Assembly (NCBI GenBank): GCA_030524545.1 | Contig: JAUNGM010000016.1 | Location: 1 to 64,000, forward strand | Source of the DNA: Eubacteriales bacterium | GTDB taxonomy: Bacteria; Bacillota; Clostridia; Lachnospirales; Lachnospiraceae | Reading direction: 5' to 3' | Length of the DNA: 64,000 nt | In this document: one piece after another, positions 1 to 64,000 of the stretch | How positions within the stretch are numbered: the first letter of the stretch is position 1 | Layout of the letters: each line of letters opens with the position of its first letter | Made by a program: the position numbers and the translations under genes | Notes under the pieces: model-generated | Database searches by the model: none | The model's input: the letters and a program-made list of their open reading frames with translations, nothing else | What the model was told of the DNA's origin: nothing

Positions 1-51
1 TGAAAATTTACTGTCCTGTTTTGCAAAAATGTCCTTGACAAAGGGTACACT
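1..51. mobile_element. Candidate terminal fragment of an insertion sequence
   Basis: The 51 bases beyond the premature stop of the neighbouring Rpn-type gene do not continue its expected reading frame. Read on the minus strand they begin TGTACCCTTTGTCAAGGACA, which resembles the TG-starting terminal inverted repeats of IS3-family elements. The transposase would lie outside the window, so neither the family nor the boundary can be confirmed. Low confidence. Confidence 0.3.
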
Positions 52-693
52 TTACATATAACGCGCCTCCATTTCACGGCTTGCTTTCACAGTCTTTACA
101 GCTTCCTGAATTTTTCTGACATAGCCGTCTTCAAAATCAGCTGTACTGTCAGCAAGTTCTGCCCTTACATACTTCAGAAACTTTACAAGGCTTTCGGGTA
201 CTTCCTCCTCATTCTCGCCATGGGTGCTGAGAAATATCGTACGGCTCCCATCCTCAAGGCGGACACCCGGATCCTCCCCGCACGCCATTTCAAAGGTATA
301 CCTGTACTTCTTCCCGTAAAACGGATCAAAGTCACAGATAAATATCACATAAGCATCCGACAGCTCCTCATATTCCCTTCCGGCAAGCAGAAGTTCCATA
401 TCGATCTGGCTGTGATAATAACGGCTCCGTCTGCCAAGCTTGGGCTTCCGGAGAGCCTGCATCTCCACATTATAATGTGTATGATCTTCATCTTTTGCAA
501 CAATGTCGAGACGTACGCCCTTATACTCCGGATGATAAACAATGCTCTTTTCTTTGCTTACCGTCACACTCTCGATAGGGAATCCCAGTACAAGCTCCAG
601 AAATTCCCTGCACAGCGCTTCATCCACCATCACTGCTCCAAACATGAAATTGTCCCGGATGGTAAGTTCCTGTAATGTTCTTCGTTGTCCCAT
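52..693 (-). CDS. Rpn/YhgA-like PD-(D/E)XK nuclease, C-terminally truncated
   Basis: The 213-residue product starts MGQRRTLQELTIRDNFMFGA and carries the PD-(D/E)XK core of the Rpn (recombination-promoting nuclease, PDDEXK_2) family: an Asp in GVRLDIVAKDED followed by the E-x-Q motif of YNVEMQ near residue 77. Family members act as DNA endonucleases linked to RecA-independent recombination. Full-length relatives usually run to about 280-300 residues with a charged coiled tail; this one stops right after REMEARYM, where that tail would begin. The ATG at 693 has a strong GGAGGAGAGAA ribosome site. It is probably a gene broken by an insertion at its 3' side, although a short natural variant cannot be excluded. 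Confidence 0.75.
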   Translation of the reverse strand: MGQRRTLQELTIRDNFMFGAVMVDEALCREFLELVLGFPIESVTVSKEKSIVYHPEYKGVRLDIVAKDEDHTHYNVEMQALRKPKLGRRSRYYHSQIDMELLLAGREYEELSDAYVIFICDFDPFYGKKYRYTFEMACGEDPGVRLEDGSRTIFLSTHGENEEEVPESLVKFLKYVRAELADSTADFEDGYVRKIQEAVKTVKASREMEARYM

Positions 694-846
694 TTCTCTC
701 CTCCATTCTCACGGAGGAATTCCATAAATCTATTATATAAGAGCAATTTGTACTTTGCAATGCAAATGTAAATTCTGAATGGAAAAATTTTCGACATTTT
801 TCGACATTCTTTTTTAACATACGTTTTCATTTTTTACGGCTATGAC

Positions 847-879
847 AAAAGCCTTCTGCCCGAAGGCAAAAGGCTTTTT
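847..879 (-). terminator. Rho-independent terminator of the pilus block
   Basis: On the minus strand AAGCCTTTTGCC, a TTCG tetraloop and GGCAGAAGGCTT are followed by TTTTGTC. The hairpin begins three bases after the stop codon of the 3275-aa adhesin. The A/T tracts on both sides could make it bidirectional. Confidence 0.85.
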
Positions 880-881
880 GT

Positions 882-3800
882 TCATGATTCATTCTCGTAT
901 CTGTATCGACGTTTCAGCAAAAGCAGCGTCAGTACTGTCGTGCCAAGAGCAATCAGCAGAAGCAGAACAAGACGGCTGTCCGGGAGACCGGTAGGTATTA
1001 CCCCCTCATTCTTATTGGTATAGGTTACATCCGTGCCATTTTCCGCCACCTTTCCGCTGGAAGCACTGCCGTCCTGACCGGACTCTGAATCCGCCCTCGT
1101 AACAGGTGTCCCACCGGACTCTGTAACCGTGTTAGAAATGGTATACTCCTCAATTCCCGTTCTGCTTTCCCGAATCACAAAGGAGGTTCCTACCGGAAGG
1201 CCCTTTATGGTGAGCATTTCATTATGGCCCAGAGTAAATTTGTTCTGCAGCGTCTCATCTCCGATTTTAAACGCTGCATTTCCATCGCCATTGAAGACAA
1301 CGTTTCCCACATTCTGAGCCGTACCGTCCGCATAATGCATTTCCAGATTATATTCACCTGTCAGATTTTTTGTCTCATAGCAAAAATCCCGGACAGTAAA
1401 AGTAAACTCCTTCGCCTTGTTTCCAAAGTTTCCTGTTACCTGCTTGGACACAGACAAATCAGCAGTAGGAAGGGTATTAGTAAACGCAACAACCGGATCC
1501 TCATTTACCGCAACCTTCTGCTCCCCTGTATATGCCACGACAATTTTCTTCTCTTCTCCCGAAGAAACTGTACCGGAACTACCCGCTTTTTCTCCTGAAC
1601 CCGTGCCGGAGTACAATTCCTGCCCTGTCCGGGAATCCACAGCTTTCCAGGAGCCGATATACTTCTTATTGGAACTCACCTCAGTAATCTCATATGACGC
1701 ACCAGCAGGAATATCAGTGAATTCTACCGCAGCATCCTTTTCCATGGAAAACGTCTTTTCCGCAGCACCTTTATAATCGGCTGTCAGCACACCGACGCTG
1801 GATTTCACCTGATAGCCCTCGGTAAGGCCGGAAAACTTTATCTGGAACTCGTATTTTTCCTGTTCACCGGACTCGGAAGACGTATCCGTCAGAGGAGAAT
1901 CCACAGCTTTGGTCAGCTTCAGACTCTGGGTTCTGATAATTTCATTAGTAAAAGTAACTGTCACGGTTTCACCCGCATCCACAGTCTCCTTTGCCGTAGT
2001 CAGGACGGTATTTGTGTTCGCGTTCCCATAATAAGAAGTTACAATATTCCCGGTATTTTCCGCGTTTTCATCTTTCACCTCAAAGGATGCCCGGTAAGAC
2101 GGATCTGCTTTTTCCGTGATCCTGTAAGTACTGCCCACGGGAACCGCCTCAAACTTCACTTTTTCGTTCTGCTTCAGCGTAATGGTTACATCAGCATTAC
2201 CTGTTTCATCCGCAAAAAACGACAGATACTCCTGATAAACCGGCTGTACTGGTGCCTCCCCTCCGCTTTCGGAATCGGAGACCGCAGCCGCCTTTCGGAT
2301 ATAATACCTGGTGTTTAACTCAAGTCCGGTAAGCGCTGCATACATTACGTACTCCGTATCCGCCCCGGCTTGGCCTGCCACCTTCTTTTCCAGGAAAAAG
2401 TCCCGGGTCTCTTTTGGCTGGATCACATTCCTGTAGGAAACCTCTGCAGTTTTATCAGCAGGAATCACACCGGATGCAGTCACTGTGCCGTTTATAGTAC
2501 CCTGAGCATTAGTCACCGTACAGGTTGCTGACACATCTCCTGCTGCTTTTTCTGTAATCGTAAAGTGATACCCTTTCGGAATCTTAGAAAATACGACAGT
2601 ATCGCCCGCATTCGAACTGCCGGAGGTCAGGAATACGGCTGCCGTACCGTTTTCAAAAACAGCATCCCCGTAAATTGCCGTACCTTTCAGCGGTTCGTTG
2701 TTTTCATCTGTAAGCGTCACCGTAAACTCATATCGTGTTCCGGAACCAGTAATCTGTGTTTCTGCTCCATCAGCCGTCGTTTTAAACACCTTTTTGTTTA
2801 GTGCAAGGCTGCCATAAGCAGGCGGGATATATTCCTCGCTTTTCAGTTTGTTGGTAATTGTGACCGATCCTCCCTCTTTCACTTCAAGCGGATGTGCTTT
2901 ATCACCGACTTTTTTCCCGTCCACCTCTACAATCTCATAACCAACCGGAACAACATCTTCCCAGGCATACCAGACAGCATCATCTACTTCAAATGTATAA
3001 GTCCACACATTGCCGTTCTTTTCTAATGTATAAAGCCCTTTATCTTTGTCAGCCCTTGTAGATACTTCAACCTTTGTACCTGTTGTGCCGCCGGCTTGTT
3101 CGTCATCGGACTCATTCGTGCCCGAGTCTCCGCTTTCAAATCCGTCATCAGATTCATTCGTATCGGAGTCTCCGCTTTCAAATCCGCTATCGGCTGATTC
3201 TCCGTCATCATTCTCCGCCTGAGCCGTTACTCCTGTCTCTCCCGCGCTTCCTAAATTTGCCGCAGACACAGAAAGCTGATCCATACTGTAGGAAACCATT
3301 GATGCGGCCGTATTGGTTTCGGAACCGGATGTCTTCTGAGCAACATCTGTAAAATATCCCTTCGCGTTTGCGCTGTCTATTCTTGCGAAAGCGGCAGTGA
3401 CATTATTGCCATTAGTCTTTACTGTAGTTCCGTTTCCGCCAGTTAAACTTGAACAATTTGAAAATATACTAGTAATAGCATACTTATTCCTAATCTGTCC
3501 AAAACAATCCTCTCTATCAGCAGCCCAAATTGTCTTCAGCGTATTGCAGCCATTAAACATACCGCCTACTGATGTTACACTGTTTGTATTAAATGAAGAC
3601 ACATCAAGTTCTTTCAGCATCATGCAGTTATTAAACATGGTTTCCATGTTTGTAACTTTTGCTGTATTAAAATTGGATATATCAAGATACTCCAGGTTCT
3701 TACAGTCATAAAACATATGCTGCATAGTCGTCACTTTTGACGTATCAAAATTTGAAAGATCCAGGCGCCTTAAAGTCTTACAATATTCAAACATCTGCGC

Positions 3801-6800
3801 CATAGTTGTAACACTGGATGTATTAAAATTGGAAAGATCCAGTTCTTTCAGCATATAGCAGCCGTAAAACATACCTCTCATACTGCTGGCAGCGGTAGTA
3901 TTAAAGCCGGCTACATCCAGGCTTTCTATTACCCCGCAGTTCCAAAACATGCTGTCCATATTACTAAACGTCGGAGTAGCACTAAAAGATAAGTTTAAGT
4001 TTTCCAATGCAATACAACCTCTGAACATACCAGATGCATTACAGCCCTTGCTGCTATCTGTACCTAAGCCTGAACAATCCACGCTTCTAAGTGCAGAACA
4101 GTTTTGAAACATACCAGACATGTTTACAATACTTTTCGCCGGAAAATCTGACGTATCGACACTTGTAAGGCTTGTACATCCCGAAAACATATTCTGCATG
4201 CTTGTAACATTTTGGGCATTAAAATGAGTTCCGAAGTCGATACTCGATAATTTTTCACATCCCAAAAACATATTATCCAGTTTTGATGCGCTGGAAACAT
4301 CAAAGCCACTTAAATTCAGGCTTTCTATGGCTTTACAGTTCTGAAACATGCCATCAATTTTGTCTCCGGCCCAGAAATCCTTTACCTTCCGTGTATCAAA
4401 ATATTTTAAGCTTTCAATTTCCGTTAATTTCTCACACCCATTAAACATTCCCGCCATATTTACAGCGGCCGGCGTATAAAGCGGGCCTGTGATCCGGGTA
4501 AGCTCTGAACATCCCCAAAATGCCCCCAGGAAATTTGTTATTAGGGATGTATCGGTTCCATTCAGGTCAACAATTTCCAGCTTTTTAAAATTTTGAAACA
4601 TTCTTTCCGTTCCAGGATCGAATTGTACAACAGCGGCTTTTGACCACCAGTAAAAATGTCCCTCCTCATCAACCCATCCATAGACCGTGCAGCCGTTGTA
4701 CTTTGTTTTTTCTACATCAGGGCTGATAACATACGCTGTTTTGGCAGCAACCATCTCTTTCAGTGTGTCTTCCGTTATTGCATACGGACATCTGCTAAAT
4801 GATATAACTTGCTTTGCATTAAAATCACCAATATCAAACAGCTTTGAATTTTCCCCGCCGCTGGGAGATCCGCTAAATTTTTTAAACTTTGCAGTCTGTT
4901 CCACATAGTCCGGCTTAGTTGTGCTGAGCTTGATATCCAGGGAATCTTCACTTCTTTTTGTATTGTCATCTCCATACTCGTCAAGCCATACTTTCACTAC
5001 CTTCAGACTTCCCTTTTCCGGTGCATTTTTAATGATATAGGGCGTTCCTTCTGTATATGGGATATCGTCAATGGTTATTCCATCTGTTCCTACTGTAACA
5101 ATTCGCTTCGTCTCATCTAAGATATATTTCTTTTCTTCACCTTCTTTGTCAATACCTGTCGGTGCTGCCGTCTCCACCAGAATATAGTTTCCTGCTTCCA
5201 GGCCGTCAAAGCGTGCAGTTCCGGCACCGTTAAGATCGCTGGTTTCTACCGTCTTATCGACCTCTGTTCCATTGAAAGAGGTTCCATAGAGACGAAATAC
5301 CGCGCCATTTAACGTTTCATGCGACCAGGAATCCTGTTTCTGGATGATAAACTCATGGAGCTTTTCATTGTAAATTCTGTATTCCCGGTTAATTTCTTTA
5401 AAATACTCCTGATATTTCTCGGCGGATGCGCTGTCCAGGATAATCTGATATTCCCCGTATTCATCTACCGTCACATGGAAAGAGGCATTCATTTTTCCGT
5501 ATCTGTCAGGCGCCTCCACTTCCTTCATGACGTAGCTTCCATATTCCAGGTTTTCAAATACCACATTTCCCGCACCGTCAGAAACGGCATACATGGTAAT
5601 GTCGTTACCATAATTGGAAATCCCTGTAAGCTTAAACTTCGCGCCTTTCAGGAGTTCTCCTTCCGCACCCAGCTCCCGTTTTGTAAATGCGACATCCGTA
5701 TGGATACGCTCTTTGTTGCCAAATAAGTAAGGATTACTTTCCGTATTTAAATTTGGATTGACTGCATCTGCAGTGGTTTCCTGCGTATCTGTTCCTGTAT
5801 CCGCAGTACCGTAGGTAACCGTTACATTACCGCTTCCGTCAATGTGTACATCACGTTCATGATGGTCGGCCAGCCAGTCAGGATCCTCACTGTATTCGAT
5901 CAACTTGTAGCTTCCGCGCTCCACATCTTTGAAAGCAAGGTTTCCGTAACGGTCTGTTGTCTCAAACAAGTCGACAGGCGTACCGTAATCAGAGGTGCCG
6001 TACAGACGGAAGGTAATTCCGCCAATCTTCTCTTCGGAATCCTCTGCGTTTACCTTTGTAAGATAGACATCCCCTACTACATGGTATTTCACCGAAGTAT
6101 AATCCTGCTCAATAAAATAGTTTTTCTTTGTATTCGTGGAGGATATCACCGTTGTTGCAATATATACATTGTTATACACAGTCGGATAATGAACATAGGG
6201 ACTCTCCTCCTCATTCACTTTAGGCCCGTCCTCTGAAGCCGGGGCCTGCATATGAACAGTAACAAATAAGGAGCCGCCCTCCGAAAGCGTGTAATCGCTG
6301 CCATCATCCTTCTTCCTTATATCCACTGCAATCGCCGTTATGGATTTGCCATCAGGCAGCTCCGGCATAATAAACAGATTCCGATTATTCGGATCTGTTT
6401 CCGTTACCTTCGTCCAGTTCCCGTTAGCAGTACCATCTACATTATCTACATTCAGCACGCCCGGATATTGAATTGCTCCGTCCGCACCAGTCATCAGCTC
6501 CGGTGTTATTCTCTCTATATCTGTCTCTGTTACCGTCGTACTATAATAAACAACCGGATCAATCCCCTTGTCCCTTAAATGGCTCACATCAACAGACAAC
6601 AATTTTCCTTTCCATTCCCCTGGCTTTCCATTGGGCCGGAACTGCTCCATACAGTCGTAGATGATATTGTTTTTGGAGCTGGAGCTGAGGCTGTTTGCAT
6701 AACGAAGCTTGTATGTATAGGCGCCGTCGGGTTTTACTGCCGTATTGTGGGAAAATTCCGTATCATCTGTCCCCATAACCAATTTGTCCAGACCGGTGGA

Positions 6801-9800
6801 CGCTGATGTGATCGCACTGATTTTAAACGGTGTCTGGGCATAGAGAAACCTGGAATCGTCTGTGTCAGGATCCAGATCCGTAAACAGCGCTCTATTATCT
6901 ACTTCCTTTCCCTCTGTATTTTTAGAGATTAACTCTTTTTCTCCACCATTATCCGGATAACCGTCTTTAATATCTGAATTTCCGGTTTCATAAGCGGCCG
7001 GATTCATGATATGAACGCCGTAATCCATCAGGCTTTCCCATGTATGGATCGTGTCAAACAGCAGATTATAATAATCACCCGGTTCTTTTATGCGTACCAC
7101 AAGAAGAGTTCTTCCGGAATTTTTATAATTCTGATGAATTTCAGCTTCATAAGCGCTGCTGTCCAGATATCCGGTCTCATTCTGCACCAGGATAGAGGAT
7201 GCATCCAATGCGCTGCCCTCCGGCAGAAGGTCATAAAAGACACCGGAGTTCTGATTTACATAAGATAATCCCTGGGCGTTTTCTATTTTTTCCCACATAG
7301 CTATCTTCCAGGTAATGGAATAATTCTTATCCTTTACGTGGTTGGCGGAGGATACTGCACTTTTGCTTATTTGGGACTTTCTGTTTTCTTCCAGAAGGGT
7401 ATCCGCTCCATGAGCGGTTTGGTTTACATAAGGTTCCGGATAGTTTCCATCTTCCCCCTTCATGCCTGATATCGTCAAGTGAGCAGTGTTTTTAAAAGAA
7501 GCCTCTTTTGCATCCTCCGGTATCTGTTCCGTTAAGGTCTTACTGCGTTTCACAGTTACAGACGGCTTTGCGGTAATCTGGGTCAGATAATGGTTATTAT
7601 CCGTGGTGATCCGATAACCGGTGATACCAGGATTAAAATAAAATGTTCTGGAAGCATCATCATAATGATCCACATATGCAGTAAAAGCATTCTCAATCTT
7701 AGTAAATCCATATGCATTTGACGCCGGATTCGGATCAAAGGTTCCGATTTCATACCACTGAGCCTCGCCGCATTCGACTTCTATGCGGAACTGTTCGTCT
7801 GCTCCATAAGTTGTCGTATCTGCAAAGACAAAACTTTGCTTTGCTTCATCGAAAGAAGCATCTCTGATCAAATAGGAGAATGAAAGTTCCTCAATCTCAT
7901 AGTCATCCTTGGACAGCCGGTAGTCACCGTAATAAATTTCATTGTCGATTAATTCATAATGAACCTGCTTAAATCCATAATCTTCAGGTTTCTTCGGGGC
8001 ACCGCCCTCTTTCAGCGTCCATTGATAAGGATAGCCGCCGGTATTGACCATATAAGTAAGCCCTTCTACCTCGTCTACCTTCTGACCAACGCTGTTAAAT
8101 CCGCTCTTCAGTACAGAAAGTTCGTATTTCCTTACATCACCCCTTTTACTGATAAAGCCCGCACCGCTTTCGGGATGAAATTCAGGAGGCTCCGGCTTCT
8201 TTTTGGAATAATATGCTGTGGATGCAGCATTGCTGGTTTGATTGTCATCTACAGATGTTAACACTCCTTCAGCGGTATTCGTAATGGTATACATTCCCTC
8301 GCTTTCAAGCAGCGCATCATACGCTGCCTTTGTATGCCTGGTGATCACATAATCATAGCGGATGCCTGTCAGGGTCTGATTCTCCAATACCCGCGTAGAA
8401 TTGGAACCTGCATCAAAATCCATGTAGGAAGGATCTCCCTGCAGCTTATATTTTACAAGTTCCCCCTCCTGGCCTTCAGGAAGTATATCGGTCAATTGGA
8501 AATTGTATTTCTGGGTCGTGTTTCTGTTGATGGTAGACGCAATTCCCCAACTCAGATAGAAATATGGCCCACCCTCAGCCTGCGGCTCCAGACCCCATTC
8601 ACTGTTCCAGGTTTCGTAATAAGTCGGTGTTCTTTTGGATGTGTAATCAAGCTTTGCCTGGGTGTCGATTCCGACATAAAGATTATCGCTTTTTTGTTTC
8701 ACCTCACGCACCGTTATTTCAGCACTAAATGGTTCTGAGGATGTATAATGCCCTTCCACATCCGTATGTTCATAATCGTAATACTCAAATGTCTCTTCAT
8801 CGGTTAAGTAGCTTACCTGAAAATAGCCGGTCTGTGCTGCGGGAATTTGCAAATGATTATAAACAACAATGTACTCCACACCGTCTTTTGTCTCTTCCCG
8901 GTATACAAACTCCGTTTTTTCGTCTGCTTCTCTTTCATGGGGCACGGACATTTCGTAATAATCTGCCGGCTCACCGGATCTGTTCCTCAAAATAGACTTT
9001 GGAATCCAAATCTGAAACTTTTTCGGTTCCGAATAATGGGTTCCGGATGTCGAATAATTGACATTGAATGTGAACCTGTGTCCCGGATTTTTGCTTCCTG
9101 CCGTCCATACTTCTATTGTTTTCCTGGTGTCAGGATCCGTAACCGTCTTATTCGAACCGGAATCAAACTCAACTTCAAGCTTTTCGATTACCGTGTCTTC
9201 ATGATCCAAACCAGGCGCGTCTGCCGCTTCCGCATCCGCTTCAACAGACAGGAAATTGACGTCTTCGTCTACGGTCTCCAGATCATCATCGGCATCCTCC
9301 GCTTCTTGGGATTCTATGTCTTCTGTGTCTATAATCTCTGCGTCTTCGTTCTCTTCGTCAGGGTTCTCCTCGTCGGGTGTTTCTTCGTTTACGGTTTCTT
9401 TGTTTGGGGTTTCTTTATCTGTGGTTTCTTCGTTTGGTGTTTCTTCCGGCATGGGTTCACTGGTTTTCTCATCTGCCGGTTCTTCTGCACCGGAGCCGCT
9501 GACTTTTTCGTCTGCCGGCTCTTCTGCACCGGAGCCGCTGACTTTCTCACCTGCTGTCCCTTCTTCTGCCGAAGTATCATCCGCGTTTTCTTCGTTCCCG
9601 CCGGGAACGGCGTGCGCAGCATCTATAGTTACAATGGCATACGGAGAAAAGCCTGCTGCTGTAAAGGAAATACTTTCAAGCTCTCCATTGCAAAAGCTGT
9701 AATCTATATCCTCTATCTCTTCAAGCAAATAGGTTCCCTCAGCCGTTTCTATGATATCTGCCGTATCAGCGCTTCCCGCCATGGAAAGCTCTGCCGGTTC

Positions 9801-10709
9801 TTCCTCTGTCTTTCCGGCAAAATACAGCACCTTTATCTCACAGCCTTCCTCCACGCCAGACTGGTTCATGCGGATATTTACCCTTGCATTGCAGTTGTCC
9901 ACACGAAGTTTCCGGCCGTCTGCCGTATAAAAACTGATATCATAAAGTCTTATTTTTAATTCTGCCGTTTCTGCAGCAGCTTCTTCCTGTCCGTACGCCA
10001 CCCTGCCGCTGGCCGCACTGATAAAATCACTATACTCTGCAGCTTCCTCTGTTATCGGAGCAACAGACAGATTTACACTGTCTGCTGCCTGAATGGCGGT
10101 CCCATCCTCTATTTCATCTGCTCCTGCTGTATCTTCAGTTTCAAGAATCTCACTTTCCAGTGCGCTTTTCTCCACTTCTACTCTTACAGCTATATGCGCA
10201 TCCTTATATTCAAATTCCATCAGCTCATCTTCTGCATCTGTCAGCTCTGAACCAGCCTCATCGCAGAATTCCGGAACTGCTTCCGCCGTCTCGTCTGCTC
10301 CGCTCGTTTCATCTCCGTCTTTTTCAGATTCATCTGCGCTGAAATCTGCGGGCATCTCATAATCTCCGTCTGTCTCATCGGAAGGCTCTGTGCCGTCCTT
10401 GGTCATATTTTCATCCGTATTTTCCTCTGTTTCCAGGTCATCCGCCTGTTCGGCTTCATCGGCTTCACCGCTGAATAAATCAGTGGTATCTGTCAGATTA
10501 GTGTCTGCTGCTTCGCCCGCACTGAAAACATCATATGCTTCTTCACGAACTTCTTCATATCCTTCATCAGCTTCTTCTTGTATTTCATCAAATGTTTCTT
10601 CAAATCCATCATAAGCATTAGAAATCTCCGAATTGGAAAGTGATGCTGTAACTGCCACAGCCACTACAAGCATCATGCTTATCATTTTTTTCATTTTCTT
10701 TTTCAGCAT
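882..10709 (-). CDS. Giant pilus-associated adhesin with BspA leucine-rich repeats and IPTG sorting signal
   Basis: This 3275-residue surface protein is the probable tip adhesin of the class B sortase pilus. In order it shows a signal peptide (1-32), a long acidic Ser/Thr/Glu segment, a low-complexity linker with a 13-residue repeat (about 387-412), a large uncharacterised adhesin region (about 500-1540), and Cna-B-like domains near 1545, 1670, 1785 and 1900. A block of BspA/DUF285 repeats (about 2050-2405, many copies of the MF..C..L pattern) sits inside the fourth Cna-B domain. Four pilin isopeptide-linkage-like domains begin near 2632, 2769, 2927 and 3083 (ALNKKVF, FLEKKVAG, KLTKAV, SVSKQVTG). 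It ends with EGVIPTGLP, a membrane helix and RRYRYENES. The anchor matches that of the FctA-like pilin upstream, so both are inferred substrates of the sortase at 12940. The start ATG has GGGGGGAAGTAG before it. Confidence 0.9.
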   Translation of the reverse strand: MLKKKMKKMISMMLVVAVAVTASLSNSEISNAYDGFEETFDEIQEEADEGYEEVREEAYDVFSAGEAADTNLTDTTDLFSGEADEAEQADDLETEENTDENMTKDGTEPSDETDGDYEMPADFSADESEKDGDETSGADETAEAVPEFCDEAGSELTDAEDELMEFEYKDAHIAVRVEVEKSALESEILETEDTAGADEIEDGTAIQAADSVNLSVAPITEEAAEYSDFISAASGRVAYGQEEAAAETAELKIRLYDISFYTADGRKLRVDNCNARVNIRMNQSGVEEGCEIKVLYFAGKTEEEPAELSMAGSADTADIIETAEGTYLLEEIEDIDYSFCNGELESISFTAAGFSPYAIVTIDAAHAVPGGNEENADDTSAEEGTAGEKVSGSGAEEPADEKVSGSGAEEPADEKTSEPMPEETPNEETTDKETPNKETVNEETPDEENPDEENEDAEIIDTEDIESQEAEDADDDLETVDEDVNFLSVEADAEAADAPGLDHEDTVIEKLEVEFDSGSNKTVTDPDTRKTIEVWTAGSKNPGHRFTFNVNYSTSGTHYSEPKKFQIWIPKSILRNRSGEPADYYEMSVPHEREADEKTEFVYREETKDGVEYIVVYNHLQIPAAQTGYFQVSYLTDEETFEYYDYEHTDVEGHYTSSEPFSAEITVREVKQKSDNLYVGIDTQAKLDYTSKRTPTYYETWNSEWGLEPQAEGGPYFYLSWGIASTINRNTTQKYNFQLTDILPEGQEGELVKYKLQGDPSYMDFDAGSNSTRVLENQTLTGIRYDYVITRHTKAAYDALLESEGMYTITNTAEGVLTSVDDNQTSNAASTAYYSKKKPEPPEFHPESGAGFISKRGDVRKYELSVLKSGFNSVGQKVDEVEGLTYMVNTGGYPYQWTLKEGGAPKKPEDYGFKQVHYELIDNEIYYGDYRLSKDDYEIEELSFSYLIRDASFDEAKQSFVFADTTTYGADEQFRIEVECGEAQWYEIGTFDPNPASNAYGFTKIENAFTAYVDHYDDASRTFYFNPGITGYRITTDNNHYLTQITAKPSVTVKRSKTLTEQIPEDAKEASFKNTAHLTISGMKGEDGNYPEPYVNQTAHGADTLLEENRKSQISKSAVSSANHVKDKNYSITWKIAMWEKIENAQGLSYVNQNSGVFYDLLPEGSALDASSILVQNETGYLDSSAYEAEIHQNYKNSGRTLLVVRIKEPGDYYNLLFDTIHTWESLMDYGVHIMNPAAYETGNSDIKDGYPDNGGEKELISKNTEGKEVDNRALFTDLDPDTDDSRFLYAQTPFKISAITSASTGLDKLVMGTDDTEFSHNTAVKPDGAYTYKLRYANSLSSSSKNNIIYDCMEQFRPNGKPGEWKGKLLSVDVSHLRDKGIDPVVYYSTTVTETDIERITPELMTGADGAIQYPGVLNVDNVDGTANGNWTKVTETDPNNRNLFIMPELPDGKSITAIAVDIRKKDDGSDYTLSEGGSLFVTVHMQAPASEDGPKVNEEESPYVHYPTVYNNVYIATTVISSTNTKKNYFIEQDYTSVKYHVVGDVYLTKVNAEDSEEKIGGITFRLYGTSDYGTPVDLFETTDRYGNLAFKDVERGSYKLIEYSEDPDWLADHHERDVHIDGSGNVTVTYGTADTGTDTQETTADAVNPNLNTESNPYLFGNKERIHTDVAFTKRELGAEGELLKGAKFKLTGISNYGNDITMYAVSDGAGNVVFENLEYGSYVMKEVEAPDRYGKMNASFHVTVDEYGEYQIILDSASAEKYQEYFKEINREYRIYNEKLHEFIIQKQDSWSHETLNGAVFRLYGTSFNGTEVDKTVETSDLNGAGTARFDGLEAGNYILVETAAPTGIDKEGEEKKYILDETKRIVTVGTDGITIDDIPYTEGTPYIIKNAPEKGSLKVVKVWLDEYGDDNTKRSEDSLDIKLSTTKPDYVEQTAKFKKFSGSPSGGENSKLFDIGDFNAKQVISFSRCPYAITEDTLKEMVAAKTAYVISPDVEKTKYNGCTVYGWVDEEGHFYWWSKAAVVQFDPGTERMFQNFKKLEIVDLNGTDTSLITNFLGAFWGCSELTRITGPLYTPAAVNMAGMFNGCEKLTEIESLKYFDTRKVKDFWAGDKIDGMFQNCKAIESLNLSGFDVSSASKLDNMFLGCEKLSSIDFGTHFNAQNVTSMQNMFSGCTSLTSVDTSDFPAKSIVNMSGMFQNCSALRSVDCSGLGTDSSKGCNASGMFRGCIALENLNLSFSATPTFSNMDSMFWNCGVIESLDVAGFNTTAASSMRGMFYGCYMLKELDLSNFNTSSVTTMAQMFEYCKTLRRLDLSNFDTSKVTTMQHMFYDCKNLEYLDISNFNTAKVTNMETMFNNCMMLKELDVSSFNTNSVTSVGGMFNGCNTLKTIWAADREDCFGQIRNKYAITSIFSNCSSLTGGNGTTVKTNGNNVTAAFARIDSANAKGYFTDVAQKTSGSETNTAASMVSYSMDQLSVSAANLGSAGETGVTAQAENDDGESADSGFESGDSDTNESDDGFESGDSGTNESDDEQAGGTTGTKVEVSTRADKDKGLYTLEKNGNVWTYTFEVDDAVWYAWEDVVPVGYEIVEVDGKKVGDKAHPLEVKEGGSVTITNKLKSEEYIPPAYGSLALNKKVFKTTADGAETQITGSGTRYEFTVTLTDENNEPLKGTAIYGDAVFENGTAAVFLTSGSSNAGDTVVFSKIPKGYHFTITEKAAGDVSATCTVTNAQGTINGTVTASGVIPADKTAEVSYRNVIQPKETRDFFLEKKVAGQAGADTEYVMYAALTGLELNTRYYIRKAAAVSDSESGGEAPVQPVYQEYLSFFADETGNADVTITLKQNEKVKFEAVPVGSTYRITEKADPSYRASFEVKDENAENTGNIVTSYYGNANTNTVLTTAKETVDAGETVTVTFTNEIIRTQSLKLTKAVDSPLTDTSSESGEQEKYEFQIKFSGLTEGYQVKSSVGVLTADYKGAAEKTFSMEKDAAVEFTDIPAGASYEITEVSSNKKYIGSWKAVDSRTGQELYSGTGSGEKAGSSGTVSSGEEKKIVVAYTGEQKVAVNEDPVVAFTNTLPTADLSVSKQVTGNFGNKAKEFTFTVRDFCYETKNLTGEYNLEMHYADGTAQNVGNVVFNGDGNAAFKIGDETLQNKFTLGHNEMLTIKGLPVGTSFVIRESRTGIEEYTISNTVTESGGTPVTRADSESGQDGSASSGKVAENGTDVTYTNKNEGVIPTGLPDSRLVLLLLIALGTTVLTLLLLKRRYRYENES
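3103..3186. repeat. Two 42-bp tandem repeats inside the giant adhesin gene
   Basis: Units at 3103-3144 and 3145-3186 each encode the 14 residues GFESGDSxTNESDD on the minus strand. They make a flexible acidic linker between the leucine-rich repeats and the end of the Cna-B domain, and could change copy number by slippage without shifting the frame. Confidence 0.85.
9472..9549. repeat. Two 39-bp tandem repeats in the N-terminal linker of the giant adhesin
   Basis: Units at 9472-9510 and 9511-9549 are almost identical and encode the 13 residues EKVSGSGAEEPAD. The flanking Pro/Glu/Thr-rich sequence looks like a more decayed extension of the same low-complexity linker. Confidence 0.85.
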
Positions 10710-10748
10710 CTACTTCCCCCCTTTCTGCTTTTTCTCTGACTGCTGCGC

Positions 10749-11507
10749 TTACCTGTCTGTTTCTTTCCCTTTCCTCTTTACCGCGGCAAATGGTACGGCC
10801 ACTCCTGCGGACAACAGCAGAAGAATAACCCAAATTGCGATATTATTCTGATCTCCTGTCTTAACATTCTCTGCTTGCTCCGGGTAGGAAGTATCTGCCC
10901 AGGGCACAGATGTCGGATTGTTTGCAAACGGAACTGATGTAGGCTCCTCTGTAATTGGGATTGGTGTCGGGTCGTCTGCAGGCGGGGTCTGCGTCGGAAT
11001 CTGTGTCGGAGTCACGGTTGGTTCCTCCGGTTCAGGTGAAATTTCACTTTCCCTATAGTAAAAATCCAACAGCTCCGGCTTGCCTTCCTGCTCTGAGTTC
11101 TCTGCCGCCACAGTACACTGCAATTCCCCTTCCTCTGACTGGAGAACAATGATAGATACATAGTAAATGTTGTGTTCATCATTGATCTTCTCACCCTGGC
11201 TGTCCAGCTCATAGACTACATATTTATACGTACCCGGTTCACTGATCTCAATCCTGAACTCTCCGGTAGCGCCATTTTTTACAGCTATTTTGCTCTGCTC
11301 CGGCATTGGAGAAATATCATCTTCCGCTTCGATCACAATCTCGTTAAAACCAGCTTCGCTTATACTGATACAAAACACCGGTATCACTGCTTCAACCGGT
11401 TCATAATAGCCCTTCGCGTGTACTTCTCCGGAAAAAGAAAGCAGGAGAAGTACACACAAGATACAAAACCAGATGTACTTGACTCTGAACATCCCAGTAT
11501 GGCTCAT
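10749..11507 (-). CDS. FctB-like minor/base pilin with proline-rich tail and KTGD anchor
   Basis: This 252-residue exported protein has a signal peptide ending near VHA-KG (about 31), one pilin isopeptide-linkage-like domain (about 40-150, with GEFRIEISEPGTYKYVVYEL resembling the E-box part of Spy0128/FctA domains), then a Pro/Thr-rich tail of PTQIP, PTPIP and PTSVP blocks. It ends NVKTGDQNN, a hydrophobic helix and KRKGKETDR. A small domain plus proline-rich tail is typical of base pilins such as FctB, GBS52 and RrgC, so a role in anchoring the fibre to peptidoglycan is inferred. Its KTGD sorting motif differs from the IPTG motifs of its neighbours, which would suit attachment by another sortase. 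The ATG has AGGAGGAGAGTACAT upstream. Confidence 0.8.
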   Translation of the reverse strand: MSHTGMFRVKYIWFCILCVLLLLSFSGEVHAKGYYEPVEAVIPVFCISISEAGFNEIVIEAEDDISPMPEQSKIAVKNGATGEFRIEISEPGTYKYVVYELDSQGEKINDEHNIYYVSIIVLQSEEGELQCTVAAENSEQEGKPELLDFYYRESEISPEPEEPTVTPTQIPTQTPPADDPTPIPITEEPTSVPFANNPTSVPWADTSYPEQAENVKTGDQNNIAIWVILLLLSAGVAVPFAAVKRKGKETDR

Positions 11508-11571
11508 ATGTACTCTCCTCCTCCTGCTTCTTATTTGTTGTTAAGGTTTCTTTTTACTTCCCTGCTGCAGC

Positions 11572-12943
11572 TTATGATTCCCTTCTGCGTCCTCTGATAA
11601 CCAGAACGATAATTCCGCAGATGGCAATAAGGCCGATGAAAAGAGCCGGAAGGACGGACATGCCGATACCAGTCGGGATGACGCCTGAACGGGTGTTGGT
11701 GTAGCCGGTATAGATATCCTTGGATTCTGTTGCATTTTCCGGTACTGCTATGGTTCCTGTAGCATCATCTTTTAAACCAATGGCCGCACTATTCACCTTA
11801 AATGTTGTATTTGTCTTCTTTGTCTATACCAGATTCGGACGTATAATCCTCGGCATCTTCTATAACTTTATACTCTGTACCTTTTGCCAGTCCTTTAATT
11901 GTAATGTATTGACCGTCCTGTAAATAGAACGTGGTACTTACTATAACCGTATCAGTTTCTGATTCATCATCTTCTGCTTCATCAGTTTCTGGTCTAGTAG
12001 CTATTATTTTAGATGGATTCGTTACAGCCTTAGTAATACAGGTAGTTGCGGCATTTGGCTTTGCTGCAATGGAAGTATCTGCGTGTGATAAATCCACATC
12101 ATATACGGTTCCCACCTTAGCATTTGAGATTTCCACAGTAAATTTGAAATATTTATCCTTAGACCCCTGGTTACCTTTAACCTCTTTACCAAATGTCAAA
12201 TCTGCTGTGTCATAACTATTTTTAAATCCATCTGACTTGGTTCCGGCCTCTGCACCGTTCGGTTTTTCTGTAACATTTCCTTTTGTTGCAGCAACATTAG
12301 GTGCAGCAGTAACAGTTCCATCATACAGGACATAACCAGCAATTTTAAGACCAGTTTCAGGTGTAGTACCATCCGCATCATCAGTCGCACTTGCTTCCTC
12401 AACATATACATCAAGGGTTCTTGTATTTTTTCCCACAATCGAAAATGCTGAATCAGTTGAAAGAGCCGTTTCAGTTATGATATAGCGATATACACCCGGT
12501 TCTGAGAAACTTACCCTCGAAAAGTCAATTGTTGCATTTTGAGTTGCTATTTTTTTGTCCTGATTTTCCGAAGACGTAGTTGGATTGTTTGAAGCAAATA
12601 TAACATCATCAATACTCGGAGCTGTCACTACGCCATCGTCCGTAACCACCGCACCAGCAAGAACTGCAAGTTTCCCAGGGGTCTCAGGGTCCGCACCAAT
12701 CGCGCTTCCTGCCTCTATAGAAAACGAAAATTCAACCGGAGGCACATTGGCATTTGTATCCATTTCAAGTTCTTTCGTGAAAGTGCAGTCATCGTCATCC
12801 CCTGATATTGGTTCATATATAAACGGCGTTGGTGTTGGTGCAGGCGTTGTCGCTCCCCCTTCCGCCGCCACAGGCGTTACCGCCAGCGCTGCCATCAGCG
12901 CTGCAGTAAAAATACTGGTAAGAAGTTTCCTTTTTTTTCTCAT
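11572..12943 (-). CDS. FctA-like major pilin, split by a frameshift near 11810-11821
   Basis: The first reading frame (12943 to 11798, 381 residues) has a signal peptide and two Spy0128/FctA-type isopeptide domains. Candidate Lys residues lie in TFTKELEM and TFGKEVKGNQG, Glu in YIITETA and YKVIEDAE, and the first-domain Asn in FKNSYD. It then runs into DKEDKYNI and a stop. The other frame continues as KKTNTTFKVNSAAIG and on to the expected second-domain Asn and sorting signal YTNTRSGVIPTG, membrane helix and RGRRRES, ending at 11572. Removing one A from an AAA run at 11810-11812 or 11819-11821 joins the frames naturally. The ATG overlaps the sortase stop codon (ATGA), with AAAGGAGAGGG upstream. 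As read, the product lacks its anchor; sequencing error, a true mutation or phase variation are all possible. Confidence 0.85.
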
Positions 12944-13677
12944 AAATTTCCCTCTCCTTTGCTGTTATTATCCAGAATATAACAAAACACCAGGATTCTT
13001 GTGAGTGAATCTCCGTCTGCGCAGGTTGACAGGCCAAGGATCCGTTTTCCCTGCAGCTCAGGGCAGTCTATGTAATATTCTGCATTAGTTTTTATATATT
13101 CTTCAATCCCTTCCTCTTCGTTCGGGCTAAAGATCATATTATCTCTGGCATTTGCTTCCATACTTGCAAATACCCGGAGCGGATATTCCGCTTCTCCCGT
13201 CCTTCCGACGAGTAACGTGCCGCTGGTATGCTCCTCCAAATAGGACTGATCCAGAAAATCGTCCAGTGCGCCGAACATTTTCCCGTATTCCATATGGTGT
13301 CCATACACCAGCGAATATTCATCCGAAAAATCGGATGCATTCCTGAAATCAAGAAAGATACTTCCGGACAGAGAAAACTGTCCGTATGGATCCAGGTTAA
13401 GATATTTTGAGTTGTTGTCTGCCTGCATGACCGGATAGTCTATCCCCGTATCATCAATAGTCAGCCATGCTGCCATATCTTCCGTGATCGGAGAATCACC
13501 TGCTTCCTCTGCATTCGATGCCGTTGGCTTATATTTCAGGTAACTGTCATCTGCCGCATGGTCAAAGACATACCATGTATCATACAGACAGTATGCAACG
13601 ATCAGCAGAACCAGCAGAAATATGATAAGCAGAATCCGCTCATACAGAATGTTCAAATTTTTCCAGAAACGTCTCAA
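12940..13677 (-). CDS. Class B sortase, pilus-type
   Basis: The 245-residue membrane enzyme has one N-terminal transmembrane helix (about 13-32) and a class B sortase core. The catalytic His is in YGHHM, the Cys in LGLSTCADG and the Arg in SLTRILVFC. DYPVMQADNN and YLNLD are typical of the SrtB fold. Class B enzymes that polymerise pili are known from Streptococcus pyogenes FCT loci, where they join EVPTG/VVPTG pilins by transpeptidation. Here three neighbours carry IPTG or VPTG anchors, so a pilin polymerase is inferred. The start is a TTG two bases after the preceding stop, behind GAGGACGAAGAA; no early ATG exists. The stop overlaps the pilin start, which suggests translational coupling. 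Confidence 0.88.
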   Translation of the reverse strand: MRRFWKNLNILYERILLIIFLLVLLIVAYCLYDTWYVFDHAADDSYLKYKPTASNAEEAGDSPITEDMAAWLTIDDTGIDYPVMQADNNSKYLNLDPYGQFSLSGSIFLDFRNASDFSDEYSLVYGHHMEYGKMFGALDDFLDQSYLEEHTSGTLLVGRTGEAEYPLRVFASMEANARDNMIFSPNEEEGIEEYIKTNAEYYIDCPELQGKRILGLSTCADGDSLTRILVFCYILDNNSKGEGNL

Positions 13678-13678
13678 G

Positions 13679-13951
13679 CTATTCTTCGTCCTCTTCTTCT
13701 CTTCGCTTTGATCTGATGATCAGCACAACTACAATCACGACAACGATCAGCCCCACAATGATCACAGGTGCTGCCGACATGATAATCCCTGTCGGTACTA
13801 TGATATTGCCGCTGTTTGCAAGCACTGCTGATCTGTCACTCAACGCTGCGCCAAACGGCATCCTGTCCGCTGCCATCGTTTGAACCGAAGTCAGCAGCGT
13901 GAAAAACAAAGCCGCAAGAAACGCTGTCAGAGTTTTCCTTTTTCCCTTCAT
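13679..13951 (-). CDS. Mini sortase substrate with VPTG anchor
   Basis: This exported protein of about 90 residues is little more than a signal peptide (to about TMA-AD, residue 28), a short mature segment of about 30 residues, and a sorting signal of NIIVPTG, a long Val/Ile-rich helix and RSKRREEEDEE. It lies between the signal-peptidase homologue and the class B sortase and shares their strand, so it belongs to the pilus locus. I know of no characterised homologue this small. It could be a base or cap subunit, a sortase chain terminator, or a fragment of a once longer pilin. The ATG at 13951 follows GGGGACAGGC; an in-frame GTG at 13963 is the alternative start. Confidence 0.7.
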   Translation of the reverse strand: MKGKRKTLTAFLAALFFTLLTSVQTMAADRMPFGAALSDRSAVLANSGNIIVPTGIIMSAAPVIIVGLIVVVIVVVLIIRSKRREEEDEE

Positions 13952-14005
13952 GCCTGTCCCCACATCCCTTCTTCCTTTAGAATAAATGTTTTCTTATTCT
14001 GGTAT

Positions 14006-14605
14006 CTATATCCCTCTCCTGCGCATCACAAAAACCACTTTCCCATTTGTATTCTCCAGCAGGATTGCCCCAAAGCTCCTGCTGTCTGACACATCGGGCC
14101 GGTAATCATTCAGCACAAAAACAGAATTTTCCGGTACCGTATATGGGTATGTGATCTGTGATCCCTTCTCTGTCGTAGGATACACAACATCTTCCAGCAG
14201 GTTATACCCGTTTACTGTGATTACATCATTCTCAATTTCGACCACGTCTCCCGCCATTGCAGCTATCCGTCCGAAACGTATTTCACCCTCGTGCTCATAA
14301 GCTATTTCTTCTCCTTCCCTGAAATCTCCCAAGCGGTATGTAATACACAGATCTCCATCCTTGATCATAGGGTAGGCAGAATTTCCGTGATTCACATAAA
14401 TCCCTGCTGCATAGGTACAGATCAGCCACACCGCAATCACTGTTAAAATCACTTTTGCAAAAAATTCAACTGCAAAATCTACTGCTGTTTTTTTCTTTCT
14501 TTTTCTTTTATGTGTTTTCTTTATTTTATTATCCGGATTCTCCACAGAAGAATCCTTTTCCTCATCCCCTTTAACCGCATCATTATTTATACTCTCTGCG
14601 GACAT
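14006..14605 (-). CDS. SipA-like signal peptidase I homologue of the pilus locus
   Basis: The 199-residue protein has a charged cytoplasmic N-terminus (KKTHKRKRKKK), one transmembrane helix (about 55-75) and an S26 signal-peptidase fold. The Ser region HGNSAYPMIKDGD keeps the nucleophile position, and the C-terminal box reads LNDYRPDVSDSRSFG. The segment aligning with the catalytic-Lys box (usually KRVIGLPGD) reads GRIAAMAGD, so Gly stands where Lys is expected. Streptococcal SipA, needed for pilus assembly but lacking the Ser-Lys dyad, also carries Gly there, which supports a non-protease assembly or chaperone role. The ATG at 14605 follows a strong GGAGG site and was chosen over an upstream in-frame ATG at 14635. 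Confidence 0.82.
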   Translation of the reverse strand: MSAESINNDAVKGDEEKDSSVENPDNKIKKTHKRKRKKKTAVDFAVEFFAKVILTVIAVWLICTYAAGIYVNHGNSAYPMIKDGDLCITYRLGDFREGEEIAYEHEGEIRFGRIAAMAGDVVEIENDVITVNGYNLLEDVVYPTTEKGSQITYPYTVPENSVFVLNDYRPDVSDSRSFGAILLENTNGKVVFVMRRRGI

Positions 14606-14692
14606 ATAACCTCCAATTCCTGATGGTAAAAACATCCCTGCGGAATCAATCCTCTCCCTTGTTCCGCAGAGATGCCATATATCATTATACCT

Positions 14693-16813
14693 TTATTTCC
14701 GTTTCTTCCTGTAGATCAATACGCCTCCAATCACAACAACTGCTGCTGCAAGAACCGCGATAAACATGCCGATCGGCGTATCATCTCCGGTTTTAACACC
14801 GGTTGAGGTAGAAGGAGTTCCCGGATTGCCCGGATTACCGCCGCCAGGTGCAGGGGTATCTGTCGCCTCTGCCGGAGTAACTGTCGGACTAGGCGTTTCG
14901 CTCGGTTCCGGCTTATCCTCGTGGTATATATTGGTAATGGTAAATTCATGCCGGGTATCACTGCCGCTGAAGGTAAGTCCTTCCGAATCCTCTGAGATTT
15001 CAAACTCCAGATCCATGTCATTATCCAGCGGAGTTCCGCTCTCATCTGTCTCGCAGACATAATAGGTCTTTACATCATCAATATTCTCGCCAATCGGTAC
15101 TTCCACAACCGTGCTGACCTGGCTTTCTCCATTCAGCTCCAGGGTTATCACATCAAGCAATTGTGTATGCTCCGGATCTTCAAATACACCTGCATAGTAA
15201 ACCGCATCTGTCTCAAACGGTTCCTCTTCCAGGAGTACTTCCTTCGTCACTGTCAGCTTGCCAACATAGTAGTATCCATCCGGCAGATCCGCAAATACAT
15301 TGTCAAACGCAAATTCGTGATTCGGATCCTGGGCCGTCGGTGTGATTTCAACAACATCCGGATAAAACGGAATGCACATGATACTGTCTACTTCCAGCAT
15401 TTCCATTATGTCGCCGTACTCATCCGTCTCTCCGACATAATAGGACGTATCCAGCTTCAAATTTGTAAATGTTACCGAAGAGGTTCCCTGGTCATGATAC
15501 TCAATAGCCTTCACATCCGAAACCCTGGAAGTCATTTCCGCATCTTCAAACAACGCCACATAGAAAACGGCTTCCGTAGCTGCCAGCTCATTATCGTCAA
15601 TATCCACAAGCCGCTTCGTTACAGTAATACTGCCCGGAGTAACTTCCTCTTTTTCATCTACCATCGTCACCTCATAGGTGTCAGGATCCGTGCCGCTGAC
15701 TGTCAGCGGCACATCACGGGCCACCAGATAACCGTCCGGTGAAGTAACCTCACAAAGGAAATAGTCCCCTGCAGGAAGCCGTTTCATCTCGTAAGGCTCT
15801 TTGGTGGTAACAAATTCATATTTTGCATGACCCTCATCATCCAGGATCACATTGCCGTCCGCATCTTTCAGGATCAGCTTTGCACCGCTGACCGGATTAC
15901 CGTCCTTGTCCACTTTATGAATTCTCACAGAGGTCTGCCGGTTTACCACCTGCACATCTGCGACCATGCCGCCGTCTTCCTGATAAATCCCGGCCACCTC
16001 AACCACCTGGCCTGCCTGGGTAATGGAAAAATAAGCCGGTTCCACGTTCAGCACAAACCCATCCGGTGCCTGCACCTCCACAAAACGGTAATCGCCCACC
16101 GGCATATCCGTCACTACGATCTGGCCATACTCACTGGTAACCAGATTTTCTTTAAACTCTTTCCAATAATAGCTGCCTGAATCATCACTTCCGGTTTCAG
16201 CCCCTTCCGGAGCCGTCTCACCCTCCCCGAGGGCTGCTTTCTGCTGTAACACAAACTGCGCTTCTCCCACCGCAGTCCCTTCCTCGTCCACTTTGTTCAC
16301 GATCACCGCGCCGCCGGGAAAGGAATATTTCGGGGAAAGTACCGCATGATAAACAGAACTTCCATTTTCTCCCCTATATGGAATAGGAACCAGCGCTGCC
16401 TGTACGGTCAGAAACTCACCGCCGGAACACTGCGCTGCCAGATAAAGTGCCGGAGCCAGGCCAGTAAAAGTTACCAGTCCGTTCTCATCCTGTCCTGCCT
16501 TCTGCCCCTGCAGCTCATTTGCCGCTGCATAAGCCGCAAGCTGCATTGCTGCACTTTGGGCTTCCTCTGCATTATTCAAATCTTCAATCTGAATTCCGCT
16601 GTCTGCGAAATCCCCGGAAAAAATAAATTTACCGTCTTTATAATCCGCAACGGAATACAAAATCATCTGCAGGTTTTCAGCAGCTCCCGGAAGCTGTAAT
16701 TCAATCGAACCTGTCTGCTCCTGTGCCGCCCATGCCGGCAGACATACGGAAATGAGCATCAGTACAGCCAGGAGCCATGCTGCAATGATCTTTCCGGATT
16801 TTTTCTTTTTCAT
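14693..16813 (-). CDS. Minor SpaA-type pilin with proline-rich tail and KTGD anchor
   Basis: The 706-residue cell-wall protein has a signal peptide (MKKKKSGK to PAWAAQ, about 31), a short N-terminal pilin domain, Cna-B/SpaA domains beginning near AVIVNKVDEEG and TSVRIHKVDKDG, and two similar domains (SITVTKRLVD, KLTVTKEVLL). A Pro/Thr/Gly-rich tail and the anchor TGVKTGDDTPIG, helix and YRKKRK follow. The tail suggests a base pilin for the SpaA-type fibre made by the two sortases just upstream. The ATG at 16813 lies seven bases after the preceding sortase stop and is followed directly by the signal peptide; the in-frame ATG at 16858 would overlap the sortase and add a non-signal leader. Confidence 0.83.
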   Translation of the reverse strand: MKKKKSGKIIAAWLLAVLMLISVCLPAWAAQEQTGSIELQLPGAAENLQMILYSVADYKDGKFIFSGDFADSGIQIEDLNNAEEAQSAAMQLAAYAAANELQGQKAGQDENGLVTFTGLAPALYLAAQCSGGEFLTVQAALVPIPYRGENGSSVYHAVLSPKYSFPGGAVIVNKVDEEGTAVGEAQFVLQQKAALGEGETAPEGAETGSDDSGSYYWKEFKENLVTSEYGQIVVTDMPVGDYRFVEVQAPDGFVLNVEPAYFSITQAGQVVEVAGIYQEDGGMVADVQVVNRQTSVRIHKVDKDGNPVSGAKLILKDADGNVILDDEGHAKYEFVTTKEPYEMKRLPAGDYFLCEVTSPDGYLVARDVPLTVSGTDPDTYEVTMVDEKEEVTPGSITVTKRLVDIDDNELAATEAVFYVALFEDAEMTSRVSDVKAIEYHDQGTSSVTFTNLKLDTSYYVGETDEYGDIMEMLEVDSIMCIPFYPDVVEITPTAQDPNHEFAFDNVFADLPDGYYYVGKLTVTKEVLLEEEPFETDAVYYAGVFEDPEHTQLLDVITLELNGESQVSTVVEVPIGENIDDVKTYYVCETDESGTPLDNDMDLEFEISEDSEGLTFSGSDTRHEFTITNIYHEDKPEPSETPSPTVTPAEATDTPAPGGGNPGNPGTPSTSTGVKTGDDTPIGMFIAVLAAAVVVIGGVLIYRKKRK

Positions 16814-16820
16814 GAACAAA

Positions 16821-17663
16821 TCAATCCTCTCTTCCTTTCGGTTTCCTTGCGGGTACAAAAAGAATCAGCAATATAACAAACAGCAGAACCGCTCCCGCAG
16901 CGACTGCAATATACCACAGCATTTTTTCCACCGGAATGATTTCTTTTGTCTCCGTATCGGCCGGAGCCTGGACGGAAACTTTTTCCGGTGAATAATCCGT
17001 GCGCGCACCACGTACAAGAAGCCTGTGGCTGTTCACGCCATAAGGAGTGCATGTAAGAAGTGTCACATAATCCCGGCCCTGCACTACACGGATATCCTCC
17101 GTTTCCTCCGGAAGGACTACCTTAATCTGATCTACCTGATAGGCAAGAATACGGTTCAAAACATGGATGTAAAACTTATCGCCCTCTACCAACTGGTCAA
17201 GATCCGTAAAAATCTTAGCAGCCGGAAGCCCCGTATGTCCCGACAGAACACTATGGGTAGATTCCCCGCCCACAGGGAGGGAAGTCTCCTGCATATGACC
17301 GATTCCCTTCTGCAAAACCTCATCACTGATTCCATGATAGATTGGCAGATACAGTCCAAGCTTCGGAATTTCCAGATAGCCAAGTGCATCTGTCACCGCA
17401 AGAAGATCATCATACTTCGCAACGGAAGCAGAATCCCCTTTTCCGCTTAATACATTATTATATTTCACCGCATCTTCCAGCATAGCCTCCAGTGTAGAAG
17501 TATCTTCCTTCTCCACAACGGCATTATAATCGGAAATTTCCACACTGGCCGTATATTCGCAGACCCAGTTACTCACCATGGGATACCCCATAAATGCTAA
17601 ACCGGCCGCCAAAATCAGCACAATAATCAGCAGCGGCCATCTATTTTTTAAATTATGTATCAT
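16821..17663 (-). CDS. Class C (pilin) sortase, second copy
   Basis: This 280-residue sortase has N- and C-terminal transmembrane helices, as usual for class C enzymes. Catalytic residues are His in LSGHTGLPAA, Cys in TLLTCTPYG and Arg in NSHRLLVRG. It would join SpaA-type pilins through their LPXTG-like motifs. Its ATG overlaps the stop of the first sortase (ATGA), so the pair is translationally coupled. The DP[FWY] lid motif common before the catalytic core is not evident; the equivalent stretch reads YDDLLAVTDALGYLEIPKL. Two different class C sortases in one locus often divide polymerisation of the backbone from addition of minor pilins; which does which cannot be told here. Confidence 0.92.
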   Translation of the reverse strand: MIHNLKNRWPLLIIVLILAAGLAFMGYPMVSNWVCEYTASVEISDYNAVVEKEDTSTLEAMLEDAVKYNNVLSGKGDSASVAKYDDLLAVTDALGYLEIPKLGLYLPIYHGISDEVLQKGIGHMQETSLPVGGESTHSVLSGHTGLPAAKIFTDLDQLVEGDKFYIHVLNRILAYQVDQIKVVLPEETEDIRVVQGRDYVTLLTCTPYGVNSHRLLVRGARTDYSPEKVSVQAPADTETKEIIPVEKMLWYIAVAAGAVLLFVILLILFVPARKPKGRED

Positions 17664-18475
17664 CGCTTCACTCTTCTGTTAATGATGTATGCTGTAATCA
17701 CAAGTGCTACTGCAGCAATCACAATCGCTGCAATCACAAGAAGCTGGCGAACCATAGCAGCCGTCATACCACGCTGTACTGCCGCCGGACTGTTGGACAC
17801 TTCTGTCTCCTCCGGCACATAAGGAATTCTTTCCCCACGCACCAGAAGCCTGTGGCTGTTCACACCATAGGGGGTACATGTTACCAGAGTAACATAATCC
17901 TTGCCGGGTACGATTTCCAGATCTTCGGAATCTTCCGGTTCCACAGTCTTCACCATTTCCACCTGATAGGCAAGAATCTCACCAAGAACATGGATATAAA
18001 ATACATCCCCCTCTTTCATCTTATCAAGAGAAGACAAAAGTTCCGCCCCCGGCAATCCAGTATGGCCGGACATGGCAGAATTGGTATTGGCCCCTCCCAC
18101 CGGAAGGGAAGTATTCTCAATATATCCGCAGCCTTTCTTCAGAACTTCATCCGAAGTGCCGTAATAGACAGGAAGATAAACACTGATCTTGGGAATATCA
18201 AGATAACAAATTACATTGTCATTGACATTCAGACATTTATCCTCATCCTCTTGATTGGTTCCGTAATACAGGTGTGCATTGAACTGTTCGGCCATTTCCC
18301 ACATTTCCGTCACATCCGGTTCCAGGTCGCTCTCCTGCAGCACTTTCTCATAATCAGAAATCGTGACCGACGCCGTATTCAAAGTGACAAAATTTCCTAT
18401 TGAAGGATAAAGAATAGCCCCAATACCCACCAGAAATATCAGGAAAATAACGCCAATCGGGTATAGTTTCTTCAT
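17660..18475 (-). CDS. Class C (pilin) sortase, first copy
   Basis: This 271-residue sortase has transmembrane helices at about 5-27 and 240-262. The core contains His in MSGHTGLPGAE, Cys in TLVTCTPYG and Arg in NSHRLLVRGE. It lies directly downstream of the major pilin gene, the standard order in SpaA-type loci, and probably polymerises the LPGTG pilins. As in its neighbour, no DP[FWY] lid motif is visible; the segment before the core reads LNVNDNVICYLDIPKI. The ATG is preceded by AGAAAGGATGAAATTTGA. A GC-rich hairpin separates it from the pilin gene and may lower its expression relative to the pilin. Confidence 0.92.
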   Translation of the reverse strand: MKKLYPIGVIFLIFLVGIGAILYPSIGNFVTLNTASVTISDYEKVLQESDLEPDVTEMWEMAEQFNAHLYYGTNQEDEDKCLNVNDNVICYLDIPKISVYLPVYYGTSDEVLKKGCGYIENTSLPVGGANTNSAMSGHTGLPGAELLSSLDKMKEGDVFYIHVLGEILAYQVEMVKTVEPEDSEDLEIVPGKDYVTLVTCTPYGVNSHRLLVRGERIPYVPEETEVSNSPAAVQRGMTAAMVRQLLVIAAIVIAAVALVITAYIINRRVKR

Positions 18476-18570
18476 TCAAATTTCATCCTTTCTGGTTTGT
18501 TTCCCATAAAAAGATTTCTCTTCCATGAGAAGCAAAACACAAAAGATGCAGTTCTTTCATTCTACAATCC

Positions 18571-18594
18571 CCGGCCCGGGACATCCCGGGCCGG
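18571..18594. other. Perfect 10-bp GC hairpin between pilin and sortase genes
   Basis: CCGGCCCGGG, ACAT and CCCGGGCCGG form a perfect 10-bp stem with a tetraloop in the gap between the major pilin stop and the sortase start. No U-tract follows on the minus strand, so it is not a classical terminator. It could stabilise the upstream pilin mRNA after processing or reduce read-through into the sortases. Confidence 0.75.
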
Positions 18595-18649
18595 AATTAT
18601 TGTATTCATAGACTTTCGTAGATATAGAAGCTAACGAGTCAAACTAACT

Positions 18650-20227
18650 TTATGCCTGCTTTCTCTGTTTTTTAGTATAAACGATAAACAGAACAGCTGC
18701 AAGAATAACTAATGCCAATCCGCCAAAGGTGAAAAGTGTAGTACCGATACCACCGGTGCCTGGGAGGGTCGTACCCTTGGTATTATCAATCTGTAACGGA
18801 TCAGCTTCCGTGTTAGACCAAGTCACTGTATAAGTATTTGCAGCATTTTGATTAGCCTCTGTTCCTGTCGTTCCACTAGGTGTCACAGGATCTCCAGCTT
18901 TCTCAATTGCTGTAATTGCTGTTGAAGAAACTGTCAAAGCAATTTCCTGTGGTGTAGCATCTACACTATATCCGCTGGGTGCTTTTGTTTCTACTGCATA
19001 GTATGTGCCTGCATCCAGACCGGAAATAGAAGCTGTTCCATCTTTTCCAGTAGTAATCGTGCTGTGATAATAATATGTAACCGCACCCTCTTCCCCAACA
19101 GAAATTGTAGCATCTACTCCAGTTGGAGCAGTCGCATTGTAATTCTTTGGTCCGTAAACTGCAAATTCAGCCCCGGAAAGTTTCTTGGTCGTATCTACAC
19201 TATCAACCTTAACAATATTCAGTTTACCAGTATAAGTAATAACTGTATCTTCTGGTGTCTTATGAGTTGTGTTTTCATCCCAGTTATTTGTATACGTAAG
19301 GTCAACTGAGTTCGGATTGCCTGTGCTGCCAACATTTGCAGAGGTGTTTAATGTTCCGCTAAGTGTTACACGTACGGCACCGCCTGGTGTTGCAATTACT
19401 TTATCACTTGAAATTGTAATAGTAATTGTTTGTCCAGATATGCTTACAGCTCCCTCTTTTTTATATGGCGTATAATTTTCTTCATTGGTTCCTTTAATTG
19501 CTACTGTAACATCTTTGGCCTCACATGGAGTTAAGCCTGCAGACATAGTATCAGTAATTGTATAAGTTACATCAGTCGCATAGGATGGATATTCCGGAAT
19601 TGTCGCATCAATCTGATAGGTAACGATATCCCCAATCGCAACCACATTATCATCAACTAATGTATCTGCAGCATCTGCGCCGTCAACATTTGTCGTTGAA
19701 TTCTCCAGAACAATCTTTTTGGTAATAGATGGTTCACTTGTTTTAAGAGTTACTGTCTCAGCCTCTTTATCAACTGCAACAAGAATATATTTCGTAGCAA
19801 GCTTTGCATCATTGGATGCATGGGCAGTTTCTTTAATCAGATAATAACCTGTCTTTAATCCAGTTACAGTTCCATCGGTAACCTTACTAGCAATGGGATT
19901 TGCAGTAATACTAGCAAGAGTATTTGATAAAGTAACCAACTCATCAGCTCCCATGTTCTTCACTGCATCTGGATTAAACTGGTCAGCATATGCATCTGCT
20001 ACAACAATGTTTGTATATACTGTACTATTTGTCTCACCTTCCGTAAGAGTTTCTACATCAAATGTAGCAATTTGATAAACACTATATGTATTTCCGATTC
20101 CATTTGTGATTGTTAACGTAGAACTTCCACCTTGCTGGCTATCTGTTGCAAAAACAGTTACTGTCATTGCTAATACCATAACAACTGATAATAACAATGC
20201 TAAACATTTCTTTAAGTTATTCTTCAT
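18650..20227 (-). CDS. SpaA-type major pilin with LPGTG anchor
   Basis: The 525-residue backbone pilin has a signal peptide (to VFATDS), an N-terminal domain (about 30-170), a second Ig-like domain beginning PSITKKIVLEN with GDIVTYQIDATIPEY, and a C-terminal Cna-B domain (KLNIVKVDS, E-box YYAVETKAPSGY). It ends LPGTGGIGTTL, helix and YTKKQRKQA. This architecture is that of SpaA/FimA/RrgB-type fimbrial backbones with internal isopeptide bonds. The usual YPK pilin motif is not present; Lys residues in VTLKTSEP or SITKKI are the nearest candidates for the intermolecular bond. The ATG at 20227 follows AAAGGTG with normal spacing, and an in-frame GTG at 20236 is less likely. It is followed by two class C sortases. 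Confidence 0.92.
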   Translation of the reverse strand: MKNNLKKCLALLLSVVMVLAMTVTVFATDSQQGGSSTLTITNGIGNTYSVYQIATFDVETLTEGETNSTVYTNIVVADAYADQFNPDAVKNMGADELVTLSNTLASITANPIASKVTDGTVTGLKTGYYLIKETAHASNDAKLATKYILVAVDKEAETVTLKTSEPSITKKIVLENSTTNVDGADAADTLVDDNVVAIGDIVTYQIDATIPEYPSYATDVTYTITDTMSAGLTPCEAKDVTVAIKGTNEENYTPYKKEGAVSISGQTITITISSDKVIATPGGAVRVTLSGTLNTSANVGSTGNPNSVDLTYTNNWDENTTHKTPEDTVITYTGKLNIVKVDSVDTTKKLSGAEFAVYGPKNYNATAPTGVDATISVGEEGAVTYYYHSTITTGKDGTASISGLDAGTYYAVETKAPSGYSVDATPQEIALTVSSTAITAIEKAGDPVTPSGTTGTEANQNAANTYTVTWSNTEADPLQIDNTKGTTLPGTGGIGTTLFTFGGLALVILAAVLFIVYTKKQRKQA

Positions 20228-20319
20228 ACCATTCACCTTTCCTTCTTATATAGTTTTTGGTTCCCGGTTTCCCGGTGCTTTTCCACCGTTTTGTGTGGTT
20301 TTAGGCATTATTTAGTTGT

Positions 20320-23300
20320 TTAGTTTTCTGACCGTTTGCCTCCTTTCCCTGCATCTATTGGTGTATTTCTTTTCTTAAAGGTCAGGAGCATCCATGCTGC
20401 AGATATCAGCAGGAATGCACATCCTAAACCATAAAAGACAAATGGGTACTTGGAGCCAGTGCCCGGGAGGGTAATACCAGCCTTATTTCTTGTATTGGTG
20501 ATTATAATTGTTCCATCGGAAGTTTTAGCATTCTTTCCTGAAGACACTTCATTTGAATCCCCTATCCGATATGTTGTAGTATAGTTCGTCAAATCACTAC
20601 CATTATATTGTGCTTTCGTTTCCACTACATAATAATAACCTTCCGGCAAATCATTCCATGTGTAAGACCATTGATTGTTATCCAATACAATAGGATTGTC
20701 TTGTTCTTGGCACACTACCGGATTTCCAGCAGCATCATACAATGTAACCTCTGCCGTATATCCTTCATGGCTTTCCACTTCATCACTCCATTTTTTCTGT
20801 ACAGTAATGCTGGTTTTTATCTCATCCTTTGTATTTGTGATTGTTACCTTATCAATTCCTTTTTCGGAATCTCCATCCTTATACGTGATATTATATTCCG
20901 CGCTGTAACCGCTAACCTCTTCTTCCACCGCATAATAATAATAGAGATTTCCATTTTCATCTGTCTTATCAAGATCTGACCAATCAGCCTTCCAGCCATT
21001 GCCTTCACCTAATACTTTATCTATGCCTGCGCCCATATATTCCGCATTGGAAGTTTGCAACTCTATTCCATCAACAGTAAGTATCAAATTTTCTGCAATA
21101 TCAACTAAATCACTACTTGCGGAAGATAATAAAACAGCCGTCTCTGGTTCGCTTAATATTGATTTTACACTAACATTATTATCAATCAGATTTGCATTAG
21201 CTATACCACTATAGCTAATGGCTACATTTATTATTCCACTTCCTGTAATTTGGGGCTTATATCCATTACCGTCATGATAAAGAAGCACCTCCGTAATGAT
21301 ATTCTCATTTGGGTGAATTTTAGCATCCGTGAGCTTGTATACTTGATCAGTCCCCCCGTTTGAATCTACTACTACATCTGTCCATCCATTTGAACTTCGT
21401 AATATAGCAGTACCAACCAAATTCCAACTTGTATCACGTATGAATACCTCAACATATACATCTTCATTATCACAAGGGATCCCATTCACATCACCATTCC
21501 AAGAATATACATTTACTTCAATTCTATTTCCATCAGTCGGTATTGGGGTCGGTGTTGCAATCGGTTCCACTGTTGGGGTTGGTGTTGCAATCGGTTCCAC
21601 TGTTGGGGTTGGAGCAAGAGCCTGTAATGGCGTAATTGTTCTATACAATCTTACCGTCACATCTGGCTTTCCTGTTGGATTATTATCATCCCAAATCTTC
21701 TCTACAGAAATCTCTGTGGAATCTTCATGGTTTATAATAACAATCGTTCCTCCCGTTGTTGTTATGTTAGAAGATATTTCTGATGATAGACTTTCATCTT
21801 CGCTGTCAGAAGATGTTTCTGATGGCGAATTCCCACCTGTGCTATCAGATACTTCCAATTGATAAGTAACTTTAGAGTAGTCTTCTACCATTTCAACTTC
21901 TTCGACATAATAGCTTCCTTTCGGAAGGTTTTTCCACGTGTAACTCCAGCCAGCATCCCCATAATTTTCTTCATTATTATGTGTACTGCCAAGTTTTATC
22001 ACATCATTAATAGGCTGTGCTTTACCATCCTCCCCTTGTTTATAAAGCTGTACTTTAATATCAGGAAGCGTAGTTGATATTTTTTCGATACCATTAGCAG
22101 AAACCCATTTTTTCTTTACAGAAATTTCTGTGGTTTCTCCAGTATTTGTGATTGTGATTGTCCCTTCGGTGACACTAGCATTTACTGCGTCTTCCACAGC
22201 ACTTTCTAAGATTGTATTGGAATACGTTACGGTATAACTTTCCAATACATCAACTTCGCCAATCTTAGCAACAGTTTCAACCACGTAATACTCAGGGCCC
22301 TTAGGCACAGACCACGTATAGCTTAGTACACCATTTATATTGGCCAAAGTAACTTCTTCGCCAATCTGAATATCTTCTCCTCCCTCTGCTTTCTGATATA
22401 GTTTTGCTTTTACTGTGTAATTCGAATGATCTGTAATATTATCATCCCATACTTTATTAACTGTTATAGATGTCTTTTCCCCTTCATCATCTGAAGAATT
22501 CGTAATTGTTACTTTCTCAACCTTTTTTAATTCTGCATCAGGGTCTTTGACATCATAACTGTAGGCTGTTTTATATCCGGTAATTTCACCTGAACCATCC
22601 GTGCCTTCTAATACATAGTAATAGAAATCTCCATCCAGTTTATTCCAGGTGTATTCCCAGCCAGTGGCACTGTAATAACCTGTTTCAGTACTTTTTGATG
22701 CATACTCGGAGCCAAGATTAATGGTTTCAACTTGATTCTTATCACTTGGAAGCAGCCATGAGCGTGTATCTGCAGGGCTTTCTAATTGCTTTATTTCAAC
22801 CACATAATCCCCATCATTAAAAGAATTGCCAATCGTCAAATCCAACGACATATTTTCGACTACAGAATCAATTTTATAAGTAGTTACATCCGCCTTTTTT
22901 GTCCCCCAACTTACCTGATAATCAACTACCTCCGTAGAGCCAGTATAGCTTATTCCTGAATAAATTAACTTCTGTGAATTAGAACTTTGCCATACATCTA
23001 TAACCTTAATTTCGGCTGACGCTCCTACCTGGATATTCTCTGAGAAAACACCTTTCACTCCGCTATCCCATGAAGTTTCATATTTTAAATTCACATTTAC
23101 CGTACAGTTTTCTATCTCTTCCGGTTCTCTTTCCGGAACAACTCCTGATTTTGACCGATATAAGGTGACAGGAATTTCAGGATGAACTCCTCCGGTACTG
23201 GCATCCCAGATTTTTTTTACGGATACACTCGCTCCTTTAGAATTTTTAAGAGTAACTGTTCCACCTACGACAGTACCATTCTGGTCACTTTCCATAATGA

Positions 23301-26300
23301 AAGTATCATTTATAGGCACTTCTGATCCATCATTTAAAGTTGCATCTGCCTCTTCCTTAACATAGTAATAGTATTTTTTATATGTTGGACTGCTTACCTC
23401 TTCACCATTATCTTTTGGTAAATCACCAAATAAAGCATACCATCCATTTTCCACACTTAGAGTAGCGGGATTTGTCAGACCATCTGATGTATAAACCACA
23501 CCGTTTTCCGTATCATTTTCATTTGTAGTCTGATACAGTGTGGCCTGAATGCTATTAATAATATTTCCATCTTTATCGGTAATTGCCTCCCCAGATAAAG
23601 CCGTTCCGTTTTCATCGTACCATTCTTTCTGAACGGCTATGGAAGTTTTCGTCTCATCACCCTTCTTATTTTTTATTGTGATGTAGCCGGATTTTATTTC
23701 TTGAGCTACATCCGGATATCCTTCGGGATAGTGCATCGCTGTTATCCTGGAATCACTAAGGTAAAAATAATATGGCTCATCCATACAAATATAATTCGTT
23801 GGCGCCTTGGTTTCCACCAAACGATAGGCACGATTTGCTTCCAGCCCAGTCAACTTAAGCGTTCCTTCTTCTCCTGTCAGAAGATTCTCCTTAACCAAAA
23901 CCCAGTTCGCGTTATCCGTTCTCCAGTTTGTGTTATTCAACTCGCCCTCGTACTCTTCCAACCTGAATTCCGCTCCTCGCAAGGTTACTGCCGCATTATC
24001 CTCATCAACCTTTACCAAAGTAACATCCTTTGTACTAGCATAAGCACTACTTCCGTTACTCTCCTTTTCATCTACCACTTCACTGTCGTCTGACCCAATC
24101 CTGCTGCCTTCCACAGTAATGGAATTAGTTATATCGTAAACATAATATGTTTTTCCATCTTCACCTGTTACAGTGCTAAAGTTCACACCGTCAGCAACAT
24201 CATTTCCTATTGCTCTATCGTCAATCGAGTAGACATATGTGTATTCCAAAATATATGGCTGGCCATCTTTTAAATAAATTTCCATCTCAAACTTTTTATT
24301 TCCGGCGCTATCAGTCTTTTCTCCATATTGCACCGTATACAAAGACTTATCAATCTCTGCGCCTTTGCCTGAGGATGTTAATTTATATAGATGAATAGAA
24401 TTTTCCTTTAAATCCACCGCCTTCATATATTTATCATATGTAATAGAATCTACCAGATTAATATCTGTTCCTCCATCCAGTACAGCACCTGACGGATTTA
24501 CGACCACCTGATACGAAGTCTCTCTAGAACTATTATCAGATTGTCCATTGAAATTCTTTACTACATATGAAGATACAACGGTATCTGTGACGCTATCCTC
24601 TGCCTTTTTCTCCCCGTTTATATAAATTTCTGCTTTGTTTGTATAGAGATTTTCGGATGTACTATCCTGTTTGCTGTCAATCTGGGCAGCATAGAAAATA
24701 TAAAGCATATATGACCCATTTGTACTATGGTCTTCACCATTATCTGTCAACCATAGCAAATCTCCTGGTATCTCTATCGTGAGTTCCCTCGTAATCGGAT
24801 CATAACTTTGACTTATATAATCATTAATATCTATTTCTCCACTAACCTTTTGTCCATTTATTATTCCACTATTTACACCCGTAGCACAGAACATACTACT
24901 TGGTTGATTAGCGTCTTTTAAGAAATAGCATTTAACAATTCTGTCATTCTCAATACTGCCATATACACTGCCGTAAATGCCATTCTTTTCTCTAATATTG
25001 TACGGCAACTGATATAACGTTGTTCCTTCTGGAAGTATATCTTTTACTACGATATTTCCACAATCATTTGTAAACTGTCTTGTTTCATTAACAACGATTG
25101 CATAATATAAAACCCCTTTACAGTCGTCATATACATAATTACCGTTATTACCGCCTGCATCAAGTTTCTTTATATACCCACCTGAGGATACTTTCTTACT
25201 ATCTGATGAAGATGTACGTCCATTATCCTGCTCAAATTCTCCTGTATTTACAAAATTCCATGTGTTACCATTCTTCATACCACTGAGATCAGCCGTAGTC
25301 TTATAATCAAGAACTACTGCCGTATAATTCTTCGGAATATTTTGCAAAAATACTATCCTGAATTTGGTATAGGTAAAATCGCCGGATGAATCAGGAAAAT
25401 CTACCCAAGTATTAGAAGAATCCAATACCTGTATTTTATAATAATCATTACTTAATGGATCTGTGTTTAAAGTATCATATTCGTTCTTCGTTAATACCCT
25501 AAGCCCTGAAAGTTGTTCCGAAGTAATATAATGACTATTATTCGCAGAATACGGTTCGGCAGATATGGTATCTGTATAAATGGCATTTGCTTTTATCCCA
25601 TCTTTAGGAGGCACAATTGTTGCATTCCATCTATAATGTTTTATATTTGGATCTCCTTCCACATCCTCCGTTTCTTCTGTTTTTCCATCCGGGGCAACGT
25701 ACTTTTTACTCAGCACACCCTTATCGTGGGTAACTTCCTGAGGAATACCGCCTGTTGAAAAATCTTTTCCATCCCCTCCCAATGATGCTGTATTTTCATA
25801 TTTACTATAAAATCCAACTTCACTTACATCGGTTTCATAAGTTATTTCAAATCTGCTTGTAGGACTATAGATATCGCCTTCATTTTCTGCTTTTGCATTA
25901 CCTCCGGCACTATCAAATGTAAAAGGCAGCACGATTGTATACTTCTTCGATGAACCACCATTGGCCGGATATTCTATCATAGTTATTTCATTTGGAAGCG
26001 AGATTTCTGCAGAATCTTTTTTCAAGACATCACTCAAAGTATATCCGCTTAAGTCGCCGCCAAAGTCATTCAATGATATTGTCCAGATAATCTTATCTTT
26101 CGAAGAATCATAGTATGCCTTTTTTGATAGGTATGTATGATTTAAATAAATTGTTACTTCTTTCTCCGATTGGTGATACTGATCAGAAACATGAGCCTTA
26201 TTTTTTAATTCAATACTTTGATTAAGATTTTCCAAACCTGAATAATCTACTTTGTAAGTCAGTTCATAAGAACAGCCCGCAGCCAAATCCGGCAATTTCT

Positions 26301-28290
26301 TATTCTCATCCTTAAGAACAATTTTTCCCTCGTTTGTCACCTGAAAATACTCATCAAAGCCCAGCTCTGTTTCATTTCCCTGTGCATCCTTTCTAACCAG
26401 CTTCGAACCAGCAGGTATCGACCCTGTTACGCCAGCAGGCAGATTAAGCGTATCTTCTAAAGTAATTCCTCCGGAAGTTCCATCATCAGTACCGATAGTG
26501 ACTTTATAGTCCGCAATACTTTGTTCCGAATCATACGTGTATTCCTTTGTTACATTAATATCGTATTTATCTTCCTCACGTCCAGGTGTATCATCCTGTT
26601 GTTTTTTTATGATAATTTCTGTTTTTATATTATTGGTCTCCGAAAAGGAATACTCTATTTTTTCTTCATCTTTGGTTCCGTTTGTTTCCAGTTTTGACCA
26701 AAAAGAAATACCTCCATTAATAACATTTCCACTATCAATAAAACTTTGATTCAGGTTTATCGTAATCTTACCATCTGAAGTAATTTCATATGTGCCCACA
26801 CCATTACCGCCGCCATCATAGACAGTTCCTGCGTAATTCTGGTTTGGATTTATCCCTTCCGGAATATCATACGTTAATTTTGTGGTACCAAAGTTCTTCA
26901 ATACACTGGCATAAATTTCATATTCAATAGTAACTTCAATACTTTTTCCTTCTAACACCTCTGTTTTATCAAAAGTCGCATTTGTAATATAATCCGTTAA
27001 ATCAACAGAACTGCCTACTGCGGCGCGTAATATCATCCGCATCATTGTTCCAGTCGTCTGTGGTTCACCTTCAATGATAGCAGTAGCCCTTGCCGCATAT
27101 TCATCTGTGTTCTCTGTTTCATTTTGAATTACATCTATATCCGATTGCTGATTCTTTTCCTCCTCACCATCAAGGCTTTCTTCCGCCTCTTCATCTTCTT
27201 CTGTTTCAAAAATTGCATTTTCCACATCTTCGGTTGAATCTTCTTCGTCCTCTAATACTACAAAATCACCTTCACCTTCATCTGCACTGCCAACCTCTTC
27301 AATATCATCAATAACAGGTTCTTCTTCCGTAAAAATCGTTTCTTCAGAAAGAACAGGAATTTCAGTTGGTGCAGGATTCACTGCAGAAGCCGGGTTTTCT
27401 GTTGGGGTGATTCCCTCCGTTGGAACCGCCTCTTCTGTTGAAGTGGGTTCATCCGTTACAGCCGGCTCTTCGACTGGAGTGATTTCCTCTTCTACTCCGG
27501 GTTCTTCTATCTGCTCCGGTTCTTCAGTTGGTGTTTCATCCATATTTTCGGTATTGTCTTCTTCAAAAGAAACTTCCGGAGAAACAGCGGCTGCAGCCCA
27601 ATTCAAGTCTGCCTGTCCTGCTGTCGTCCAGGCGGCTGCGTTTGCATCATACCATTCAGCAGTAATTGTGCTGACACTATCTGTCTCTATATTTCCGGCA
27701 GATACTGTAAAATCTGCAGAAATCTGTCCGTCTCCGGTTTTGTCATAAGTAAGCAGGACACGATCAGTATTCTGAGGATCTGTGCTCAGCATCATTGGGA
27801 GACCGGATCCGTCTGCTGCCGGGACGTGACAGATGCCTTCACTGTCAGCCATCATAGCTTCCGGCAGAGCTGCATATGTTATGCTGTCCATACCAAGAGC
27901 AAGGGACACGCTCTGATCCTGTGCGTTCTGAATATTCCATTCGATATGGAGATCATATGTATTCTCCGGATTCTCTACGTCTGCAGCATTCAAAACTGCT
28001 GTTACGGATGGAGGTGTAATCATGTCCTCATCCGGAACAAGAACGGCGGGTTCCGAAGCATCAGAAAAAAGACCGCTCTCATCTGTCGATCCTGATGTAA
28101 AATCTTCTGTTCCGCTGCCTGATGATATGTCGGTTCCATCCGAAAATACATCGATTCCTGCTGCCATGCTTGTATCATCTGAGGGTATCAGGTCACCGCT
28201 TGGAATATCCGAAGCCGCTACCTGACTGCATAACATAGTCGCAGCCAGAATCAATGAGACTCCTGTTCTGAAATAATTATGCTTTCTCAT
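20320..28290 (-). CDS. Giant SpaA-pilus adhesin with LPGTG anchor
   Basis: This protein of about 2656 residues is the first gene of the pilus block. It has a signal peptide (ending about VAASD), a small N-terminal domain, a Thr/Pro/Glu-rich acidic stalk (about 245-390), a long region of Ig-like adhesin domains (about 420-1430), a SpaA domain with LRGAEFRLEEYEGEL, and six Cna-B domains whose first strands read VQKEW, VKKIW, VNKVW, VKKKW, VEKIW and VQKKW (near 1550, 1690, 1945, 2055, 2190 and 2490). It ends ITLPGTGSKYPF, helix and FKKRN. The LPGTG matches the major pilin, so it is inferred to be the tip adhesin. The ATG at 28290 is taken as start; an in-frame TTG at 28299 lies closer to the GGGAAGCGAG ribosome site. 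Confidence 0.9.
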   Translation of the reverse strand: MRKHNYFRTGVSLILAATMLCSQVAASDIPSGDLIPSDDTSMAAGIDVFSDGTDISSGSGTEDFTSGSTDESGLFSDASEPAVLVPDEDMITPPSVTAVLNAADVENPENTYDLHIEWNIQNAQDQSVSLALGMDSITYAALPEAMMADSEGICHVPAADGSGLPMMLSTDPQNTDRVLLTYDKTGDGQISADFTVSAGNIETDSVSTITAEWYDANAAAWTTAGQADLNWAAAAVSPEVSFEEDNTENMDETPTEEPEQIEEPGVEEEITPVEEPAVTDEPTSTEEAVPTEGITPTENPASAVNPAPTEIPVLSEETIFTEEEPVIDDIEEVGSADEGEGDFVVLEDEEDSTEDVENAIFETEEDEEAEESLDGEEEKNQQSDIDVIQNETENTDEYAARATAIIEGEPQTTGTMMRMILRAAVGSSVDLTDYITNATFDKTEVLEGKSIEVTIEYEIYASVLKNFGTTKLTYDIPEGINPNQNYAGTVYDGGGNGVGTYEITSDGKITINLNQSFIDSGNVINGGISFWSKLETNGTKDEEKIEYSFSETNNIKTEIIIKKQQDDTPGREEDKYDINVTKEYTYDSEQSIADYKVTIGTDDGTSGGITLEDTLNLPAGVTGSIPAGSKLVRKDAQGNETELGFDEYFQVTNEGKIVLKDENKKLPDLAAGCSYELTYKVDYSGLENLNQSIELKNKAHVSDQYHQSEKEVTIYLNHTYLSKKAYYDSSKDKIIWTISLNDFGGDLSGYTLSDVLKKDSAEISLPNEITMIEYPANGGSSKKYTIVLPFTFDSAGGNAKAENEGDIYSPTSRFEITYETDVSEVGFYSKYENTASLGGDGKDFSTGGIPQEVTHDKGVLSKKYVAPDGKTEETEDVEGDPNIKHYRWNATIVPPKDGIKANAIYTDTISAEPYSANNSHYITSEQLSGLRVLTKNEYDTLNTDPLSNDYYKIQVLDSSNTWVDFPDSSGDFTYTKFRIVFLQNIPKNYTAVVLDYKTTADLSGMKNGNTWNFVNTGEFEQDNGRTSSSDSKKVSSGGYIKKLDAGGNNGNYVYDDCKGVLYYAIVVNETRQFTNDCGNIVVKDILPEGTTLYQLPYNIREKNGIYGSVYGSIENDRIVKCYFLKDANQPSSMFCATGVNSGIINGQKVSGEIDINDYISQSYDPITRELTIEIPGDLLWLTDNGEDHSTNGSYMLYIFYAAQIDSKQDSTSENLYTNKAEIYINGEKKAEDSVTDTVVSSYVVKNFNGQSDNSSRETSYQVVVNPSGAVLDGGTDINLVDSITYDKYMKAVDLKENSIHLYKLTSSGKGAEIDKSLYTVQYGEKTDSAGNKKFEMEIYLKDGQPYILEYTYVYSIDDRAIGNDVADGVNFSTVTGEDGKTYYVYDITNSITVEGSRIGSDDSEVVDEKESNGSSAYASTKDVTLVKVDEDNAAVTLRGAEFRLEEYEGELNNTNWRTDNANWVLVKENLLTGEEGTLKLTGLEANRAYRLVETKAPTNYICMDEPYYFYLSDSRITAMHYPEGYPDVAQEIKSGYITIKNKKGDETKTSIAVQKEWYDENGTALSGEAITDKDGNIINSIQATLYQTTNENDTENGVVYTSDGLTNPATLSVENGWYALFGDLPKDNGEEVSSPTYKKYYYYVKEEADATLNDGSEVPINDTFIMESDQNGTVVGGTVTLKNSKGASVSVKKIWDASTGGVHPEIPVTLYRSKSGVVPEREPEEIENCTVNVNLKYETSWDSGVKGVFSENIQVGASAEIKVIDVWQSSNSQKLIYSGISYTGSTEVVDYQVSWGTKKADVTTYKIDSVVENMSLDLTIGNSFNDGDYVVEIKQLESPADTRSWLLPSDKNQVETINLGSEYASKSTETGYYSATGWEYTWNKLDGDFYYYVLEGTDGSGEITGYKTAYSYDVKDPDAELKKVEKVTITNSSDDEGEKTSITVNKVWDDNITDHSNYTVKAKLYQKAEGGEDIQIGEEVTLANINGVLSYTWSVPKGPEYYVVETVAKIGEVDVLESYTVTYSNTILESAVEDAVNASVTEGTITITNTGETTEISVKKKWVSANGIEKISTTLPDIKVQLYKQGEDGKAQPINDVIKLGSTHNNEENYGDAGWSYTWKNLPKGSYYVEEVEMVEDYSKVTYQLEVSDSTGGNSPSETSSDSEDESLSSEISSNITTTGGTIVIINHEDSTEISVEKIWDDNNPTGKPDVTVRLYRTITPLQALAPTPTVEPIATPTPTVEPIATPTPIPTDGNRIEVNVYSWNGDVNGIPCDNEDVYVEVFIRDTSWNLVGTAILRSSNGWTDVVVDSNGGTDQVYKLTDAKIHPNENIITEVLLYHDGNGYKPQITGSGIINVAISYSGIANANLIDNNVSVKSILSEPETAVLLSSASSDLVDIAENLILTVDGIELQTSNAEYMGAGIDKVLGEGNGWKADWSDLDKTDENGNLYYYYAVEEEVSGYSAEYNITYKDGDSEKGIDKVTITNTKDEIKTSITVQKKWSDEVESHEGYTAEVTLYDAAGNPVVCQEQDNPIVLDNNQWSYTWNDLPEGYYYVVETKAQYNGSDLTNYTTTYRIGDSNEVSSGKNAKTSDGTIIITNTRNKAGITLPGTGSKYPFVFYGLGCAFLLISAAWMLLTFKKRNTPIDAGKGGKRSEN
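21551..21610. repeat. Perfect 30-bp tandem duplication in the giant LPGTG adhesin gene
   Basis: Units 21551-21580 and 21581-21610 are identical and encode a ten-residue Pro/Thr/Val/Glu linker (PTVEPIATPT, in register) on the minus strand, inserted within the fifth Cna-B domain. The perfect identity suggests a recent duplication. Confidence 0.9.
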
Positions 28291-28355
28291 CTTTTTCAAC
28301 TCGCTTCCCGTTCCATTTTATTTCCATAAATAAGTAAACTAATTAGCTGAAATCC

Positions 28356-28411
28356 AGGGCTATTGCCAAATATATGAACGCCTTGCATCCCTCTTCCGCA
28401 AACCGGATTCT
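28356..28411 (-). promoter_or_regulatory. Possible structured 5' leader of the pilus block
   Basis: On the minus strand GAATCC pairs with GGATTTC, enclosing AGGG and CCCT arms and a segment with ATGCAAGGCG. It would sit in the untranslated leader between the proposed promoter and the first adhesin. I looked for c-di-GMP-I hallmarks because of the nearby cyclase, but the conserved arms are not convincingly there. Only the pairing is claimed. Confidence 0.3.
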
Positions 28412-28474
28412 TGTTTATTTTGCACAATTTTTGTCAATTTTTTCGCAATATTTTCGTCCTTTTAATACACTTTT

Positions 28475-28503
28475 ATTGTACTCCATCTTTAATGTCTATG
28501 CAA
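28475..28503 (-). promoter_or_regulatory. Proposed promoter of the pilus block
   Basis: On the minus strand TTGCAT (28498-28503) and TACAAT (28475-28480) are spaced by 17 bases. The -10 is good and the -35 poor, as expected for an activator-dependent promoter, and direct repeats lie immediately upstream. Transcription would begin about 180 bases before the first adhesin ATG. Confidence 0.5.
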
Positions 28504-28508
28504 TTTAC

Positions 28509-28545
28509 ATTTCGTAAACGTCCCTTTTTCGTTTATTTTCGTTCA
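28509..28545. promoter_or_regulatory. TTCGT direct repeats upstream of the pilus promoter
   Basis: ATTTCGTAAA (28509-28518), TTTTCGTTTA (28526-28535) and TTTTCGTTCA (28536-28545) lie directly upstream of the proposed -35. LytTR proteins bind pairs of roughly nine-base direct repeats, usually spaced 12-13 bases; the 10- and 17-base periods here do not match that closely. Binding by the adjacent LytTR-PAS protein is an inference. Confidence 0.35.
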
Positions 28546-28604
28546 TTCGCACAATATATTCTTCATTCACGGAATTTTTATATGTTTTTCTAAAAAAAAT
28601 GCAA

Positions 28605-28645
28605 CAAAAAAAGCCGCCTTTGTGTCCATTCACACAAAAACAGCT
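28605..28645 (-). terminator. Rho-independent terminator, minus strand, upstream of the pilus promoter
   Basis: Read on the minus strand AGCTG plus TTTTTGTGT pairs with ACACAAAGG plus CGGCT, and seven T residues follow. It would stop minus-strand transcripts that come through the regulator gene, insulating the pilus promoter. Confidence 0.75.
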
Positions 28646-28693
28646 TCTGATTTTCTGCGATTGAATATTCATACAATGTACTTCAAAATACAG

Positions 28694-28736
28694 AAAAAGC
28701 CGTCTCTCCCGCTTGACATCTGCCGGGAAAAACGGC
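28694..28736 (-). terminator. Second minus-strand Rho-independent terminator, within the regulator 5' region
   Basis: On the minus strand GCCGTTTTTCCCG pairs with CGGGAGAGACGGC and is followed by TTTTTCTG. It is in tandem with the terminator at 28605-28645. On the plus strand the same hairpin lies in the 5' untranslated region of the LytTR gene. Confidence 0.7.
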
Positions 28737-28771
28737 GCAATAATAATATATGTTTGAAAGAGGACTCTGCC

Positions 28772-29533
28772 ATGCATTCTAACCAGCCTATATCCATCCG
28801 CCTGATGATCGACCGTCAGGAGAGGACGATCATGACCAATACAATCTTATATGCCCAGGTGACTGATAAACTCTGCAAGATTTCCCTCACGGATCAGAAA
28901 CAGGTGAAGCTTTTTATGTCTATTTCTTCACTAAGAGATATGCTTCCTGATGAAGGCTTTCTGGAAATCAGCCGCAGTTGTCTGGTTTCCCTGCAGTATA
29001 TCCGTACCATTGACGGGCCGGATGTGGTAATGGTCAATGGAGTTCGGCTTCCTTACAGTATCCGCCGCAGAACAACAATCCTCCACGCCTTCCAGAAACA
29101 TCTCGCATTTCAGGCCTCCCAACGGGATTCCTATGAATGGAAACTGGATCTTGCCATGGAATTCCGTTGCTTTGACCACTGCCCGATTCCTTTCTGCATC
29201 CTGGAAAGCGTATCCAACCCGCTTGCAAATTCTATTGACTTTATTTTCCGATATGCCAATGAGGCTTTTGCTTCCCTGCAGCATCAGCCGCTGAACCGTC
29301 TGATCAACAGCACCTTCTCCTCCAAATTTCCGGCTGCTGCAGGCAGATGGCTTCCTGTTTTTTCAAGGATTGCCTTTCAGGGCGGAACAGCCGACATTGT
29401 GGATACGCTGAATACACCCCTGAAAGAAATGCACGTCACCTGCTACCAGCCTCATTATGGTTTCTGTGCCTGTCTGATGGTCAAACCCTCTTTCCACTCC
29501 AAACCGCAGCTGTCAGGGCCGGATTTCAAATAA
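28772..29533 (+). CDS. LytTR-PAS transcriptional regulator, divergent from the pilus block
   Basis: The 253-residue protein starts at the ATG at 28772 behind AAGAGGACTCTGCC. Residues about 1-105 form a LytTR DNA-binding domain: TNTILYAQVTDKLCKISL, then SLRDMLPDEGFLEISRSCLV and VNGVRLPYSIRRR are characteristic. Residues about 125-245 resemble a PAS sensor (FDHCPIPFCILE, DFIFRYANEAFASL). LytTR regulators (AgrA, ComE, VirR) control surface and virulence genes; here no receiver domain is present, so the PAS domain would be the input. Divergence from the 27-kb pilus block makes it the obvious candidate regulator. Its 3' end overlaps the convergent cyclase gene by eight bases. Confidence 0.82.
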   Translation: MHSNQPISIRLMIDRQERTIMTNTILYAQVTDKLCKISLTDQKQVKLFMSISSLRDMLPDEGFLEISRSCLVSLQYIRTIDGPDVVMVNGVRLPYSIRRRTTILHAFQKHLAFQASQRDSYEWKLDLAMEFRCFDHCPIPFCILESVSNPLANSIDFIFRYANEAFASLQHQPLNRLINSTFSSKFPAAAGRWLPVFSRIAFQGGTADIVDTLNTPLKEMHVTCYQPHYGFCACLMVKPSFHSKPQLSGPDFK

Positions 29534-31421
29534 GATAGAACACGCAGCGCTTCTTTCCCTCTGCTTTCGCTTCATAAAGAGCCGCATCTGCATGTTGGAG
29601 CAGCATATCCCATTGATATCCGCTGGTACCGGACACGGCTGTACCTATGCTGGCAGAAATCTCAACCGTATCAACGCCGTCCGTATATCTCAGACAAAGG
29701 AGTTCTGCCAGTCTCTGCATTTTTTCCTGCAGAGCCGCCGGGCTCTCATTTCTGATAAAAACACAGAACTCATCCCCACCGAACCTCGCTGTAACTTCCC
29801 CTTTGTCAAAAAACCGGTTCAGTATCTCCGCCACATCACAGATTGCTTTATCTCCTGTGAGATGTCCCAGATGATCGTTTACATTCTTAAAGTTATCCAG
29901 ATCCACAAATACAACTGCACAGTCCTGTCCGCTTTCCCTGACTTCCGCCAGTTGTTTCTGTACTTCTTCTGCAAAAGCTTCCTTATTATATAATCCTGTC
30001 AGAGAATCCCTCCTGGATTTTTCCGTAAGCATCTGCTTTTCATTCGTCTCCTCATTAACATCACGGATCAGGCCAAGAACCATCTTTGGCTTTCCATTGG
30101 CTCCCATCATCACAAAATGGTTGATCCTGCACCAGATACTGCCTCCATTGGCTTTCAGAAGGCGCACTTCCAGCTTACTGTCCTGTCCCGTTTCCACTGA
30201 CTGACGAAATGCCTTGCCGAAAGAATACTGATCATCCGGATGTACCCTCCAGATACTCAGCATCTCCTCCAGCTTCATCGAACTGCAGCTCCGCGCCGGG
30301 CTCCATCCGAATTTTTTCTCAAAGGTCTCGGATGTACGGATCTCCTTTTGGGTCAGGTCCACTTCATAGATCATCTGTTCGGACTTTTCCAGCAAAATCC
30401 TGTTTTTTTCCTCCTCTTCCTTCAGACGGGCGACACTCCTTTTCAGAAAACCGATCCTCCACACATAGACCAGCAGGCATGCCACTGCGGCCAGCGCAAC
30501 CAGTACCGCCGCTGCAGAATAACGGTATTTATACAGAAAGTCTCCCGTTGTTAATTCGTATCCCCGCTCCGAGGTCTGGCGGATAATGATCATGGAAACC
30601 TCTTCCTCGCTGAGGCTTTCAATTCCTTTATTCAGCACCTCCATCAGGAGCGGATCATTCAGCATATTGCCGTTCCCATCCGTATCAGTCTTATTTATCA
30701 TCGGGGAAAGGCTGTGGCTGTCGCCGATTCCGGCTGCTGCTACAATCTTTAAATCCTCATACTTTGGTTTATGGATCAGACGGTCTACGGAATACTGGTT
30801 CTGTATGAAACAATCCACGTTTCCCTCATCTACCGCCTTCATGGCCTCGTCAATAGAGTCGAAAAAAACGACCTGAAAATCCGGATATTTGTTATGAATG
30901 ACCTGTTCAATCGTCTGTGATCCGGAAGCAACTGCCACGGTCATAGATTCCTGAGGGTCAAAATTGGTCTCCTTCCGGCATACAACCACCTTGCCGGCTT
31001 CAAAATACGGTACGGTCAGACTGATTCCTGCGGCATGGGCATTCACTTCGTTATATTCCACACCTGCCACCAGATCGATGTTTTCCCTGAGCAGGTCATC
31101 ATAGGTCACTCTGCCCATCGGCAGTATCCTGTATTCAAATTGCAGGCCTGTCCTCTGCGCAACCAGATCCAGGATTTCCCTGGTAATGCCGCCAAGCTCT
31201 CCATTCTCATCTTCATACATCACAGGATCCGCATTTCCCTGACAGCCCACCACAAGTGTGCCGAGTCCACGGACAAATTCTTTCTCTTCCTCCGCAAGCA
31301 GAACAGCCTGCTCATCCGCTTCCTCTGCCCCCAGGACAAGCCGGCTGCACAGGCAGAGGCAGATGCCCGCCGCAGCCAGCCCTATTTTCAAACGTTTTTT
31401 CAGCATTTTTATGCTTTTCAT
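29526..31421 (-). CDS. Membrane diguanylate cyclase with SBP and PAS sensor domains
   Basis: The product (about 631 residues) has a signal/anchor segment, an extracellular SBP_bac_3 solute-binding domain (about 45-275, VGCQGNADPVMYEDENGELG, GITREILDLVAQRTG), a transmembrane helix (about 310-335), a PAS domain (about 350-460) and a C-terminal GGDEF domain (about 470-630) with the intact signature ARFGGDEFCVF. It should make c-di-GMP from two GTP in response to an extracellular ligand bound by the periplasmic-binding-like domain. The ATG at 31421 is chosen because GGGGGCG lies just upstream; an in-frame TTG at 31436 contains that site. It converges on the LytTR-PAS regulator, linking c-di-GMP signalling to the pilus locus by position only. 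Confidence 0.9.
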   Translation of the reverse strand: MKSIKMLKKRLKIGLAAAGICLCLCSRLVLGAEEADEQAVLLAEEEKEFVRGLGTLVVGCQGNADPVMYEDENGELGGITREILDLVAQRTGLQFEYRILPMGRVTYDDLLRENIDLVAGVEYNEVNAHAAGISLTVPYFEAGKVVVCRKETNFDPQESMTVAVASGSQTIEQVIHNKYPDFQVVFFDSIDEAMKAVDEGNVDCFIQNQYSVDRLIHKPKYEDLKIVAAAGIGDSHSLSPMINKTDTDGNGNMLNDPLLMEVLNKGIESLSEEEVSMIIIRQTSERGYELTTGDFLYKYRYSAAAVLVALAAVACLLVYVWRIGFLKRSVARLKEEEEKNRILLEKSEQMIYEVDLTQKEIRTSETFEKKFGWSPARSCSSMKLEEMLSIWRVHPDDQYSFGKAFRQSVETGQDSKLEVRLLKANGGSIWCRINHFVMMGANGKPKMVLGLIRDVNEETNEKQMLTEKSRRDSLTGLYNKEAFAEEVQKQLAEVRESGQDCAVVFVDLDNFKNVNDHLGHLTGDKAICDVAEILNRFFDKGEVTARFGGDEFCVFIRNESPAALQEKMQRLAELLCLRYTDGVDTVEISASIGTAVSGTSGYQWDMLLQHADAALYEAKAEGKKRCVFYLI

Positions 31422-31535
31422 TTTCGTCGCCCCCAACGCGCATTCCCGGTCTTTGTCAGAGCAAAGGCATCAGGTAAGTTTCCCAGCAATAACTGATGGG
31501 CATCCCAAGGATCATCGCCTGCTGCGGCCGGATAT

Positions 31536-33692
31536 TTATTTCCCGGTTCCTTTCATGGAGAGGCTGATCCGCTTCTTCTTCAGATCCACGCCAAGTACGC
31601 GGACATCCACAATATCACCCACACTGACAGCCTCCAGAGGATGTTTGATAAATTTCTCGCTCATCTCGGAAATATGCACAAGGCCGTCCTGATGAACGCC
31701 GATATCCACAAAAGCACCAAAATCGATAACATTCCGCACGGTTCCCTTCAGGATCATTCCTTCCTTCAGATCCTTCATATCCAGGACGTCCGTACGCAGG
31801 ATCGGCCTGGGCATCTCATCTCTTGGGTCACGGGCGGGCTTTTCCAGTTCTTTGACAATATCGCGCAGGGTAATCTCACCGATTTCCAGTTCCTGTGCCA
31901 TTTTCTTATAATCCTTCACCTGTCCGGAGATTCCGGCCAGCTTGCCCCCTGTGATATCCTCCGGCTGATATCCCAGCTTTTCCAGCAGCCTTGTAGCTGC
32001 TTCATAGCTTTCCGGATGAACACTTGTGGCATCCAGAGGATTTTTACCGCCGGTGATACGCGCAAAACCGGCGCACTGTTCGAAAGCTTTCGGTCCCAGC
32101 TTCGCTACCTTGAGAAGCTCTCTGCGGCTTGTAAAGCGCCCGTTTTCCTCCCGGTACGCAACAATATTTTTGGCAATGACCTTCGTGATACCGGAGATGT
32201 ACTCCAGAAGTGAGGCGGAAGCAGTATTCAGATCCACGCCGACCTTATTTACACAGTCTTCCACAACTCCGCTCAAGGCTTCTCCCAGCTTCTTCTGGTT
32301 CATATCATGCTGATACTGTCCCACGCCGATGGCTTTCGGCTCAATCTTCACAAGCTCAGCCAGCGGATCCTGAAGACGCCTTGCAATGGAGGCGGCACTT
32401 CTTTGTCCCACATCAAAATTCGGGAATTCCTCCGTTGCCAGCTTACTTGCGGAATATACGGAGGCTCCGGCCTCATTGGTGATCACATACCGGACTTTTT
32501 CCGGAATCTCCTTCAGAAGTTCTACGATGATCTGTTCCGACTCTCTGGAAGCCGTGCCGTTTCCCACGGAGATCAGGGTGATGTCGTATTTGCGGATCAA
32601 CTTTTTCAGGGTCTCTTTGGCTGCTTTGATCTTGGCATCCGTAGTAGGAGCAGTCGGATAAATGACCGTCGTGTCAAGGACCTTGCCTGTCGCATCCACA
32701 ACTGCCAGCTTACAGCCTGTACGGAACGCAGGGTCCCATCCCAGAACGACCTGATCTACGATCGGAGGCTGCATCAGAAGCTGTTCCAGATTCTTGCCGA
32801 ACACGCGGATGGCTCCGTCCTCTGCCTTTTCTGTCAGGTCACTTCGGATCTCACGCTCAATGGCAGGGCCGATCAGACGTTTGTAACTGTCCTCTACCGC
32901 TTCCTTTAGTGCCGGTGTCGTATGGGGATTCTCTCTGGTGATCACCTGCCGCTCCAGATAACGCAGAATATCTTCCTCAGGCGCATTGACTTTTACTGTC
33001 AGAATCTTTTCTTTTTCTCCGCGGTTCAGCGCAAGAACCCGGTGTCCTGCCAGCTTTTTGACAGGCTCTTCAAACTCATAGTACATTTCATACACAGACG
33101 GCTCGTCCGGATTTTTGGCAGCGGAGCTTACACTTCCCTTCCGGGCTGTCAGGTCACGGATATGCATACGGTAGTCCGCTTCATCGGAGATATGCTCTGC
33201 AATAATATCTTTGGCACCTGCCAGAGCCTCCTCCACCGTTTTCACTTCTTTTTCCTCAGACAAAAAGGCTTCCGCCTCCTGCTCCAGCGGCTTGCCTGTC
33301 ATCTGAAGCATAATGATATTTGCCAGCGGCTCCAGCCCTTTCTCCTTTGCAATCGTTGCACGGGTACGGCGCTTCGGACGATAGGGACGGTACAAATCCT
33401 CTACGATCACAAGAGTCCGGGCATCCAGAATCTGTTTCTTCAGTTCCGGCGTCATTTTGCCCTGCTCCTCAATACTGCTGATCACCTGGGTTTTTTTATC
33501 CTCCAGGTTCCGCAGGTAAGTCAGACGTTCAAAAAGATTACGAAGCTGTTCATCATTCAGCGAACCTGTGGCCTCTTTTCTGTATCGCGAAATAAACGGG
33601 ATGGTGTTGCCTTCGTCAATCAGCTTGACCGCGGCTTCCACCTGCCATTTCTTTACATTCAATTCCTGTGTGATTACTTGTATAATATCCAT
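31536..33692 (-). CDS. tex: Tex family RNA-binding transcription accessory protein
   Basis: The 718-residue protein matches Tex over its length: an N-terminal helical domain (QELNVKKWQVEAAVKLIDEGNTIPFI), an YqgF/RNase H-like domain (about 320-460, VVLGWDPAFRTGCKLAVVD), helix-hairpin-helix motifs (about 490-560, VDLNTASASLLEYISGI) and a C-terminal S1 RNA-binding domain (about 640-715, GMILKGTVRNVIDFGAFVDIG). Tex-type proteins bind RNA and act in transcription-associated processes and toxin gene expression in several pathogens. The ATG at 33692 follows GAGGAGATAAACGAAA. Stand-alone gene on the minus strand; nothing unusual. Confidence 0.97.
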   Translation of the reverse strand: MDIIQVITQELNVKKWQVEAAVKLIDEGNTIPFISRYRKEATGSLNDEQLRNLFERLTYLRNLEDKKTQVISSIEEQGKMTPELKKQILDARTLVIVEDLYRPYRPKRRTRATIAKEKGLEPLANIIMLQMTGKPLEQEAEAFLSEEKEVKTVEEALAGAKDIIAEHISDEADYRMHIRDLTARKGSVSSAAKNPDEPSVYEMYYEFEEPVKKLAGHRVLALNRGEKEKILTVKVNAPEEDILRYLERQVITRENPHTTPALKEAVEDSYKRLIGPAIEREIRSDLTEKAEDGAIRVFGKNLEQLLMQPPIVDQVVLGWDPAFRTGCKLAVVDATGKVLDTTVIYPTAPTTDAKIKAAKETLKKLIRKYDITLISVGNGTASRESEQIIVELLKEIPEKVRYVITNEAGASVYSASKLATEEFPNFDVGQRSAASIARRLQDPLAELVKIEPKAIGVGQYQHDMNQKKLGEALSGVVEDCVNKVGVDLNTASASLLEYISGITKVIAKNIVAYREENGRFTSRRELLKVAKLGPKAFEQCAGFARITGGKNPLDATSVHPESYEAATRLLEKLGYQPEDITGGKLAGISGQVKDYKKMAQELEIGEITLRDIVKELEKPARDPRDEMPRPILRTDVLDMKDLKEGMILKGTVRNVIDFGAFVDIGVHQDGLVHISEMSEKFIKHPLEAVSVGDIVDVRVLGVDLKKKRISLSMKGTGK

Positions 33693-33763
33693 TTTCGTTT
33701 ATCTCCTCTGCGAAAATCCGGCCCCTGACAGGAAATCCTTCCCGTCCGGTGCCGGCATCTTCG

Positions 33764-34498
33764 TTAAAATGTACTATTCTCATCCAATTCATCAAGCAGG
33801 GCTCTGTAAAACTCTGCGGTTGCCATTTCCATGTAGGGAATGATCCAGATCAATGCAATATACAGGGTAAAAACGGAAAGCAGCATCATGGGGATAAAGC
33901 TGATCTTCAGAAGAAGAAGCCTGCCCGTTTTTCCTTTCAGCATGCGGACGCTGCTCTTCAGGGCATCTGTGCCGCCCATTTCCGGATGATCTGCCATCAG
34001 ATAATAGGTCATCTCAAAAGGCAGGGTCAGCAGCTCGCTCACAGCCATGGCGGCCAGCATCAGTACCAGGGTGGTGACTGCCCAATCAAGCTGTGCCTCA
34101 AGAGAAGTTCCTATCTCCATATTATAGAGGTAAATATTTACCGGAAGAGATACTGCAAGGCTGATCAGGCACAGGACAAAAGTAGCCACGATCACTTTAT
34201 CCGGATCGTTTCTGAAAAAATAGATCAGATCCTCCATTGAGTATGCACGGCCTCTGGCAACATTCAGGTACAGGTATCTGACACCCGCATAAAAGATGCC
34301 GAATACCAGTGTCAGGATGAACAAAAACACTTCGCTTATGATAATATCCGGAATTCCCGTTCCCGGAAAAAACATGGTGGTCAGCATATTCCCTGCAAAA
34401 CCAAGTGCCGTATATGCAAGCATTGCCATGATCAGCAATCCGGTTCTGCCCCTCATTGCCTGTTTTGCAGATAGCTTCAGGTCGCGTATACTTCTCAT
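33764..34498 (-). CDS. DUF975 family integral membrane protein
   Basis: The 244-residue hydrophobic protein begins MRSIRDLKLSAKQAMRGR, typical of DUF975 proteins, and has about five or six transmembrane segments (near 20-40, 50-75, 105-125, 135-160, 200-230). Motifs seen in the family include YLNVARGR, LPFEMTYYLMADHP and a loop with LKSSVRMLKGKTGRL. The function is not established. It lies 45 bases downstream of aspartokinase and may be the last gene of that operon. The start has AGGAGAAATGC upstream. Confidence 0.85.
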   Translation of the reverse strand: MRSIRDLKLSAKQAMRGRTGLLIMAMLAYTALGFAGNMLTTMFFPGTGIPDIIISEVFLFILTLVFGIFYAGVRYLYLNVARGRAYSMEDLIYFFRNDPDKVIVATFVLCLISLAVSLPVNIYLYNMEIGTSLEAQLDWAVTTLVLMLAAMAVSELLTLPFEMTYYLMADHPEMGGTDALKSSVRMLKGKTGRLLLLKISFIPMMLLSVFTLYIALIWIIPYMEMATAEFYRALLDELDENSTF

Positions 34499-34543
34499 GC
34501 ATTTCTCCTCTTATCGTTCCAATACCTCATTGCGGCAGATGCT

Positions 34544-35752
34544 CTAGTCTGCCAGGTTAAATGCGTCATGTACCGCATTCATGGCTCGGATACCGTCTTT
34601 TTCATTGATCAGGACGGTCACGCGGATTTCGGAAGTGGAAATCATATTGATATTCACGCCTTCATTATACAGGCTCTCGAACATCTTTGCAGCCACGCCC
34701 GGATTGCTCATCATGCCTGCTCCTACGATAGAAAGCTTCGCAATATTTCTCTCGGAATGCAGTTCCTTATATCCTAAGCGCGCCCGGTTTGCCTCCAGGA
34801 CGGCTACTGCATCCTCCATATCTTTCCCGTCTACGGTAAAGGAGATATCCTTGGTTCCGGCGCGTCCGATAGACTGCAGGATTACATCTACGTTGATATT
34901 TTTCTTAGCGAGAGTATCAAATACCTTGAATGCGGTACCCGGTACGTCCTTCAGGCCGAGAATCGCGATCCGCACAGCCTCCGTATCCAGCGCAACGCCG
35001 CTGATTAACATTCTTTCCACTGTAACTTCCTCCTTTACGACAGTTCCTTCACTATTATTCAGACTGGAGCGTACCACCAGCGGCACGCCGTATTTTTTCG
35101 CCATTTCCACGGAACGGTTGTGAAGTACGCCCGCTCCAAGTGTGGCCAGATCCAGCATCTCATCATAGGTGATTTCCTTCAGCTTCCTTGCATTCGGAAC
35201 CTTCCGCGGATCAGCGGTATAAACACCATCCACATCCGTATAAATTTCACAGGCATCCGCATGAAGGGCGGCCGCAAGAGCAACCGCTGTGGTATCGGAA
35301 CCGCCCCTTCCAAGGGTGGTATAGTCGTCATATTTATTAATTCCCTGGAAGCCTGTTACGATCACAATCTTACGATTTTCCAGCTCACGGCGGATACGCT
35401 CCGTATCGATCCGCTTCAAACGGGCATTTCCGTGGACGCTGGTCGTATGCATGGCAACCTGAAACGCATTCAGGGATACGGCCGGAACTCCCAGCTTATT
35501 CATAGCCATAGCCATCAAAGCCACAGACATCTGCTCTCCGATAGTAAAGAGCATATCCATTTCTCTTTTGGGCGGTTTTTCGTTAATATCCCGGGCCATG
35601 GCGATCAGCTCGTCCGTGTATTTGCCCATTGCAGACAAAACCACCACCACATCATTGCCTTTCTGATATTCTTCAATGCATCTGTTGGCTACATTGTAGA
35701 TTCTCTCCTTGTTTGCCACAGAAGTGCCGCCGAATTTTTTTACAATTAACAT
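34544..35752 (-). CDS. lysC: Aspartate kinase
   Basis: The 402-residue enzyme phosphorylates aspartate, the first step toward Lys, Thr and Met. The N-terminal kinase domain has KKFGGTSVANKERI, FTIGEQMSVAL, and TTLGRGGSDTTAVALAAAL. The C-terminal third holds two ACT domains (ALDTEAVRIAILGLKDVPG, LSIVGAGMMSNPGVAAKMFE) that usually bind feedback inhibitors. It lies 23 bases after the PGM-like kinase, in an operon of ACT protein, hom, kinase and aspartokinase, so threonine supply is the likely theme. The fold is that of single-chain class aspartokinases of Gram-positive bacteria with intact active site. Confidence 0.95.
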   Translation of the reverse strand: MLIVKKFGGTSVANKERIYNVANRCIEEYQKGNDVVVVLSAMGKYTDELIAMARDINEKPPKREMDMLFTIGEQMSVALMAMAMNKLGVPAVSLNAFQVAMHTTSVHGNARLKRIDTERIRRELENRKIVIVTGFQGINKYDDYTTLGRGGSDTTAVALAAALHADACEIYTDVDGVYTADPRKVPNARKLKEITYDEMLDLATLGAGVLHNRSVEMAKKYGVPLVVRSSLNNSEGTVVKEEVTVERMLISGVALDTEAVRIAILGLKDVPGTAFKVFDTLAKKNINVDVILQSIGRAGTKDISFTVDGKDMEDAVAVLEANRARLGYKELHSERNIAKLSIVGAGMMSNPGVAAKMFESLYNEGVNINMISTSEIRVTVLINEKDGIRAMNAVHDAFNLAD

Positions 35753-35775
35753 AGCTTCCTCCCGGTGTAAGCGCT

Positions 35776-36978
35776 TTATTTGGAAAATAAATATCCCATC
35801 AGATCCCAGCCGTGGGCAACGGTCATGCCGCCTTTGGCTGCTTCTTCTTCATTATAATGCCAGGTATGCACCTGCGGGGCGGTGCTGTCGTACAGAAGGT
35901 ACGGAACAGGCTCAGCCACATGGGTACGCACTTTGATCGGGGTGGGATGATCCGGAAGGATCAGCATACGGTAGTCTTCTCCGGAAGCATCCAGCCCTTC
36001 TTTTATAAGGCGGATCAGACGTCCGTCCAGGTACTCGATGGCTTTGATCTTTTTCTCCGTGCTTCCCTGATGGCCCATTTCATCCGGTGCCTCCACATGG
36101 ATATAGGCAAAATCATAGCCGTCTTCTGTCAAAGCCTTTACGGCTGCATTGGCCTTGCCCTCATAGTTGGTATTCAGGCCGCCGTTAGCACCTTCTACAA
36201 TAATGCGGTCCATCTCTGCCCCTATTGCGATTCCTTTCAGAAGGTCTACGGCAGAGATCATGACACCTTTTTTATGGTAGGCCTCCCAAAAGGAGGTAAG
36301 AACCGGTTTGGTGCCTGCACCCCAGAACCAGAAGCTGTTGGCCGGATTTAATCCTTTGGCCTTACGTTCCAGATTAATGGGATGATTCTTCAAAATCTCG
36401 TAGCTGCGCTCCTGCATATGGCGGAGCACCGGATCTGCAGGCAGATACTGTCCGATTTTCCGGGTCAGCACATCATGGGGCGGAGTCAGCTCCAGCACCT
36501 GGCCTTTGTCCCAGATCATGCAGTGGCGATAGCTGGTTCCTGTATAAAAGCTGTATGTCTCATTGGCAAGCTCCTTCGCCACGTCCTTCAGCAGTACATC
36601 CGCTTCCTCCGTGCTGATCTCATCGGAGCTGTGATCCAGAATGGTCTGTTCCTCATAAGGAACCTCTTCTTCCGTCAAAGTAACAATATTGCAGCGATAA
36701 ACCACATCGCTGTCCTTCATATCCACGCCGATGCTCAAAGCTTCCAGCGGAGAACGTCCTGTGTAATATTTCTTAGGATCATATCCCATAACAGACAGAT
36801 TGGCCGTGTCACTGCCCGGCGCCATTCCTTCCGGAATCGTCGGCACGGTACCGATTTCCGATACGGCAGCAAGGGCATCCATTACCGGTGTCTCTGCAAA
36901 AGAAAGCGGCGTCTGTCCCTGAAGCTCTTCCAAAGGCCAGTCCGCCATTCCGTCGCCTAAAACCACAACATATTTCAT
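35776..36978 (-). CDS. PGM-like proposed homoserine kinase (alkaline phosphatase superfamily)
   Basis: The 400-residue protein belongs to the cofactor-independent phosphoglycerate mutase superfamily of archaeal ApgM type. It starts MKYVVVLGDGMADWPLEELQ and has the catalytic-Ser motif GMAPGSDTANLSVMGYDP, the metal site AYIHVEAPDEMGHQGSTEKK and LILPDHPTPIKVRTH. A subgroup is annotated as proposed homoserine kinase because it clusters with threonine genes in organisms that lack ThrB. Here it lies between homoserine dehydrogenase and aspartokinase, so phosphorylation of homoserine rather than glycolysis is inferred. The classic GHMP-kinase ThrB is not in the window. The ATG has GAGGAGAAAATATT upstream. 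Confidence 0.85.
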   Translation of the reverse strand: MKYVVVLGDGMADWPLEELQGQTPLSFAETPVMDALAAVSEIGTVPTIPEGMAPGSDTANLSVMGYDPKKYYTGRSPLEALSIGVDMKDSDVVYRCNIVTLTEEEVPYEEQTILDHSSDEISTEEADVLLKDVAKELANETYSFYTGTSYRHCMIWDKGQVLELTPPHDVLTRKIGQYLPADPVLRHMQERSYEILKNHPINLERKAKGLNPANSFWFWGAGTKPVLTSFWEAYHKKGVMISAVDLLKGIAIGAEMDRIIVEGANGGLNTNYEGKANAAVKALTEDGYDFAYIHVEAPDEMGHQGSTEKKIKAIEYLDGRLIRLIKEGLDASGEDYRMLILPDHPTPIKVRTHVAEPVPYLLYDSTAPQVHTWHYNEEEAAKGGMTVAHGWDLMGYLFSK

Positions 36979-37060
36979 AATATTTTCTCCTCTAATCTAT
37001 CCCCGGCCCGCCAGGACCGGGCAAGACAGGAGCCGCAATCCGGCCCCTGTCTGATTCCTG

Positions 37061-38275
37061 TCAGTCTTTTACGCGGATCATGGTCAGAACGCTGTCGCCC
37101 AGAGCCCTGACTTTCTCTTTGTATTCTCCCTGTTTCATGGACCGGGTAATAAATGCAAATTCACCCGGCAGTTTTTTCAGATTGACGATTTCCACCTTGC
37201 CGAAAGCAGCTTCTACTTTATCCACGGTAGAGCCTCCGACTCTCACGAAAAATCTGCCTTCCACTTCGTCCATATCCATCAGGCACAGCGGACGGCTGCT
37301 CCAGTTAGTCATAATGTTCCTGTGAAGATGCTTGGCCTCGTCCACTACATCCGCCACAACTGCGCTCGCCGTAGGAAGCTTGCCTGCGCCGCTTCCGTAG
37401 AACATGGCATCGCCCAGTACATTACCATGGACAAAAACACCGTTAAACACGTCATTTACGCTGTAAAGGGGGCTGTTCTGTCCGAGAAGGAACGGTGCTA
37501 CCATCGCATAGAAAGAGCCGTCTCCCACCTTGCGGCTGGTTGCCAGAAGCTTAATGGTCATGCCAAGCTCCTTCGCATATTCCATATCCTCAGGAGTGAT
37601 TCTGGTGATTCCCTCCGTATAAATATCTTCATAATTGAGAAATCGGCCGTATGCCAGTGAGGAAAGAATCGCAATCTTGCGGCAGGCATCATAGCCTTCC
37701 ACATCTGCGGTAGGATCTGCCTCCGCATATCCCTTCGCCTGTGCTTCCTTCAATACGGTATCGAATTCGCATCCTTCCGTACTCATCTTGTACAGCATAT
37801 AGTTGGTCGTTCCGTTGAGAATGCCTGTAATCTCGTCGATCTCATCTGCCGTAAGGGAGGAGTTCAGCGCACGGATAATGGGGATTCCGCCTCCGCAGCT
37901 TGCTTCAAATAAGAAATTGATATCTCTTTCCCTTGCGATTTCCATCAGCTCCGGGCCATGCTTGGCTACCAGAGCCTTATTGGATGTGCAGACGCTTTTG
38001 CCTGCCAGAAGCGCTCTTTTGACAAAAGTATACGCAGGCTCGATTCCGCCCATGACCTCTACCACAATATCTACTTCCGGATCATTGGCAATCACTTCAT
38101 AGTCATGCACCAGCACATCCTGTACCGGGTCTCCCGGAAAATCACGCAGATCCAGGACATATTTGATATTGATTTCCACTCCTGCGCGCTTATTGATACT
38201 CTTATGATTCGTGTTGATAACTTCTACCACACCGCTTCCTACGGTGCCGTATCCTAATACTGCTATATTGACCAT
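37061..38275 (-). CDS. hom: Homoserine dehydrogenase
   Basis: The 404-residue enzyme reduces aspartate semialdehyde to homoserine. It has the N-terminal NAD(P)-binding Rossmann motif (VLGYGTVGSGVVEVI), the catalytic core with LSSLAYGRF and GGGIPIIRALNSSL, INGTTNYMLYKM-like GILNGTTNYM, and a C-terminal ACT domain (about 330-400, GRFFVRVGGSTVDKVEAAFGKV). The ACT domain is usually the threonine feedback site. It is 35 bases downstream of the ACT-domain gene and 82 bases upstream of the PGM-like homoserine kinase, with a GC-rich hairpin (GACAGG...CCTGTC, near 37025-37051) in the latter gap. Confidence 0.96.
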   Translation of the reverse strand: MVNIAVLGYGTVGSGVVEVINTNHKSINKRAGVEINIKYVLDLRDFPGDPVQDVLVHDYEVIANDPEVDIVVEVMGGIEPAYTFVKRALLAGKSVCTSNKALVAKHGPELMEIARERDINFLFEASCGGGIPIIRALNSSLTADEIDEITGILNGTTNYMLYKMSTEGCEFDTVLKEAQAKGYAEADPTADVEGYDACRKIAILSSLAYGRFLNYEDIYTEGITRITPEDMEYAKELGMTIKLLATSRKVGDGSFYAMVAPFLLGQNSPLYSVNDVFNGVFVHGNVLGDAMFYGSGAGKLPTASAVVADVVDEAKHLHRNIMTNWSSRPLCLMDMDEVEGRFFVRVGGSTVDKVEAAFGKVEIVNLKKLPGEFAFITRSMKQGEYKEKVRALGDSVLTMIRVKD

Positions 38276-38310
38276 GCTGTCCTCCCTATGTGCTTATTCT
38301 GCGGTTCCTT

Positions 38311-38763
38311 CTATTCCCTGCCCAAAATCTTCAGATAATGGATACCTTCACTCTGTTCGATCATTTCTACCATAGCCTCTGCATCTCCCTTGCCGGGAAG
38401 AATATCCACACTCAGCGTCAGAGTAGCAACACCATTGATCGGGATACTCTGATGAATGGTAAGGATATTGCCGTGAAAACGTGCAATGGTCTGAAGCACG
38501 TTTGACAAAAGGCCCGGCTCATCATCCATCTGAATGATGAATGTGATCGTTTTTCCTTTTGCTTCTTCGTGAAAGGGAAAAATATCGTCCTTATATTTAT
38601 AGAAGGAACTGCGGCTGATTCCCGTCTGCTCGGCCGCCTCCTGGACAGTGCGGACCTTCTCCGTATCCAGCAGCCGCTTGGCTTCCACAACTTTCAGGAG
38701 CACTTCCGGAACAGCACGTTCTCTCACTACGAAGTATTTCTTTTTTTCTACTGGTTTCTGCAT
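38311..38763 (-). CDS. UPF0735/PheB-like ACT domain protein
   Basis: The 150-residue protein begins MQKPVEKKKYFVVRERAVPE, the usual start of UPF0735 ACT proteins. It has a helix-turn-helix-like N-terminal part (TVQEAAEQTGISRSSFYKYK) followed by an ACT domain (about 75-148, FIIQMDDEPGLLSNVLQTIA, GVATLTLSVDIL). The combination suggests an amino-acid-responsive regulator, and its place as first gene of the threonine operon fits that. The ATG at 38763 has AGGAAGGTCGAA upstream and gives the normal family length; the upstream in-frame ATGs are ignored. Its role is not experimentally defined as far as I know. Confidence 0.85.
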   Translation of the reverse strand: MQKPVEKKKYFVVRERAVPEVLLKVVEAKRLLDTEKVRTVQEAAEQTGISRSSFYKYKDDIFPFHEEAKGKTITFIIQMDDEPGLLSNVLQTIARFHGNILTIHQSIPINGVATLTLSVDILPGKGDAEAMVEMIEQSEGIHYLKILGRE

Positions 38764-38824
38764 TTCGACCTTCCTATTTATCAGATGTCCGTTTTTTACA
38801 GACATTTGTTTTTCCACGAAAGAT

Positions 38825-38853
38825 ATCTTATCACACTGCTCCAAACTCTGCAA
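38825..38853 (-). promoter_or_regulatory. Promoter of the threonine operon
   Basis: On the minus strand TTGCAG (38848-38853), a 17-base spacer and TAAGAT (38825-38830) precede the ACT gene by about 60 bases. No riboswitch or T-box is visible between it and the gene. Confidence 0.6.
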
Positions 38854-38891
38854 GACATTTTTTTGCGTCTGTTTTACTCTTTTATGCTTTT

Positions 38892-38924
38892 GTTCCTGTT
38901 CACGCCTTCGGCATAAACAGGAAC
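38892..38924. other. Strong hairpin immediately after prfB
   Basis: GTTCCTGTT and AACAGGAAC enclose a second short stem around CTTCGG, a few bases beyond the prfB stop. No T-run follows on the minus strand, so it may protect the 3' end or act with a factor rather than as an intrinsic terminator. Confidence 0.6.
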
Positions 38925-38928
38925 GAAT

Positions 38929-40057
38929 TCATTCTGCTGACTCCGGCCTTTTGGACAAGGCAATCCACTTCAGATATGCATTAATGAAAAGGTCGATCCC
39001 TCCGTCCATAACTGCGTCTACATTACCGGTTTCTTCACTGGTACGGTGATCTTTGACCATGGTATAGGGCTGCATAACATAAGAACGGATCTGGTTGCCC
39101 CAGCCGATGTCCGTTACTTCCCCGCGGATACCGGAGAGCTTGGCTTCCGCTTCCTGTTGTTTCAGGAGATACAGCTTGGCTTTCAGCATCTGCATGGCCT
39201 TGTCCTTATTCATATGCTGGGAACGTTCGTTCTGACACTGTACCACAATTCCGGTCGGGAAGTGGGTAATTCGGATGGCAGAGGATGTTTTGTTGATATG
39301 CTGTCCGCCTGCGCCGCTGCTTCGGTAGGTATCAATACGGATGTCTTCGTCATTGATCTCTACATCAAGATCTTTTTCGATATCCGGCATGACATCACAG
39401 GAAACAAAGGAAGTCTGACGCTTGCCTGCCGCATTGAAAGGAGAAATCCGCACAAGACGATGGACTCCTTTCTCGGATTTCAGATAGCCATACGCATTCT
39501 GCCCGTTGACCTGGAAAGTGACGGATTTAATGCCCGCCTCATCGCCGTCCAGATAATCCAGAATTTCCAGGGTAAAGCCCTTGCGGTCCGCCCAGCGGGT
39601 GTACATGCGGTAAAGCATGCTGCACCAGTCACAGGCTTCGGTTCCGCCGGCTCCGGCGTTCAGCTTGATGATCGCGTTTTCCGTGTCGTATTCTCCGGAT
39701 AAGAGTGTTTTTATCCTGATCGTATCAAAGTCCTTCTCAAACTGATCCAGCATTTCCTGAATCTCCGGAATCAGATCCGGATCGTTTTCTTCGTAGCCCA
39801 TCTCGATCATGGTTTCCATGTCTTCCATCTGGGTGACAAGACTCCGGTACGTCTCCATGTCATCTTTCAGACTTTTTAATTCTTTCATTTTCATCTGGGA
39901 CTTTTCTGCATCATCCCAGAAATCAGGCGCTTCCATTTCGCGCTCTAATTCTTCAACCCGCTGCTCTTTATTAGCCAGGTCAAAGTGAATCCCTCACTTC
40001 CACTAATGGTTCTGTATAGGCGGCAAGAACTGTCTTGAACTGATCTAATTCAACCAT
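38929..40057 (-). CDS. prfB: Peptide chain release factor 2, programmed +1 frameshift
   Basis: RF2 reads UGA and UAA stops. Translation starts at the ATG at 40057 behind AGAAGGTGAAGCT and encodes 25 codons (MVELDQFKTVLAAYTEPLVE then VRDSL) to an in-frame TGA at 39980-39982. The site CTTTGAC (39979-39985) is the classic RF2 slip sequence, with an AGGGAT Shine-Dalgarno-like stretch upstream. A +1 shift continues as LDLANKEQRVEELEREMEAPDFWDD to 38929. The main frame has the anticodon-mimic region with SPF in RISPFNAAGKRQ and the GGQ motif in SSGAGGQHINKTSSAIRITH. About 360 residues in total; the arrangement autoregulates RF2 level. Confidence 0.97.
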
Positions 40058-40285
40058 AGCTTCACCTTCTTTCTTTTACTTAGGGAATGTCTGCATCCGC
40101 AGGCATTCTCCCCTGGTTGGATTTCATTCCGGTTGAAATTTTTTTGCCGTTTTGCATCCTGCCATCTGTTTATGTACAGGCGACAGGTTGTCAATGTATA
40201 CAATAGCATATTAGGAAGGAAAAGGCAATTAGGGATTTTCGGGAGATGTTCGGGGAAGGAATTCCCGGAGTAAAATGCCGGAGAT

Positions 40286-40319
40286 TTAAAACCCCTCTAC
40301 TGGATGTGCAATAGAGGGG
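40286..40319 (-). terminator. Rho-independent terminator after the DapF-like gene
   Basis: On the minus strand CCCCTCTA, a 12-base loop and TAGAGGGG are followed by TTTTAAAT. It lies 14 bases past the stop codon. Confidence 0.85.
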
Positions 40320-40332
40320 ATTCTGATATTCT

Positions 40333-41181
40333 TTATGAAAAGAAGCTTTCTGCAATACTTACATCTGCAATATAGCCGACGCTGCCGGTCATGTAAATGG
40401 TGCCGTCTTCCTTGATGTCAATCTGGATCATGCCGCCTGGCTGGTTGACGTTGATACGGTCTTCTACAAGGCCAAGGCGGTGGGCTGCAATGGCTGCTGC
40501 GCAGCTTCCTGTTCCGGAGGCTTTGGTGTAGCCGCTTCCGCGCTCCCAGATTTCGATATCCAGGTTTCCTTTGTCAATCTGGTGACAGATCTGAAGATTC
40601 ATGCGCTCAGGGAACTGGTCTGCGTTTTCGACGTAGGGGCCGAGTTCCTTTGCCATCTCCGAAGTTACTTTATCTGCAAAGATAATGCAATGCGGGTTTC
40701 CTACAGTGAGACAGGTTGCTTTGTATTCTTTGCTGTTGAATGTGAAAGGCTCGTTGATGACCTCACGGACTTCACCTGTCACAGGAATTTCCCGGGAAAT
40801 AAAGGAGGCTTTCCCCATGTTTACACGAAACTCCGTGGCACGGCTGTTCAGACATTCCACTTCGATCGAGCCGGACAGGGTTTCTATGGAAAACTTCTGC
40901 TCACTTACATATTCCTGATCCATAAGATATTTGGCAAAAATACGTACGCCGTTGCCGCTGATGGCAGACTCGCTTCCGTCAGAATTGTAAATGTGTACGC
41001 CCATTTTTCCATTAATCTCCACAGGGCCGTAAAGCACACCGTCCGCACCAAGGCCGAAACCGCGCTGGCACATCAGTGCAATTTTCTTTCCCTGGAGCTG
41101 TATACGGTTTTTATTCGGATCCAGAATCAGGTAATCATTCCCCAAACCCTGGTATTTCATCATCGTAATACAATCCTTCAT
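40333..41181 (-). CDS. DapF-like protein with Ser at both catalytic Cys positions
   Basis: The 282-residue protein is clearly of the diaminopimelate epimerase fold: KYQGLGNDYLILD at the start, CQRGFGLGADGVL, HIYNSDGSESA, LTVGNPHCIIF. DapF normally uses two Cys, in the boxes CGNG.R and ACGTG.CA. Here they read ISGNGVRIFA and ASGTGSCAAA, so both Cys are Ser (codons AGC and TCC). The preceding substrate box usually RG.GET reads RGSGYT, so a ligand contact is changed too. This makes ordinary LL/meso-DAP epimerisation doubtful, though annotation pipelines call such proteins DapF. The ATG at 41181 follows GAGAGGAAATTGCC. It is 112 bases downstream of metY, on the same strand. Confidence 0.85.
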   Translation of the reverse strand: MKDCITMMKYQGLGNDYLILDPNKNRIQLQGKKIALMCQRGFGLGADGVLYGPVEINGKMGVHIYNSDGSESAISGNGVRIFAKYLMDQEYVSEQKFSIETLSGSIEVECLNSRATEFRVNMGKASFISREIPVTGEVREVINEPFTFNSKEYKATCLTVGNPHCIIFADKVTSEMAKELGPYVENADQFPERMNLQICHQIDKGNLDIEIWERGSGYTKASGTGSCAAAIAAHRLGLVEDRINVNQPGGMIQIDIKEDGTIYMTGSVGYIADVSIAESFFS

Positions 41182-41293
41182 GGCAATTTCCTCTCTTTCC
41201 CAAAGCAATCCGTAGTTGTTTAGTATTATTATACATTTTATTTTTACCATGTATATAGAAGAAATTGCTTGTTACCTTGCAAAAAATGTGGTT

Positions 41294-42583
41294 TTATTTG
41301 ATTTTATCAAATGCCTGCTCCAGATCTTCGATGATATCATCAATATGCTCCGTACCAATGGAGAGACGGATGGTATTCGGCTTGATTCCCGCTGCAAGCT
41401 GGGCCTCGGTGCTGAGCTGGGCGTGAGTGGTGGTTGCAGGATGAATCACCAGAGATTTCACATCCGCTACATTGGCAAGGAGGGAAAACAGCTCCAGGTT
41501 GTCGATAAACTTCTGCGCTTCTTCCACACCGCCCTTGATCTCAAAGGTAAAGATGGATGCACCTCCGTTCGGGAAGTATCTCTCATACAGAGCATGCTGC
41601 GGATGATCCTGAAGGGACGGATGGTTCACCTTCTCTACAAGCGGATGATCTTTCAGGTAGTCTACAGCTTTCCGTGCATTCTCTGCGTGACGATCCAGAC
41701 GAAGGGAAAGTGTTTCCAGCCCCTGGAGAAGAATGAAGGCATTGAACGGGGAAATCGTAGCGCCTGTGTCACGGAGGAGAATTGCCCGGATATAGGTTAC
41801 AAATGCTGCTGCTCCCACGGCCTTTGTAAAAGAAACACCATGGTAACTCGGGTTCGGCTCTGTAAACTGCGGGAATTTCCCGGAAGCTTCCCAGTCAAAC
41901 TTACCGCTGTCTACAATGACACCGCCGAGAGATGTTCCGTGGCCGCCGATAAATTTGGTTGCGGAATGTACCACAACATCAGCGCCGTGCTCAATCGGAC
42001 GGATCAGGTACGGAGTACCAAAGGTATTGTCAATTACCAGCGGGATCTGATGGCTGTGTGCAATTTCTGCCAGAGCATCAATATCCGGAATATCGGAGTT
42101 TGGATTTCCCAACGTCTCCACATACAGAATCTTTGTATTCGGTAAAATCGCTGCCTTTACTTCTTCCAGATTATGAATATCTACAAACGTTGTGCTGATT
42201 CCATAATCACGAAGCGTAGCGTCCAGAAGATTATAGCTGCCGCCGTAGATGGTATTCTGTGCTACCACATGATCACCGGCTTTGGCCAGTGCCTGAATCG
42301 TGTAGGTAATGGCTGCCGCTCCGGAAGCTACCGCAAGACCTGCCACACCGCCTTCCAAAGCGGCTACACGATCCTCAAAAACACCCTGGGTAGAGTTTGT
42401 CAGACGTCCGTAAATGTTACCGCCCTCTGCCAGCCCGAAACGTGCTGCTGCCTGTGCGCAGTCTTTAAATACATAAGAAGTTGTCTGATAGATCGGTACT
42501 GCGCGTGCATCTGTTGCCACATCCGGCTGTTCCTGTCCTACATGAAGCTGTAATGTCTCAAATCTGTAATTTTTCTTTGCCAT
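41294..42583 (-). CDS. metY: O-acetylhomoserine sulfhydrylase (PLP)
   Basis: The 429-residue PLP enzyme of the Cys/Met metabolism family makes homocysteine from O-acetylhomoserine and sulfide. Motifs are [40 protein letters not shown], and the Schiff-base Lys in [13 protein letters not shown], with [13 protein letters not shown] near the end. Length and the [11 protein letters not shown] start fit MetY rather than cystathionine gamma-synthase. A leader of about 310 bases upstream carries a promoter, a structured RNA and a Cys-rich small ORF, so control by sulfur or cysteine supply is likely. The ATG has CACAGGATATAAATT upstream. Confidence 0.94.
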
Positions 42584-42701
42584 AATTTATATCCTGTGAT
42601 CATCCGGAATGTTCCATAAGCCCGGCAGAGTATCTGCTGCCGGATAATCACTTATCCTTTCTATTATTATATATGATCATGAATGTCATTGACTGCCGGT
42701 A

Positions 42702-42770
42702 TTATCTGCAGCAGCACATTCGTCCATTCCGAAAATTTTCTCTCAGCAGTTCTTGAAATAAGTGATTCAT
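42702..42770 (-). CDS. Putative cysteine leader peptide upstream of metY
   Basis: A 22-codon ORF begins at the ATG at 42770 behind a perfect AGGAGG (42776-42781, five-base spacing). It encodes MNHLFQELLRENFRNGRM followed by Cys-Cys-Cys-Arg and a TAA stop. Three consecutive TGC codons just before the stop are what a ribosome-mediated attenuator sensing charged Cys-tRNA would need. Poly-Cys upstream ORFs of this kind are known to control sulfur genes in actinobacteria. After it come a hairpin (near 42618-42640) and then metY. Leader function is inferred. Confidence 0.7.
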   Translation of the reverse strand: MNHLFQELLRENFRNGRMCCCR

Positions 42771-42781
42771 GTTATCCTCCT

Positions 42782-42870
42782 GTGACGGCAATTCCACCTT
42801 ACCGGCCCATAGCCTTGCAGCCGGTGCAAGGTTTGGGAGTGAACAGCAACCCTGCGGCTACTCTCTTGCC
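42782..42870 (-). promoter_or_regulatory. Structured leader RNA upstream of the cysteine leader peptide
   Basis: On the minus strand CCTTGCA, loop CCGGC and TGCAAGG (42813-42831) form a perfect hairpin, and its loop is complementary to GCCGG at 42802-42806, allowing a pseudoknot. The folded region ends directly before the AGGAGG of the small ORF. It does not match the SAM-I, cobalamin, THF or T-box consensus that I can recall, so its class is left open. Confidence 0.5.
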
Positions 42871-42903
42871 CTTTATTCATACTTGTTTAGTAGGTATATT
42901 GGA

Positions 42904-42932
42904 ATATTACCACTTATTCCCTACTTTGTCAA
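42904..42932 (-). promoter_or_regulatory. Promoter of the metY leader
   Basis: On the minus strand a consensus TTGACA (42927-42932), a 17-base spacer and TAATAT (42904-42909) drive the leader. The transcript would start near 42897. Confidence 0.8.
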
Positions 42933-42940
42933 TAGGTATT
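42916..42940. promoter_or_regulatory. Candidate operator dyad over the metY -35 box
   Basis: ATTCCCTA and TAGGTATT flank nine bases that contain the -35 element. The half-sites are inverted with two mismatches. Position over the -35 fits a repressor; an Rrf2/CymR-type cysteine regulator is a guess from the sulfur context, and the divergent AraC protein is an alternative. Confidence 0.4.
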
Positions 42941-42965
42941 CTAAAAAGAAAAACTGAATTTTCGG

Positions 42966-42994
42966 TTGAGAAAATCACCGCATTCCGTTATATT
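42966..42994 (+). promoter_or_regulatory. Promoter of the AraC-family gene
   Basis: TTGAGA (42966-42971), 17 bases and TATATT (42989-42994) lie 35 bases before the regulator ATG. Confidence 0.65.
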
Positions 42995-43029
42995 TAATAC
43001 AGATCATGTGGTGCACAGGAGGAAGCCCT

Positions 43030-43857
43030 ATGGAACATTCTTTAGAACCAATGGAAAAGTCCGGATATCTCAATGAGGAATACCGTCTCTTCCACATCAA
43101 AGACCAGACAGAACGCGAATACCATCCCCATTACCACGACTTTCACAAGATCATTGTCTTTCTTTCCGGCAAAGTCACCTATCATATTGAGGGAAAAGCC
43201 TACCACCTGAAGCCCTGGGATATTCTTCTGGTCAACCAGGGAGCCATCCACAAGCCGGAGATCGACACCAGCCTTCCCTATGAGCGCTTTATCCTGTGGA
43301 TCCGGAGTGACATTCACGACCATGAACTGACCACCTGCTTCCAAAAGGCCCGTGACCGCAGCTTCAATCTGATCCGTCTGGACTCCCAGGTACAGGAACG
43401 CCTGAAAGATATCCTGTCGGAACTGGAAAGCTCTCTCCGGAGCGACGCTTTCTGTTCGGATTTATTAAGCTATGCCCTGTTTTCCCAGCTTATGGTCTAT
43501 GTCAATAGAATTTTTCTGGAGGAAAGCTATATTCTTGACCAGAAATCCTACACCTTCGATTCTCAGATAGAAAGCCTTGTGCGCTACATCAACCATCACC
43601 TGGACAGAGATTTGTCCATCGACCACCTGGCCCGGAAATATTTTCTCAGCAAATATCATATGATGAGAAAGTTCAAAGAAGAGACCGGTTATACCATGCA
43701 TAATTACATTACCAGCAAGCGTCTGCTTAACGCCCGAGACCTCATCTCTCATGGTACCCCTGTGATGAAAGCAGCTCAGCAGAGCGGATTCAAAGATTAC
43801 ACGACCTTTGTACGTGCCTATAAAAAACAATTCGGCGCATCTCCCACCAAAGGGTGA
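43030..43857 (+). CDS. AraC family transcriptional regulator
   Basis: The 275-residue protein has an N-terminal cupin/AraC-binding domain (about 25-160: EREYHPHYHDFHKIIVFLSG, YHLKPWDILLVNQGAIHKPE) and a C-terminal AraC DNA-binding domain with two helix-turn-helix units (about 185-275: LSIDHLARKYFLSKYHMMRKF, GTPVMKAAQQSGFKDYTTFVRAY). His-rich cupin motifs suggest binding of a small ligand or metal. It is divergent from metY and shares its promoter region, so metY or genes elsewhere could be targets. The ATG at 43030 follows CACAGGAGGAAGCCCT. A terminator overlaps its last codons. Confidence 0.9.
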   Translation: MEHSLEPMEKSGYLNEEYRLFHIKDQTEREYHPHYHDFHKIIVFLSGKVTYHIEGKAYHLKPWDILLVNQGAIHKPEIDTSLPYERFILWIRSDIHDHELTTCFQKARDRSFNLIRLDSQVQERLKDILSELESSLRSDAFCSDLLSYALFSQLMVYVNRIFLEESYILDQKSYTFDSQIESLVRYINHHLDRDLSIDHLARKYFLSKYHMMRKFKEETGYTMHNYITSKRLLNARDLISHGTPVMKAAQQSGFKDYTTFVRAYKKQFGASPTKG

Positions 43858-43878
43858 GGGATACGCCGATTTTCTTTT
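43832..43878 (+). terminator. Rho-independent terminator overlapping the AraC gene end
   Basis: TCGGCGCATC plus CCCACC pairs with GGGTG and GGGAT plus CGCCGA, then TTTTCTTTT follows. The left arm is coding sequence for the last residues of the regulator. The secA stop is 15 bases beyond, on the other strand. Confidence 0.8.
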
Positions 43879-43892
43879 CGTTTATTCTGTTA

Positions 43893-46469
43893 TCAGGCCT
43901 TTGCCGCTTTGCGTCCGCAGCACTGCTTATATTTCTTGCCGCTTCCGCACGGACACGGATCGTTCGGGTATACTTTGATCTCTTTTCTCTGAACAGGCTT
44001 CTTGGCAACGCTGTCATCCTTATTGGTTCCGGTTACTTTTGCTACCTGTTCACGCTCAATCTTCTGCTCTACATGAACATGATAAAGCATCCGGAGAGTA
44101 TCCTCCTGAATGACATTCGTCATGTTATTGAACATCTCATAAGCGCTCATCTTATATTCCACAACCGGGTCACGCTGACCGTAAGCTGCCAGACCGATAC
44201 CCTGACGAAGGATTTCCATATCATCGATATGATCCATCCACTTGCTGTCAATACATTTCAGGAGTACAACCCGCTCCAGCTCACGAAGCTGTTCTGCTTC
44301 CGGGAATTCGGATTCTTTTGCTTCATAAAGCTTCACTGCTTCTTCCTTCAGTACGTGCTTCATCTCGTTCCTGCGTTTGCCCTTCACCTTGTCAGGAGTA
44401 AGCGGCTCTACCGGGATGATCGGCAGGAATGTGGTATTAAATTCATTCAGATCCCATTCTTCCGCATCTACATCATCAGAGAAGCACATATCAACGGTAC
44501 TGTCCACAATATCGGTGATCATCTTATAGATAGCATCACGCATATTCTCTCCGTCCAGTACCTGACGGCGCTCTTTATAAATGATCTCACGCTGTTCATT
44601 ATTTACCTGGTCATAATCCAGCAGGTTCTTACGGATACCAAAGTTGTTAAACTCAATCTTCTCCTGTGCCTTCTCAATGGCGCTGGAAAGCATCTTATGC
44701 TCGATCTGCTCGTTCTCTGCAACGCCCAGTGAGGTGAATACCTTCATCAGACGCTCGGAGCCGAACAGACGCATCAGGTCGTCCTCCAGGGAAATATAGA
44801 AACGGGATTCACCCGGGTCGCCCTGTCGTCCGGAACGTCCGCGGAGCTGGTTGTCAATACGTCTGGATTCGTGGCGCTCCGTACCGATGATCTTCAGGCC
44901 GCCGGCCTCTCTTGCCACATCATCCAGCTTAATATCCGTACCACGGCCGGCCATATTGGTAGCGATGGTGACTGCACCGGCCTGTCCTGCCTGTGCAACG
45001 ATCTCTGCCTCAAGCTCATGGAATTTCGCATTCAAAACATTGTGCTGGATGCCCTCTCTGCGGAGCATCTTGCTGATCAGCTCGGAAGTTTCGATGGTGA
45101 TGGTACCAACCAGAACCGGCTGCTGCTTATCATGTGCTTCCTTAACTGCACGGACAACCGCATTGAATTTCTCTTTCTTTGTCATATATACGGCATCATC
45201 CAGATCCTTACGCTGAACAGGCCTGTTCGTCGGAATCTCTACAACGTCCATGCCGTAGATATCACGGAACTCTTTTTCTTCGGTAAGGGCTGTACCGGTC
45301 ATACCGCCTTTTTTATCGTATTTATTAAAGAAGTTCTGGAAGGTGATGGTTGCAAGGGTCTTGCTCTCACGTTTTACCTTCACATGCTCCTTCGCCTCGA
45401 TTGCCTGATGAAGTCCGTCAGAATAACGGCGGCCCGGCATGATACGTCCGGTAAATTCATCGACGATCAGGATCTCGTCATCTTTTACCACGTAGTCCTG
45501 ATCCTTATGCATCAGGTTGTGGGCACGCAGAGCCAGGATGATATTGTGCTGGATCTCCAGATTCTCCGGGTCTGCCAGATTCTCAATACTGAAGAATTTC
45601 TCAACCTTATGAACACCCTGTTCTGTCAGATTGACGATCTTATCCTTCTCATTTACAACAAAGTCACCTGTCTCAATGACTTCTTCTCCCATAATGGCGG
45701 CCATCTTGGTCATCTCATGGCTGGCTTCTCCGCGCTCAAGCTGCTGTGCAAGAATGTCACACACTTCATAAAGCTTGGTGGATTTGCCGCTCTGTCCGGA
45801 AATGATCAGAGGAGTACGCGCCTCGTCGATCAGAACAGAGTCAACCTCATCAATGATGCAGTAATGCAGGTCTCTCTGCACAAGCTGCTCTTTATAAATA
45901 ACCATGTTATCACGAAGATAGTCGAAACCAAGTTCATTATTGGTAACATATGTGATGTCGCAATTGTATGCTGCGCGGCGTTCTTCCGACTTCATGTCGT
46001 TCAGAACAACACCTACGGTAAGGCCCAGGAATTCATGTACCTTGCCCATCCACTCAGCATCTCGCTTTGCCAGGTAATCGTTGACGGTAACGATGTGTAC
46101 GCCTCTGCCCTCCAGGGCGTTCAGGTATGCCGGAAGGGTGGATACGAGGGTCTTTCCTTCACCGGTCTTCATCTCAGCGATTCGCCCCTGATGAAGGATA
46201 ATGCCGCCGATGATCTGTACACGGTAATGCTCCATGCCGAGTACACGCTTGGCAGCTTCACGTACGGTCGCAAAAGCTTCCGGGAGAAGGGAATCCAGCG
46301 TAGCGCCTTCTTCCAGACGTTTCTTGTATTCTCTTGTTTTATCCCGAAGCTGTTCATCTGTCAGTTTCTGCATTTCCGGACGCAGGGCTTCTGTCTTCTC
46401 CACCAGCGGCATGATTCTCTTTACCTCACGCTGGCTGTGCGTTCCGAATACTTTTGAAAAAACATTCAT
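43893..46469 (-). CDS. secA: Preprotein translocase ATPase SecA
   Basis: The 858-residue motor ATPase drives export through SecYEG. Motifs are Walker A in [20 protein letters not shown], Walker [17 protein letters not shown], helicase motif [32 protein letters not shown], and a C-terminal zinc-binding SEC-C motif ([19 protein letters not shown]). It is the only secA in the window and appears to be the general one. It would export the many signal-peptide proteins of the pilus loci. The ATG follows CAGGAGTAAACCT. It lies downstream of hpf, from which a terminator separates it. Confidence 0.98.
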
Positions 46470-46651
46470 AGGTTTACTCCTGTCGGTTTTATTTTATAAT
46501 ATTTGTATTTGATATAATTTTGTTTTTATTGACCATTATAAACAGTGTTTATGGCTCAAAACTGCACTATTATACGAAGTATATTCTAACACTTTCCGGA
46601 CTGGAAGACAATAAATTTTTAGTGAATAAAATATGTACACGTGATAATCAC

Positions 46652-46692
46652 TAAAAATGCTCCCCGGAATATGCAAGCACATTCCAGGGAGC
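46652..46692 (-). terminator. Rho-independent terminator after hpf
   Basis: On the minus strand GCTCCCTGGAATGTGC pairs with GCATATTCCGGGGAGC and is followed by ATTTTTAG. Confidence 0.88.
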
Positions 46693-46727
46693 AAAGCTTC
46701 ACTTTCATCTGCAATTCTTAATATTGA

Positions 46728-47255
46728 TCATACCTCCGGCTCGATCAATCCATAGGTATTTCCTTTACGCTTATAAACCACATTCACCTGATCTGTTTCC
46801 GCATTTACAAAAACAAAGAAATTGTGTCCGAGAAGCTCCATCTGTACACAGGCATCTTCCGGATACATAGGCTTGATGTCGAATTTCTTGGTTCTGATGA
46901 TCTTAACCTCTTCATCTTCCTCGTAATCCCTGTCCAGATATTCCTTCTGGAAGTTGCCGGGGGCCTGTTTCTTATCTACGATTTTATTTTTGTATTTGCG
47001 GAGCTGGCGCTCAATTACCTCTTCTACCAGGTCAATGGATACATACATATCATTGCTTACCTGCTCAGAACGGATGATATTGCCTTTCATCGGGATTGTG
47101 ACTTCAATCTTCTGTCTTTCTTTTTCCACACTTAAAGTTACTACAACTTCGGTGTCAGGAGTGAAATACCTTTCCAGCTTCCCAAGCTTGTCTTCAACGG
47201 CTGTACGAAGCCCTTCAGAAACTGTAATATTTTTTCCGCTAATAATAAATTTCAT
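46728..47255 (-). CDS. hpf: Ribosome hibernation promoting factor, long form
   Basis: The 175-residue protein has the N-terminal S30AE/HPF domain (MKFIISGKNITVSEGLR to about 100) and a C-terminal domain (about 118-175, VKIIRTKKFDIKPMYPEDACVQMELLGHNFFVF) that dimerises ribosomes into 100S particles in long-form HPF organisms. Placement upstream of secA is common in Firmicutes. The start has AAAGGGGATGGAAGC before it. The gene is usually induced in stationary phase; no special promoter was identified here. Confidence 0.96.
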   Translation of the reverse strand: MKFIISGKNITVSEGLRTAVEDKLGKLERYFTPDTEVVVTLSVEKERQKIEVTIPMKGNIIRSEQVSNDMYVSIDLVEEVIERQLRKYKNKIVDKKQAPGNFQKEYLDRDYEEDEEVKIIRTKKFDIKPMYPEDACVQMELLGHNFFVFVNAETDQVNVVYKRKGNTYGLIEPEV

Positions 47256-47363
47256 GCTTCCATCCCCTTTGCTGTTTGATAAGCCTATTATATCACATCA
47301 GGGACAATTTTAACATCACTTTACAAAAAATTTATATTTAATCTGAATCTTTTTACGAAAATA

Positions 47364-47696
47364 CTAAAAAATCCTGTCACCGTTTTTCACGTTCTCTGTG
47401 GGAACCAGAAGGACAACTCCCTGCTCTGACTCACTGCCGAGAATACGTACTTCACTCTTCACGCTGCCGATACGCATAGGTTCCAGGTTAATGCAGCATA
47501 CCACCTGTCTTCCCACAAGCTCCTCCGGAGTATAAACCTCCGTGATCTGTGCGGATGAGGTCTTCGTACCAATCTCCTCCCCGAAATCAATCGTCAGCTT
47601 ATACGCCGGCTTTCTGGCCCTTTTGTTGATGCCGGCTTCAATGATCGTACCCACGCGCACGTCTACTTTGTCAAAATCATCTACTGTAATGCTCAT
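47364..47696 (-). CDS. csaA: CsaA-like tRNA-binding domain protein
   Basis: The 110-residue protein is a single EMAP-II-like OB fold: FDKVDVRVGTIIEAGINKRA, YKLTIDFGEEIGTKTSSAQI, VVCCINLEPMRIG and VLLVPTENVKNGDRI. It matches CsaA, a homodimeric protein proposed to have chaperone or tRNA-binding activity in Bacillus. Length and ends agree with the family. The ATG follows AGGAAGAACGTAAG. It lies 81 bases downstream of the radical SAM gene and could be in its operon. Confidence 0.92.
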   Translation of the reverse strand: MSITVDDFDKVDVRVGTIIEAGINKRARKPAYKLTIDFGEEIGTKTSSAQITEVYTPEELVGRQVVCCINLEPMRIGSVKSEVRILGSESEQGVVLLVPTENVKNGDRIF

Positions 47697-47777
47697 CTTA
47701 CGTTCTTCCTTTCCAAAAACTTCATCTTTTCTATTTTACTATAAGCAGACCGGAAAGGGAAGACTCCTGTTTGCATC

Positions 47778-49142
47778 TCATTTTTTCTTTTCAGCCCACA
47801 GCTCTTCTGCTGCCTCAGCCCATTTGGCCGCATACTGTTCACATTTGCCGCAGAGATGTTCTGCAGATTCCGGTGACTGAAGGTCTGTGGAATGGGCACC
47901 GGTTTCCTTTACAAGGCGCTGCAGGATTTCCGGGTTTTCCAGCATCGGGCATGGACGCAGATGATTCTCATTAAACGGCTGGTTATCATGATAAGCCATA
48001 AACAGCGGCTGTTTCAGGATCTCCAGAACCGTATTTTCCCGAATATTCCCGTTGGAATAATGGATGAAAACACACGGCTCCGCATCACCGTTGGCATTGA
48101 TGTGGAAGTAGTTTCTGCCTCCTGCAATACATCCGCCTACAAACTCTCCGTCGTTCTGGAAGTCCATGGTAAAAATACCGGGGCCTTTCTTCATGTTCCG
48201 GATCTCTCTTACCCGGTCATGCATGTAAAGACGCTGTTCCACAGAAGGAAGCAGTTCCACGGACGCATCGTTTCCGACAGGCATGTAGTGGAAATACAGG
48301 GAATAACGGCAGCCCTTTTCGATGATCATCTGAATAAATTCATCGCTGGTGACACTTTCGATATTCTGGCTTGTATAACAGATGGAGGTACCGAAAACAA
48401 GCCCATAGGACTTCAGCAGATCCATCGCATGCATGACTTTGCCGTAAACGCCCTCTCCTCTGCGCAGGTCATTGACTTCCGGCCTGCCCTCCAGGCTGAT
48501 TGCCAGAAACAGATTGCCGACCTCCTGCATCTGTCTGCAAAGCTCCTCATCCACCAGCGTGCCGTTGGTATATGCCAGGAATACACAATCATGATGCTTC
48601 CGGCAAAGCTCAATGACATCCTTTTTGCGGACAAGCGGTTCGCCGCCCGTCAGCATATAGAAATAAACACCCAGTTCTTTTCCCTGGCGGATGACGGAGT
48701 CCATCTCATCAAGGGTCAGGTTCAGCTTGTTGCCGTATTCCGCAGCCCAGCATCCCGTACAATGAAGATTGCAGGCACTGGTCGGATCCATCAGAATAAT
48801 CCAGGGAATGTTGCAGTTATGGATCTTGCGCATTTCACGGATCATCTTTGTTCCATGGAACAGTGCTTCATATCCGAGATTCAGGATCGTTGTCTTCAGA
48901 ACATGAGGATGAATCTCATCTACGATGGAATTCACGTAGCGGTTCAGTGTATATTCCGGATTGCAGGCCATATCCCGCAGATAGTCCCAGTTTACTCCCA
49001 GATCCTCATCTGCCATATATTTCTCCGCAGTGTCCAAAAACTGTTTATAAGCATCCTCGCGTTTTTTGTCAGCTCTGTTTACAACATAATCTGCTATCCC
49101 GGAAAATACTTTACGTCCTGCAGCATGTGTGATTTTACCCAT
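47778..49142 (-). CDS. Radical SAM protein with C-terminal Cys cluster
   Basis: The 454-residue protein has a radical SAM core with the cluster motif CNLHCTGCW (within PTSACNLHCTGCWAAEYG, about 118-126), MLTGGEPLVRK, and a C-terminal SPASM-like region with Cys in VGGCIAGGRNYF, EPCVFIHYSN, HLRPCPML and HLCGKCEQY. The auxiliary Cys suggests additional Fe-S clusters. The N-terminus is a helical domain of about 100 residues. Such proteins are widespread in Lachnospiraceae as uncharacterised radical SAM enzymes; the substrate is unknown and no precursor-peptide gene is visible next to it. The TetR gene upstream, same strand, may regulate it. The start has AAAGGAGGAGTAACA. Confidence 0.88.
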   Translation of the reverse strand: MGKITHAAGRKVFSGIADYVVNRADKKREDAYKQFLDTAEKYMADEDLGVNWDYLRDMACNPEYTLNRYVNSIVDEIHPHVLKTTILNLGYEALFHGTKMIREMRKIHNCNIPWIILMDPTSACNLHCTGCWAAEYGNKLNLTLDEMDSVIRQGKELGVYFYMLTGGEPLVRKKDVIELCRKHHDCVFLAYTNGTLVDEELCRQMQEVGNLFLAISLEGRPEVNDLRRGEGVYGKVMHAMDLLKSYGLVFGTSICYTSQNIESVTSDEFIQMIIEKGCRYSLYFHYMPVGNDASVELLPSVEQRLYMHDRVREIRNMKKGPGIFTMDFQNDGEFVGGCIAGGRNYFHINANGDAEPCVFIHYSNGNIRENTVLEILKQPLFMAYHDNQPFNENHLRPCPMLENPEILQRLVKETGAHSTDLQSPESAEHLCGKCEQYAAKWAEAAEELWAEKKK

Positions 49143-49231
49143 TGTTACTCCTCCTTTGTCAAACAGCTGTCTGTTCTCGTCTTTCTATCCTATTAAGACA
49201 AAAAACCTATCATTACAAAAATCATTCTATT

Positions 49232-49278
49232 TGCGCTAATTATGGTATTCCCTTATGGGTATTACAATTATACTGCGC
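49232..49278. promoter_or_regulatory. Long imperfect inverted repeat upstream of the radical SAM gene
   Basis: TGCGC, GGTATTCCC, TTAT, GGGTATTAC and GCGCA form an interrupted dyad of about 46 bases in the gap between the TetR gene and the radical SAM gene. It could be an operator for the TetR protein or an mRNA hairpin. Confidence 0.4.
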
Positions 49279-49362
49279 ATACAGTTTTTCTGATATGACC
49301 AAAAAAGTAACAATGGTTAAATTTTTATCATTCTTTCAAATTTGACTAAATTTGTCACAAAA

Positions 49363-49392
49363 TGCCGAAAGTGTCCAATTTTCGGACACTTT
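49363..49392 (-). terminator. Hairpin terminator after the TetR gene
   Basis: On the minus strand AAAGTGTCC, GAAAATT and GGACACTTT follow the TetR stop directly, then CGGCATTTTG. The U-run is short and four bases off the stem, so it may be weak. Confidence 0.6.
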
Positions 49393-49950
49393 CTAATTAT
49401 CTGCAAAACGCCGGAGCATAGCTTTGCCTTCCCCCTGTATCAGGGCACAGATCATATCTATGAGTTCATCCGGTTCCTGCCGCATATCTTTTTCTATCCA
49501 GTCCATGACAATCCCGCCCAATCCATGGGTGTAAAACATTGCCACAAACTCTTTCTTCTCCTCGGATATCTCTATATCCTGCGATTCCATTTCCACTACA
49601 TTCCGAATAAGAATGAAAATCTGCCGGATCATAAATTTTGTAAGATGCTCTTTGCTTGTAGAACGGAAGGTACCCATGATAAATTTTTTATTGTCAAGGG
49701 CATAGTCAAACAGAAACTTCATTCCCTGCTCCCAGGATTTTTCTGCCCTGGTCTTCTCCAGCACAGATTCCGTCTCACTTACAAAAATCCACTGTACCAG
49801 ATCATAAATGTCCCTGAAATGATAGTAAAACGTATGGCGGTTAATTCCGCATTCCTGTGCCAGATCCGTGACTGTGATTTTGGACAGAGGCTTTTTTTCC
49901 ATCATTTTTTTCAGGGAGGCAGCCAGTGCCCTTTTGGTTATCTGCGACAT
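49393..49950 (-). CDS. TetR/AcrR family regulator
   Basis: The 185-residue protein has an N-terminal TetR helix-turn-helix (ITKRALAASLKKMMEKKPLS, then ITVTDLAQECGINRHTFYYHF) and a helical ligand domain of the TetR_C_8/DhaS-like kind (YDLVQWIFVSETESVLEK). It probably represses an adjacent or remote gene in answer to a small molecule. The gene downstream encodes a radical SAM protein, with a dyad between them. The ATG at 49950 follows GAGGTGATACAT; the GTG at 49959 lies inside that site and is not used. Confidence 0.88.
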   Translation of the reverse strand: MSQITKRALAASLKKMMEKKPLSKITVTDLAQECGINRHTFYYHFRDIYDLVQWIFVSETESVLEKTRAEKSWEQGMKFLFDYALDNKKFIMGTFRSTSKEHLTKFMIRQIFILIRNVVEMESQDIEISEEKKEFVAMFYTHGLGGIVMDWIEKDMRQEPDELIDMICALIQGEGKAMLRRFADN

Positions 49951-49994
49951 ATGTATCACCTCAAATTCTTATCCTGTGCAGAACAAACAATCGC

Positions 49995-50930
49995 TCATCG
50001 AACATTTTTCAGAGTAAACGCTCTGGCATTTTCAAAGAAGATCTTATCTGTCAGAACTCTGCCAAAGCCTTCCCGTTCCATTGCCTCACGAATCAGGGGG
50101 ATAGATTCTACTCCATAAAACCCTTTTGGAAAACGGTCGCTGCTTCCGTCCAGATCACCGCCGAAAGCCAGCACATCTTCTCCTCCCATCTCCAGGATCA
50201 CATCCATATGGCGAAGCACATCCGTAATCTCAGGCTTCTCCCCCACAAACTCCGAAAACAGATTCATTCCAATCAGACCTTTTCTCCGGATCAGCTCCCG
50301 GATCTGTTCCTTCCGCAGGTTGCGCGGCTGGTCACACACAGCTCTTACATTCGAATGGGATGCCATTACCGGACGGTCTGTCATGCTGAAAATCTCCTCA
50401 GCTCCCGCATCGGACAGGTGGGAGATATCCAAAACGATATTCTGCTCAAGAAGCATCCGGACAGTATTCCTCCCCTGTTCCGTAAGCCCTTTGGACTGGT
50501 CTGTCGGAGAACCGCAGGCATACTGGTTTTCATAGTTCCAGGTGAGCATGGCAAAACGGATTCCAAAATCCCGGATCTGTTCCGCAAGATTTCCCATAAT
50601 GGACAGATCCTCTATGGATAAAAAGGCAGCGGCCTTTCCGGCTTTATGCGCCAGTTCCATTTCTTCCCCGCTCCTGCACCAGGTTAGCCTGTCCGCCTCT
50701 GCCTGAAGAAGCGAAACGGCCCTGTCATACAGACGGCGGAAGTTCTCCTCCGGTTCCCTTCCCATTTCCTGATAATCCTTCCATATAGCAAATATCTGGG
50801 TATACCTCTCTGCGAAACCGCTGACTCTCTTCAGATCCACATTGCACCGGTTTTCCCCAAGCGTCCCCTGGCCTTCTTTCATATTGGTCAGTGTATCCGC
50901 ATGGCAGTCAAAATAATGAAATCTATCCAT
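49995..50930 (-). CDS. Membrane dipeptidase, peptidase M19
   Basis: The 311-residue zinc hydrolase matches renal-dipeptidase family M19. It has the metal motif FDCHADT at the N-terminus, bridging Glu in LSIEDLSIMG, His in LDISHLSDAG and VMASHSNVRAVC, and Asp in FGGDLDGSSDRF. M19 enzymes cleave dipeptides, including those with D-residues; some act on beta-lactams. No signal peptide is present, so it is cytoplasmic. The ATG at 50930 follows GAAGGGATTGAT. It lies 35 bases after the HisA-like gene, on the same strand. Confidence 0.92.
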   Translation of the reverse strand: MDRFHYFDCHADTLTNMKEGQGTLGENRCNVDLKRVSGFAERYTQIFAIWKDYQEMGREPEENFRRLYDRAVSLLQAEADRLTWCRSGEEMELAHKAGKAAAFLSIEDLSIMGNLAEQIRDFGIRFAMLTWNYENQYACGSPTDQSKGLTEQGRNTVRMLLEQNIVLDISHLSDAGAEEIFSMTDRPVMASHSNVRAVCDQPRNLRKEQIRELIRRKGLIGMNLFSEFVGEKPEITDVLRHMDVILEMGGEDVLAFGGDLDGSSDRFPKGFYGVESIPLIREAMEREGFGRVLTDKIFFENARAFTLKNVR

Positions 50931-50965
50931 ATCAATCCCTTCTTCACTGTCCGCAGGGCATAAAA

Positions 50966-51736
50966 TCACTGCAGCCTTTTTAAAGTTTCAAACGGAATGG
51001 TTCCCCCGAACAGATCCAGGGCGCTTCCTACTGTGACATCCAGGCGGGACTGCCCTGCACGCCGGAGGATTTCAATATCCTCCATGCTGCCGACTCCTCC
51101 TGCGTATGTGATCGGGCAATCATGATACTTCGCAAGCAGTTCGGCAAGTTCCGTCTCAATGCCGCGCGCTTTGCCCTCTACGTCTACGGCATGTACCAGA
51201 AATTCATCGCAGTAACTTCCAAGCGTCTTCATATTCTCCAAAGTTACCGGGACTTCCGTAAATTTCTGCCAACGGTCAGTTACAATATAATACCGCCCGT
51301 CCTTTTTGCGGCAGCTTAGATCCAGTACCAGATGCCTGCGGCCCACAGCCGCTTTCATCTTTTCAAGATTCTCCCAGGAGATCTTTCCGTTTTTAAATAC
51401 ATAGGAAGTGACGATCACATGGCTGGCTCCTGCATCCAGATAAACGGACGCATTCTCCGGGCAGACACCGCCGCCAAGCTGGAGTCCGCCCGGATATGTA
51501 CGGAGTGCCAGGAGTGCCTGCTCTTTTGTCGCTTCAAAATAAGGGGAATCACTGCTGTTTAAGAGGATCACATGCCCTCCCCGGATTCCTGCATCTCTGT
51601 AAAGAGCTGCATAAAAAGAAGCATCCTGCTCCGATACAAAATTCTCCGTGGCCCGGTCCCCGGAATCCTTCAGGCTGCCTCCCACAATCTGCTTCACTTT
51701 TCCATTATGTATATCAATACATGGCCGAAATCTCAT
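50966..51736 (-). CDS. hisA: HisA, eukaryote-type ProFAR isomerase
   Basis: The 256-residue TIM-barrel protein resembles the eukaryotic (HIS6) form of the phosphoribosylformimino-AICAR-ribotide isomerase rather than the common bacterial HisA: it begins MRFRPCIDIHNGKVKQIVGG and has GGHVILLNSSDSPYF, LQLGGGVCPENASVYLDAGA, VLDLSCRKKDGRYYI, ITYAGGVGSMEDIEIL. It would catalyse the fourth step of histidine synthesis, yet no other his gene is nearby. The ATG at 51736 follows GGAGGTAAAG. Some bacteria carry this type by transfer. Confidence 0.88.
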   Translation of the reverse strand: MRFRPCIDIHNGKVKQIVGGSLKDSGDRATENFVSEQDASFYAALYRDAGIRGGHVILLNSSDSPYFEATKEQALLALRTYPGGLQLGGGVCPENASVYLDAGASHVIVTSYVFKNGKISWENLEKMKAAVGRRHLVLDLSCRKKDGRYYIVTDRWQKFTEVPVTLENMKTLGSYCDEFLVHAVDVEGKARGIETELAELLAKYHDCPITYAGGVGSMEDIEILRRAGQSRLDVTVGSALDLFGGTIPFETLKRLQ

Positions 51737-51822
51737 CTTTACCTCCGAAATCATTCATGTATTGATAATAACATTAAATCATCAGGCGCGCAATACTCAT
51801 GCTCCTCTGCATAACGGATCCA

Positions 51823-52290
51823 TTATCTTCCGTTTGCGGCATTATCTACTGCGTCACCTACATCTTCTACTGCATCGCCTACACCATCACCCAGATCCTT
51901 TACGCTGTTGCCAAGCTCACCGGATACGGTTCCGTCGTTGGTTGTGTCATCATTTACGCCATCTGTAGTATTATCGTCTACTGCATCATTGTTGTCTGCC
52001 ATATTATCCTCGACCGCATTATCATCAACAGCCGTATTGCCGGCAGCAGTACCGTTATTATCATTTACAGCATTATTATTCGTGTTTGTTCCATTGCCTG
52101 TATTATTGGTATCGTCGTTTACCGTATTATCCTCTGATACATCATCATTTGTATTATCATTCGCATTATCCTCAGCTGCTGTACCGGATTCATCCGCGGC
52201 ATTGTTTCCATTATCGGTTCCGCAGGCTGTCAGCATGCACAAAGCCAGCACCATCAGGGTGCTCATCAGAATTTTTTTCATTTTTTTCAT
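51823..52290 (-). CDS. Asn/Asp-rich lipoprotein
   Basis: The 155-residue protein starts MKKMKKILMSTLMVLALCML and has the lipobox LTAC-G (Cys about 22), so it should be lipid-anchored. The rest is a low-complexity Asp/Asn/Thr/Gly chain (DDNTNDDVSEDNTVNDD and similar) ending in an amphipathic heptad-like tail (VKDLGDGVGDAVEDVGDAVDNAANGR). No enzyme domain is visible. It may be a flexible acidic surface spacer or cation binder. The ATG at 52290 follows AAGGAGATAAACAGA. The function is unknown. Confidence 0.8.
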   Translation of the reverse strand: MKKMKKILMSTLMVLALCMLTACGTDNGNNAADESGTAAEDNANDNTNDDVSEDNTVNDDTNNTGNGTNTNNNAVNDNNGTAAGNTAVDDNAVEDNMADNNDAVDDNTTDGVNDDTTNDGTVSGELGNSVKDLGDGVGDAVEDVGDAVDNAANGR

Positions 52291-52377
52291 TCTGTTTATC
52301 TCCTTTTCCTTGGATTTAAAATTTCTTGTAATGGTAATATGCACACTTTACAAAAATCCTATTCTGGAAGAAAAAGG

Positions 52378-52410
52378 AAATAAAATACCCCGCTGCAAGC
52401 AACGGGGTAT
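52378..52410 (-). terminator. Rho-independent terminator after dapB
   Basis: On the minus strand ATACCCCG, TTGCTTGCAG and CGGGGTAT are followed by TTTATTTCC. Confidence 0.9.
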
Positions 52411-52439
52411 GCCTTTCTTTATTCTTTTAATGATTTCTT

Positions 52440-53198
52440 TTATCCGTTAATGACATCGCTCATGTCATATCTTCCGGCTGGTTTTCCTGCAAGGAATTTC
52501 GCAGCCTCAATGGCACCCTTGCCAAAAACAGCTTTGGAATGTGCCGTATGCTTGAATTCGATCACTTCATCCGGGCCGGCAAAAATAACCTCGTGTTCAC
52601 CTACGATTGTGCCACCGCGCACTGCAGACAGGCCGATTTCTTTGCTGTCACGCAGTTCTCTTCTCTGGCTGCGGTCATATACATAATGATATGCGCCGTC
52701 CATTGCCTCATTCAGGCTGTCTGCCAGAGCTAATGCCGTACCGCTCGGAGCGTCTAACTTCAGTTTATGATGGCGCTCTACGATCTCCATGTCAAAACCT
52801 GCTGCTGCCAGAACTTTTGCAGCATCCTGGATCAGTTTCATCAAAGTGTTGATACCAAGAGACATGTTGGCGGATTTCAGCACTGCCACCTTTCCTGCTG
52901 TCTCTTCAATCTTCGCAAGCTGAGCATCGCTTAAGCCCGTTGTACAGACAACCACCGGAATCCGGCGCTCCACGCTGTAATCCAGAAGGGCATCCACTGC
53001 TTTTGCTGAAGAAAAGTCAATGATCGCATCTGCTTCTACCTGACATGCATGAATATCTGTAAATACAGGATAGCTGTTCTTCCCCTGATCTGCAATATCA
53101 ATTCCTGCCACAATCTCTACATCCGCATCCTGCTCTGCAAGACCCGAAATCACCTGGCCCATGTGGCCGTTGCAGCCGTGCATGATAATTCTAACCAT
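52440..53198 (-). CDS. dapB: 4-hydroxy-tetrahydrodipicolinate reductase
   Basis: The 252-residue DapB reduces HTPA in the lysine/diaminopimelate pathway. It has the nucleotide motif GCNGHMGQVI, the TTGLSDAQL segment, the catalytic EIVERHHKLKLDAPSGTALAL motif and RGGTIVGEHEVIF. It is 138 bases downstream of dapA, same strand, and ends in a strong terminator. The Met start follows AGGAAGAGGAGATGGAAC. Nothing unusual in the catalytic residues. Confidence 0.96.
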   Translation of the reverse strand: MVRIIMHGCNGHMGQVISGLAEQDADVEIVAGIDIADQGKNSYPVFTDIHACQVEADAIIDFSSAKAVDALLDYSVERRIPVVVCTTGLSDAQLAKIEETAGKVAVLKSANMSLGINTLMKLIQDAAKVLAAAGFDMEIVERHHKLKLDAPSGTALALADSLNEAMDGAYHYVYDRSQRRELRDSKEIGLSAVRGGTIVGEHEVIFAGPDEVIEFKHTAHSKAVFGKGAIEAAKFLAGKPAGRYDMSDVING

Positions 53199-53250
53199 GT
53201 TCCATCTCCTCTTCCTTATCTATAGTAAAACAAATCTCTGAAGCAAACTA

Positions 53251-53299
53251 TTGGCTTCTATTGTTTGGCTTCTATTATTTTGCTTCTATTGTTTTGCTT
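53251..53299. repeat. Degenerate 14-15-bp tandem repeats between dapA and dapB
   Basis: TTGGCTTCTATTG recurs at 53251, 53265 and, as TTTGCTTCTATTG, near 53280, followed by partial copies of TTTGCTTA. The segment is pyrimidine-rich on the plus strand and non-coding. Confidence 0.8.
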
Positions 53300-53336
53300 A
53301 TTTGCTTTTATTTGTTTTTGTATGCTTACTTCTGCT

Positions 53337-54230
53337 TTATGCAAGCTTAATGCCGAAATCTTTCATGGCTGCAGCCAGTTTTTCTTTATTGGCTTCTTCC
53401 ATCTCACAAAGCGGCATACGAAGAGGGCCGACTTCCATTCCCATCAGATTCAGGGCAGTCTTTACAGGAATCGGGTTTACTTCGCAGAACAGTGCATTGA
53501 TCAGCGGAATCGCATCAAGCTGGATCTTAGCTGCACCTGCGGTATCTCCTTCCAGGAACTTCATGACCATATCATGTGTTTCCTTAGGAGCAACGTTGGA
53601 TAATACGGAAATAACACCAAGTCCGCCCAGGGAAAGAATCGGAACTACCTGGTCATCATTGCCGGAGTATAACTCCAGACATCCGTCAGCCATAGACATG
53701 GTCTTGGCAATCTGGGACAGATCTCCGCTGGCGGCTTTCAGACCGACAATATTCTTCACATTCTTAGCCAGTGCGACTGCTGTTGCAGGCTGAATGTTGC
53801 ATCCTGTACGGCTCGGAACATTGTACATAATGATCGGAGTCTCCGGTACTGCATTGGCAATTGCGTTATAATGTGCGATCAGCCCTTTCTGGGTTGCCTT
53901 ATTGTAGTATGGAGTTACGATCAGAAGAGCATCCGCACCATAGGAAGCGGCTTCCTTAGACATCATGATTGCAGTTTCCGTACAGTTAGAGCCGGTTCCC
54001 GCAATAACAGGAACACGCTTAGCAACTTTATCGATTGCATACTTAATTGTCTGGAGATGCTCTCCATGAGTCATCGTAGAAGATTCTCCTGTTGTTCCGC
54101 AGATAATAATCGCATCAGTGCTGTTCGCAATCTGAAATTCGATCAATTCTCCAAGTTTATCATAATTCACCTTACCATCATCATACATCGGTGTCACGAT
54201 TGCGACGCCTGCGCCTTTAAAAACTGCCAT
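53337..54230 (-). CDS. dapA: 4-hydroxy-tetrahydrodipicolinate synthase
   Basis: The 297-residue TIM barrel condenses pyruvate with aspartate semialdehyde. It has GTTGESSTMTHGEH, MYNVPSRTGCNI (catalytic Tyr) and GLKAASGD (Schiff-base Lys), all expected. The ATG at 54230 follows AAAGGAGGAATGCAA with good spacing; an ATG six bases upstream is too close to that site. It is 13 bases after the corrinoid adenosyltransferase gene and upstream of dapB, so these three may form an operon. No lysine riboswitch is seen. Confidence 0.96.
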   Translation of the reverse strand: MAVFKGAGVAIVTPMYDDGKVNYDKLGELIEFQIANSTDAIIICGTTGESSTMTHGEHLQTIKYAIDKVAKRVPVIAGTGSNCTETAIMMSKEAASYGADALLIVTPYYNKATQKGLIAHYNAIANAVPETPIIMYNVPSRTGCNIQPATAVALAKNVKNIVGLKAASGDLSQIAKTMSMADGCLELYSGNDDQVVPILSLGGLGVISVLSNVAPKETHDMVMKFLEGDTAGAAKIQLDAIPLINALFCEVNPIPVKTALNLMGMEVGPLRMPLCEMEEANKEKLAAAMKDFGIKLA

Positions 54231-54243
54231 TTGCATTCCTCCT

Positions 54244-54783
54244 TTATTCTTCCGTAAAACTTTTATTGGAATTTTCACATTCCGGGGTCTCCATTGGGGT
54301 TTCCATTGTCAGAGTTGTCACACAGTCAACATAGCTTCTCAGTGTCTCCGGCAGTTCCCGCCCCGTCATAATAATGTGCATGGGTTCCCTTTTCAGTTTC
54401 AGAATATCCGCCATAGTGTCTACCTCGGCGATTCCGCTGTCCAAAAGTCCAAGTATCTCATCCAGCACCAGAACATCACATTCCTGCGTAGCCACGACCT
54501 TCCTGGCAAAGTTCAGTCCATTGAGGATATTCTGCTTCTCTTCCGCCTTCTCCTGGTCATCAAGCTCATCATAGCAGATATCGCGCTTCTCAAAGCGGAA
54601 AATCTTAATATCCAGATCCTCCAGATTCTGCAGAAAATCCATTGCCTGCCGCTCTTTGCCTTTCATGAACTGAATGATGATCACACTCTGTCCTTCTGTC
54701 GCAGCCCTGAGACTCTGTCCCATAGCAAGGGTGGTTTTCCCTTTTGCGGTGCCGCAGTATACTTCTGTTAATCCTTTTTCCAT
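54244..54783 (-). CDS. cobO: CobA/CobO-type corrinoid adenosyltransferase
   Basis: The 179-residue P-loop protein matches the CobA/BtuR/CobO family that transfers adenosyl from ATP to cob(I)alamin or cobyrinic acid diamide. It begins with EVYCGTAKGKTTLAMGQSLR (Walker A GTAKGKTT), then VIIIQFMKGK, DVLVLDEILGLLD and HIIMTGREL. No other cobalamin gene is adjacent, so it may serve salvage. It overlaps nothing once dapA starts at 54230. The start is the ATG at 54783 with AAGAGGAATTTTT. Confidence 0.9.
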   Translation of the reverse strand: MEKGLTEVYCGTAKGKTTLAMGQSLRAATEGQSVIIIQFMKGKERQAMDFLQNLEDLDIKIFRFEKRDICYDELDDQEKAEEKQNILNGLNFARKVVATQECDVLVLDEILGLLDSGIAEVDTMADILKLKREPMHIIMTGRELPETLRSYVDCVTTLTMETPMETPECENSNKSFTEE

Positions 54784-55039
54784 AAAAATTCCTCTTATTG
54801 TTTATACCCATTCGGGCATCCCATTATTGGCGCACCAAATGCGCCGGACAAAATGTAACGCCTTACGCCGGAATCTCACGATTCCGCTATAGATTATCCA
54901 TTGAAACCAAAGGCTCTCTTCGTTCGTGCCCGGTTTCCTTCCGATAATTCATATTACCTCAGATTGGCCGGAATTGCAAGCCCGGTGTTTATTTCCCGGA
55001 ATTATTTTTTATCACTTTACCAGGAAAAAGTCTTTTAGG
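54784..55039. other. Hairpin-rich gap upstream of cobO
   Basis: The gap holds several short inverted repeats: GGAATC..GATTCC (near 54870-54890), GGCGCA..TGCGCC (near 54826-54842) and CCCATTCGGGC. No gene is supported. It could be a structured leader of cobO or decayed repeat sequence. Confidence 0.5.
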
Positions 55040-55666
55040 CTACTCAATATACTCCAGTTTACTGACGGAAACCTCATATGCCGTACGCTTTTCTGTCTCA
55101 TTATCTCCGATCTTTTTCATGTATTCCCTGCTCTGGATACGTCCCCACAGCAGAACATGTCCCCCAACACTGAATGCGGATGCATATCGGGCATTTCGTC
55201 CCCAGCAGATGCACGGTATGTAATCGGATTTGCCATACGGCCGGTTTACTGCCAGAAGCAGGTCAGCAATTTCTCTGCCAAGAGGTGTCTTGCGGTATAC
55301 GGGCGGCTTACAGATATATCCGTCCAGAAAAATCTGGTTCACAGTAATGGAATCATCCTCTTCTTCCACAAATTTCAGTTCCCGTGCAAACACAGAAAGC
55401 ACCAGCCGGTTCCTCTTTTCCTCATGCCGGTTATAGGAGCGGAATTGCCCGTGAATCTCAATATACTCCCCTATATAATCCTGTGTCACATCCACCAGAC
55501 GCTCCGATACCATGACCGGAATCCTGTCTTCGGAATCGCTCAGCCGCTTTACCAGAAGCTCCATCGTATAGAAGCCCTCCCCAAATACCTGGTGACTGAA
55601 CGTAAAGCCTGTATCAATTCTCCCCATGATTGATACCTGATTGTTTTCAATGATTTTGTCTGCCAT
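55040..55666 (-). CDS. OB-fold single-stranded DNA-binding-like protein
   Basis: The 208-residue protein has two OB-fold-like halves, each similar to the SSB/PriB family: ENNQVSIMGRIDTGFTFSHQ and FYTMELLVKRLSDSEDRIPV, then DSITVNQIFLDGYICKPPV and SDYIPCICWGRNARYASAF. SSB-type proteins bind single-stranded nucleic acid; this one lacks the acidic tail of the main SSB, so a specialised role is likely. It is a stand-alone minus-strand gene upstream of and divergent from typA. The ATG follows GAAGGAGAACTGTATT. Confidence 0.8.
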   Translation of the reverse strand: MADKIIENNQVSIMGRIDTGFTFSHQVFGEGFYTMELLVKRLSDSEDRIPVMVSERLVDVTQDYIGEYIEIHGQFRSYNRHEEKRNRLVLSVFARELKFVEEEDDSITVNQIFLDGYICKPPVYRKTPLGREIADLLLAVNRPYGKSDYIPCICWGRNARYASAFSVGGHVLLWGRIQSREYMKKIGDNETEKRTAYEVSVSKLEYIE

Positions 55667-55765
55667 AATACAGTTCTCCTTCCTCTTTGGGTATTTTGTC
55701 TATACTATGTTTATGAGTACATGCCTGTATTTATGACTGAAATTAAAAAAAATTTTTCCAATGCC

Positions 55766-55793
55766 TTGTAATCTGCGAAAATTGTGGTAAACT
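55766..55793 (+). promoter_or_regulatory. Possible typA promoter
   Basis: TTGTAA (55766-55771), 16 bases and TAAACT (55788-55793) precede typA by about 90 bases. Confidence 0.45.
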
Positions 55794-55884
55794 GGATTGT
55801 CGTATCATGTTTGCTTAAAAACCATTAATATAGAAGAAACTGAAATTAGCGAAAGAAATTTAATTTAGAAAGGATTGCGATTTT

Positions 55885-57717
55885 ATGAAAATCAAACGCG
55901 AAGACGTACGCAACGTAGCCATTATCGCCCACGTAGACCACGGCAAAACCACTCTTGTAGACCAGCTTCTGAAGCAAAGCGGTGTATTCCGTGAGAACCA
56001 GGAAGTACAGGAACGTGTCATGGACTCCAATGATATTGAACGTGAAAGAGGCATTACGATTCTCTCCAAAAATACAGCCGTTCATTACAACGGCGTTAAG
56101 ATCAATATCATCGACACCCCGGGACATGCGGATTTCGGCGGTGAGGTAGAGCGTGTACTGAAAATGGTAGACGGCGTAATCCTTCTGGTAGATGCCTTTG
56201 AAGGAGCAATGCCCCAGACTAAATTTGTTCTGAAAAAAGCCCTGGAACTGGATCTTCATGTTATTGTCTGTATCAATAAGATTGACCGTCCGGAAGCACG
56301 ACCGGATGAGGTCATTGACGAGGTACTGGAACTTCTCATGGATCTGGAGGCTTCCGACGAACAGCTCGACTGCCCGTTCCTCTATGCTTCCGCAAAAGCA
56401 GGCCATGCGGTTCTGGATCTGAAGGACACTCCTGAAAACATGGCTCCGCTGTTTGAAACAATTCTGAAATATATCCCGGCCCCGGAAGGTGACCCGGAAG
56501 CAGATACCCAGGTACTGATCAGCACCATTGATTATAACGAATATGTCGGCCGTATCGGTGTCGGCAAAGTAGAAAACGGCAAGATTGCCGTGAATCAGGA
56601 GCTTACCCTCCTCAATCACCACGATATAGACAAGCGCCAGAAAGTAAAGATCAGCAAGCTATACGAATTTGACGGACTGAATAAAATTGAAGTAAAGGAA
56701 GCTTCCGTAGGCTCTATTGTTGCGATTTCCGGTATTTCCGAAATTCATATCGGAGATACGCTCTGCGGCGGTGAAAATCCGGAAGCCATACCGTTCCAGA
56801 AAATTTCCGAACCTACCATTGCCATGAATTTCATTGTCAATGACAGCCCTCTGGCAGGCCAGGAAGGTAAATATATCACCTCCCGCCACCTGCGCGACCG
56901 TCTTTACAGGGAATTAAATACGGATGTCAGCCTTCGAGTAGAGGATACGGACAGCACCGAATGCTTCAAGGTTTCCGGCCGCGGAGAGCTTCATCTGTCC
57001 GTACTTATCGAAAATATGCGGCGTGAAGGCTACGAGTTTGCAGTCAGCAAACCCGAGGTTCTCTTCCGTTTTGACGAAAGAGGCAAAAAACTGGAGCCCA
57101 TGGAAATCGCCTATGTAGATGTTCCGGAGGAATTTTCCGGTACAGTCATCCAGAAACTCAGTGAGCGCAAGGGCGAGCTGCAGGGCATGAGTACCGCAAG
57201 CGATGGCTCTGTTCGTCTGGAATTCCACATTCCATCCAGGGGACTGATCGGATTCCGCGGAGAATTCCTGACCTCCACTAAGGGAACTGGTATCCTGAAT
57301 ACCATTTTTGACGGCTACTCTCCGTATAAAGGAGATTTCCAGTACCGCAAGCAGGGTTCCCTGATTGCATTCGAGGCAGGCGAAGCCGTTACCTACGGCC
57401 TGTTTTCCGCCCAGGAGCGAGGCACCCTCTTTATCGGACCCGGGGAAAAGGTTTACAGCGGCATGGTCATCGGCCAGAACGGCAAGGCAGAGGATATCGA
57501 GCTGAATGTCTGCAAGACTAAGCATCTGACCAACACCCGTTCCTCTTCCGCTGACGAAGCCCTGAAGCTGACTCCGCCTAAAGTATTAAGCCTGGAACAG
57601 GCCATCGAATTCATCGACCGTGACGAGCTTCTGGAGGTAACACCCAAGAGCCTCCGTATCCGTAAGAGAATTCTGGATGCAAGAGACAGAAAGAGAGCGG
57701 CTTTCCGTAAAGAATAA
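55885..57717 (+). CDS. typA: TypA/BipA translational GTPase
   Basis: The 610-residue translational GTPase has G1 [17 protein letters not shown]2 RERGIT, G3 [13 protein letters not shown]4 [12 protein letters not shown] and the EF-G-like domains up to the C-terminal TypA-specific region ([37 protein letters not shown]). TypA binds ribosomes and is needed under stress and cold in many bacteria. The start has AGAAAGGATTGCGATTTT. A hairpin follows. Divergent from the OB-fold protein. Confidence 0.97.
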
Positions 57718-57727
57718 ACCACATGGC

Positions 57728-57763
57728 AATTCCCCGCAAAGATGTTGATCTATGCGGGGAATT
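57728..57763. terminator. Hairpin between typA and the nuclease-like gene
   Basis: AATTCCCCGCA and TGCGGGGAATT form a perfect 11-bp stem around a 14-base loop. The T-run is weak on both sides (CGTATATATATT on plus), so termination may be moderate. Confidence 0.65.
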
Positions 57764-57808
57764 CGTATATATATTCAACAGATTTTTTCATTTGTCTGTT
57801 CAGGCTTT

Positions 57809-58720
57809 TTACTCCTGTAAATTCTTCTTTGCTTTAATTTCTTTATACTTTTCCACCGTCAGCCCCAGCGTTTCACAGGCATTGTCCAAAGAAATGCCCA
57901 TTTTCTCCACAATACGATCCACTGCATTTACCTGCACAGTTTCTGTATTTTCTTCTACGGCTGCACTCACCGCAGCATTTACTGCTTCTTTTACTGCAGC
58001 AGTTACTTCTGCATCAATTTCTGGTTTCATTAATTTTCGGAGTTCTTCGAACATCGGCTCATCCTCCTTAATTTTATCAAATACCTTTTCGTTAGCGTTC
58101 ATCGCCAAATTCAATACTGCACTGGCATTGATCTTGTCATCTTTTTCAGTCAGGTTTTGGATTTTATATACCAGAGTCTCTGCTGTGGATTTTTCCATAT
58201 TTCGGGTCAACGCCATTAGCCAAATATGAAGATCCTTATTCAATTTTCCGGAAACAATTACCTGCGCAGGAAAGAATCCTGCCTTTGTTACATAATAAAT
58301 CCCCGGATACTCCTCTTCTATTATAAATCCTTTTTGCCGAAAATATTTCATAAGCTCTCTTGGGTATTCCTCTCTGACAAAAGAAAGTGTAACATCATTC
58401 TCTTTTATGCAATCCAGAGTTTCACCATTGGACTTATAGAAACATGCGTAACCCAATACTTTATAATATGTATCCACATTCAGTGCATCTCCTGGTGATT
58501 TATACTCCATAATATTATGTCCCCGGAAGATTTTGCCTATTTCATTATTAATCGAAACATCTTCCGTTTTCTTTATCACCAGCAGATCAATCTGCAAAGG
58601 TTTGGAATTGAGATTGTATTCTCTTTGAAAATCCACATCACCTTTATTCTCTACCAATTCTAATCTTACTGCCGAACAAAATGGTCCATGCCACTGTTTC
58701 TTTACTTCACTGTTCTCCAC
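57809..58720 (-). CDS. Uncharacterised PD-(D/E)XK-like protein
   Basis: The 303-residue protein has a possible PD-(D/E)XK site: Asp in PLQIDLLVIKK and, about 28 residues on, the E-x-K motif NIMEYKSPGD. It ends in an Ala/Val-rich helical tail (DAEVTAAVKEAVNAAVSAAVEE) and a short helical domain. Similar proteins are multicopy in Lachnospiraceae and of unknown use; kinship with the Rpn-type gene at the window start is distant. I prefer the GTG at 58720, which follows AAGAGGAGAAGATTTGAA; the ATG at 58804 has no ribosome site. Confidence 0.65.
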   Translation of the reverse strand: MENSEVKKQWHGPFCSAVRLELVENKGDVDFQREYNLNSKPLQIDLLVIKKTEDVSINNEIGKIFRGHNIMEYKSPGDALNVDTYYKVLGYACFYKSNGETLDCIKENDVTLSFVREEYPRELMKYFRQKGFIIEEEYPGIYYVTKAGFFPAQVIVSGKLNKDLHIWLMALTRNMEKSTAETLVYKIQNLTEKDDKINASAVLNLAMNANEKVFDKIKEDEPMFEELRKLMKPEIDAEVTAAVKEAVNAAVSAAVEENTETVQVNAVDRIVEKMGISLDNACETLGLTVEKYKEIKAKKNLQE

Positions 58721-59016
58721 TTCAAATCTTCTCCTCTTATTGTTGTCTCGTTCTTTGGTATTTTTATAATCAGGGAAGATTCTTATTTTACCGAAATATT
58801 CCATAAAGGACGGTTATAAAAAATTAACTTTAGAACCCGTGAATATATTTATCTTTCGGCACTTTAACTGCTCTAAATAATCAATCAACTTAACTGAATC
58901 ATTTTACTGGCAGCGCAGTTTTTTCTTTCGTATTCATAAACTGTTGAATATATTTATATTGTATCAAATTGCTGGTATGATGGCCAGTGTAAACACTTAT
59001 TTCCGTCCGCTTTTCT

Positions 59017-59652
59017 CTAAATCTTATCAATCTTTTTCCTGATCTCCAGCATTTTCCGATCGAGATTTCCGATCACCTCAGCGCACTGGCGAAGTTCTTC
59101 GTCAATCAGCTCTGCCTCCTTCTTTCCCTTTTTATAACGAAGCTGATGATCCAGATTCGCCCAGTAATCCATTGCGGCTGTTCGGAGCTGGAGCTCCATC
59201 TTAATCCATTGAGTTCCGTTCTGAAATGCGATAGCAATCTCAAGAATCAGATGAAGACTCTGATATCCGGACTTCTTAGGCTCTTTAATATAATCCTTCT
59301 CTTTGATAATCCGAATATCTTTTTGCTTTTCCACCAGCTCAGCCACCCGGTAGATATCATCCACATAAGCGCATATCGCCCGTACGCCGATCAAATCATT
59401 CAGCTTCTCCACTGCTGTCTCAAAATTCAGCTCCAGACCTTTTTTCTGCATCTTTTTACAGACACTCTCATAGCTCTTCATCCGCCCGTTCTTCATCTGT
59501 ATTACATTTCTTCCCGAATCGATCAGCAAAACCGTATTGATAATATCCAGTTTTGTCAGCAGAAGACTGATGGCACATTGCCCTTTGATACTGAATTCGC
59601 TGTCCGCCAGCATATCCCTTAAGCGTTCTTTTTCGTTTTTCTTTTTTTTCAT
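59017..59652 (-). CDS. Small alarmone synthetase (RelQ/YjbM-like)
   Basis: The 211-residue protein has a single RelA/SpoT synthetase domain without hydrolase or TGS domains. Motifs include GRMKSYESVCKKMQKKG, VEKLNDLIGVRAICAYVDDI, KEPKKSGYQSLHLILEI and MELQLRTAAMDYWANLDHQLRYK. It should make (p)ppGpp from GTP/GDP and ATP. The ATG at 59652 follows GGCAGGATGAA; an in-frame TTG at 59667 is less likely. It is a single gene with its own promoter region. Confidence 0.92.
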   Translation of the reverse strand: MKKKKNEKERLRDMLADSEFSIKGQCAISLLLTKLDIINTVLLIDSGRNVIQMKNGRMKSYESVCKKMQKKGLELNFETAVEKLNDLIGVRAICAYVDDIYRVAELVEKQKDIRIIKEKDYIKEPKKSGYQSLHLILEIAIAFQNGTQWIKMELQLRTAAMDYWANLDHQLRYKKGKKEAELIDEELRQCAEVIGNLDRKMLEIRKKIDKI

Positions 59653-60033
59653 TTCATCCTGCCCCAATTCTTACCCACCTTCTTATACTCATCCGGCAAT
59701 TCCCTTATGCATCGCTATATGGGTTCCTCCCATGATGCACCTCTGAAGCAGGTGCCTGTGCAATACATTCGAATATACCACAATGAATACGCAATTACTT
59801 TGTCAGATATAAATTATATTATTCTACTATCCATATTATACCAGTATATGTGCTATAAAATTATTTTATTATTCACTTTCAACAACAAATCTTCTATCTT
59901 TTCCCTGTTAATTTTTCGTTAAAAACAGCCGTTTTTCTCCTTATTCCCGCATTGCAGAATCTCTTTATGCAAAACAGATAATTTCCTGTCTATAATCCCT
60001 TTATTTTTTGTTATTTTTTTATCAATCTTTTAA
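59653..60033. other. AT-rich gap between the alarmone synthetase and adhE
   Basis: No gene is supported here. An inverted repeat (TGCATC, ATGGG, CCCAT, GATGCA, 59708-59739) would lie in the synthetase 5' leader, and an extended -10 (TGGTATAAT on minus, 59835-59843) is a possible promoter for it. The rest is AT-rich without clear structure. Confidence 0.5.
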
Positions 60034-60051
60034 TTGACAAATGATTAACAA
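60034..60051. promoter_or_regulatory. Rex-like operator 1, over the adhE -35 box
   Basis: TTGACAAATGATTAACAA matches the Rex pattern TTGTTAA-N4-TTAACAA with a perfect right half and 5 of 7 in the left half. It includes the -35 element, so binding would block RNA polymerase. Confidence 0.6.
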
Positions 60052-60062
60052 AGGAATATAAT
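60034..60062 (+). promoter_or_regulatory. Consensus promoter of adhE
   Basis: TTGACA (60034-60039), exactly 17 bases, and TATAAT (60057-60062): a perfect housekeeping-sigma promoter 112 bases before the adhE ATG. Confidence 0.9.
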
Positions 60063-60089
60063 AAAACCATCAAGATTGATAAATAATTA

Positions 60090-60107
60090 ACGTTAATTGA
60101 TTAACAA
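60090..60107. promoter_or_regulatory. Rex-like operator 2, downstream of the adhE start site
   Basis: ACGTTAATTGATTAACAA has GTTAA-N4-TTAAC as a perfect inverted repeat, extending to a full consensus right half. It lies about 21-38 bases after the likely start of transcription, 56 bases from operator 1. Confidence 0.65.
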
Positions 60108-60174
60108 TTCATTCCATGTACCCAATTATCATACCACATAAAAAAAATAAAAAAAGAAGCAGGAGGATTTCCCA

Positions 60175-62802
60175 ATGGCAAAAACAGAAACACAGATTCC
60201 AACCATCATTGACACAGCGGAAGCTCTGGAAGCCAAGATGGCTGCGATGAAAGAAGCACAGAAACTTTTCGCCACCTACACACAGGAGCAGGTAGATAAG
60301 ATTTTCAAGGCTGCCGCTACTGCTGCAGACAAAGCCCGTATCCCGCTTGCAAAAATGGCAGTTCAGGAAACAGGCATGGGTATTGTAGAAGATAAGGTTA
60401 TCAAAAACCACTACGCATCCGAGTACATCTACAATGCTTACAAGAACACCAAAACCTGCGGTGTGATCGAAGAAGATACCGTATACGGCATCAAAAAAGT
60501 TGCTGAACCGATTGGTCTGATCGCAGCAGTTATCCCGACCACCAACCCGACCTCCACTGCAATCTTCAAGACCCTGATTGCCCTGAAGACCAGAAATGCC
60601 ATCATCATCAGCCCGCATCCGCGTGCAAAAGCTTCTACCATCGAGGCAGCAAGAATCGTTCTGGAAGCAGCCGTTAAAGCAGGCGCACCGGAAGGCATCA
60701 TTGGCTGGATCGATGTTCCAAGCCTTGAGCTGACCAACCTTGTTATGAAAGAAGCAGATATCATCCTTGCAACCGGCGGCCCCGGCATGGTAAAAGCAGC
60801 TTACTCCTCCGGAAAACCGGCACTTGGCGTAGGCGCTGGAAATACCCCTGTTATCATTGACGATACTGCTGACATCCGTCTTGCAGTAAACTCCATCATC
60901 CATTCCAAGACCTTTGACAATGGTATGATCTGTGCTTCCGAACAGTCCGTAACCGTTCTGGAAAGCGTTTATGAAGAAGTGAAGAAAGAATTCCTTTACA
61001 GAGGATGCTACTTCCTGAAGGAAGACGAAATCGAAAAAGTTAGAAAGACCATCATCATCAACGGCGCCCTGAATGCCAAGATCGTAGGCCAGAAGGCAGC
61101 TACCATCGCAGCAATGGCAGGTGTTACCGTTCCGGAAGAAACCAAGATCCTGATTGGTGAAGTAGAGTCCGTTGACATCAGCGAAGAATTTGCACACGAG
61201 AAACTTTCTCCTGTACTTGCTATGTACAAGGCTGCAACCTTTGACGAGGCAATCGCAAAAGCAGAACGTCTTGTAGCAGACGGCGGATACGGCCACACCT
61301 CTTCCCTTTACATCAACACCAATGAAAAAGAGAAAATGGCAAAACACGCTGCTGCAATGAAGACCTGCCGTATTCTGGTAAATACACCGTCTTCCCAGGG
61401 TGGTATCGGTGACTTATACAACTTTAAATTAGCTCCTTCTCTTACCCTTGGCTGCGGTTCCTGGGGCGGCAACTCTGTTTCCGAAAACGTAGGAGTAAAA
61501 CACCTGATCAATATTAAAACCGTTGCAGAGAGGAGAGAGAACATGCTCTGGATGAGAACACCTGAAAAAGTTTACTTCAAGAAAGGCTGTACACCGGTTG
61601 CTCTGGATGAGCTTGGAACGATCATGGGCAAGAAACGCTGCTTTATCGTAACTGACTCCTTCCTTTACAGAAACGGCTACACCAAACCGATCGAAGACAA
61701 ACTGGATCAGATGGGCATCGTTCACACCTGTTTCTCTGATGTAGAACCGGACCCGTCTCTGGCATCCGCAAAAGCAGGCGCTGCTGCTATGACAGCATTC
61801 CAGCCGGACTGCATCATCGCTCTTGGCGGCGGTTCCGCAATGGATGCAGGTAAGGTTATGTGGGTTCTTTATGAAAACCCGGATGCAGACTTCGATGATA
61901 TGGCTATGGACTTCATGGACATCCGCAAGAGAATCTACACCTTCCCGAAAATGGGCAAAAAAGCTTACTTTGTAGCAATCCCGACCTCCTCCGGTACAGG
62001 TTCCGAGGTAACACCGTTCGCTATCATTACCGATAAAGAGACCGGTATCAAATGGCCTCTGGCAGATTATGAACTGATGCCGAACATGGCCATCGTAGAC
62101 ACTGACAACATGATGAGCGCACCGAAAGGACTGACCTGTGCTTCCGGTATCGACGTTATGACTCATGCAATCGAAGCATACGTTTCCATCATGGCTTCCG
62201 ATTACACAGACAGCCTTGCTCTGAAAGCAATCAAGCTGGTATTTGACTATCTGCCGCGTGCATACAAAGACGGAAACGATGTAGAAGCAAGAGATCATAT
62301 GGCAAACGCATCCTGCATGGCTGGTATGGCATTTGCAAACGCATTCCTTGGACTGAACCACTCCATGGCTCACAAACTTGGCGCTTTCCATCACCTGCCG
62401 CACGGTATCGCAAATGCAGTTGTGCTGACAGATGTGATCCGTTACAACAGCGCAGAAGTACCGACTAAGATGGGTACCTTCCCGCAGTATCAGTATCCGC
62501 ATGCACTGGCTCGTTATGCTGAAATCGGCCGTTTTGTAGGCCTGACCGGCAAAGATGACCAGGAAGTTATGGAAAAACTGATCGGCAAACTGGAACAGCT
62601 TAAGAAAGATATTGAAATCAAGGATTCCATCAAAGCTTACGGCGTAGATGAAAAATACTTCCTGGAAACTCTGGACGACATGGTAGAGCAGGCATTCAAT
62701 GACCAGTGTACAGGTGCAAACCCAAGATACCCGTTAATGTCCGAAATGAAAGAAATTTACCTGAATTGCTACTATGGCAAAGAAGGCAAAGAAGAGGCTT
62801 AA
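60175..62802 (+). CDS. adhE: Bifunctional acetaldehyde/alcohol dehydrogenase
   Basis: The 875-residue AdhE converts acetyl-CoA to acetaldehyde and ethanol, reoxidising two NADH. The N-terminal aldehyde dehydrogenase (about 1-440) has ALGVGAGNTPVIID and the catalytic Cys in FDNGMICASEQSV; the C-terminal iron alcohol dehydrogenase (about 455-870) has GGGSAMDAGKVMW, PTSSGTGSEVTPFAI and the iron-ligand region GLNHSMAHKLGAFHHLPHG. AdhE usually forms spirosome filaments. The start follows AGGAGGATTTCCCA. Two Rex-like sites around its consensus promoter suggest derepression at high NADH/NAD+. Confidence 0.98.
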   Translation: MAKTETQIPTIIDTAEALEAKMAAMKEAQKLFATYTQEQVDKIFKAAATAADKARIPLAKMAVQETGMGIVEDKVIKNHYASEYIYNAYKNTKTCGVIEEDTVYGIKKVAEPIGLIAAVIPTTNPTSTAIFKTLIALKTRNAIIISPHPRAKASTIEAARIVLEAAVKAGAPEGIIGWIDVPSLELTNLVMKEADIILATGGPGMVKAAYSSGKPALGVGAGNTPVIIDDTADIRLAVNSIIHSKTFDNGMICASEQSVTVLESVYEEVKKEFLYRGCYFLKEDEIEKVRKTIIINGALNAKIVGQKAATIAAMAGVTVPEETKILIGEVESVDISEEFAHEKLSPVLAMYKAATFDEAIAKAERLVADGGYGHTSSLYINTNEKEKMAKHAAAMKTCRILVNTPSSQGGIGDLYNFKLAPSLTLGCGSWGGNSVSENVGVKHLINIKTVAERRENMLWMRTPEKVYFKKGCTPVALDELGTIMGKKRCFIVTDSFLYRNGYTKPIEDKLDQMGIVHTCFSDVEPDPSLASAKAGAAAMTAFQPDCIIALGGGSAMDAGKVMWVLYENPDADFDDMAMDFMDIRKRIYTFPKMGKKAYFVAIPTSSGTGSEVTPFAIITDKETGIKWPLADYELMPNMAIVDTDNMMSAPKGLTCASGIDVMTHAIEAYVSIMASDYTDSLALKAIKLVFDYLPRAYKDGNDVEARDHMANASCMAGMAFANAFLGLNHSMAHKLGAFHHLPHGIANAVVLTDVIRYNSAEVPTKMGTFPQYQYPHALARYAEIGRFVGLTGKDDQEVMEKLIGKLEQLKKDIEIKDSIKAYGVDEKYFLETLDDMVEQAFNDQCTGANPRYPLMSEMKEIYLNCYYGKEGKEEA

Positions 62803-62841
62803 ATCTGGCCAGAAAGCCTGAATGATGCTAAAATAAGTTTA

Positions 62842-62898
62842 GAGAAACTGTGTTTCTCACCTTTGCAGGAGGCAGACTTTCGCTGCTGTCCTCCTGCA
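62842..62898 (+). other. Two hairpins between adhE and the kinase gene
   Basis: GAGAAAC-TGT-GTTTCTC (62842-62858) and TGCAGGAGG...CCTCCTGCA (62864-62898) lie in tandem. No T-run follows either, so read-through or RNA processing is more likely than termination. The second contains an AGGAGG in its stem. Confidence 0.6.
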
Positions 62899-62948
62899 TG
62901 GTGAACTTATCGGACAAGGATTCATTAGTTATAGAAAGGATGTCTACC

Positions 62949-63707
62949 ATGAATTTAAAAGATAAAAAAGTATTTCTTACCCGCCCGTATAAAGTTGTTT
63001 ATAAAGATGGCGATCGTATCATTAAAGTATTCACCAACGAACACGGCAAAGCAAATGTATTTAATGAAGCTCTGTGTCAGGCACGCGTAGAAGAAAGCGG
63101 GCTGGATATCCCGGCAGTTCTGGAAGTAAGCCAGATTGACGGGGAATGGGCTCTTGCTATCGAATATGTAGAGGGCAAGACTCTTGAGCAGATCATGAAT
63201 GAGGATCCTGCCAACCTGGAAAAATATATGGAGCAGTTCGTAGACCTGCAGCTTTCCATGCATTCCAAAAAGGCTCCCCGCCTGACTCTTCAGAAGGACA
63301 AATTTGCCCGCAAGATTTCCAGCCTGAAGGATGATGTGGATGCAACCACCCGTTATGAGCTTCACACAAGACTGGATTCCATGCCGAACCACACCAAGCT
63401 CTGCCACGGCGACTTTAACCCGAGCAATGTGATCGTAAGAGAAGACGGAACCATGACAATCGTTGACTGGGCACATGCAACTCAGGGCAATGCCAGCGGT
63501 GATGCTGCAATCACATATCTGGAATTTGCACTGAAAGACCAGAAGAAGGCAGATCTGTACCTGGATCTCTTCTGCAGGAAGAGCGATACTGCAAAACAGT
63601 ACGTACAGAAATGGCTTCCGATCGCTGCAGCAGCACAGCTTACCAAAGGCGTTGAGGAAGAAAAAGAATTCCTCTCCCGCTGGATTGATATCATTGACTT
63701 CCAGTAA
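62949..63707 (+). CDS. Aminoglycoside-phosphotransferase-fold kinase
   Basis: The 252-residue protein has the APH/choline-kinase fold: a small N-lobe (KVVYKDGDRIIKVFTNEHGK), hinge AIEYVEGKTLEQIM, the catalytic motif LCHGDFNPSNVIV and the metal-binding Asp in MTIVDWAHATQG. The family phosphorylates sugars, choline, amines or antibiotics; nothing shows which here, and resistance should not be assumed. The ATG at 62949 follows AGAAAGGATGTCTACC. It lies 146 bases after adhE, same strand, and may be co-transcribed; it has a strong terminator. Confidence 0.85.
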   Translation: MNLKDKKVFLTRPYKVVYKDGDRIIKVFTNEHGKANVFNEALCQARVEESGLDIPAVLEVSQIDGEWALAIEYVEGKTLEQIMNEDPANLEKYMEQFVDLQLSMHSKKAPRLTLQKDKFARKISSLKDDVDATTRYELHTRLDSMPNHTKLCHGDFNPSNVIVREDGTMTIVDWAHATQGNASGDAAITYLEFALKDQKKADLYLDLFCRKSDTAKQYVQKWLPIAAAAQLTKGVEEEKEFLSRWIDIIDFQ

Positions 63708-63732
63708 AGCTTTGTTACAGATACATCCATAA

Positions 63733-63827
63733 AACACGATCCCCCTGACGAACATTGGATTCCCGCTTCTGCGAAGCAGACAGCAGGCAGTTCCTATCGT
63801 AAATCAGGGGGATTGTGTTTGGTTTTT
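63733..63827 (+). terminator. Long hairpin terminator after the kinase gene
   Basis: AACACGATCCCCCTGA pairs with TCAGGGGGATTGTGTT at the base of a long stem (63733-63819) with an internal GCTTC-TGC-GAAGC hairpin. TTTGGTTTTTATGG follows. Confidence 0.75.
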
Positions 63828-63883
63828 ATGGTTTTTATGGTTTTTGTGGCTTTCTCGTATTAGATAAATTAGAAAAACATCTA

Positions 63884-63912
63884 TTGAGTTTATTTGCTGA
63901 CTATGCTATATT
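63884..63912 (+). promoter_or_regulatory. Extended -10 promoter at the window edge
   Basis: TTGAGT (63884-63889), 17 bases and TATATT (63907-63912) preceded by TGC make an extended -10 promoter. Transcription would begin near 63919, at the leader described next. Confidence 0.7.
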
Positions 63913-63917
63913 ATAAA

Positions 63918-64000
63918 CATAAAAGGAGTAACTGCCCACAAAGTGGTTAGCCTCCCTGGTTTGACTATAAGCCTACTTGTACCGGCCAAGTAACAAGGTA
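63918..64000 (+). promoter_or_regulatory. Structured leader, possible yybP-ykoY (Mn2+) riboswitch, cut by the window
   Basis: The transcript would begin AAAAGGAGTAACTG and form a stem of GGAG/CTCC with CCAC-AAA-GTGG inside, then CCTGG, a GGTTT..AAGCC arm and ACCGGCC. An AAAGG(G)GAGTA start and a CCTGG segment are features of yybP-ykoY RNAs, which sense Mn2+. The 3' part and the regulated gene lie outside, so this is tentative. Confidence 0.4.

What the first reader, a model, noticed from the sequence alone, without database searches (positions are those of the whole stretch)
882..28290. Two mechanistically different sortase pilus systems fused in one 27-kb block
A SpaA-type set (LPGTG pilin, giant LPGTG adhesin, two class C sortases, KTGD base-like subunit) is followed on the same strand by an FCT/T-antigen-like set (SipA-like protein, class B sortase, IPTG pilin, Pro-rich subunit, giant IPTG adhesin). 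Gaps are short and the only clear terminator for this strand is at the end (847-879). Each type is known separately; their tandem union under one leader could give a hybrid fibre or two fibres in fixed ratio. Each set has its own sorting motif matching its own sortase class.
Basis: partly seen in the sequence, partly recalled or inferred. Interest (0 to 1): 0.85.

Follow-up and report, generated by a model that had tools for sequence, protein, structure and literature searches.

The report
Two neighbouring but separate pilus operons
A bacterium carries two ordinary kinds of sortase-built pilus gene sets side by side, with a likely transcription stop between them and an apparently broken main pilin gene in one, so this looks like a neighbourhood rather than a fused machine.

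Summary
The genes are real. Set 1 (minus strand, 28299-14693) is a class C sortase pilus operon: giant LPGTG adhesin, SpaH/EbpB-type pilin, two class C sortases, KTGD base. Set 2 (14605-882) is of the group A Streptococcus FCT/T-antigen kind: SipA-like protein, 94-aa mini-protein, class B sortase, FctA-like pilin, FctB-like base, giant IPTG adhesin. The "fused under one leader" reading is not borne out. (2) No class C sortase was hit beside set 2's sortase in 62 named loci, or near it in 36 other genomes that carry one. (3) The FctA-like frame is broken in this assembly: its IPTG signal lies in another frame, while one ORF holds both pieces in 44 of 55 relatives. Set 2's sortase groups with two Lachnospiraceae MAGs, not with the nine same-genus ones, which suggests but does not prove transfer. 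Each set is a known kind; I found the tandem only here. Both bases end in KTGD, so one sortase may anchor both. Transcription, fibres and the reality of the frame break are untested.

The parts
20320..28299 (-). Set 1: giant adhesin, 2659 aa (TTG start as listed), LPGTG signal, SpaA and Cna_B domains
   Evidence: PF17802 2.1e-15 and PF05738 3.9e-14
18650..20236 (-). Set 1: major pilin, SpaH/EbpB type, LPGTG
   Evidence: NF033902 117.9 bits, cut-off 95; solved relatives 5xcc, 6ixy
18571..18594 (-). 10-bp all-GC hairpin between major pilin and first sortase; no U-tract on this strand; one place in the genome at up to 3 mismatches
17660..18475 (-). Set 1: class C sortase 1
   Evidence: NF033745 229 bits, cut-off 160; PDB class C sortases
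16821..17663 (-). Set 1: class C sortase 2, overlaps the previous gene by 4 nt
   Evidence: NF033745 259 bits
14693..16858 (-). Set 1: base-like subunit, SpaA domains, KTGD signal (TTG start as listed, overlapping the sortase)
   Evidence: PF17802 2.8e-29; sequence
14628..14675 (-). Terminator-like hairpin plus U-tract between the two sets
   Evidence: -24.0 kcal/mol in the scan; -24.7, z -6.56; -24.1, z -5.28; sequence
14006..14605 (-). Set 2: SipA-like protein (ORF listed from 14635; ATG 14605 after GGAGG is likelier); Gly at the catalytic Lys position
   Evidence: 4n31 SipA 3.8e-20; Gly column; start
13679..13963 (-). Set 2: 94-aa mini-protein, signal peptide + VPTG sorting signal, between sipA and srtB where many relatives have fctA; GTG start as listed
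12940..13677 (-). Set 2: class B sortase, closest solved relative 3psq; TTG start as listed
   Evidence: 2.7e-32; TIGR03064 141.9 bits, under its cut-off of 153.75; tree
11798..12943 (-). Set 2: FctA-like pilin, first piece; frame ends before the sorting signal
   Evidence: PF24547 3.7e-12; T18.1 pilin 1.4e-12
11572..11823 (-). Set 2: out-of-frame remainder of the FctA-like pilin (stop-to-stop frame) with IPTG, membrane span and charged tail
10749..11507 (-). Set 2: FctB-like, proline-rich base subunit, KTGD
   Evidence: PF12892 2.6e-05; position and signal as in relatives
882..10709 (-). Set 2: giant adhesin, 3275 aa, IPTG, PARCEL/DUF285 repeats, SpaA and DUF7601 domains
   Evidence: long match to the giant gene that follows fctB in L041 and L045
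849..876 (-). Terminator-like hairpin at the end of set 2
   Evidence: -18.3 kcal/mol in the scan, -22.1 to -24.0 with flanks
28611..28735 (-). Two terminator-like hairpins upstream of set 1
   Evidence: 28735-28700 and 28646-28611
28622..29533 (+). Divergent LytTR-domain regulator, candidate regulator of set 1 (true start probably inside the listed ORF)
   Evidence: PF04397 1e-10; role inferred from position only

Best explanation
These are two separate sortase-pilus operons of known kinds that lie next to each other in this genome. Set 1 would build a class C pilus: class C sortases link SpaH-type pilins, with the giant LPGTG protein as adhesin and the KTGD protein as base. Set 2 derives from a stand-alone FCT/T-antigen-type operon, in which a SipA-like protein and a class B sortase join FctA-like pilins through an (I/V/L)PTG signal, with a giant adhesin and an FctB-like base. 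Transcription from set 1 most likely ends largely at the hairpin 14675-14628. Because the set 2 pilin frame is broken before its sorting signal, set 2 probably makes no normal fibre in the sequenced strain, if the break is real. Shown here: gene identities by family, the break in the assembly, the hairpin sequence, absence of the tandem in the sampled relatives. Inferred: termination, independent expression, gain of set 2 from another lineage, loss of set 2 function, anchoring of both bases by one housekeeping sortase.
For: Families and solved relatives of the parts. Hairpin at the junction, -24.0 kcal/mol in the scan; 10 shuffles of the strand stretch gave 4 rows of -14 or better in all, against 5 rows (4 distinct hairpins) observed; alone z -6.56. 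Order sipA-fctA-srtB-fctB in 33 of 62 loci; a sipA-like hit in 51 of 62. A giant gene homologous over long stretches follows fctB in L041 and L045, 2 of the 10 loci compared. No class C sortase hit in any of the 62 loci (35 of 62 have 5 kb or more on both sides), nor in 9 same-genus stretches of 14-20 kb. None near the class B sortase in 36 other genomes, of which 22 have a class C sortase over the cut-off and 30 any match; the closest on one contig is about 179 kb (G004). Tree: window with L039/L040, support 100/97, outside the clade that holds all 9 same-genus rows. One ORF holds both FctA pieces in 44 of 55 relatives. Searches of the own genome with DUF7601 and FctA profiles give no second pilin of this kind.
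Against: No transcript data; such hairpins can be leaky, and the 87 nt between base stop and likely sipA start leave little room for a promoter. A TATAAT at 14689-14684 has no good -35 (by eye). So set 2 may depend on read-through. The frame break could be an assembly error. Many relatives are short MAG contigs (27 of 62 loci lack 5 kb on one side or both), so some adjacencies may be hidden. A hairpin plus U-tract within 450 nt upstream of sipA also occurs in 17 of 57 relatives, so the junction hairpin may be a set 2 leader element rather than the end of set 1. A same-family genome (G370) carries a 53% sortase in the window's larger clade, so descent within the family is not excluded.
Confidence: 0.75

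Rival explanations
1. One polycistronic operon with tuned read-through: the junction hairpin and the GC hairpin after the major pilin act as partial terminators or processing sites that set the ratio between the two pili.
For: Same strand and short gaps. No good promoter seen before sipA. The GC hairpin 18594-18571 has no U-tract, so it is not a classic terminator. An attenuation-like control is reported for a streptococcal pilus (PMC3894217; only title and start of abstract seen, listings).
Against: The junction hairpin is as strong as the one at the end of the block, with a clean U-tract. The tandem is not conserved in the sample. The set 2 pilin is broken in this assembly.
Confidence: 0.18
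2. The frame break in fctA is a sequencing or assembly error and set 2 is functional next to set 1 (two independent pili). This does not exclude the two-operon reading, only its last step.
For: The second piece keeps a normal IPTG signal, membrane span and charged tail, and its 83-codon frame is open, as expected if the break is very recent or artificial. The other genes of set 2 are open.
Against: The 26-nt overlap of the two frames has no homopolymer longer than three (sequence), a poor place for an indel error. The mini-protein between sipA and srtB is a second oddity in this set. No reads to check.
Confidence: 0.35
3. A true hybrid fibre: class C and class B sortases co-polymerise pilins of both sets.
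For: Co-location; both sets end in a KTGD base subunit.
Against: Different sorting signals and sortase classes in each set. Set 2-like operons stand alone in relatives. Broken pilin.
Confidence: 0.03

Closest known systems
Group A Streptococcus FCT-2/3/4 pilus (Cpa, SipA/LepA, FctA, SrtC of class B, FctB)
   Same: SipA-like protein without the catalytic Lys, class B sortase closest to 3psq, T-antigen-like pilin, small proline-rich base protein (PMC7900414, PMC4049620, PMC3019223, passages)
   Different: Adhesin is a 3275-aa IPTG protein encoded last; signal is IPTG, where GAS Spy0128 has EVPTG; base signal is KTGD; a mini-protein precedes srtB; fctA follows srtB and is broken here
Stand-alone sipA-fctA-srtB-fctB operons of Clostridia (L041, L045 and others)
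   Same: Same genes; in L041 and L045 a giant gene follows that matches the window's (30.6% over 1820 aa and 26.8% over 1915 aa); same kinds of base signal
   Different: No class C set beside them; fctA in one ORF; in the nearest sortase relatives L039/L040 the order is long surface protein, pilins, fctB, sipA, srtB
SpaA/SpaH/Ebp-type class C sortase pilus operons
   Same: LPGTG major pilin with isopeptide domain, two class C sortases, base and giant adhesin; this genome has two more loci of such sets, on C69 and C52
   Different: Base signal KTGD; no D-P-aromatic lid motif seen by eye in the sortases (motif recalled, no call)

Membership tests
GAS FCT/T-antigen-type class B pilus | class B pilin polymerase with N-terminal but no C-terminal membrane anchor (PMC3019223, passages) | tested here: met
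   3psq best hit; anchors read from the sequence by eye. Under the cut-off of TIGR03064, the NCBIfam class B equivalog
GAS FCT/T-antigen-type class B pilus | SipA/LepA homologue lacking the Ser-Lys dyad (PMC4049620, passages) | tested here: met
   Best hits 4n31, 4k8w. The Lys column is Gly here and in 55 of 59 relatives with a letter there; the Ser column is Ser here and in 32 of 57, where GAS SipA has Asp, so only the Lys half of the dyad is lost
GAS FCT/T-antigen-type class B pilus | FctA/T-antigen backbone pilin with sorting signal | tested here: inconclusive
   Pilin piece matches T-antigens but its sorting signal is out of frame in this assembly
GAS FCT/T-antigen-type class B pilus | FctB-like base subunit in the operon | tested here: met
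   PF12892 match, KTGD end, position as in relatives
GAS FCT/T-antigen-type class B pilus | Polymerisation by the sortase with SipA | not testable with these tools
   needs wet work
Class C (SpaA/Ebp) pilus operon | class C sortase(s) with C-terminal membrane anchor | tested here: met
   NF033745 over cut-off for both; C-terminal hydrophobic spans read by eye
Class C (SpaA/Ebp) pilus operon | LPXTG major pilin with isopeptide-forming domain | tested here: met
   NF033902 and TIGR04226 over cut-off
Class C (SpaA/Ebp) pilus operon | lid over the active site (D-P-aromatic motif, recalled; not universal) | tested here: inconclusive
   motif not seen by eye in either sortase (printed); no structure made
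Single co-transcribed two-pilus operon | no terminator between the sets | tested here: not met
   terminator-like hairpin + U-tract 14675-14628; its activity is untested
Single co-transcribed two-pilus operon | tandem kept in relatives | tested here: not met
   0 of 62 loci, 0 of 36 other genomes; limited by contig ends

The most novel reading that the evidence does not exclude
The junction hairpin is a controlled gate that couples a class C and a class B pilus, both anchored by one housekeeping sortase through the shared KTGD base signal; the mini-protein, which has no lysine after its signal peptide and so could donate but not accept a sortase link, caps or primes the class B fibre tip, and the fctA frame change switches that fibre off in part of the population.
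Probability: 0.04. Interest if true: 0.7.

Novelty: new member of a known kind. Interest (0 to 1): 0.28.

Why it matters
One scan gave 62 loci in Clostridia with a relative of this class B sortase, 51 of them with a SipA-like gene hit. That is a wide base for asking why some pili use SipA and a class B sortase, which the GAS review says remains to be addressed (PMC7900414, passages). For the finding itself it is mainly a caution: same-strand neighbours with short gaps are not thereby one machine.

Tried and rejected
Rfam scan of the whole window at gathering thresholds: no match. Base composition by gene does not separate the two sets: GC3 is low in both pilins (0.242, 0.285) and in giant 1 (0.301) and 0.40-0.55 in the others. 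The promoter scans gave counts near the shuffles; the terminator part of these scans missed the junction hairpin, whose loop is longer than the 8 nt they allow. Neighbourhood of tex: of 12 same-genus stretches fetched (9.7-19.9 kb, three cut short by contig ends), only G022 has a class C set there, and its gene order is that of the G000 C69 locus, not of this block; none has the class B set. Replacement pilin elsewhere in the genome: DUF7601 also matches a C71 ORF without sorting signal and a 2381-aa frame on C69; the FctA profile matches only the FctB-like gene and a 1937-aa frame on C52; pilins of other families would escape these two searches. The C52 peptidase next to a class C base is not SipA-like: both catalytic residues are present. 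Conservation of the junction hairpin before sipA: 17 of 57 relatives have some hairpin plus U-tract there, no uniform one. Mini-protein in relatives: only same-strand ORFs of 60-170 aa within 7 kb of srtB in the 62 loci with a PxTG-type motif were listed; 4 rows, judged chance frames by eye; the nine same-genus loci were not scanned for it. Structure prediction, fold search, viral and metagenome scans were not used. Seven literature searches: judged from titles and abstract starts of the listings, none describes such a tandem or class B pili of Lachnospiraceae; PMC8088525 (a Clostridium perfringens pilus) was listed and not opened. Three papers were seen in passages only. On rechecking, the claim that the junction hairpin is stronger than the end one was dropped, and the count of intact fctA relatives was redone (45 of 55 by frame alone; 44 of 55 in one ORF).

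Full report
What is there. The block 28299-882 on the minus strand holds eleven ORFs of interest. Set 1, in order of transcription: giant LPGTG protein 28299-20320; major pilin 20236-18650; class C sortases 18475-17660 and 17663-16821; base-like KTGD protein 16858-14693. Set 2: SipA-like 14605-14006 (ORF listed from 14635); mini-protein 13963-13679; class B sortase 13677-12940; FctA-like pilin 12943-11798, frame broken; FctB-like protein 11507-10749; giant IPTG protein 10709-882. That genome has eight sortase matches to PF04203: five of class C by NF033745, the class B sortase of this block, and two on C32 and C49 that match it at 29% and 32%.

The junction. My scan folded U-tract contexts on the minus strand from 29000 down to 800 and gave nine rows at -9 kcal/mol or better; two rows are the same junction hairpin. 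The most stable row is 14675-14632, -24.0 kcal/mol, followed by U; folded alone with two more bases it has z -6.56, 0 of 200 shuffles as good. It starts 17 nt after the base-subunit stop and ends before the likely sipA ribosome site. Ten dinucleotide shuffles gave 0-5 rows each and 4 rows of -14 or better in all, against 5 rows (4 distinct hairpins) observed. The scan gave -18.3 for the end hairpin and -18.6 and -19.5 for the two upstream of set 1. Folded with flanks all four are alike: -24.1, -22.1, -23.4 and -22.0, and the end one reaches -24.0 in a wider cut. A second hairpin, all GC, lies between the major pilin and the first sortase but has no U-tract on this strand and no second copy in the genome at up to 3 mismatches. 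A TATAAT at 14689-14684 lacks a good -35 by eye, so no promoter of set 2 was identified.

Relatives. A scan of GTDB contigs with the class B sortase gave 62 loci; 18 of the 62 titles name a gut site of a ruminant (my count). The order sipA-fctA-srtB-fctB is seen in 33 of 62; sipA-fctA-srtB in 7; fctB-sipA-fctA-srtB in 6; fctA-fctB-sipA-srtB in 3; the other 13 show fewer hits, partly because contigs end there (distances were not limited, and in L074 sipA and fctA lie about 8 kb from the matched srtB). No class C sortase is hit at 1e-4 in any of the 62; 35 of 62 have at least 5 kb on both sides and 24 have about 10 kb. Nine same-genus stretches of 14-20 kb around class B pilus sortases also show none. 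Giant proteins were compared in 10 loci: L041 and L045 match the window's giant over long stretches (30.6% over 1820 aa; 26.8% over 1915 aa), L043, L053 and L063 only over short ones, the other five not. With seven further same-genus genomes this gives 36 other genomes; 30 of the 36 have some NF033745 match and 22 one over the cut-off. None has one near its class B sortase; only four (G004, G028, G366, G384) have both on one contig, the closest about 179 kb apart (G004). I read these distances from the two tables by eye. Contig breaks could hide some cases.

Origin of set 2. In a tree of 101 sortase rows the window groups with L039 and L040 (100/97), inside a 34-row clade (98/95), while all nine same-genus rows fall in another 30-row clade (97/80). 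Same-genus matches reach 42% at best; L039/L040 reach 69%. This fits horizontal gain of set 2. Against it, G370 of the same family, 53% identical, lies in the window's larger clade, and loss in congeners is not excluded.

The broken pilin and the mini-protein. The FctA-like ORF stops at 11798 without a sorting signal; an overlapping frame, 11823-11572, carries the rest with IPTG, a membrane span and a charged tail. Searched apart, the two pieces lie in one ORF in 44 of the 55 loci with an FctA match at 1e-10 or better. Of the other 11, ten have no hit to the second piece, nine of these ending in a xxTG-type tail of their own by a loose pattern, and one (L083) was unclear. DUF7601 and FctA profiles find no replacement pilin in the genome. 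Whether the break is real or an assembly error cannot be told here. The mini-protein has a signal peptide and a VPTG signal; its end is closest to that of a long surface protein in L040 (52% over 48 residues). After the signal peptide (cleavage judged by eye) and before VPTG I see no lysine. A limited scan of relatives found no such gene. A deletion remnant is the simplest reading.

Sorting signals. In 71 loci (62 plus 9 same-genus), FctA-like ORFs of up to 900 aa end in IPTG[V/I] in 40 of 63; FctB-like ORFs end in xTG[D/E] in 41 of 49 and KTGD in 19 of 49, 2 of the 49 having no motif (my tally). In the window both base proteins have KTGD, and so do the base-like proteins on C52 and C69. A common wall-anchoring sortase is a plausible inference.

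SipA. The catalytic Lys position is Gly here and in 55 of 59 relatives with a letter there (60 of 71 loci have a hit); the Ser position is Ser here and in 32 of 57. GAS SipA has Asp and Gly at these places and no peptidase activity was detected (PMC4049620 passages). The protein here therefore probably acts without peptidase activity too (inference).

Verdict. Two known kinds of pilus operon side by side, with a strong terminator-like hairpin between them, a neighbourhood found in no other genome sampled, and a second operon that is impaired if the assembly is right. Interest is low to moderate.

Noticed in passing
13679-13963: 94-aa protein with signal peptide and VPTG sorting signal but no pilin body and no lysine in the mature part (by eye), between sipA and srtB; not found in relatives by a limited scan.
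   Followed up: partly
28622-29533: Divergent LytTR-domain regulator next to set 1; facing it, a GGDEF protein with solute-binding and PAS domains (29526-31436).
   Followed up: no
18571-18594: Perfect 10-bp GC hairpin between major pilin and sortase genes, single copy in the genome, no U-tract on the coding strand.
   Followed up: partly
L102 (G000:C69) 381-14964 and L206 (G022:C35) 4552-18592: Class C pilus loci with the same gene order (sortase, KTGD base, a regulator-like gene by eye, giant adhesin, pilin, sortase) in two species of the genus; in G022 it lies beside tex.
   Followed up: partly
L101 (G000:C52) 2-10400: Third class C locus in the own genome, with a signal peptidase that keeps both catalytic residues between base and adhesin genes.
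   Followed up: partly
52-693: Rpn/PD-(D/E)XK family protein directly after the set 2 terminator.
   Followed up: no
882-10709: PARCEL/DUF285 leucine-rich repeats inside a 3275-aa sortase-anchored adhesin.
   Followed up: no
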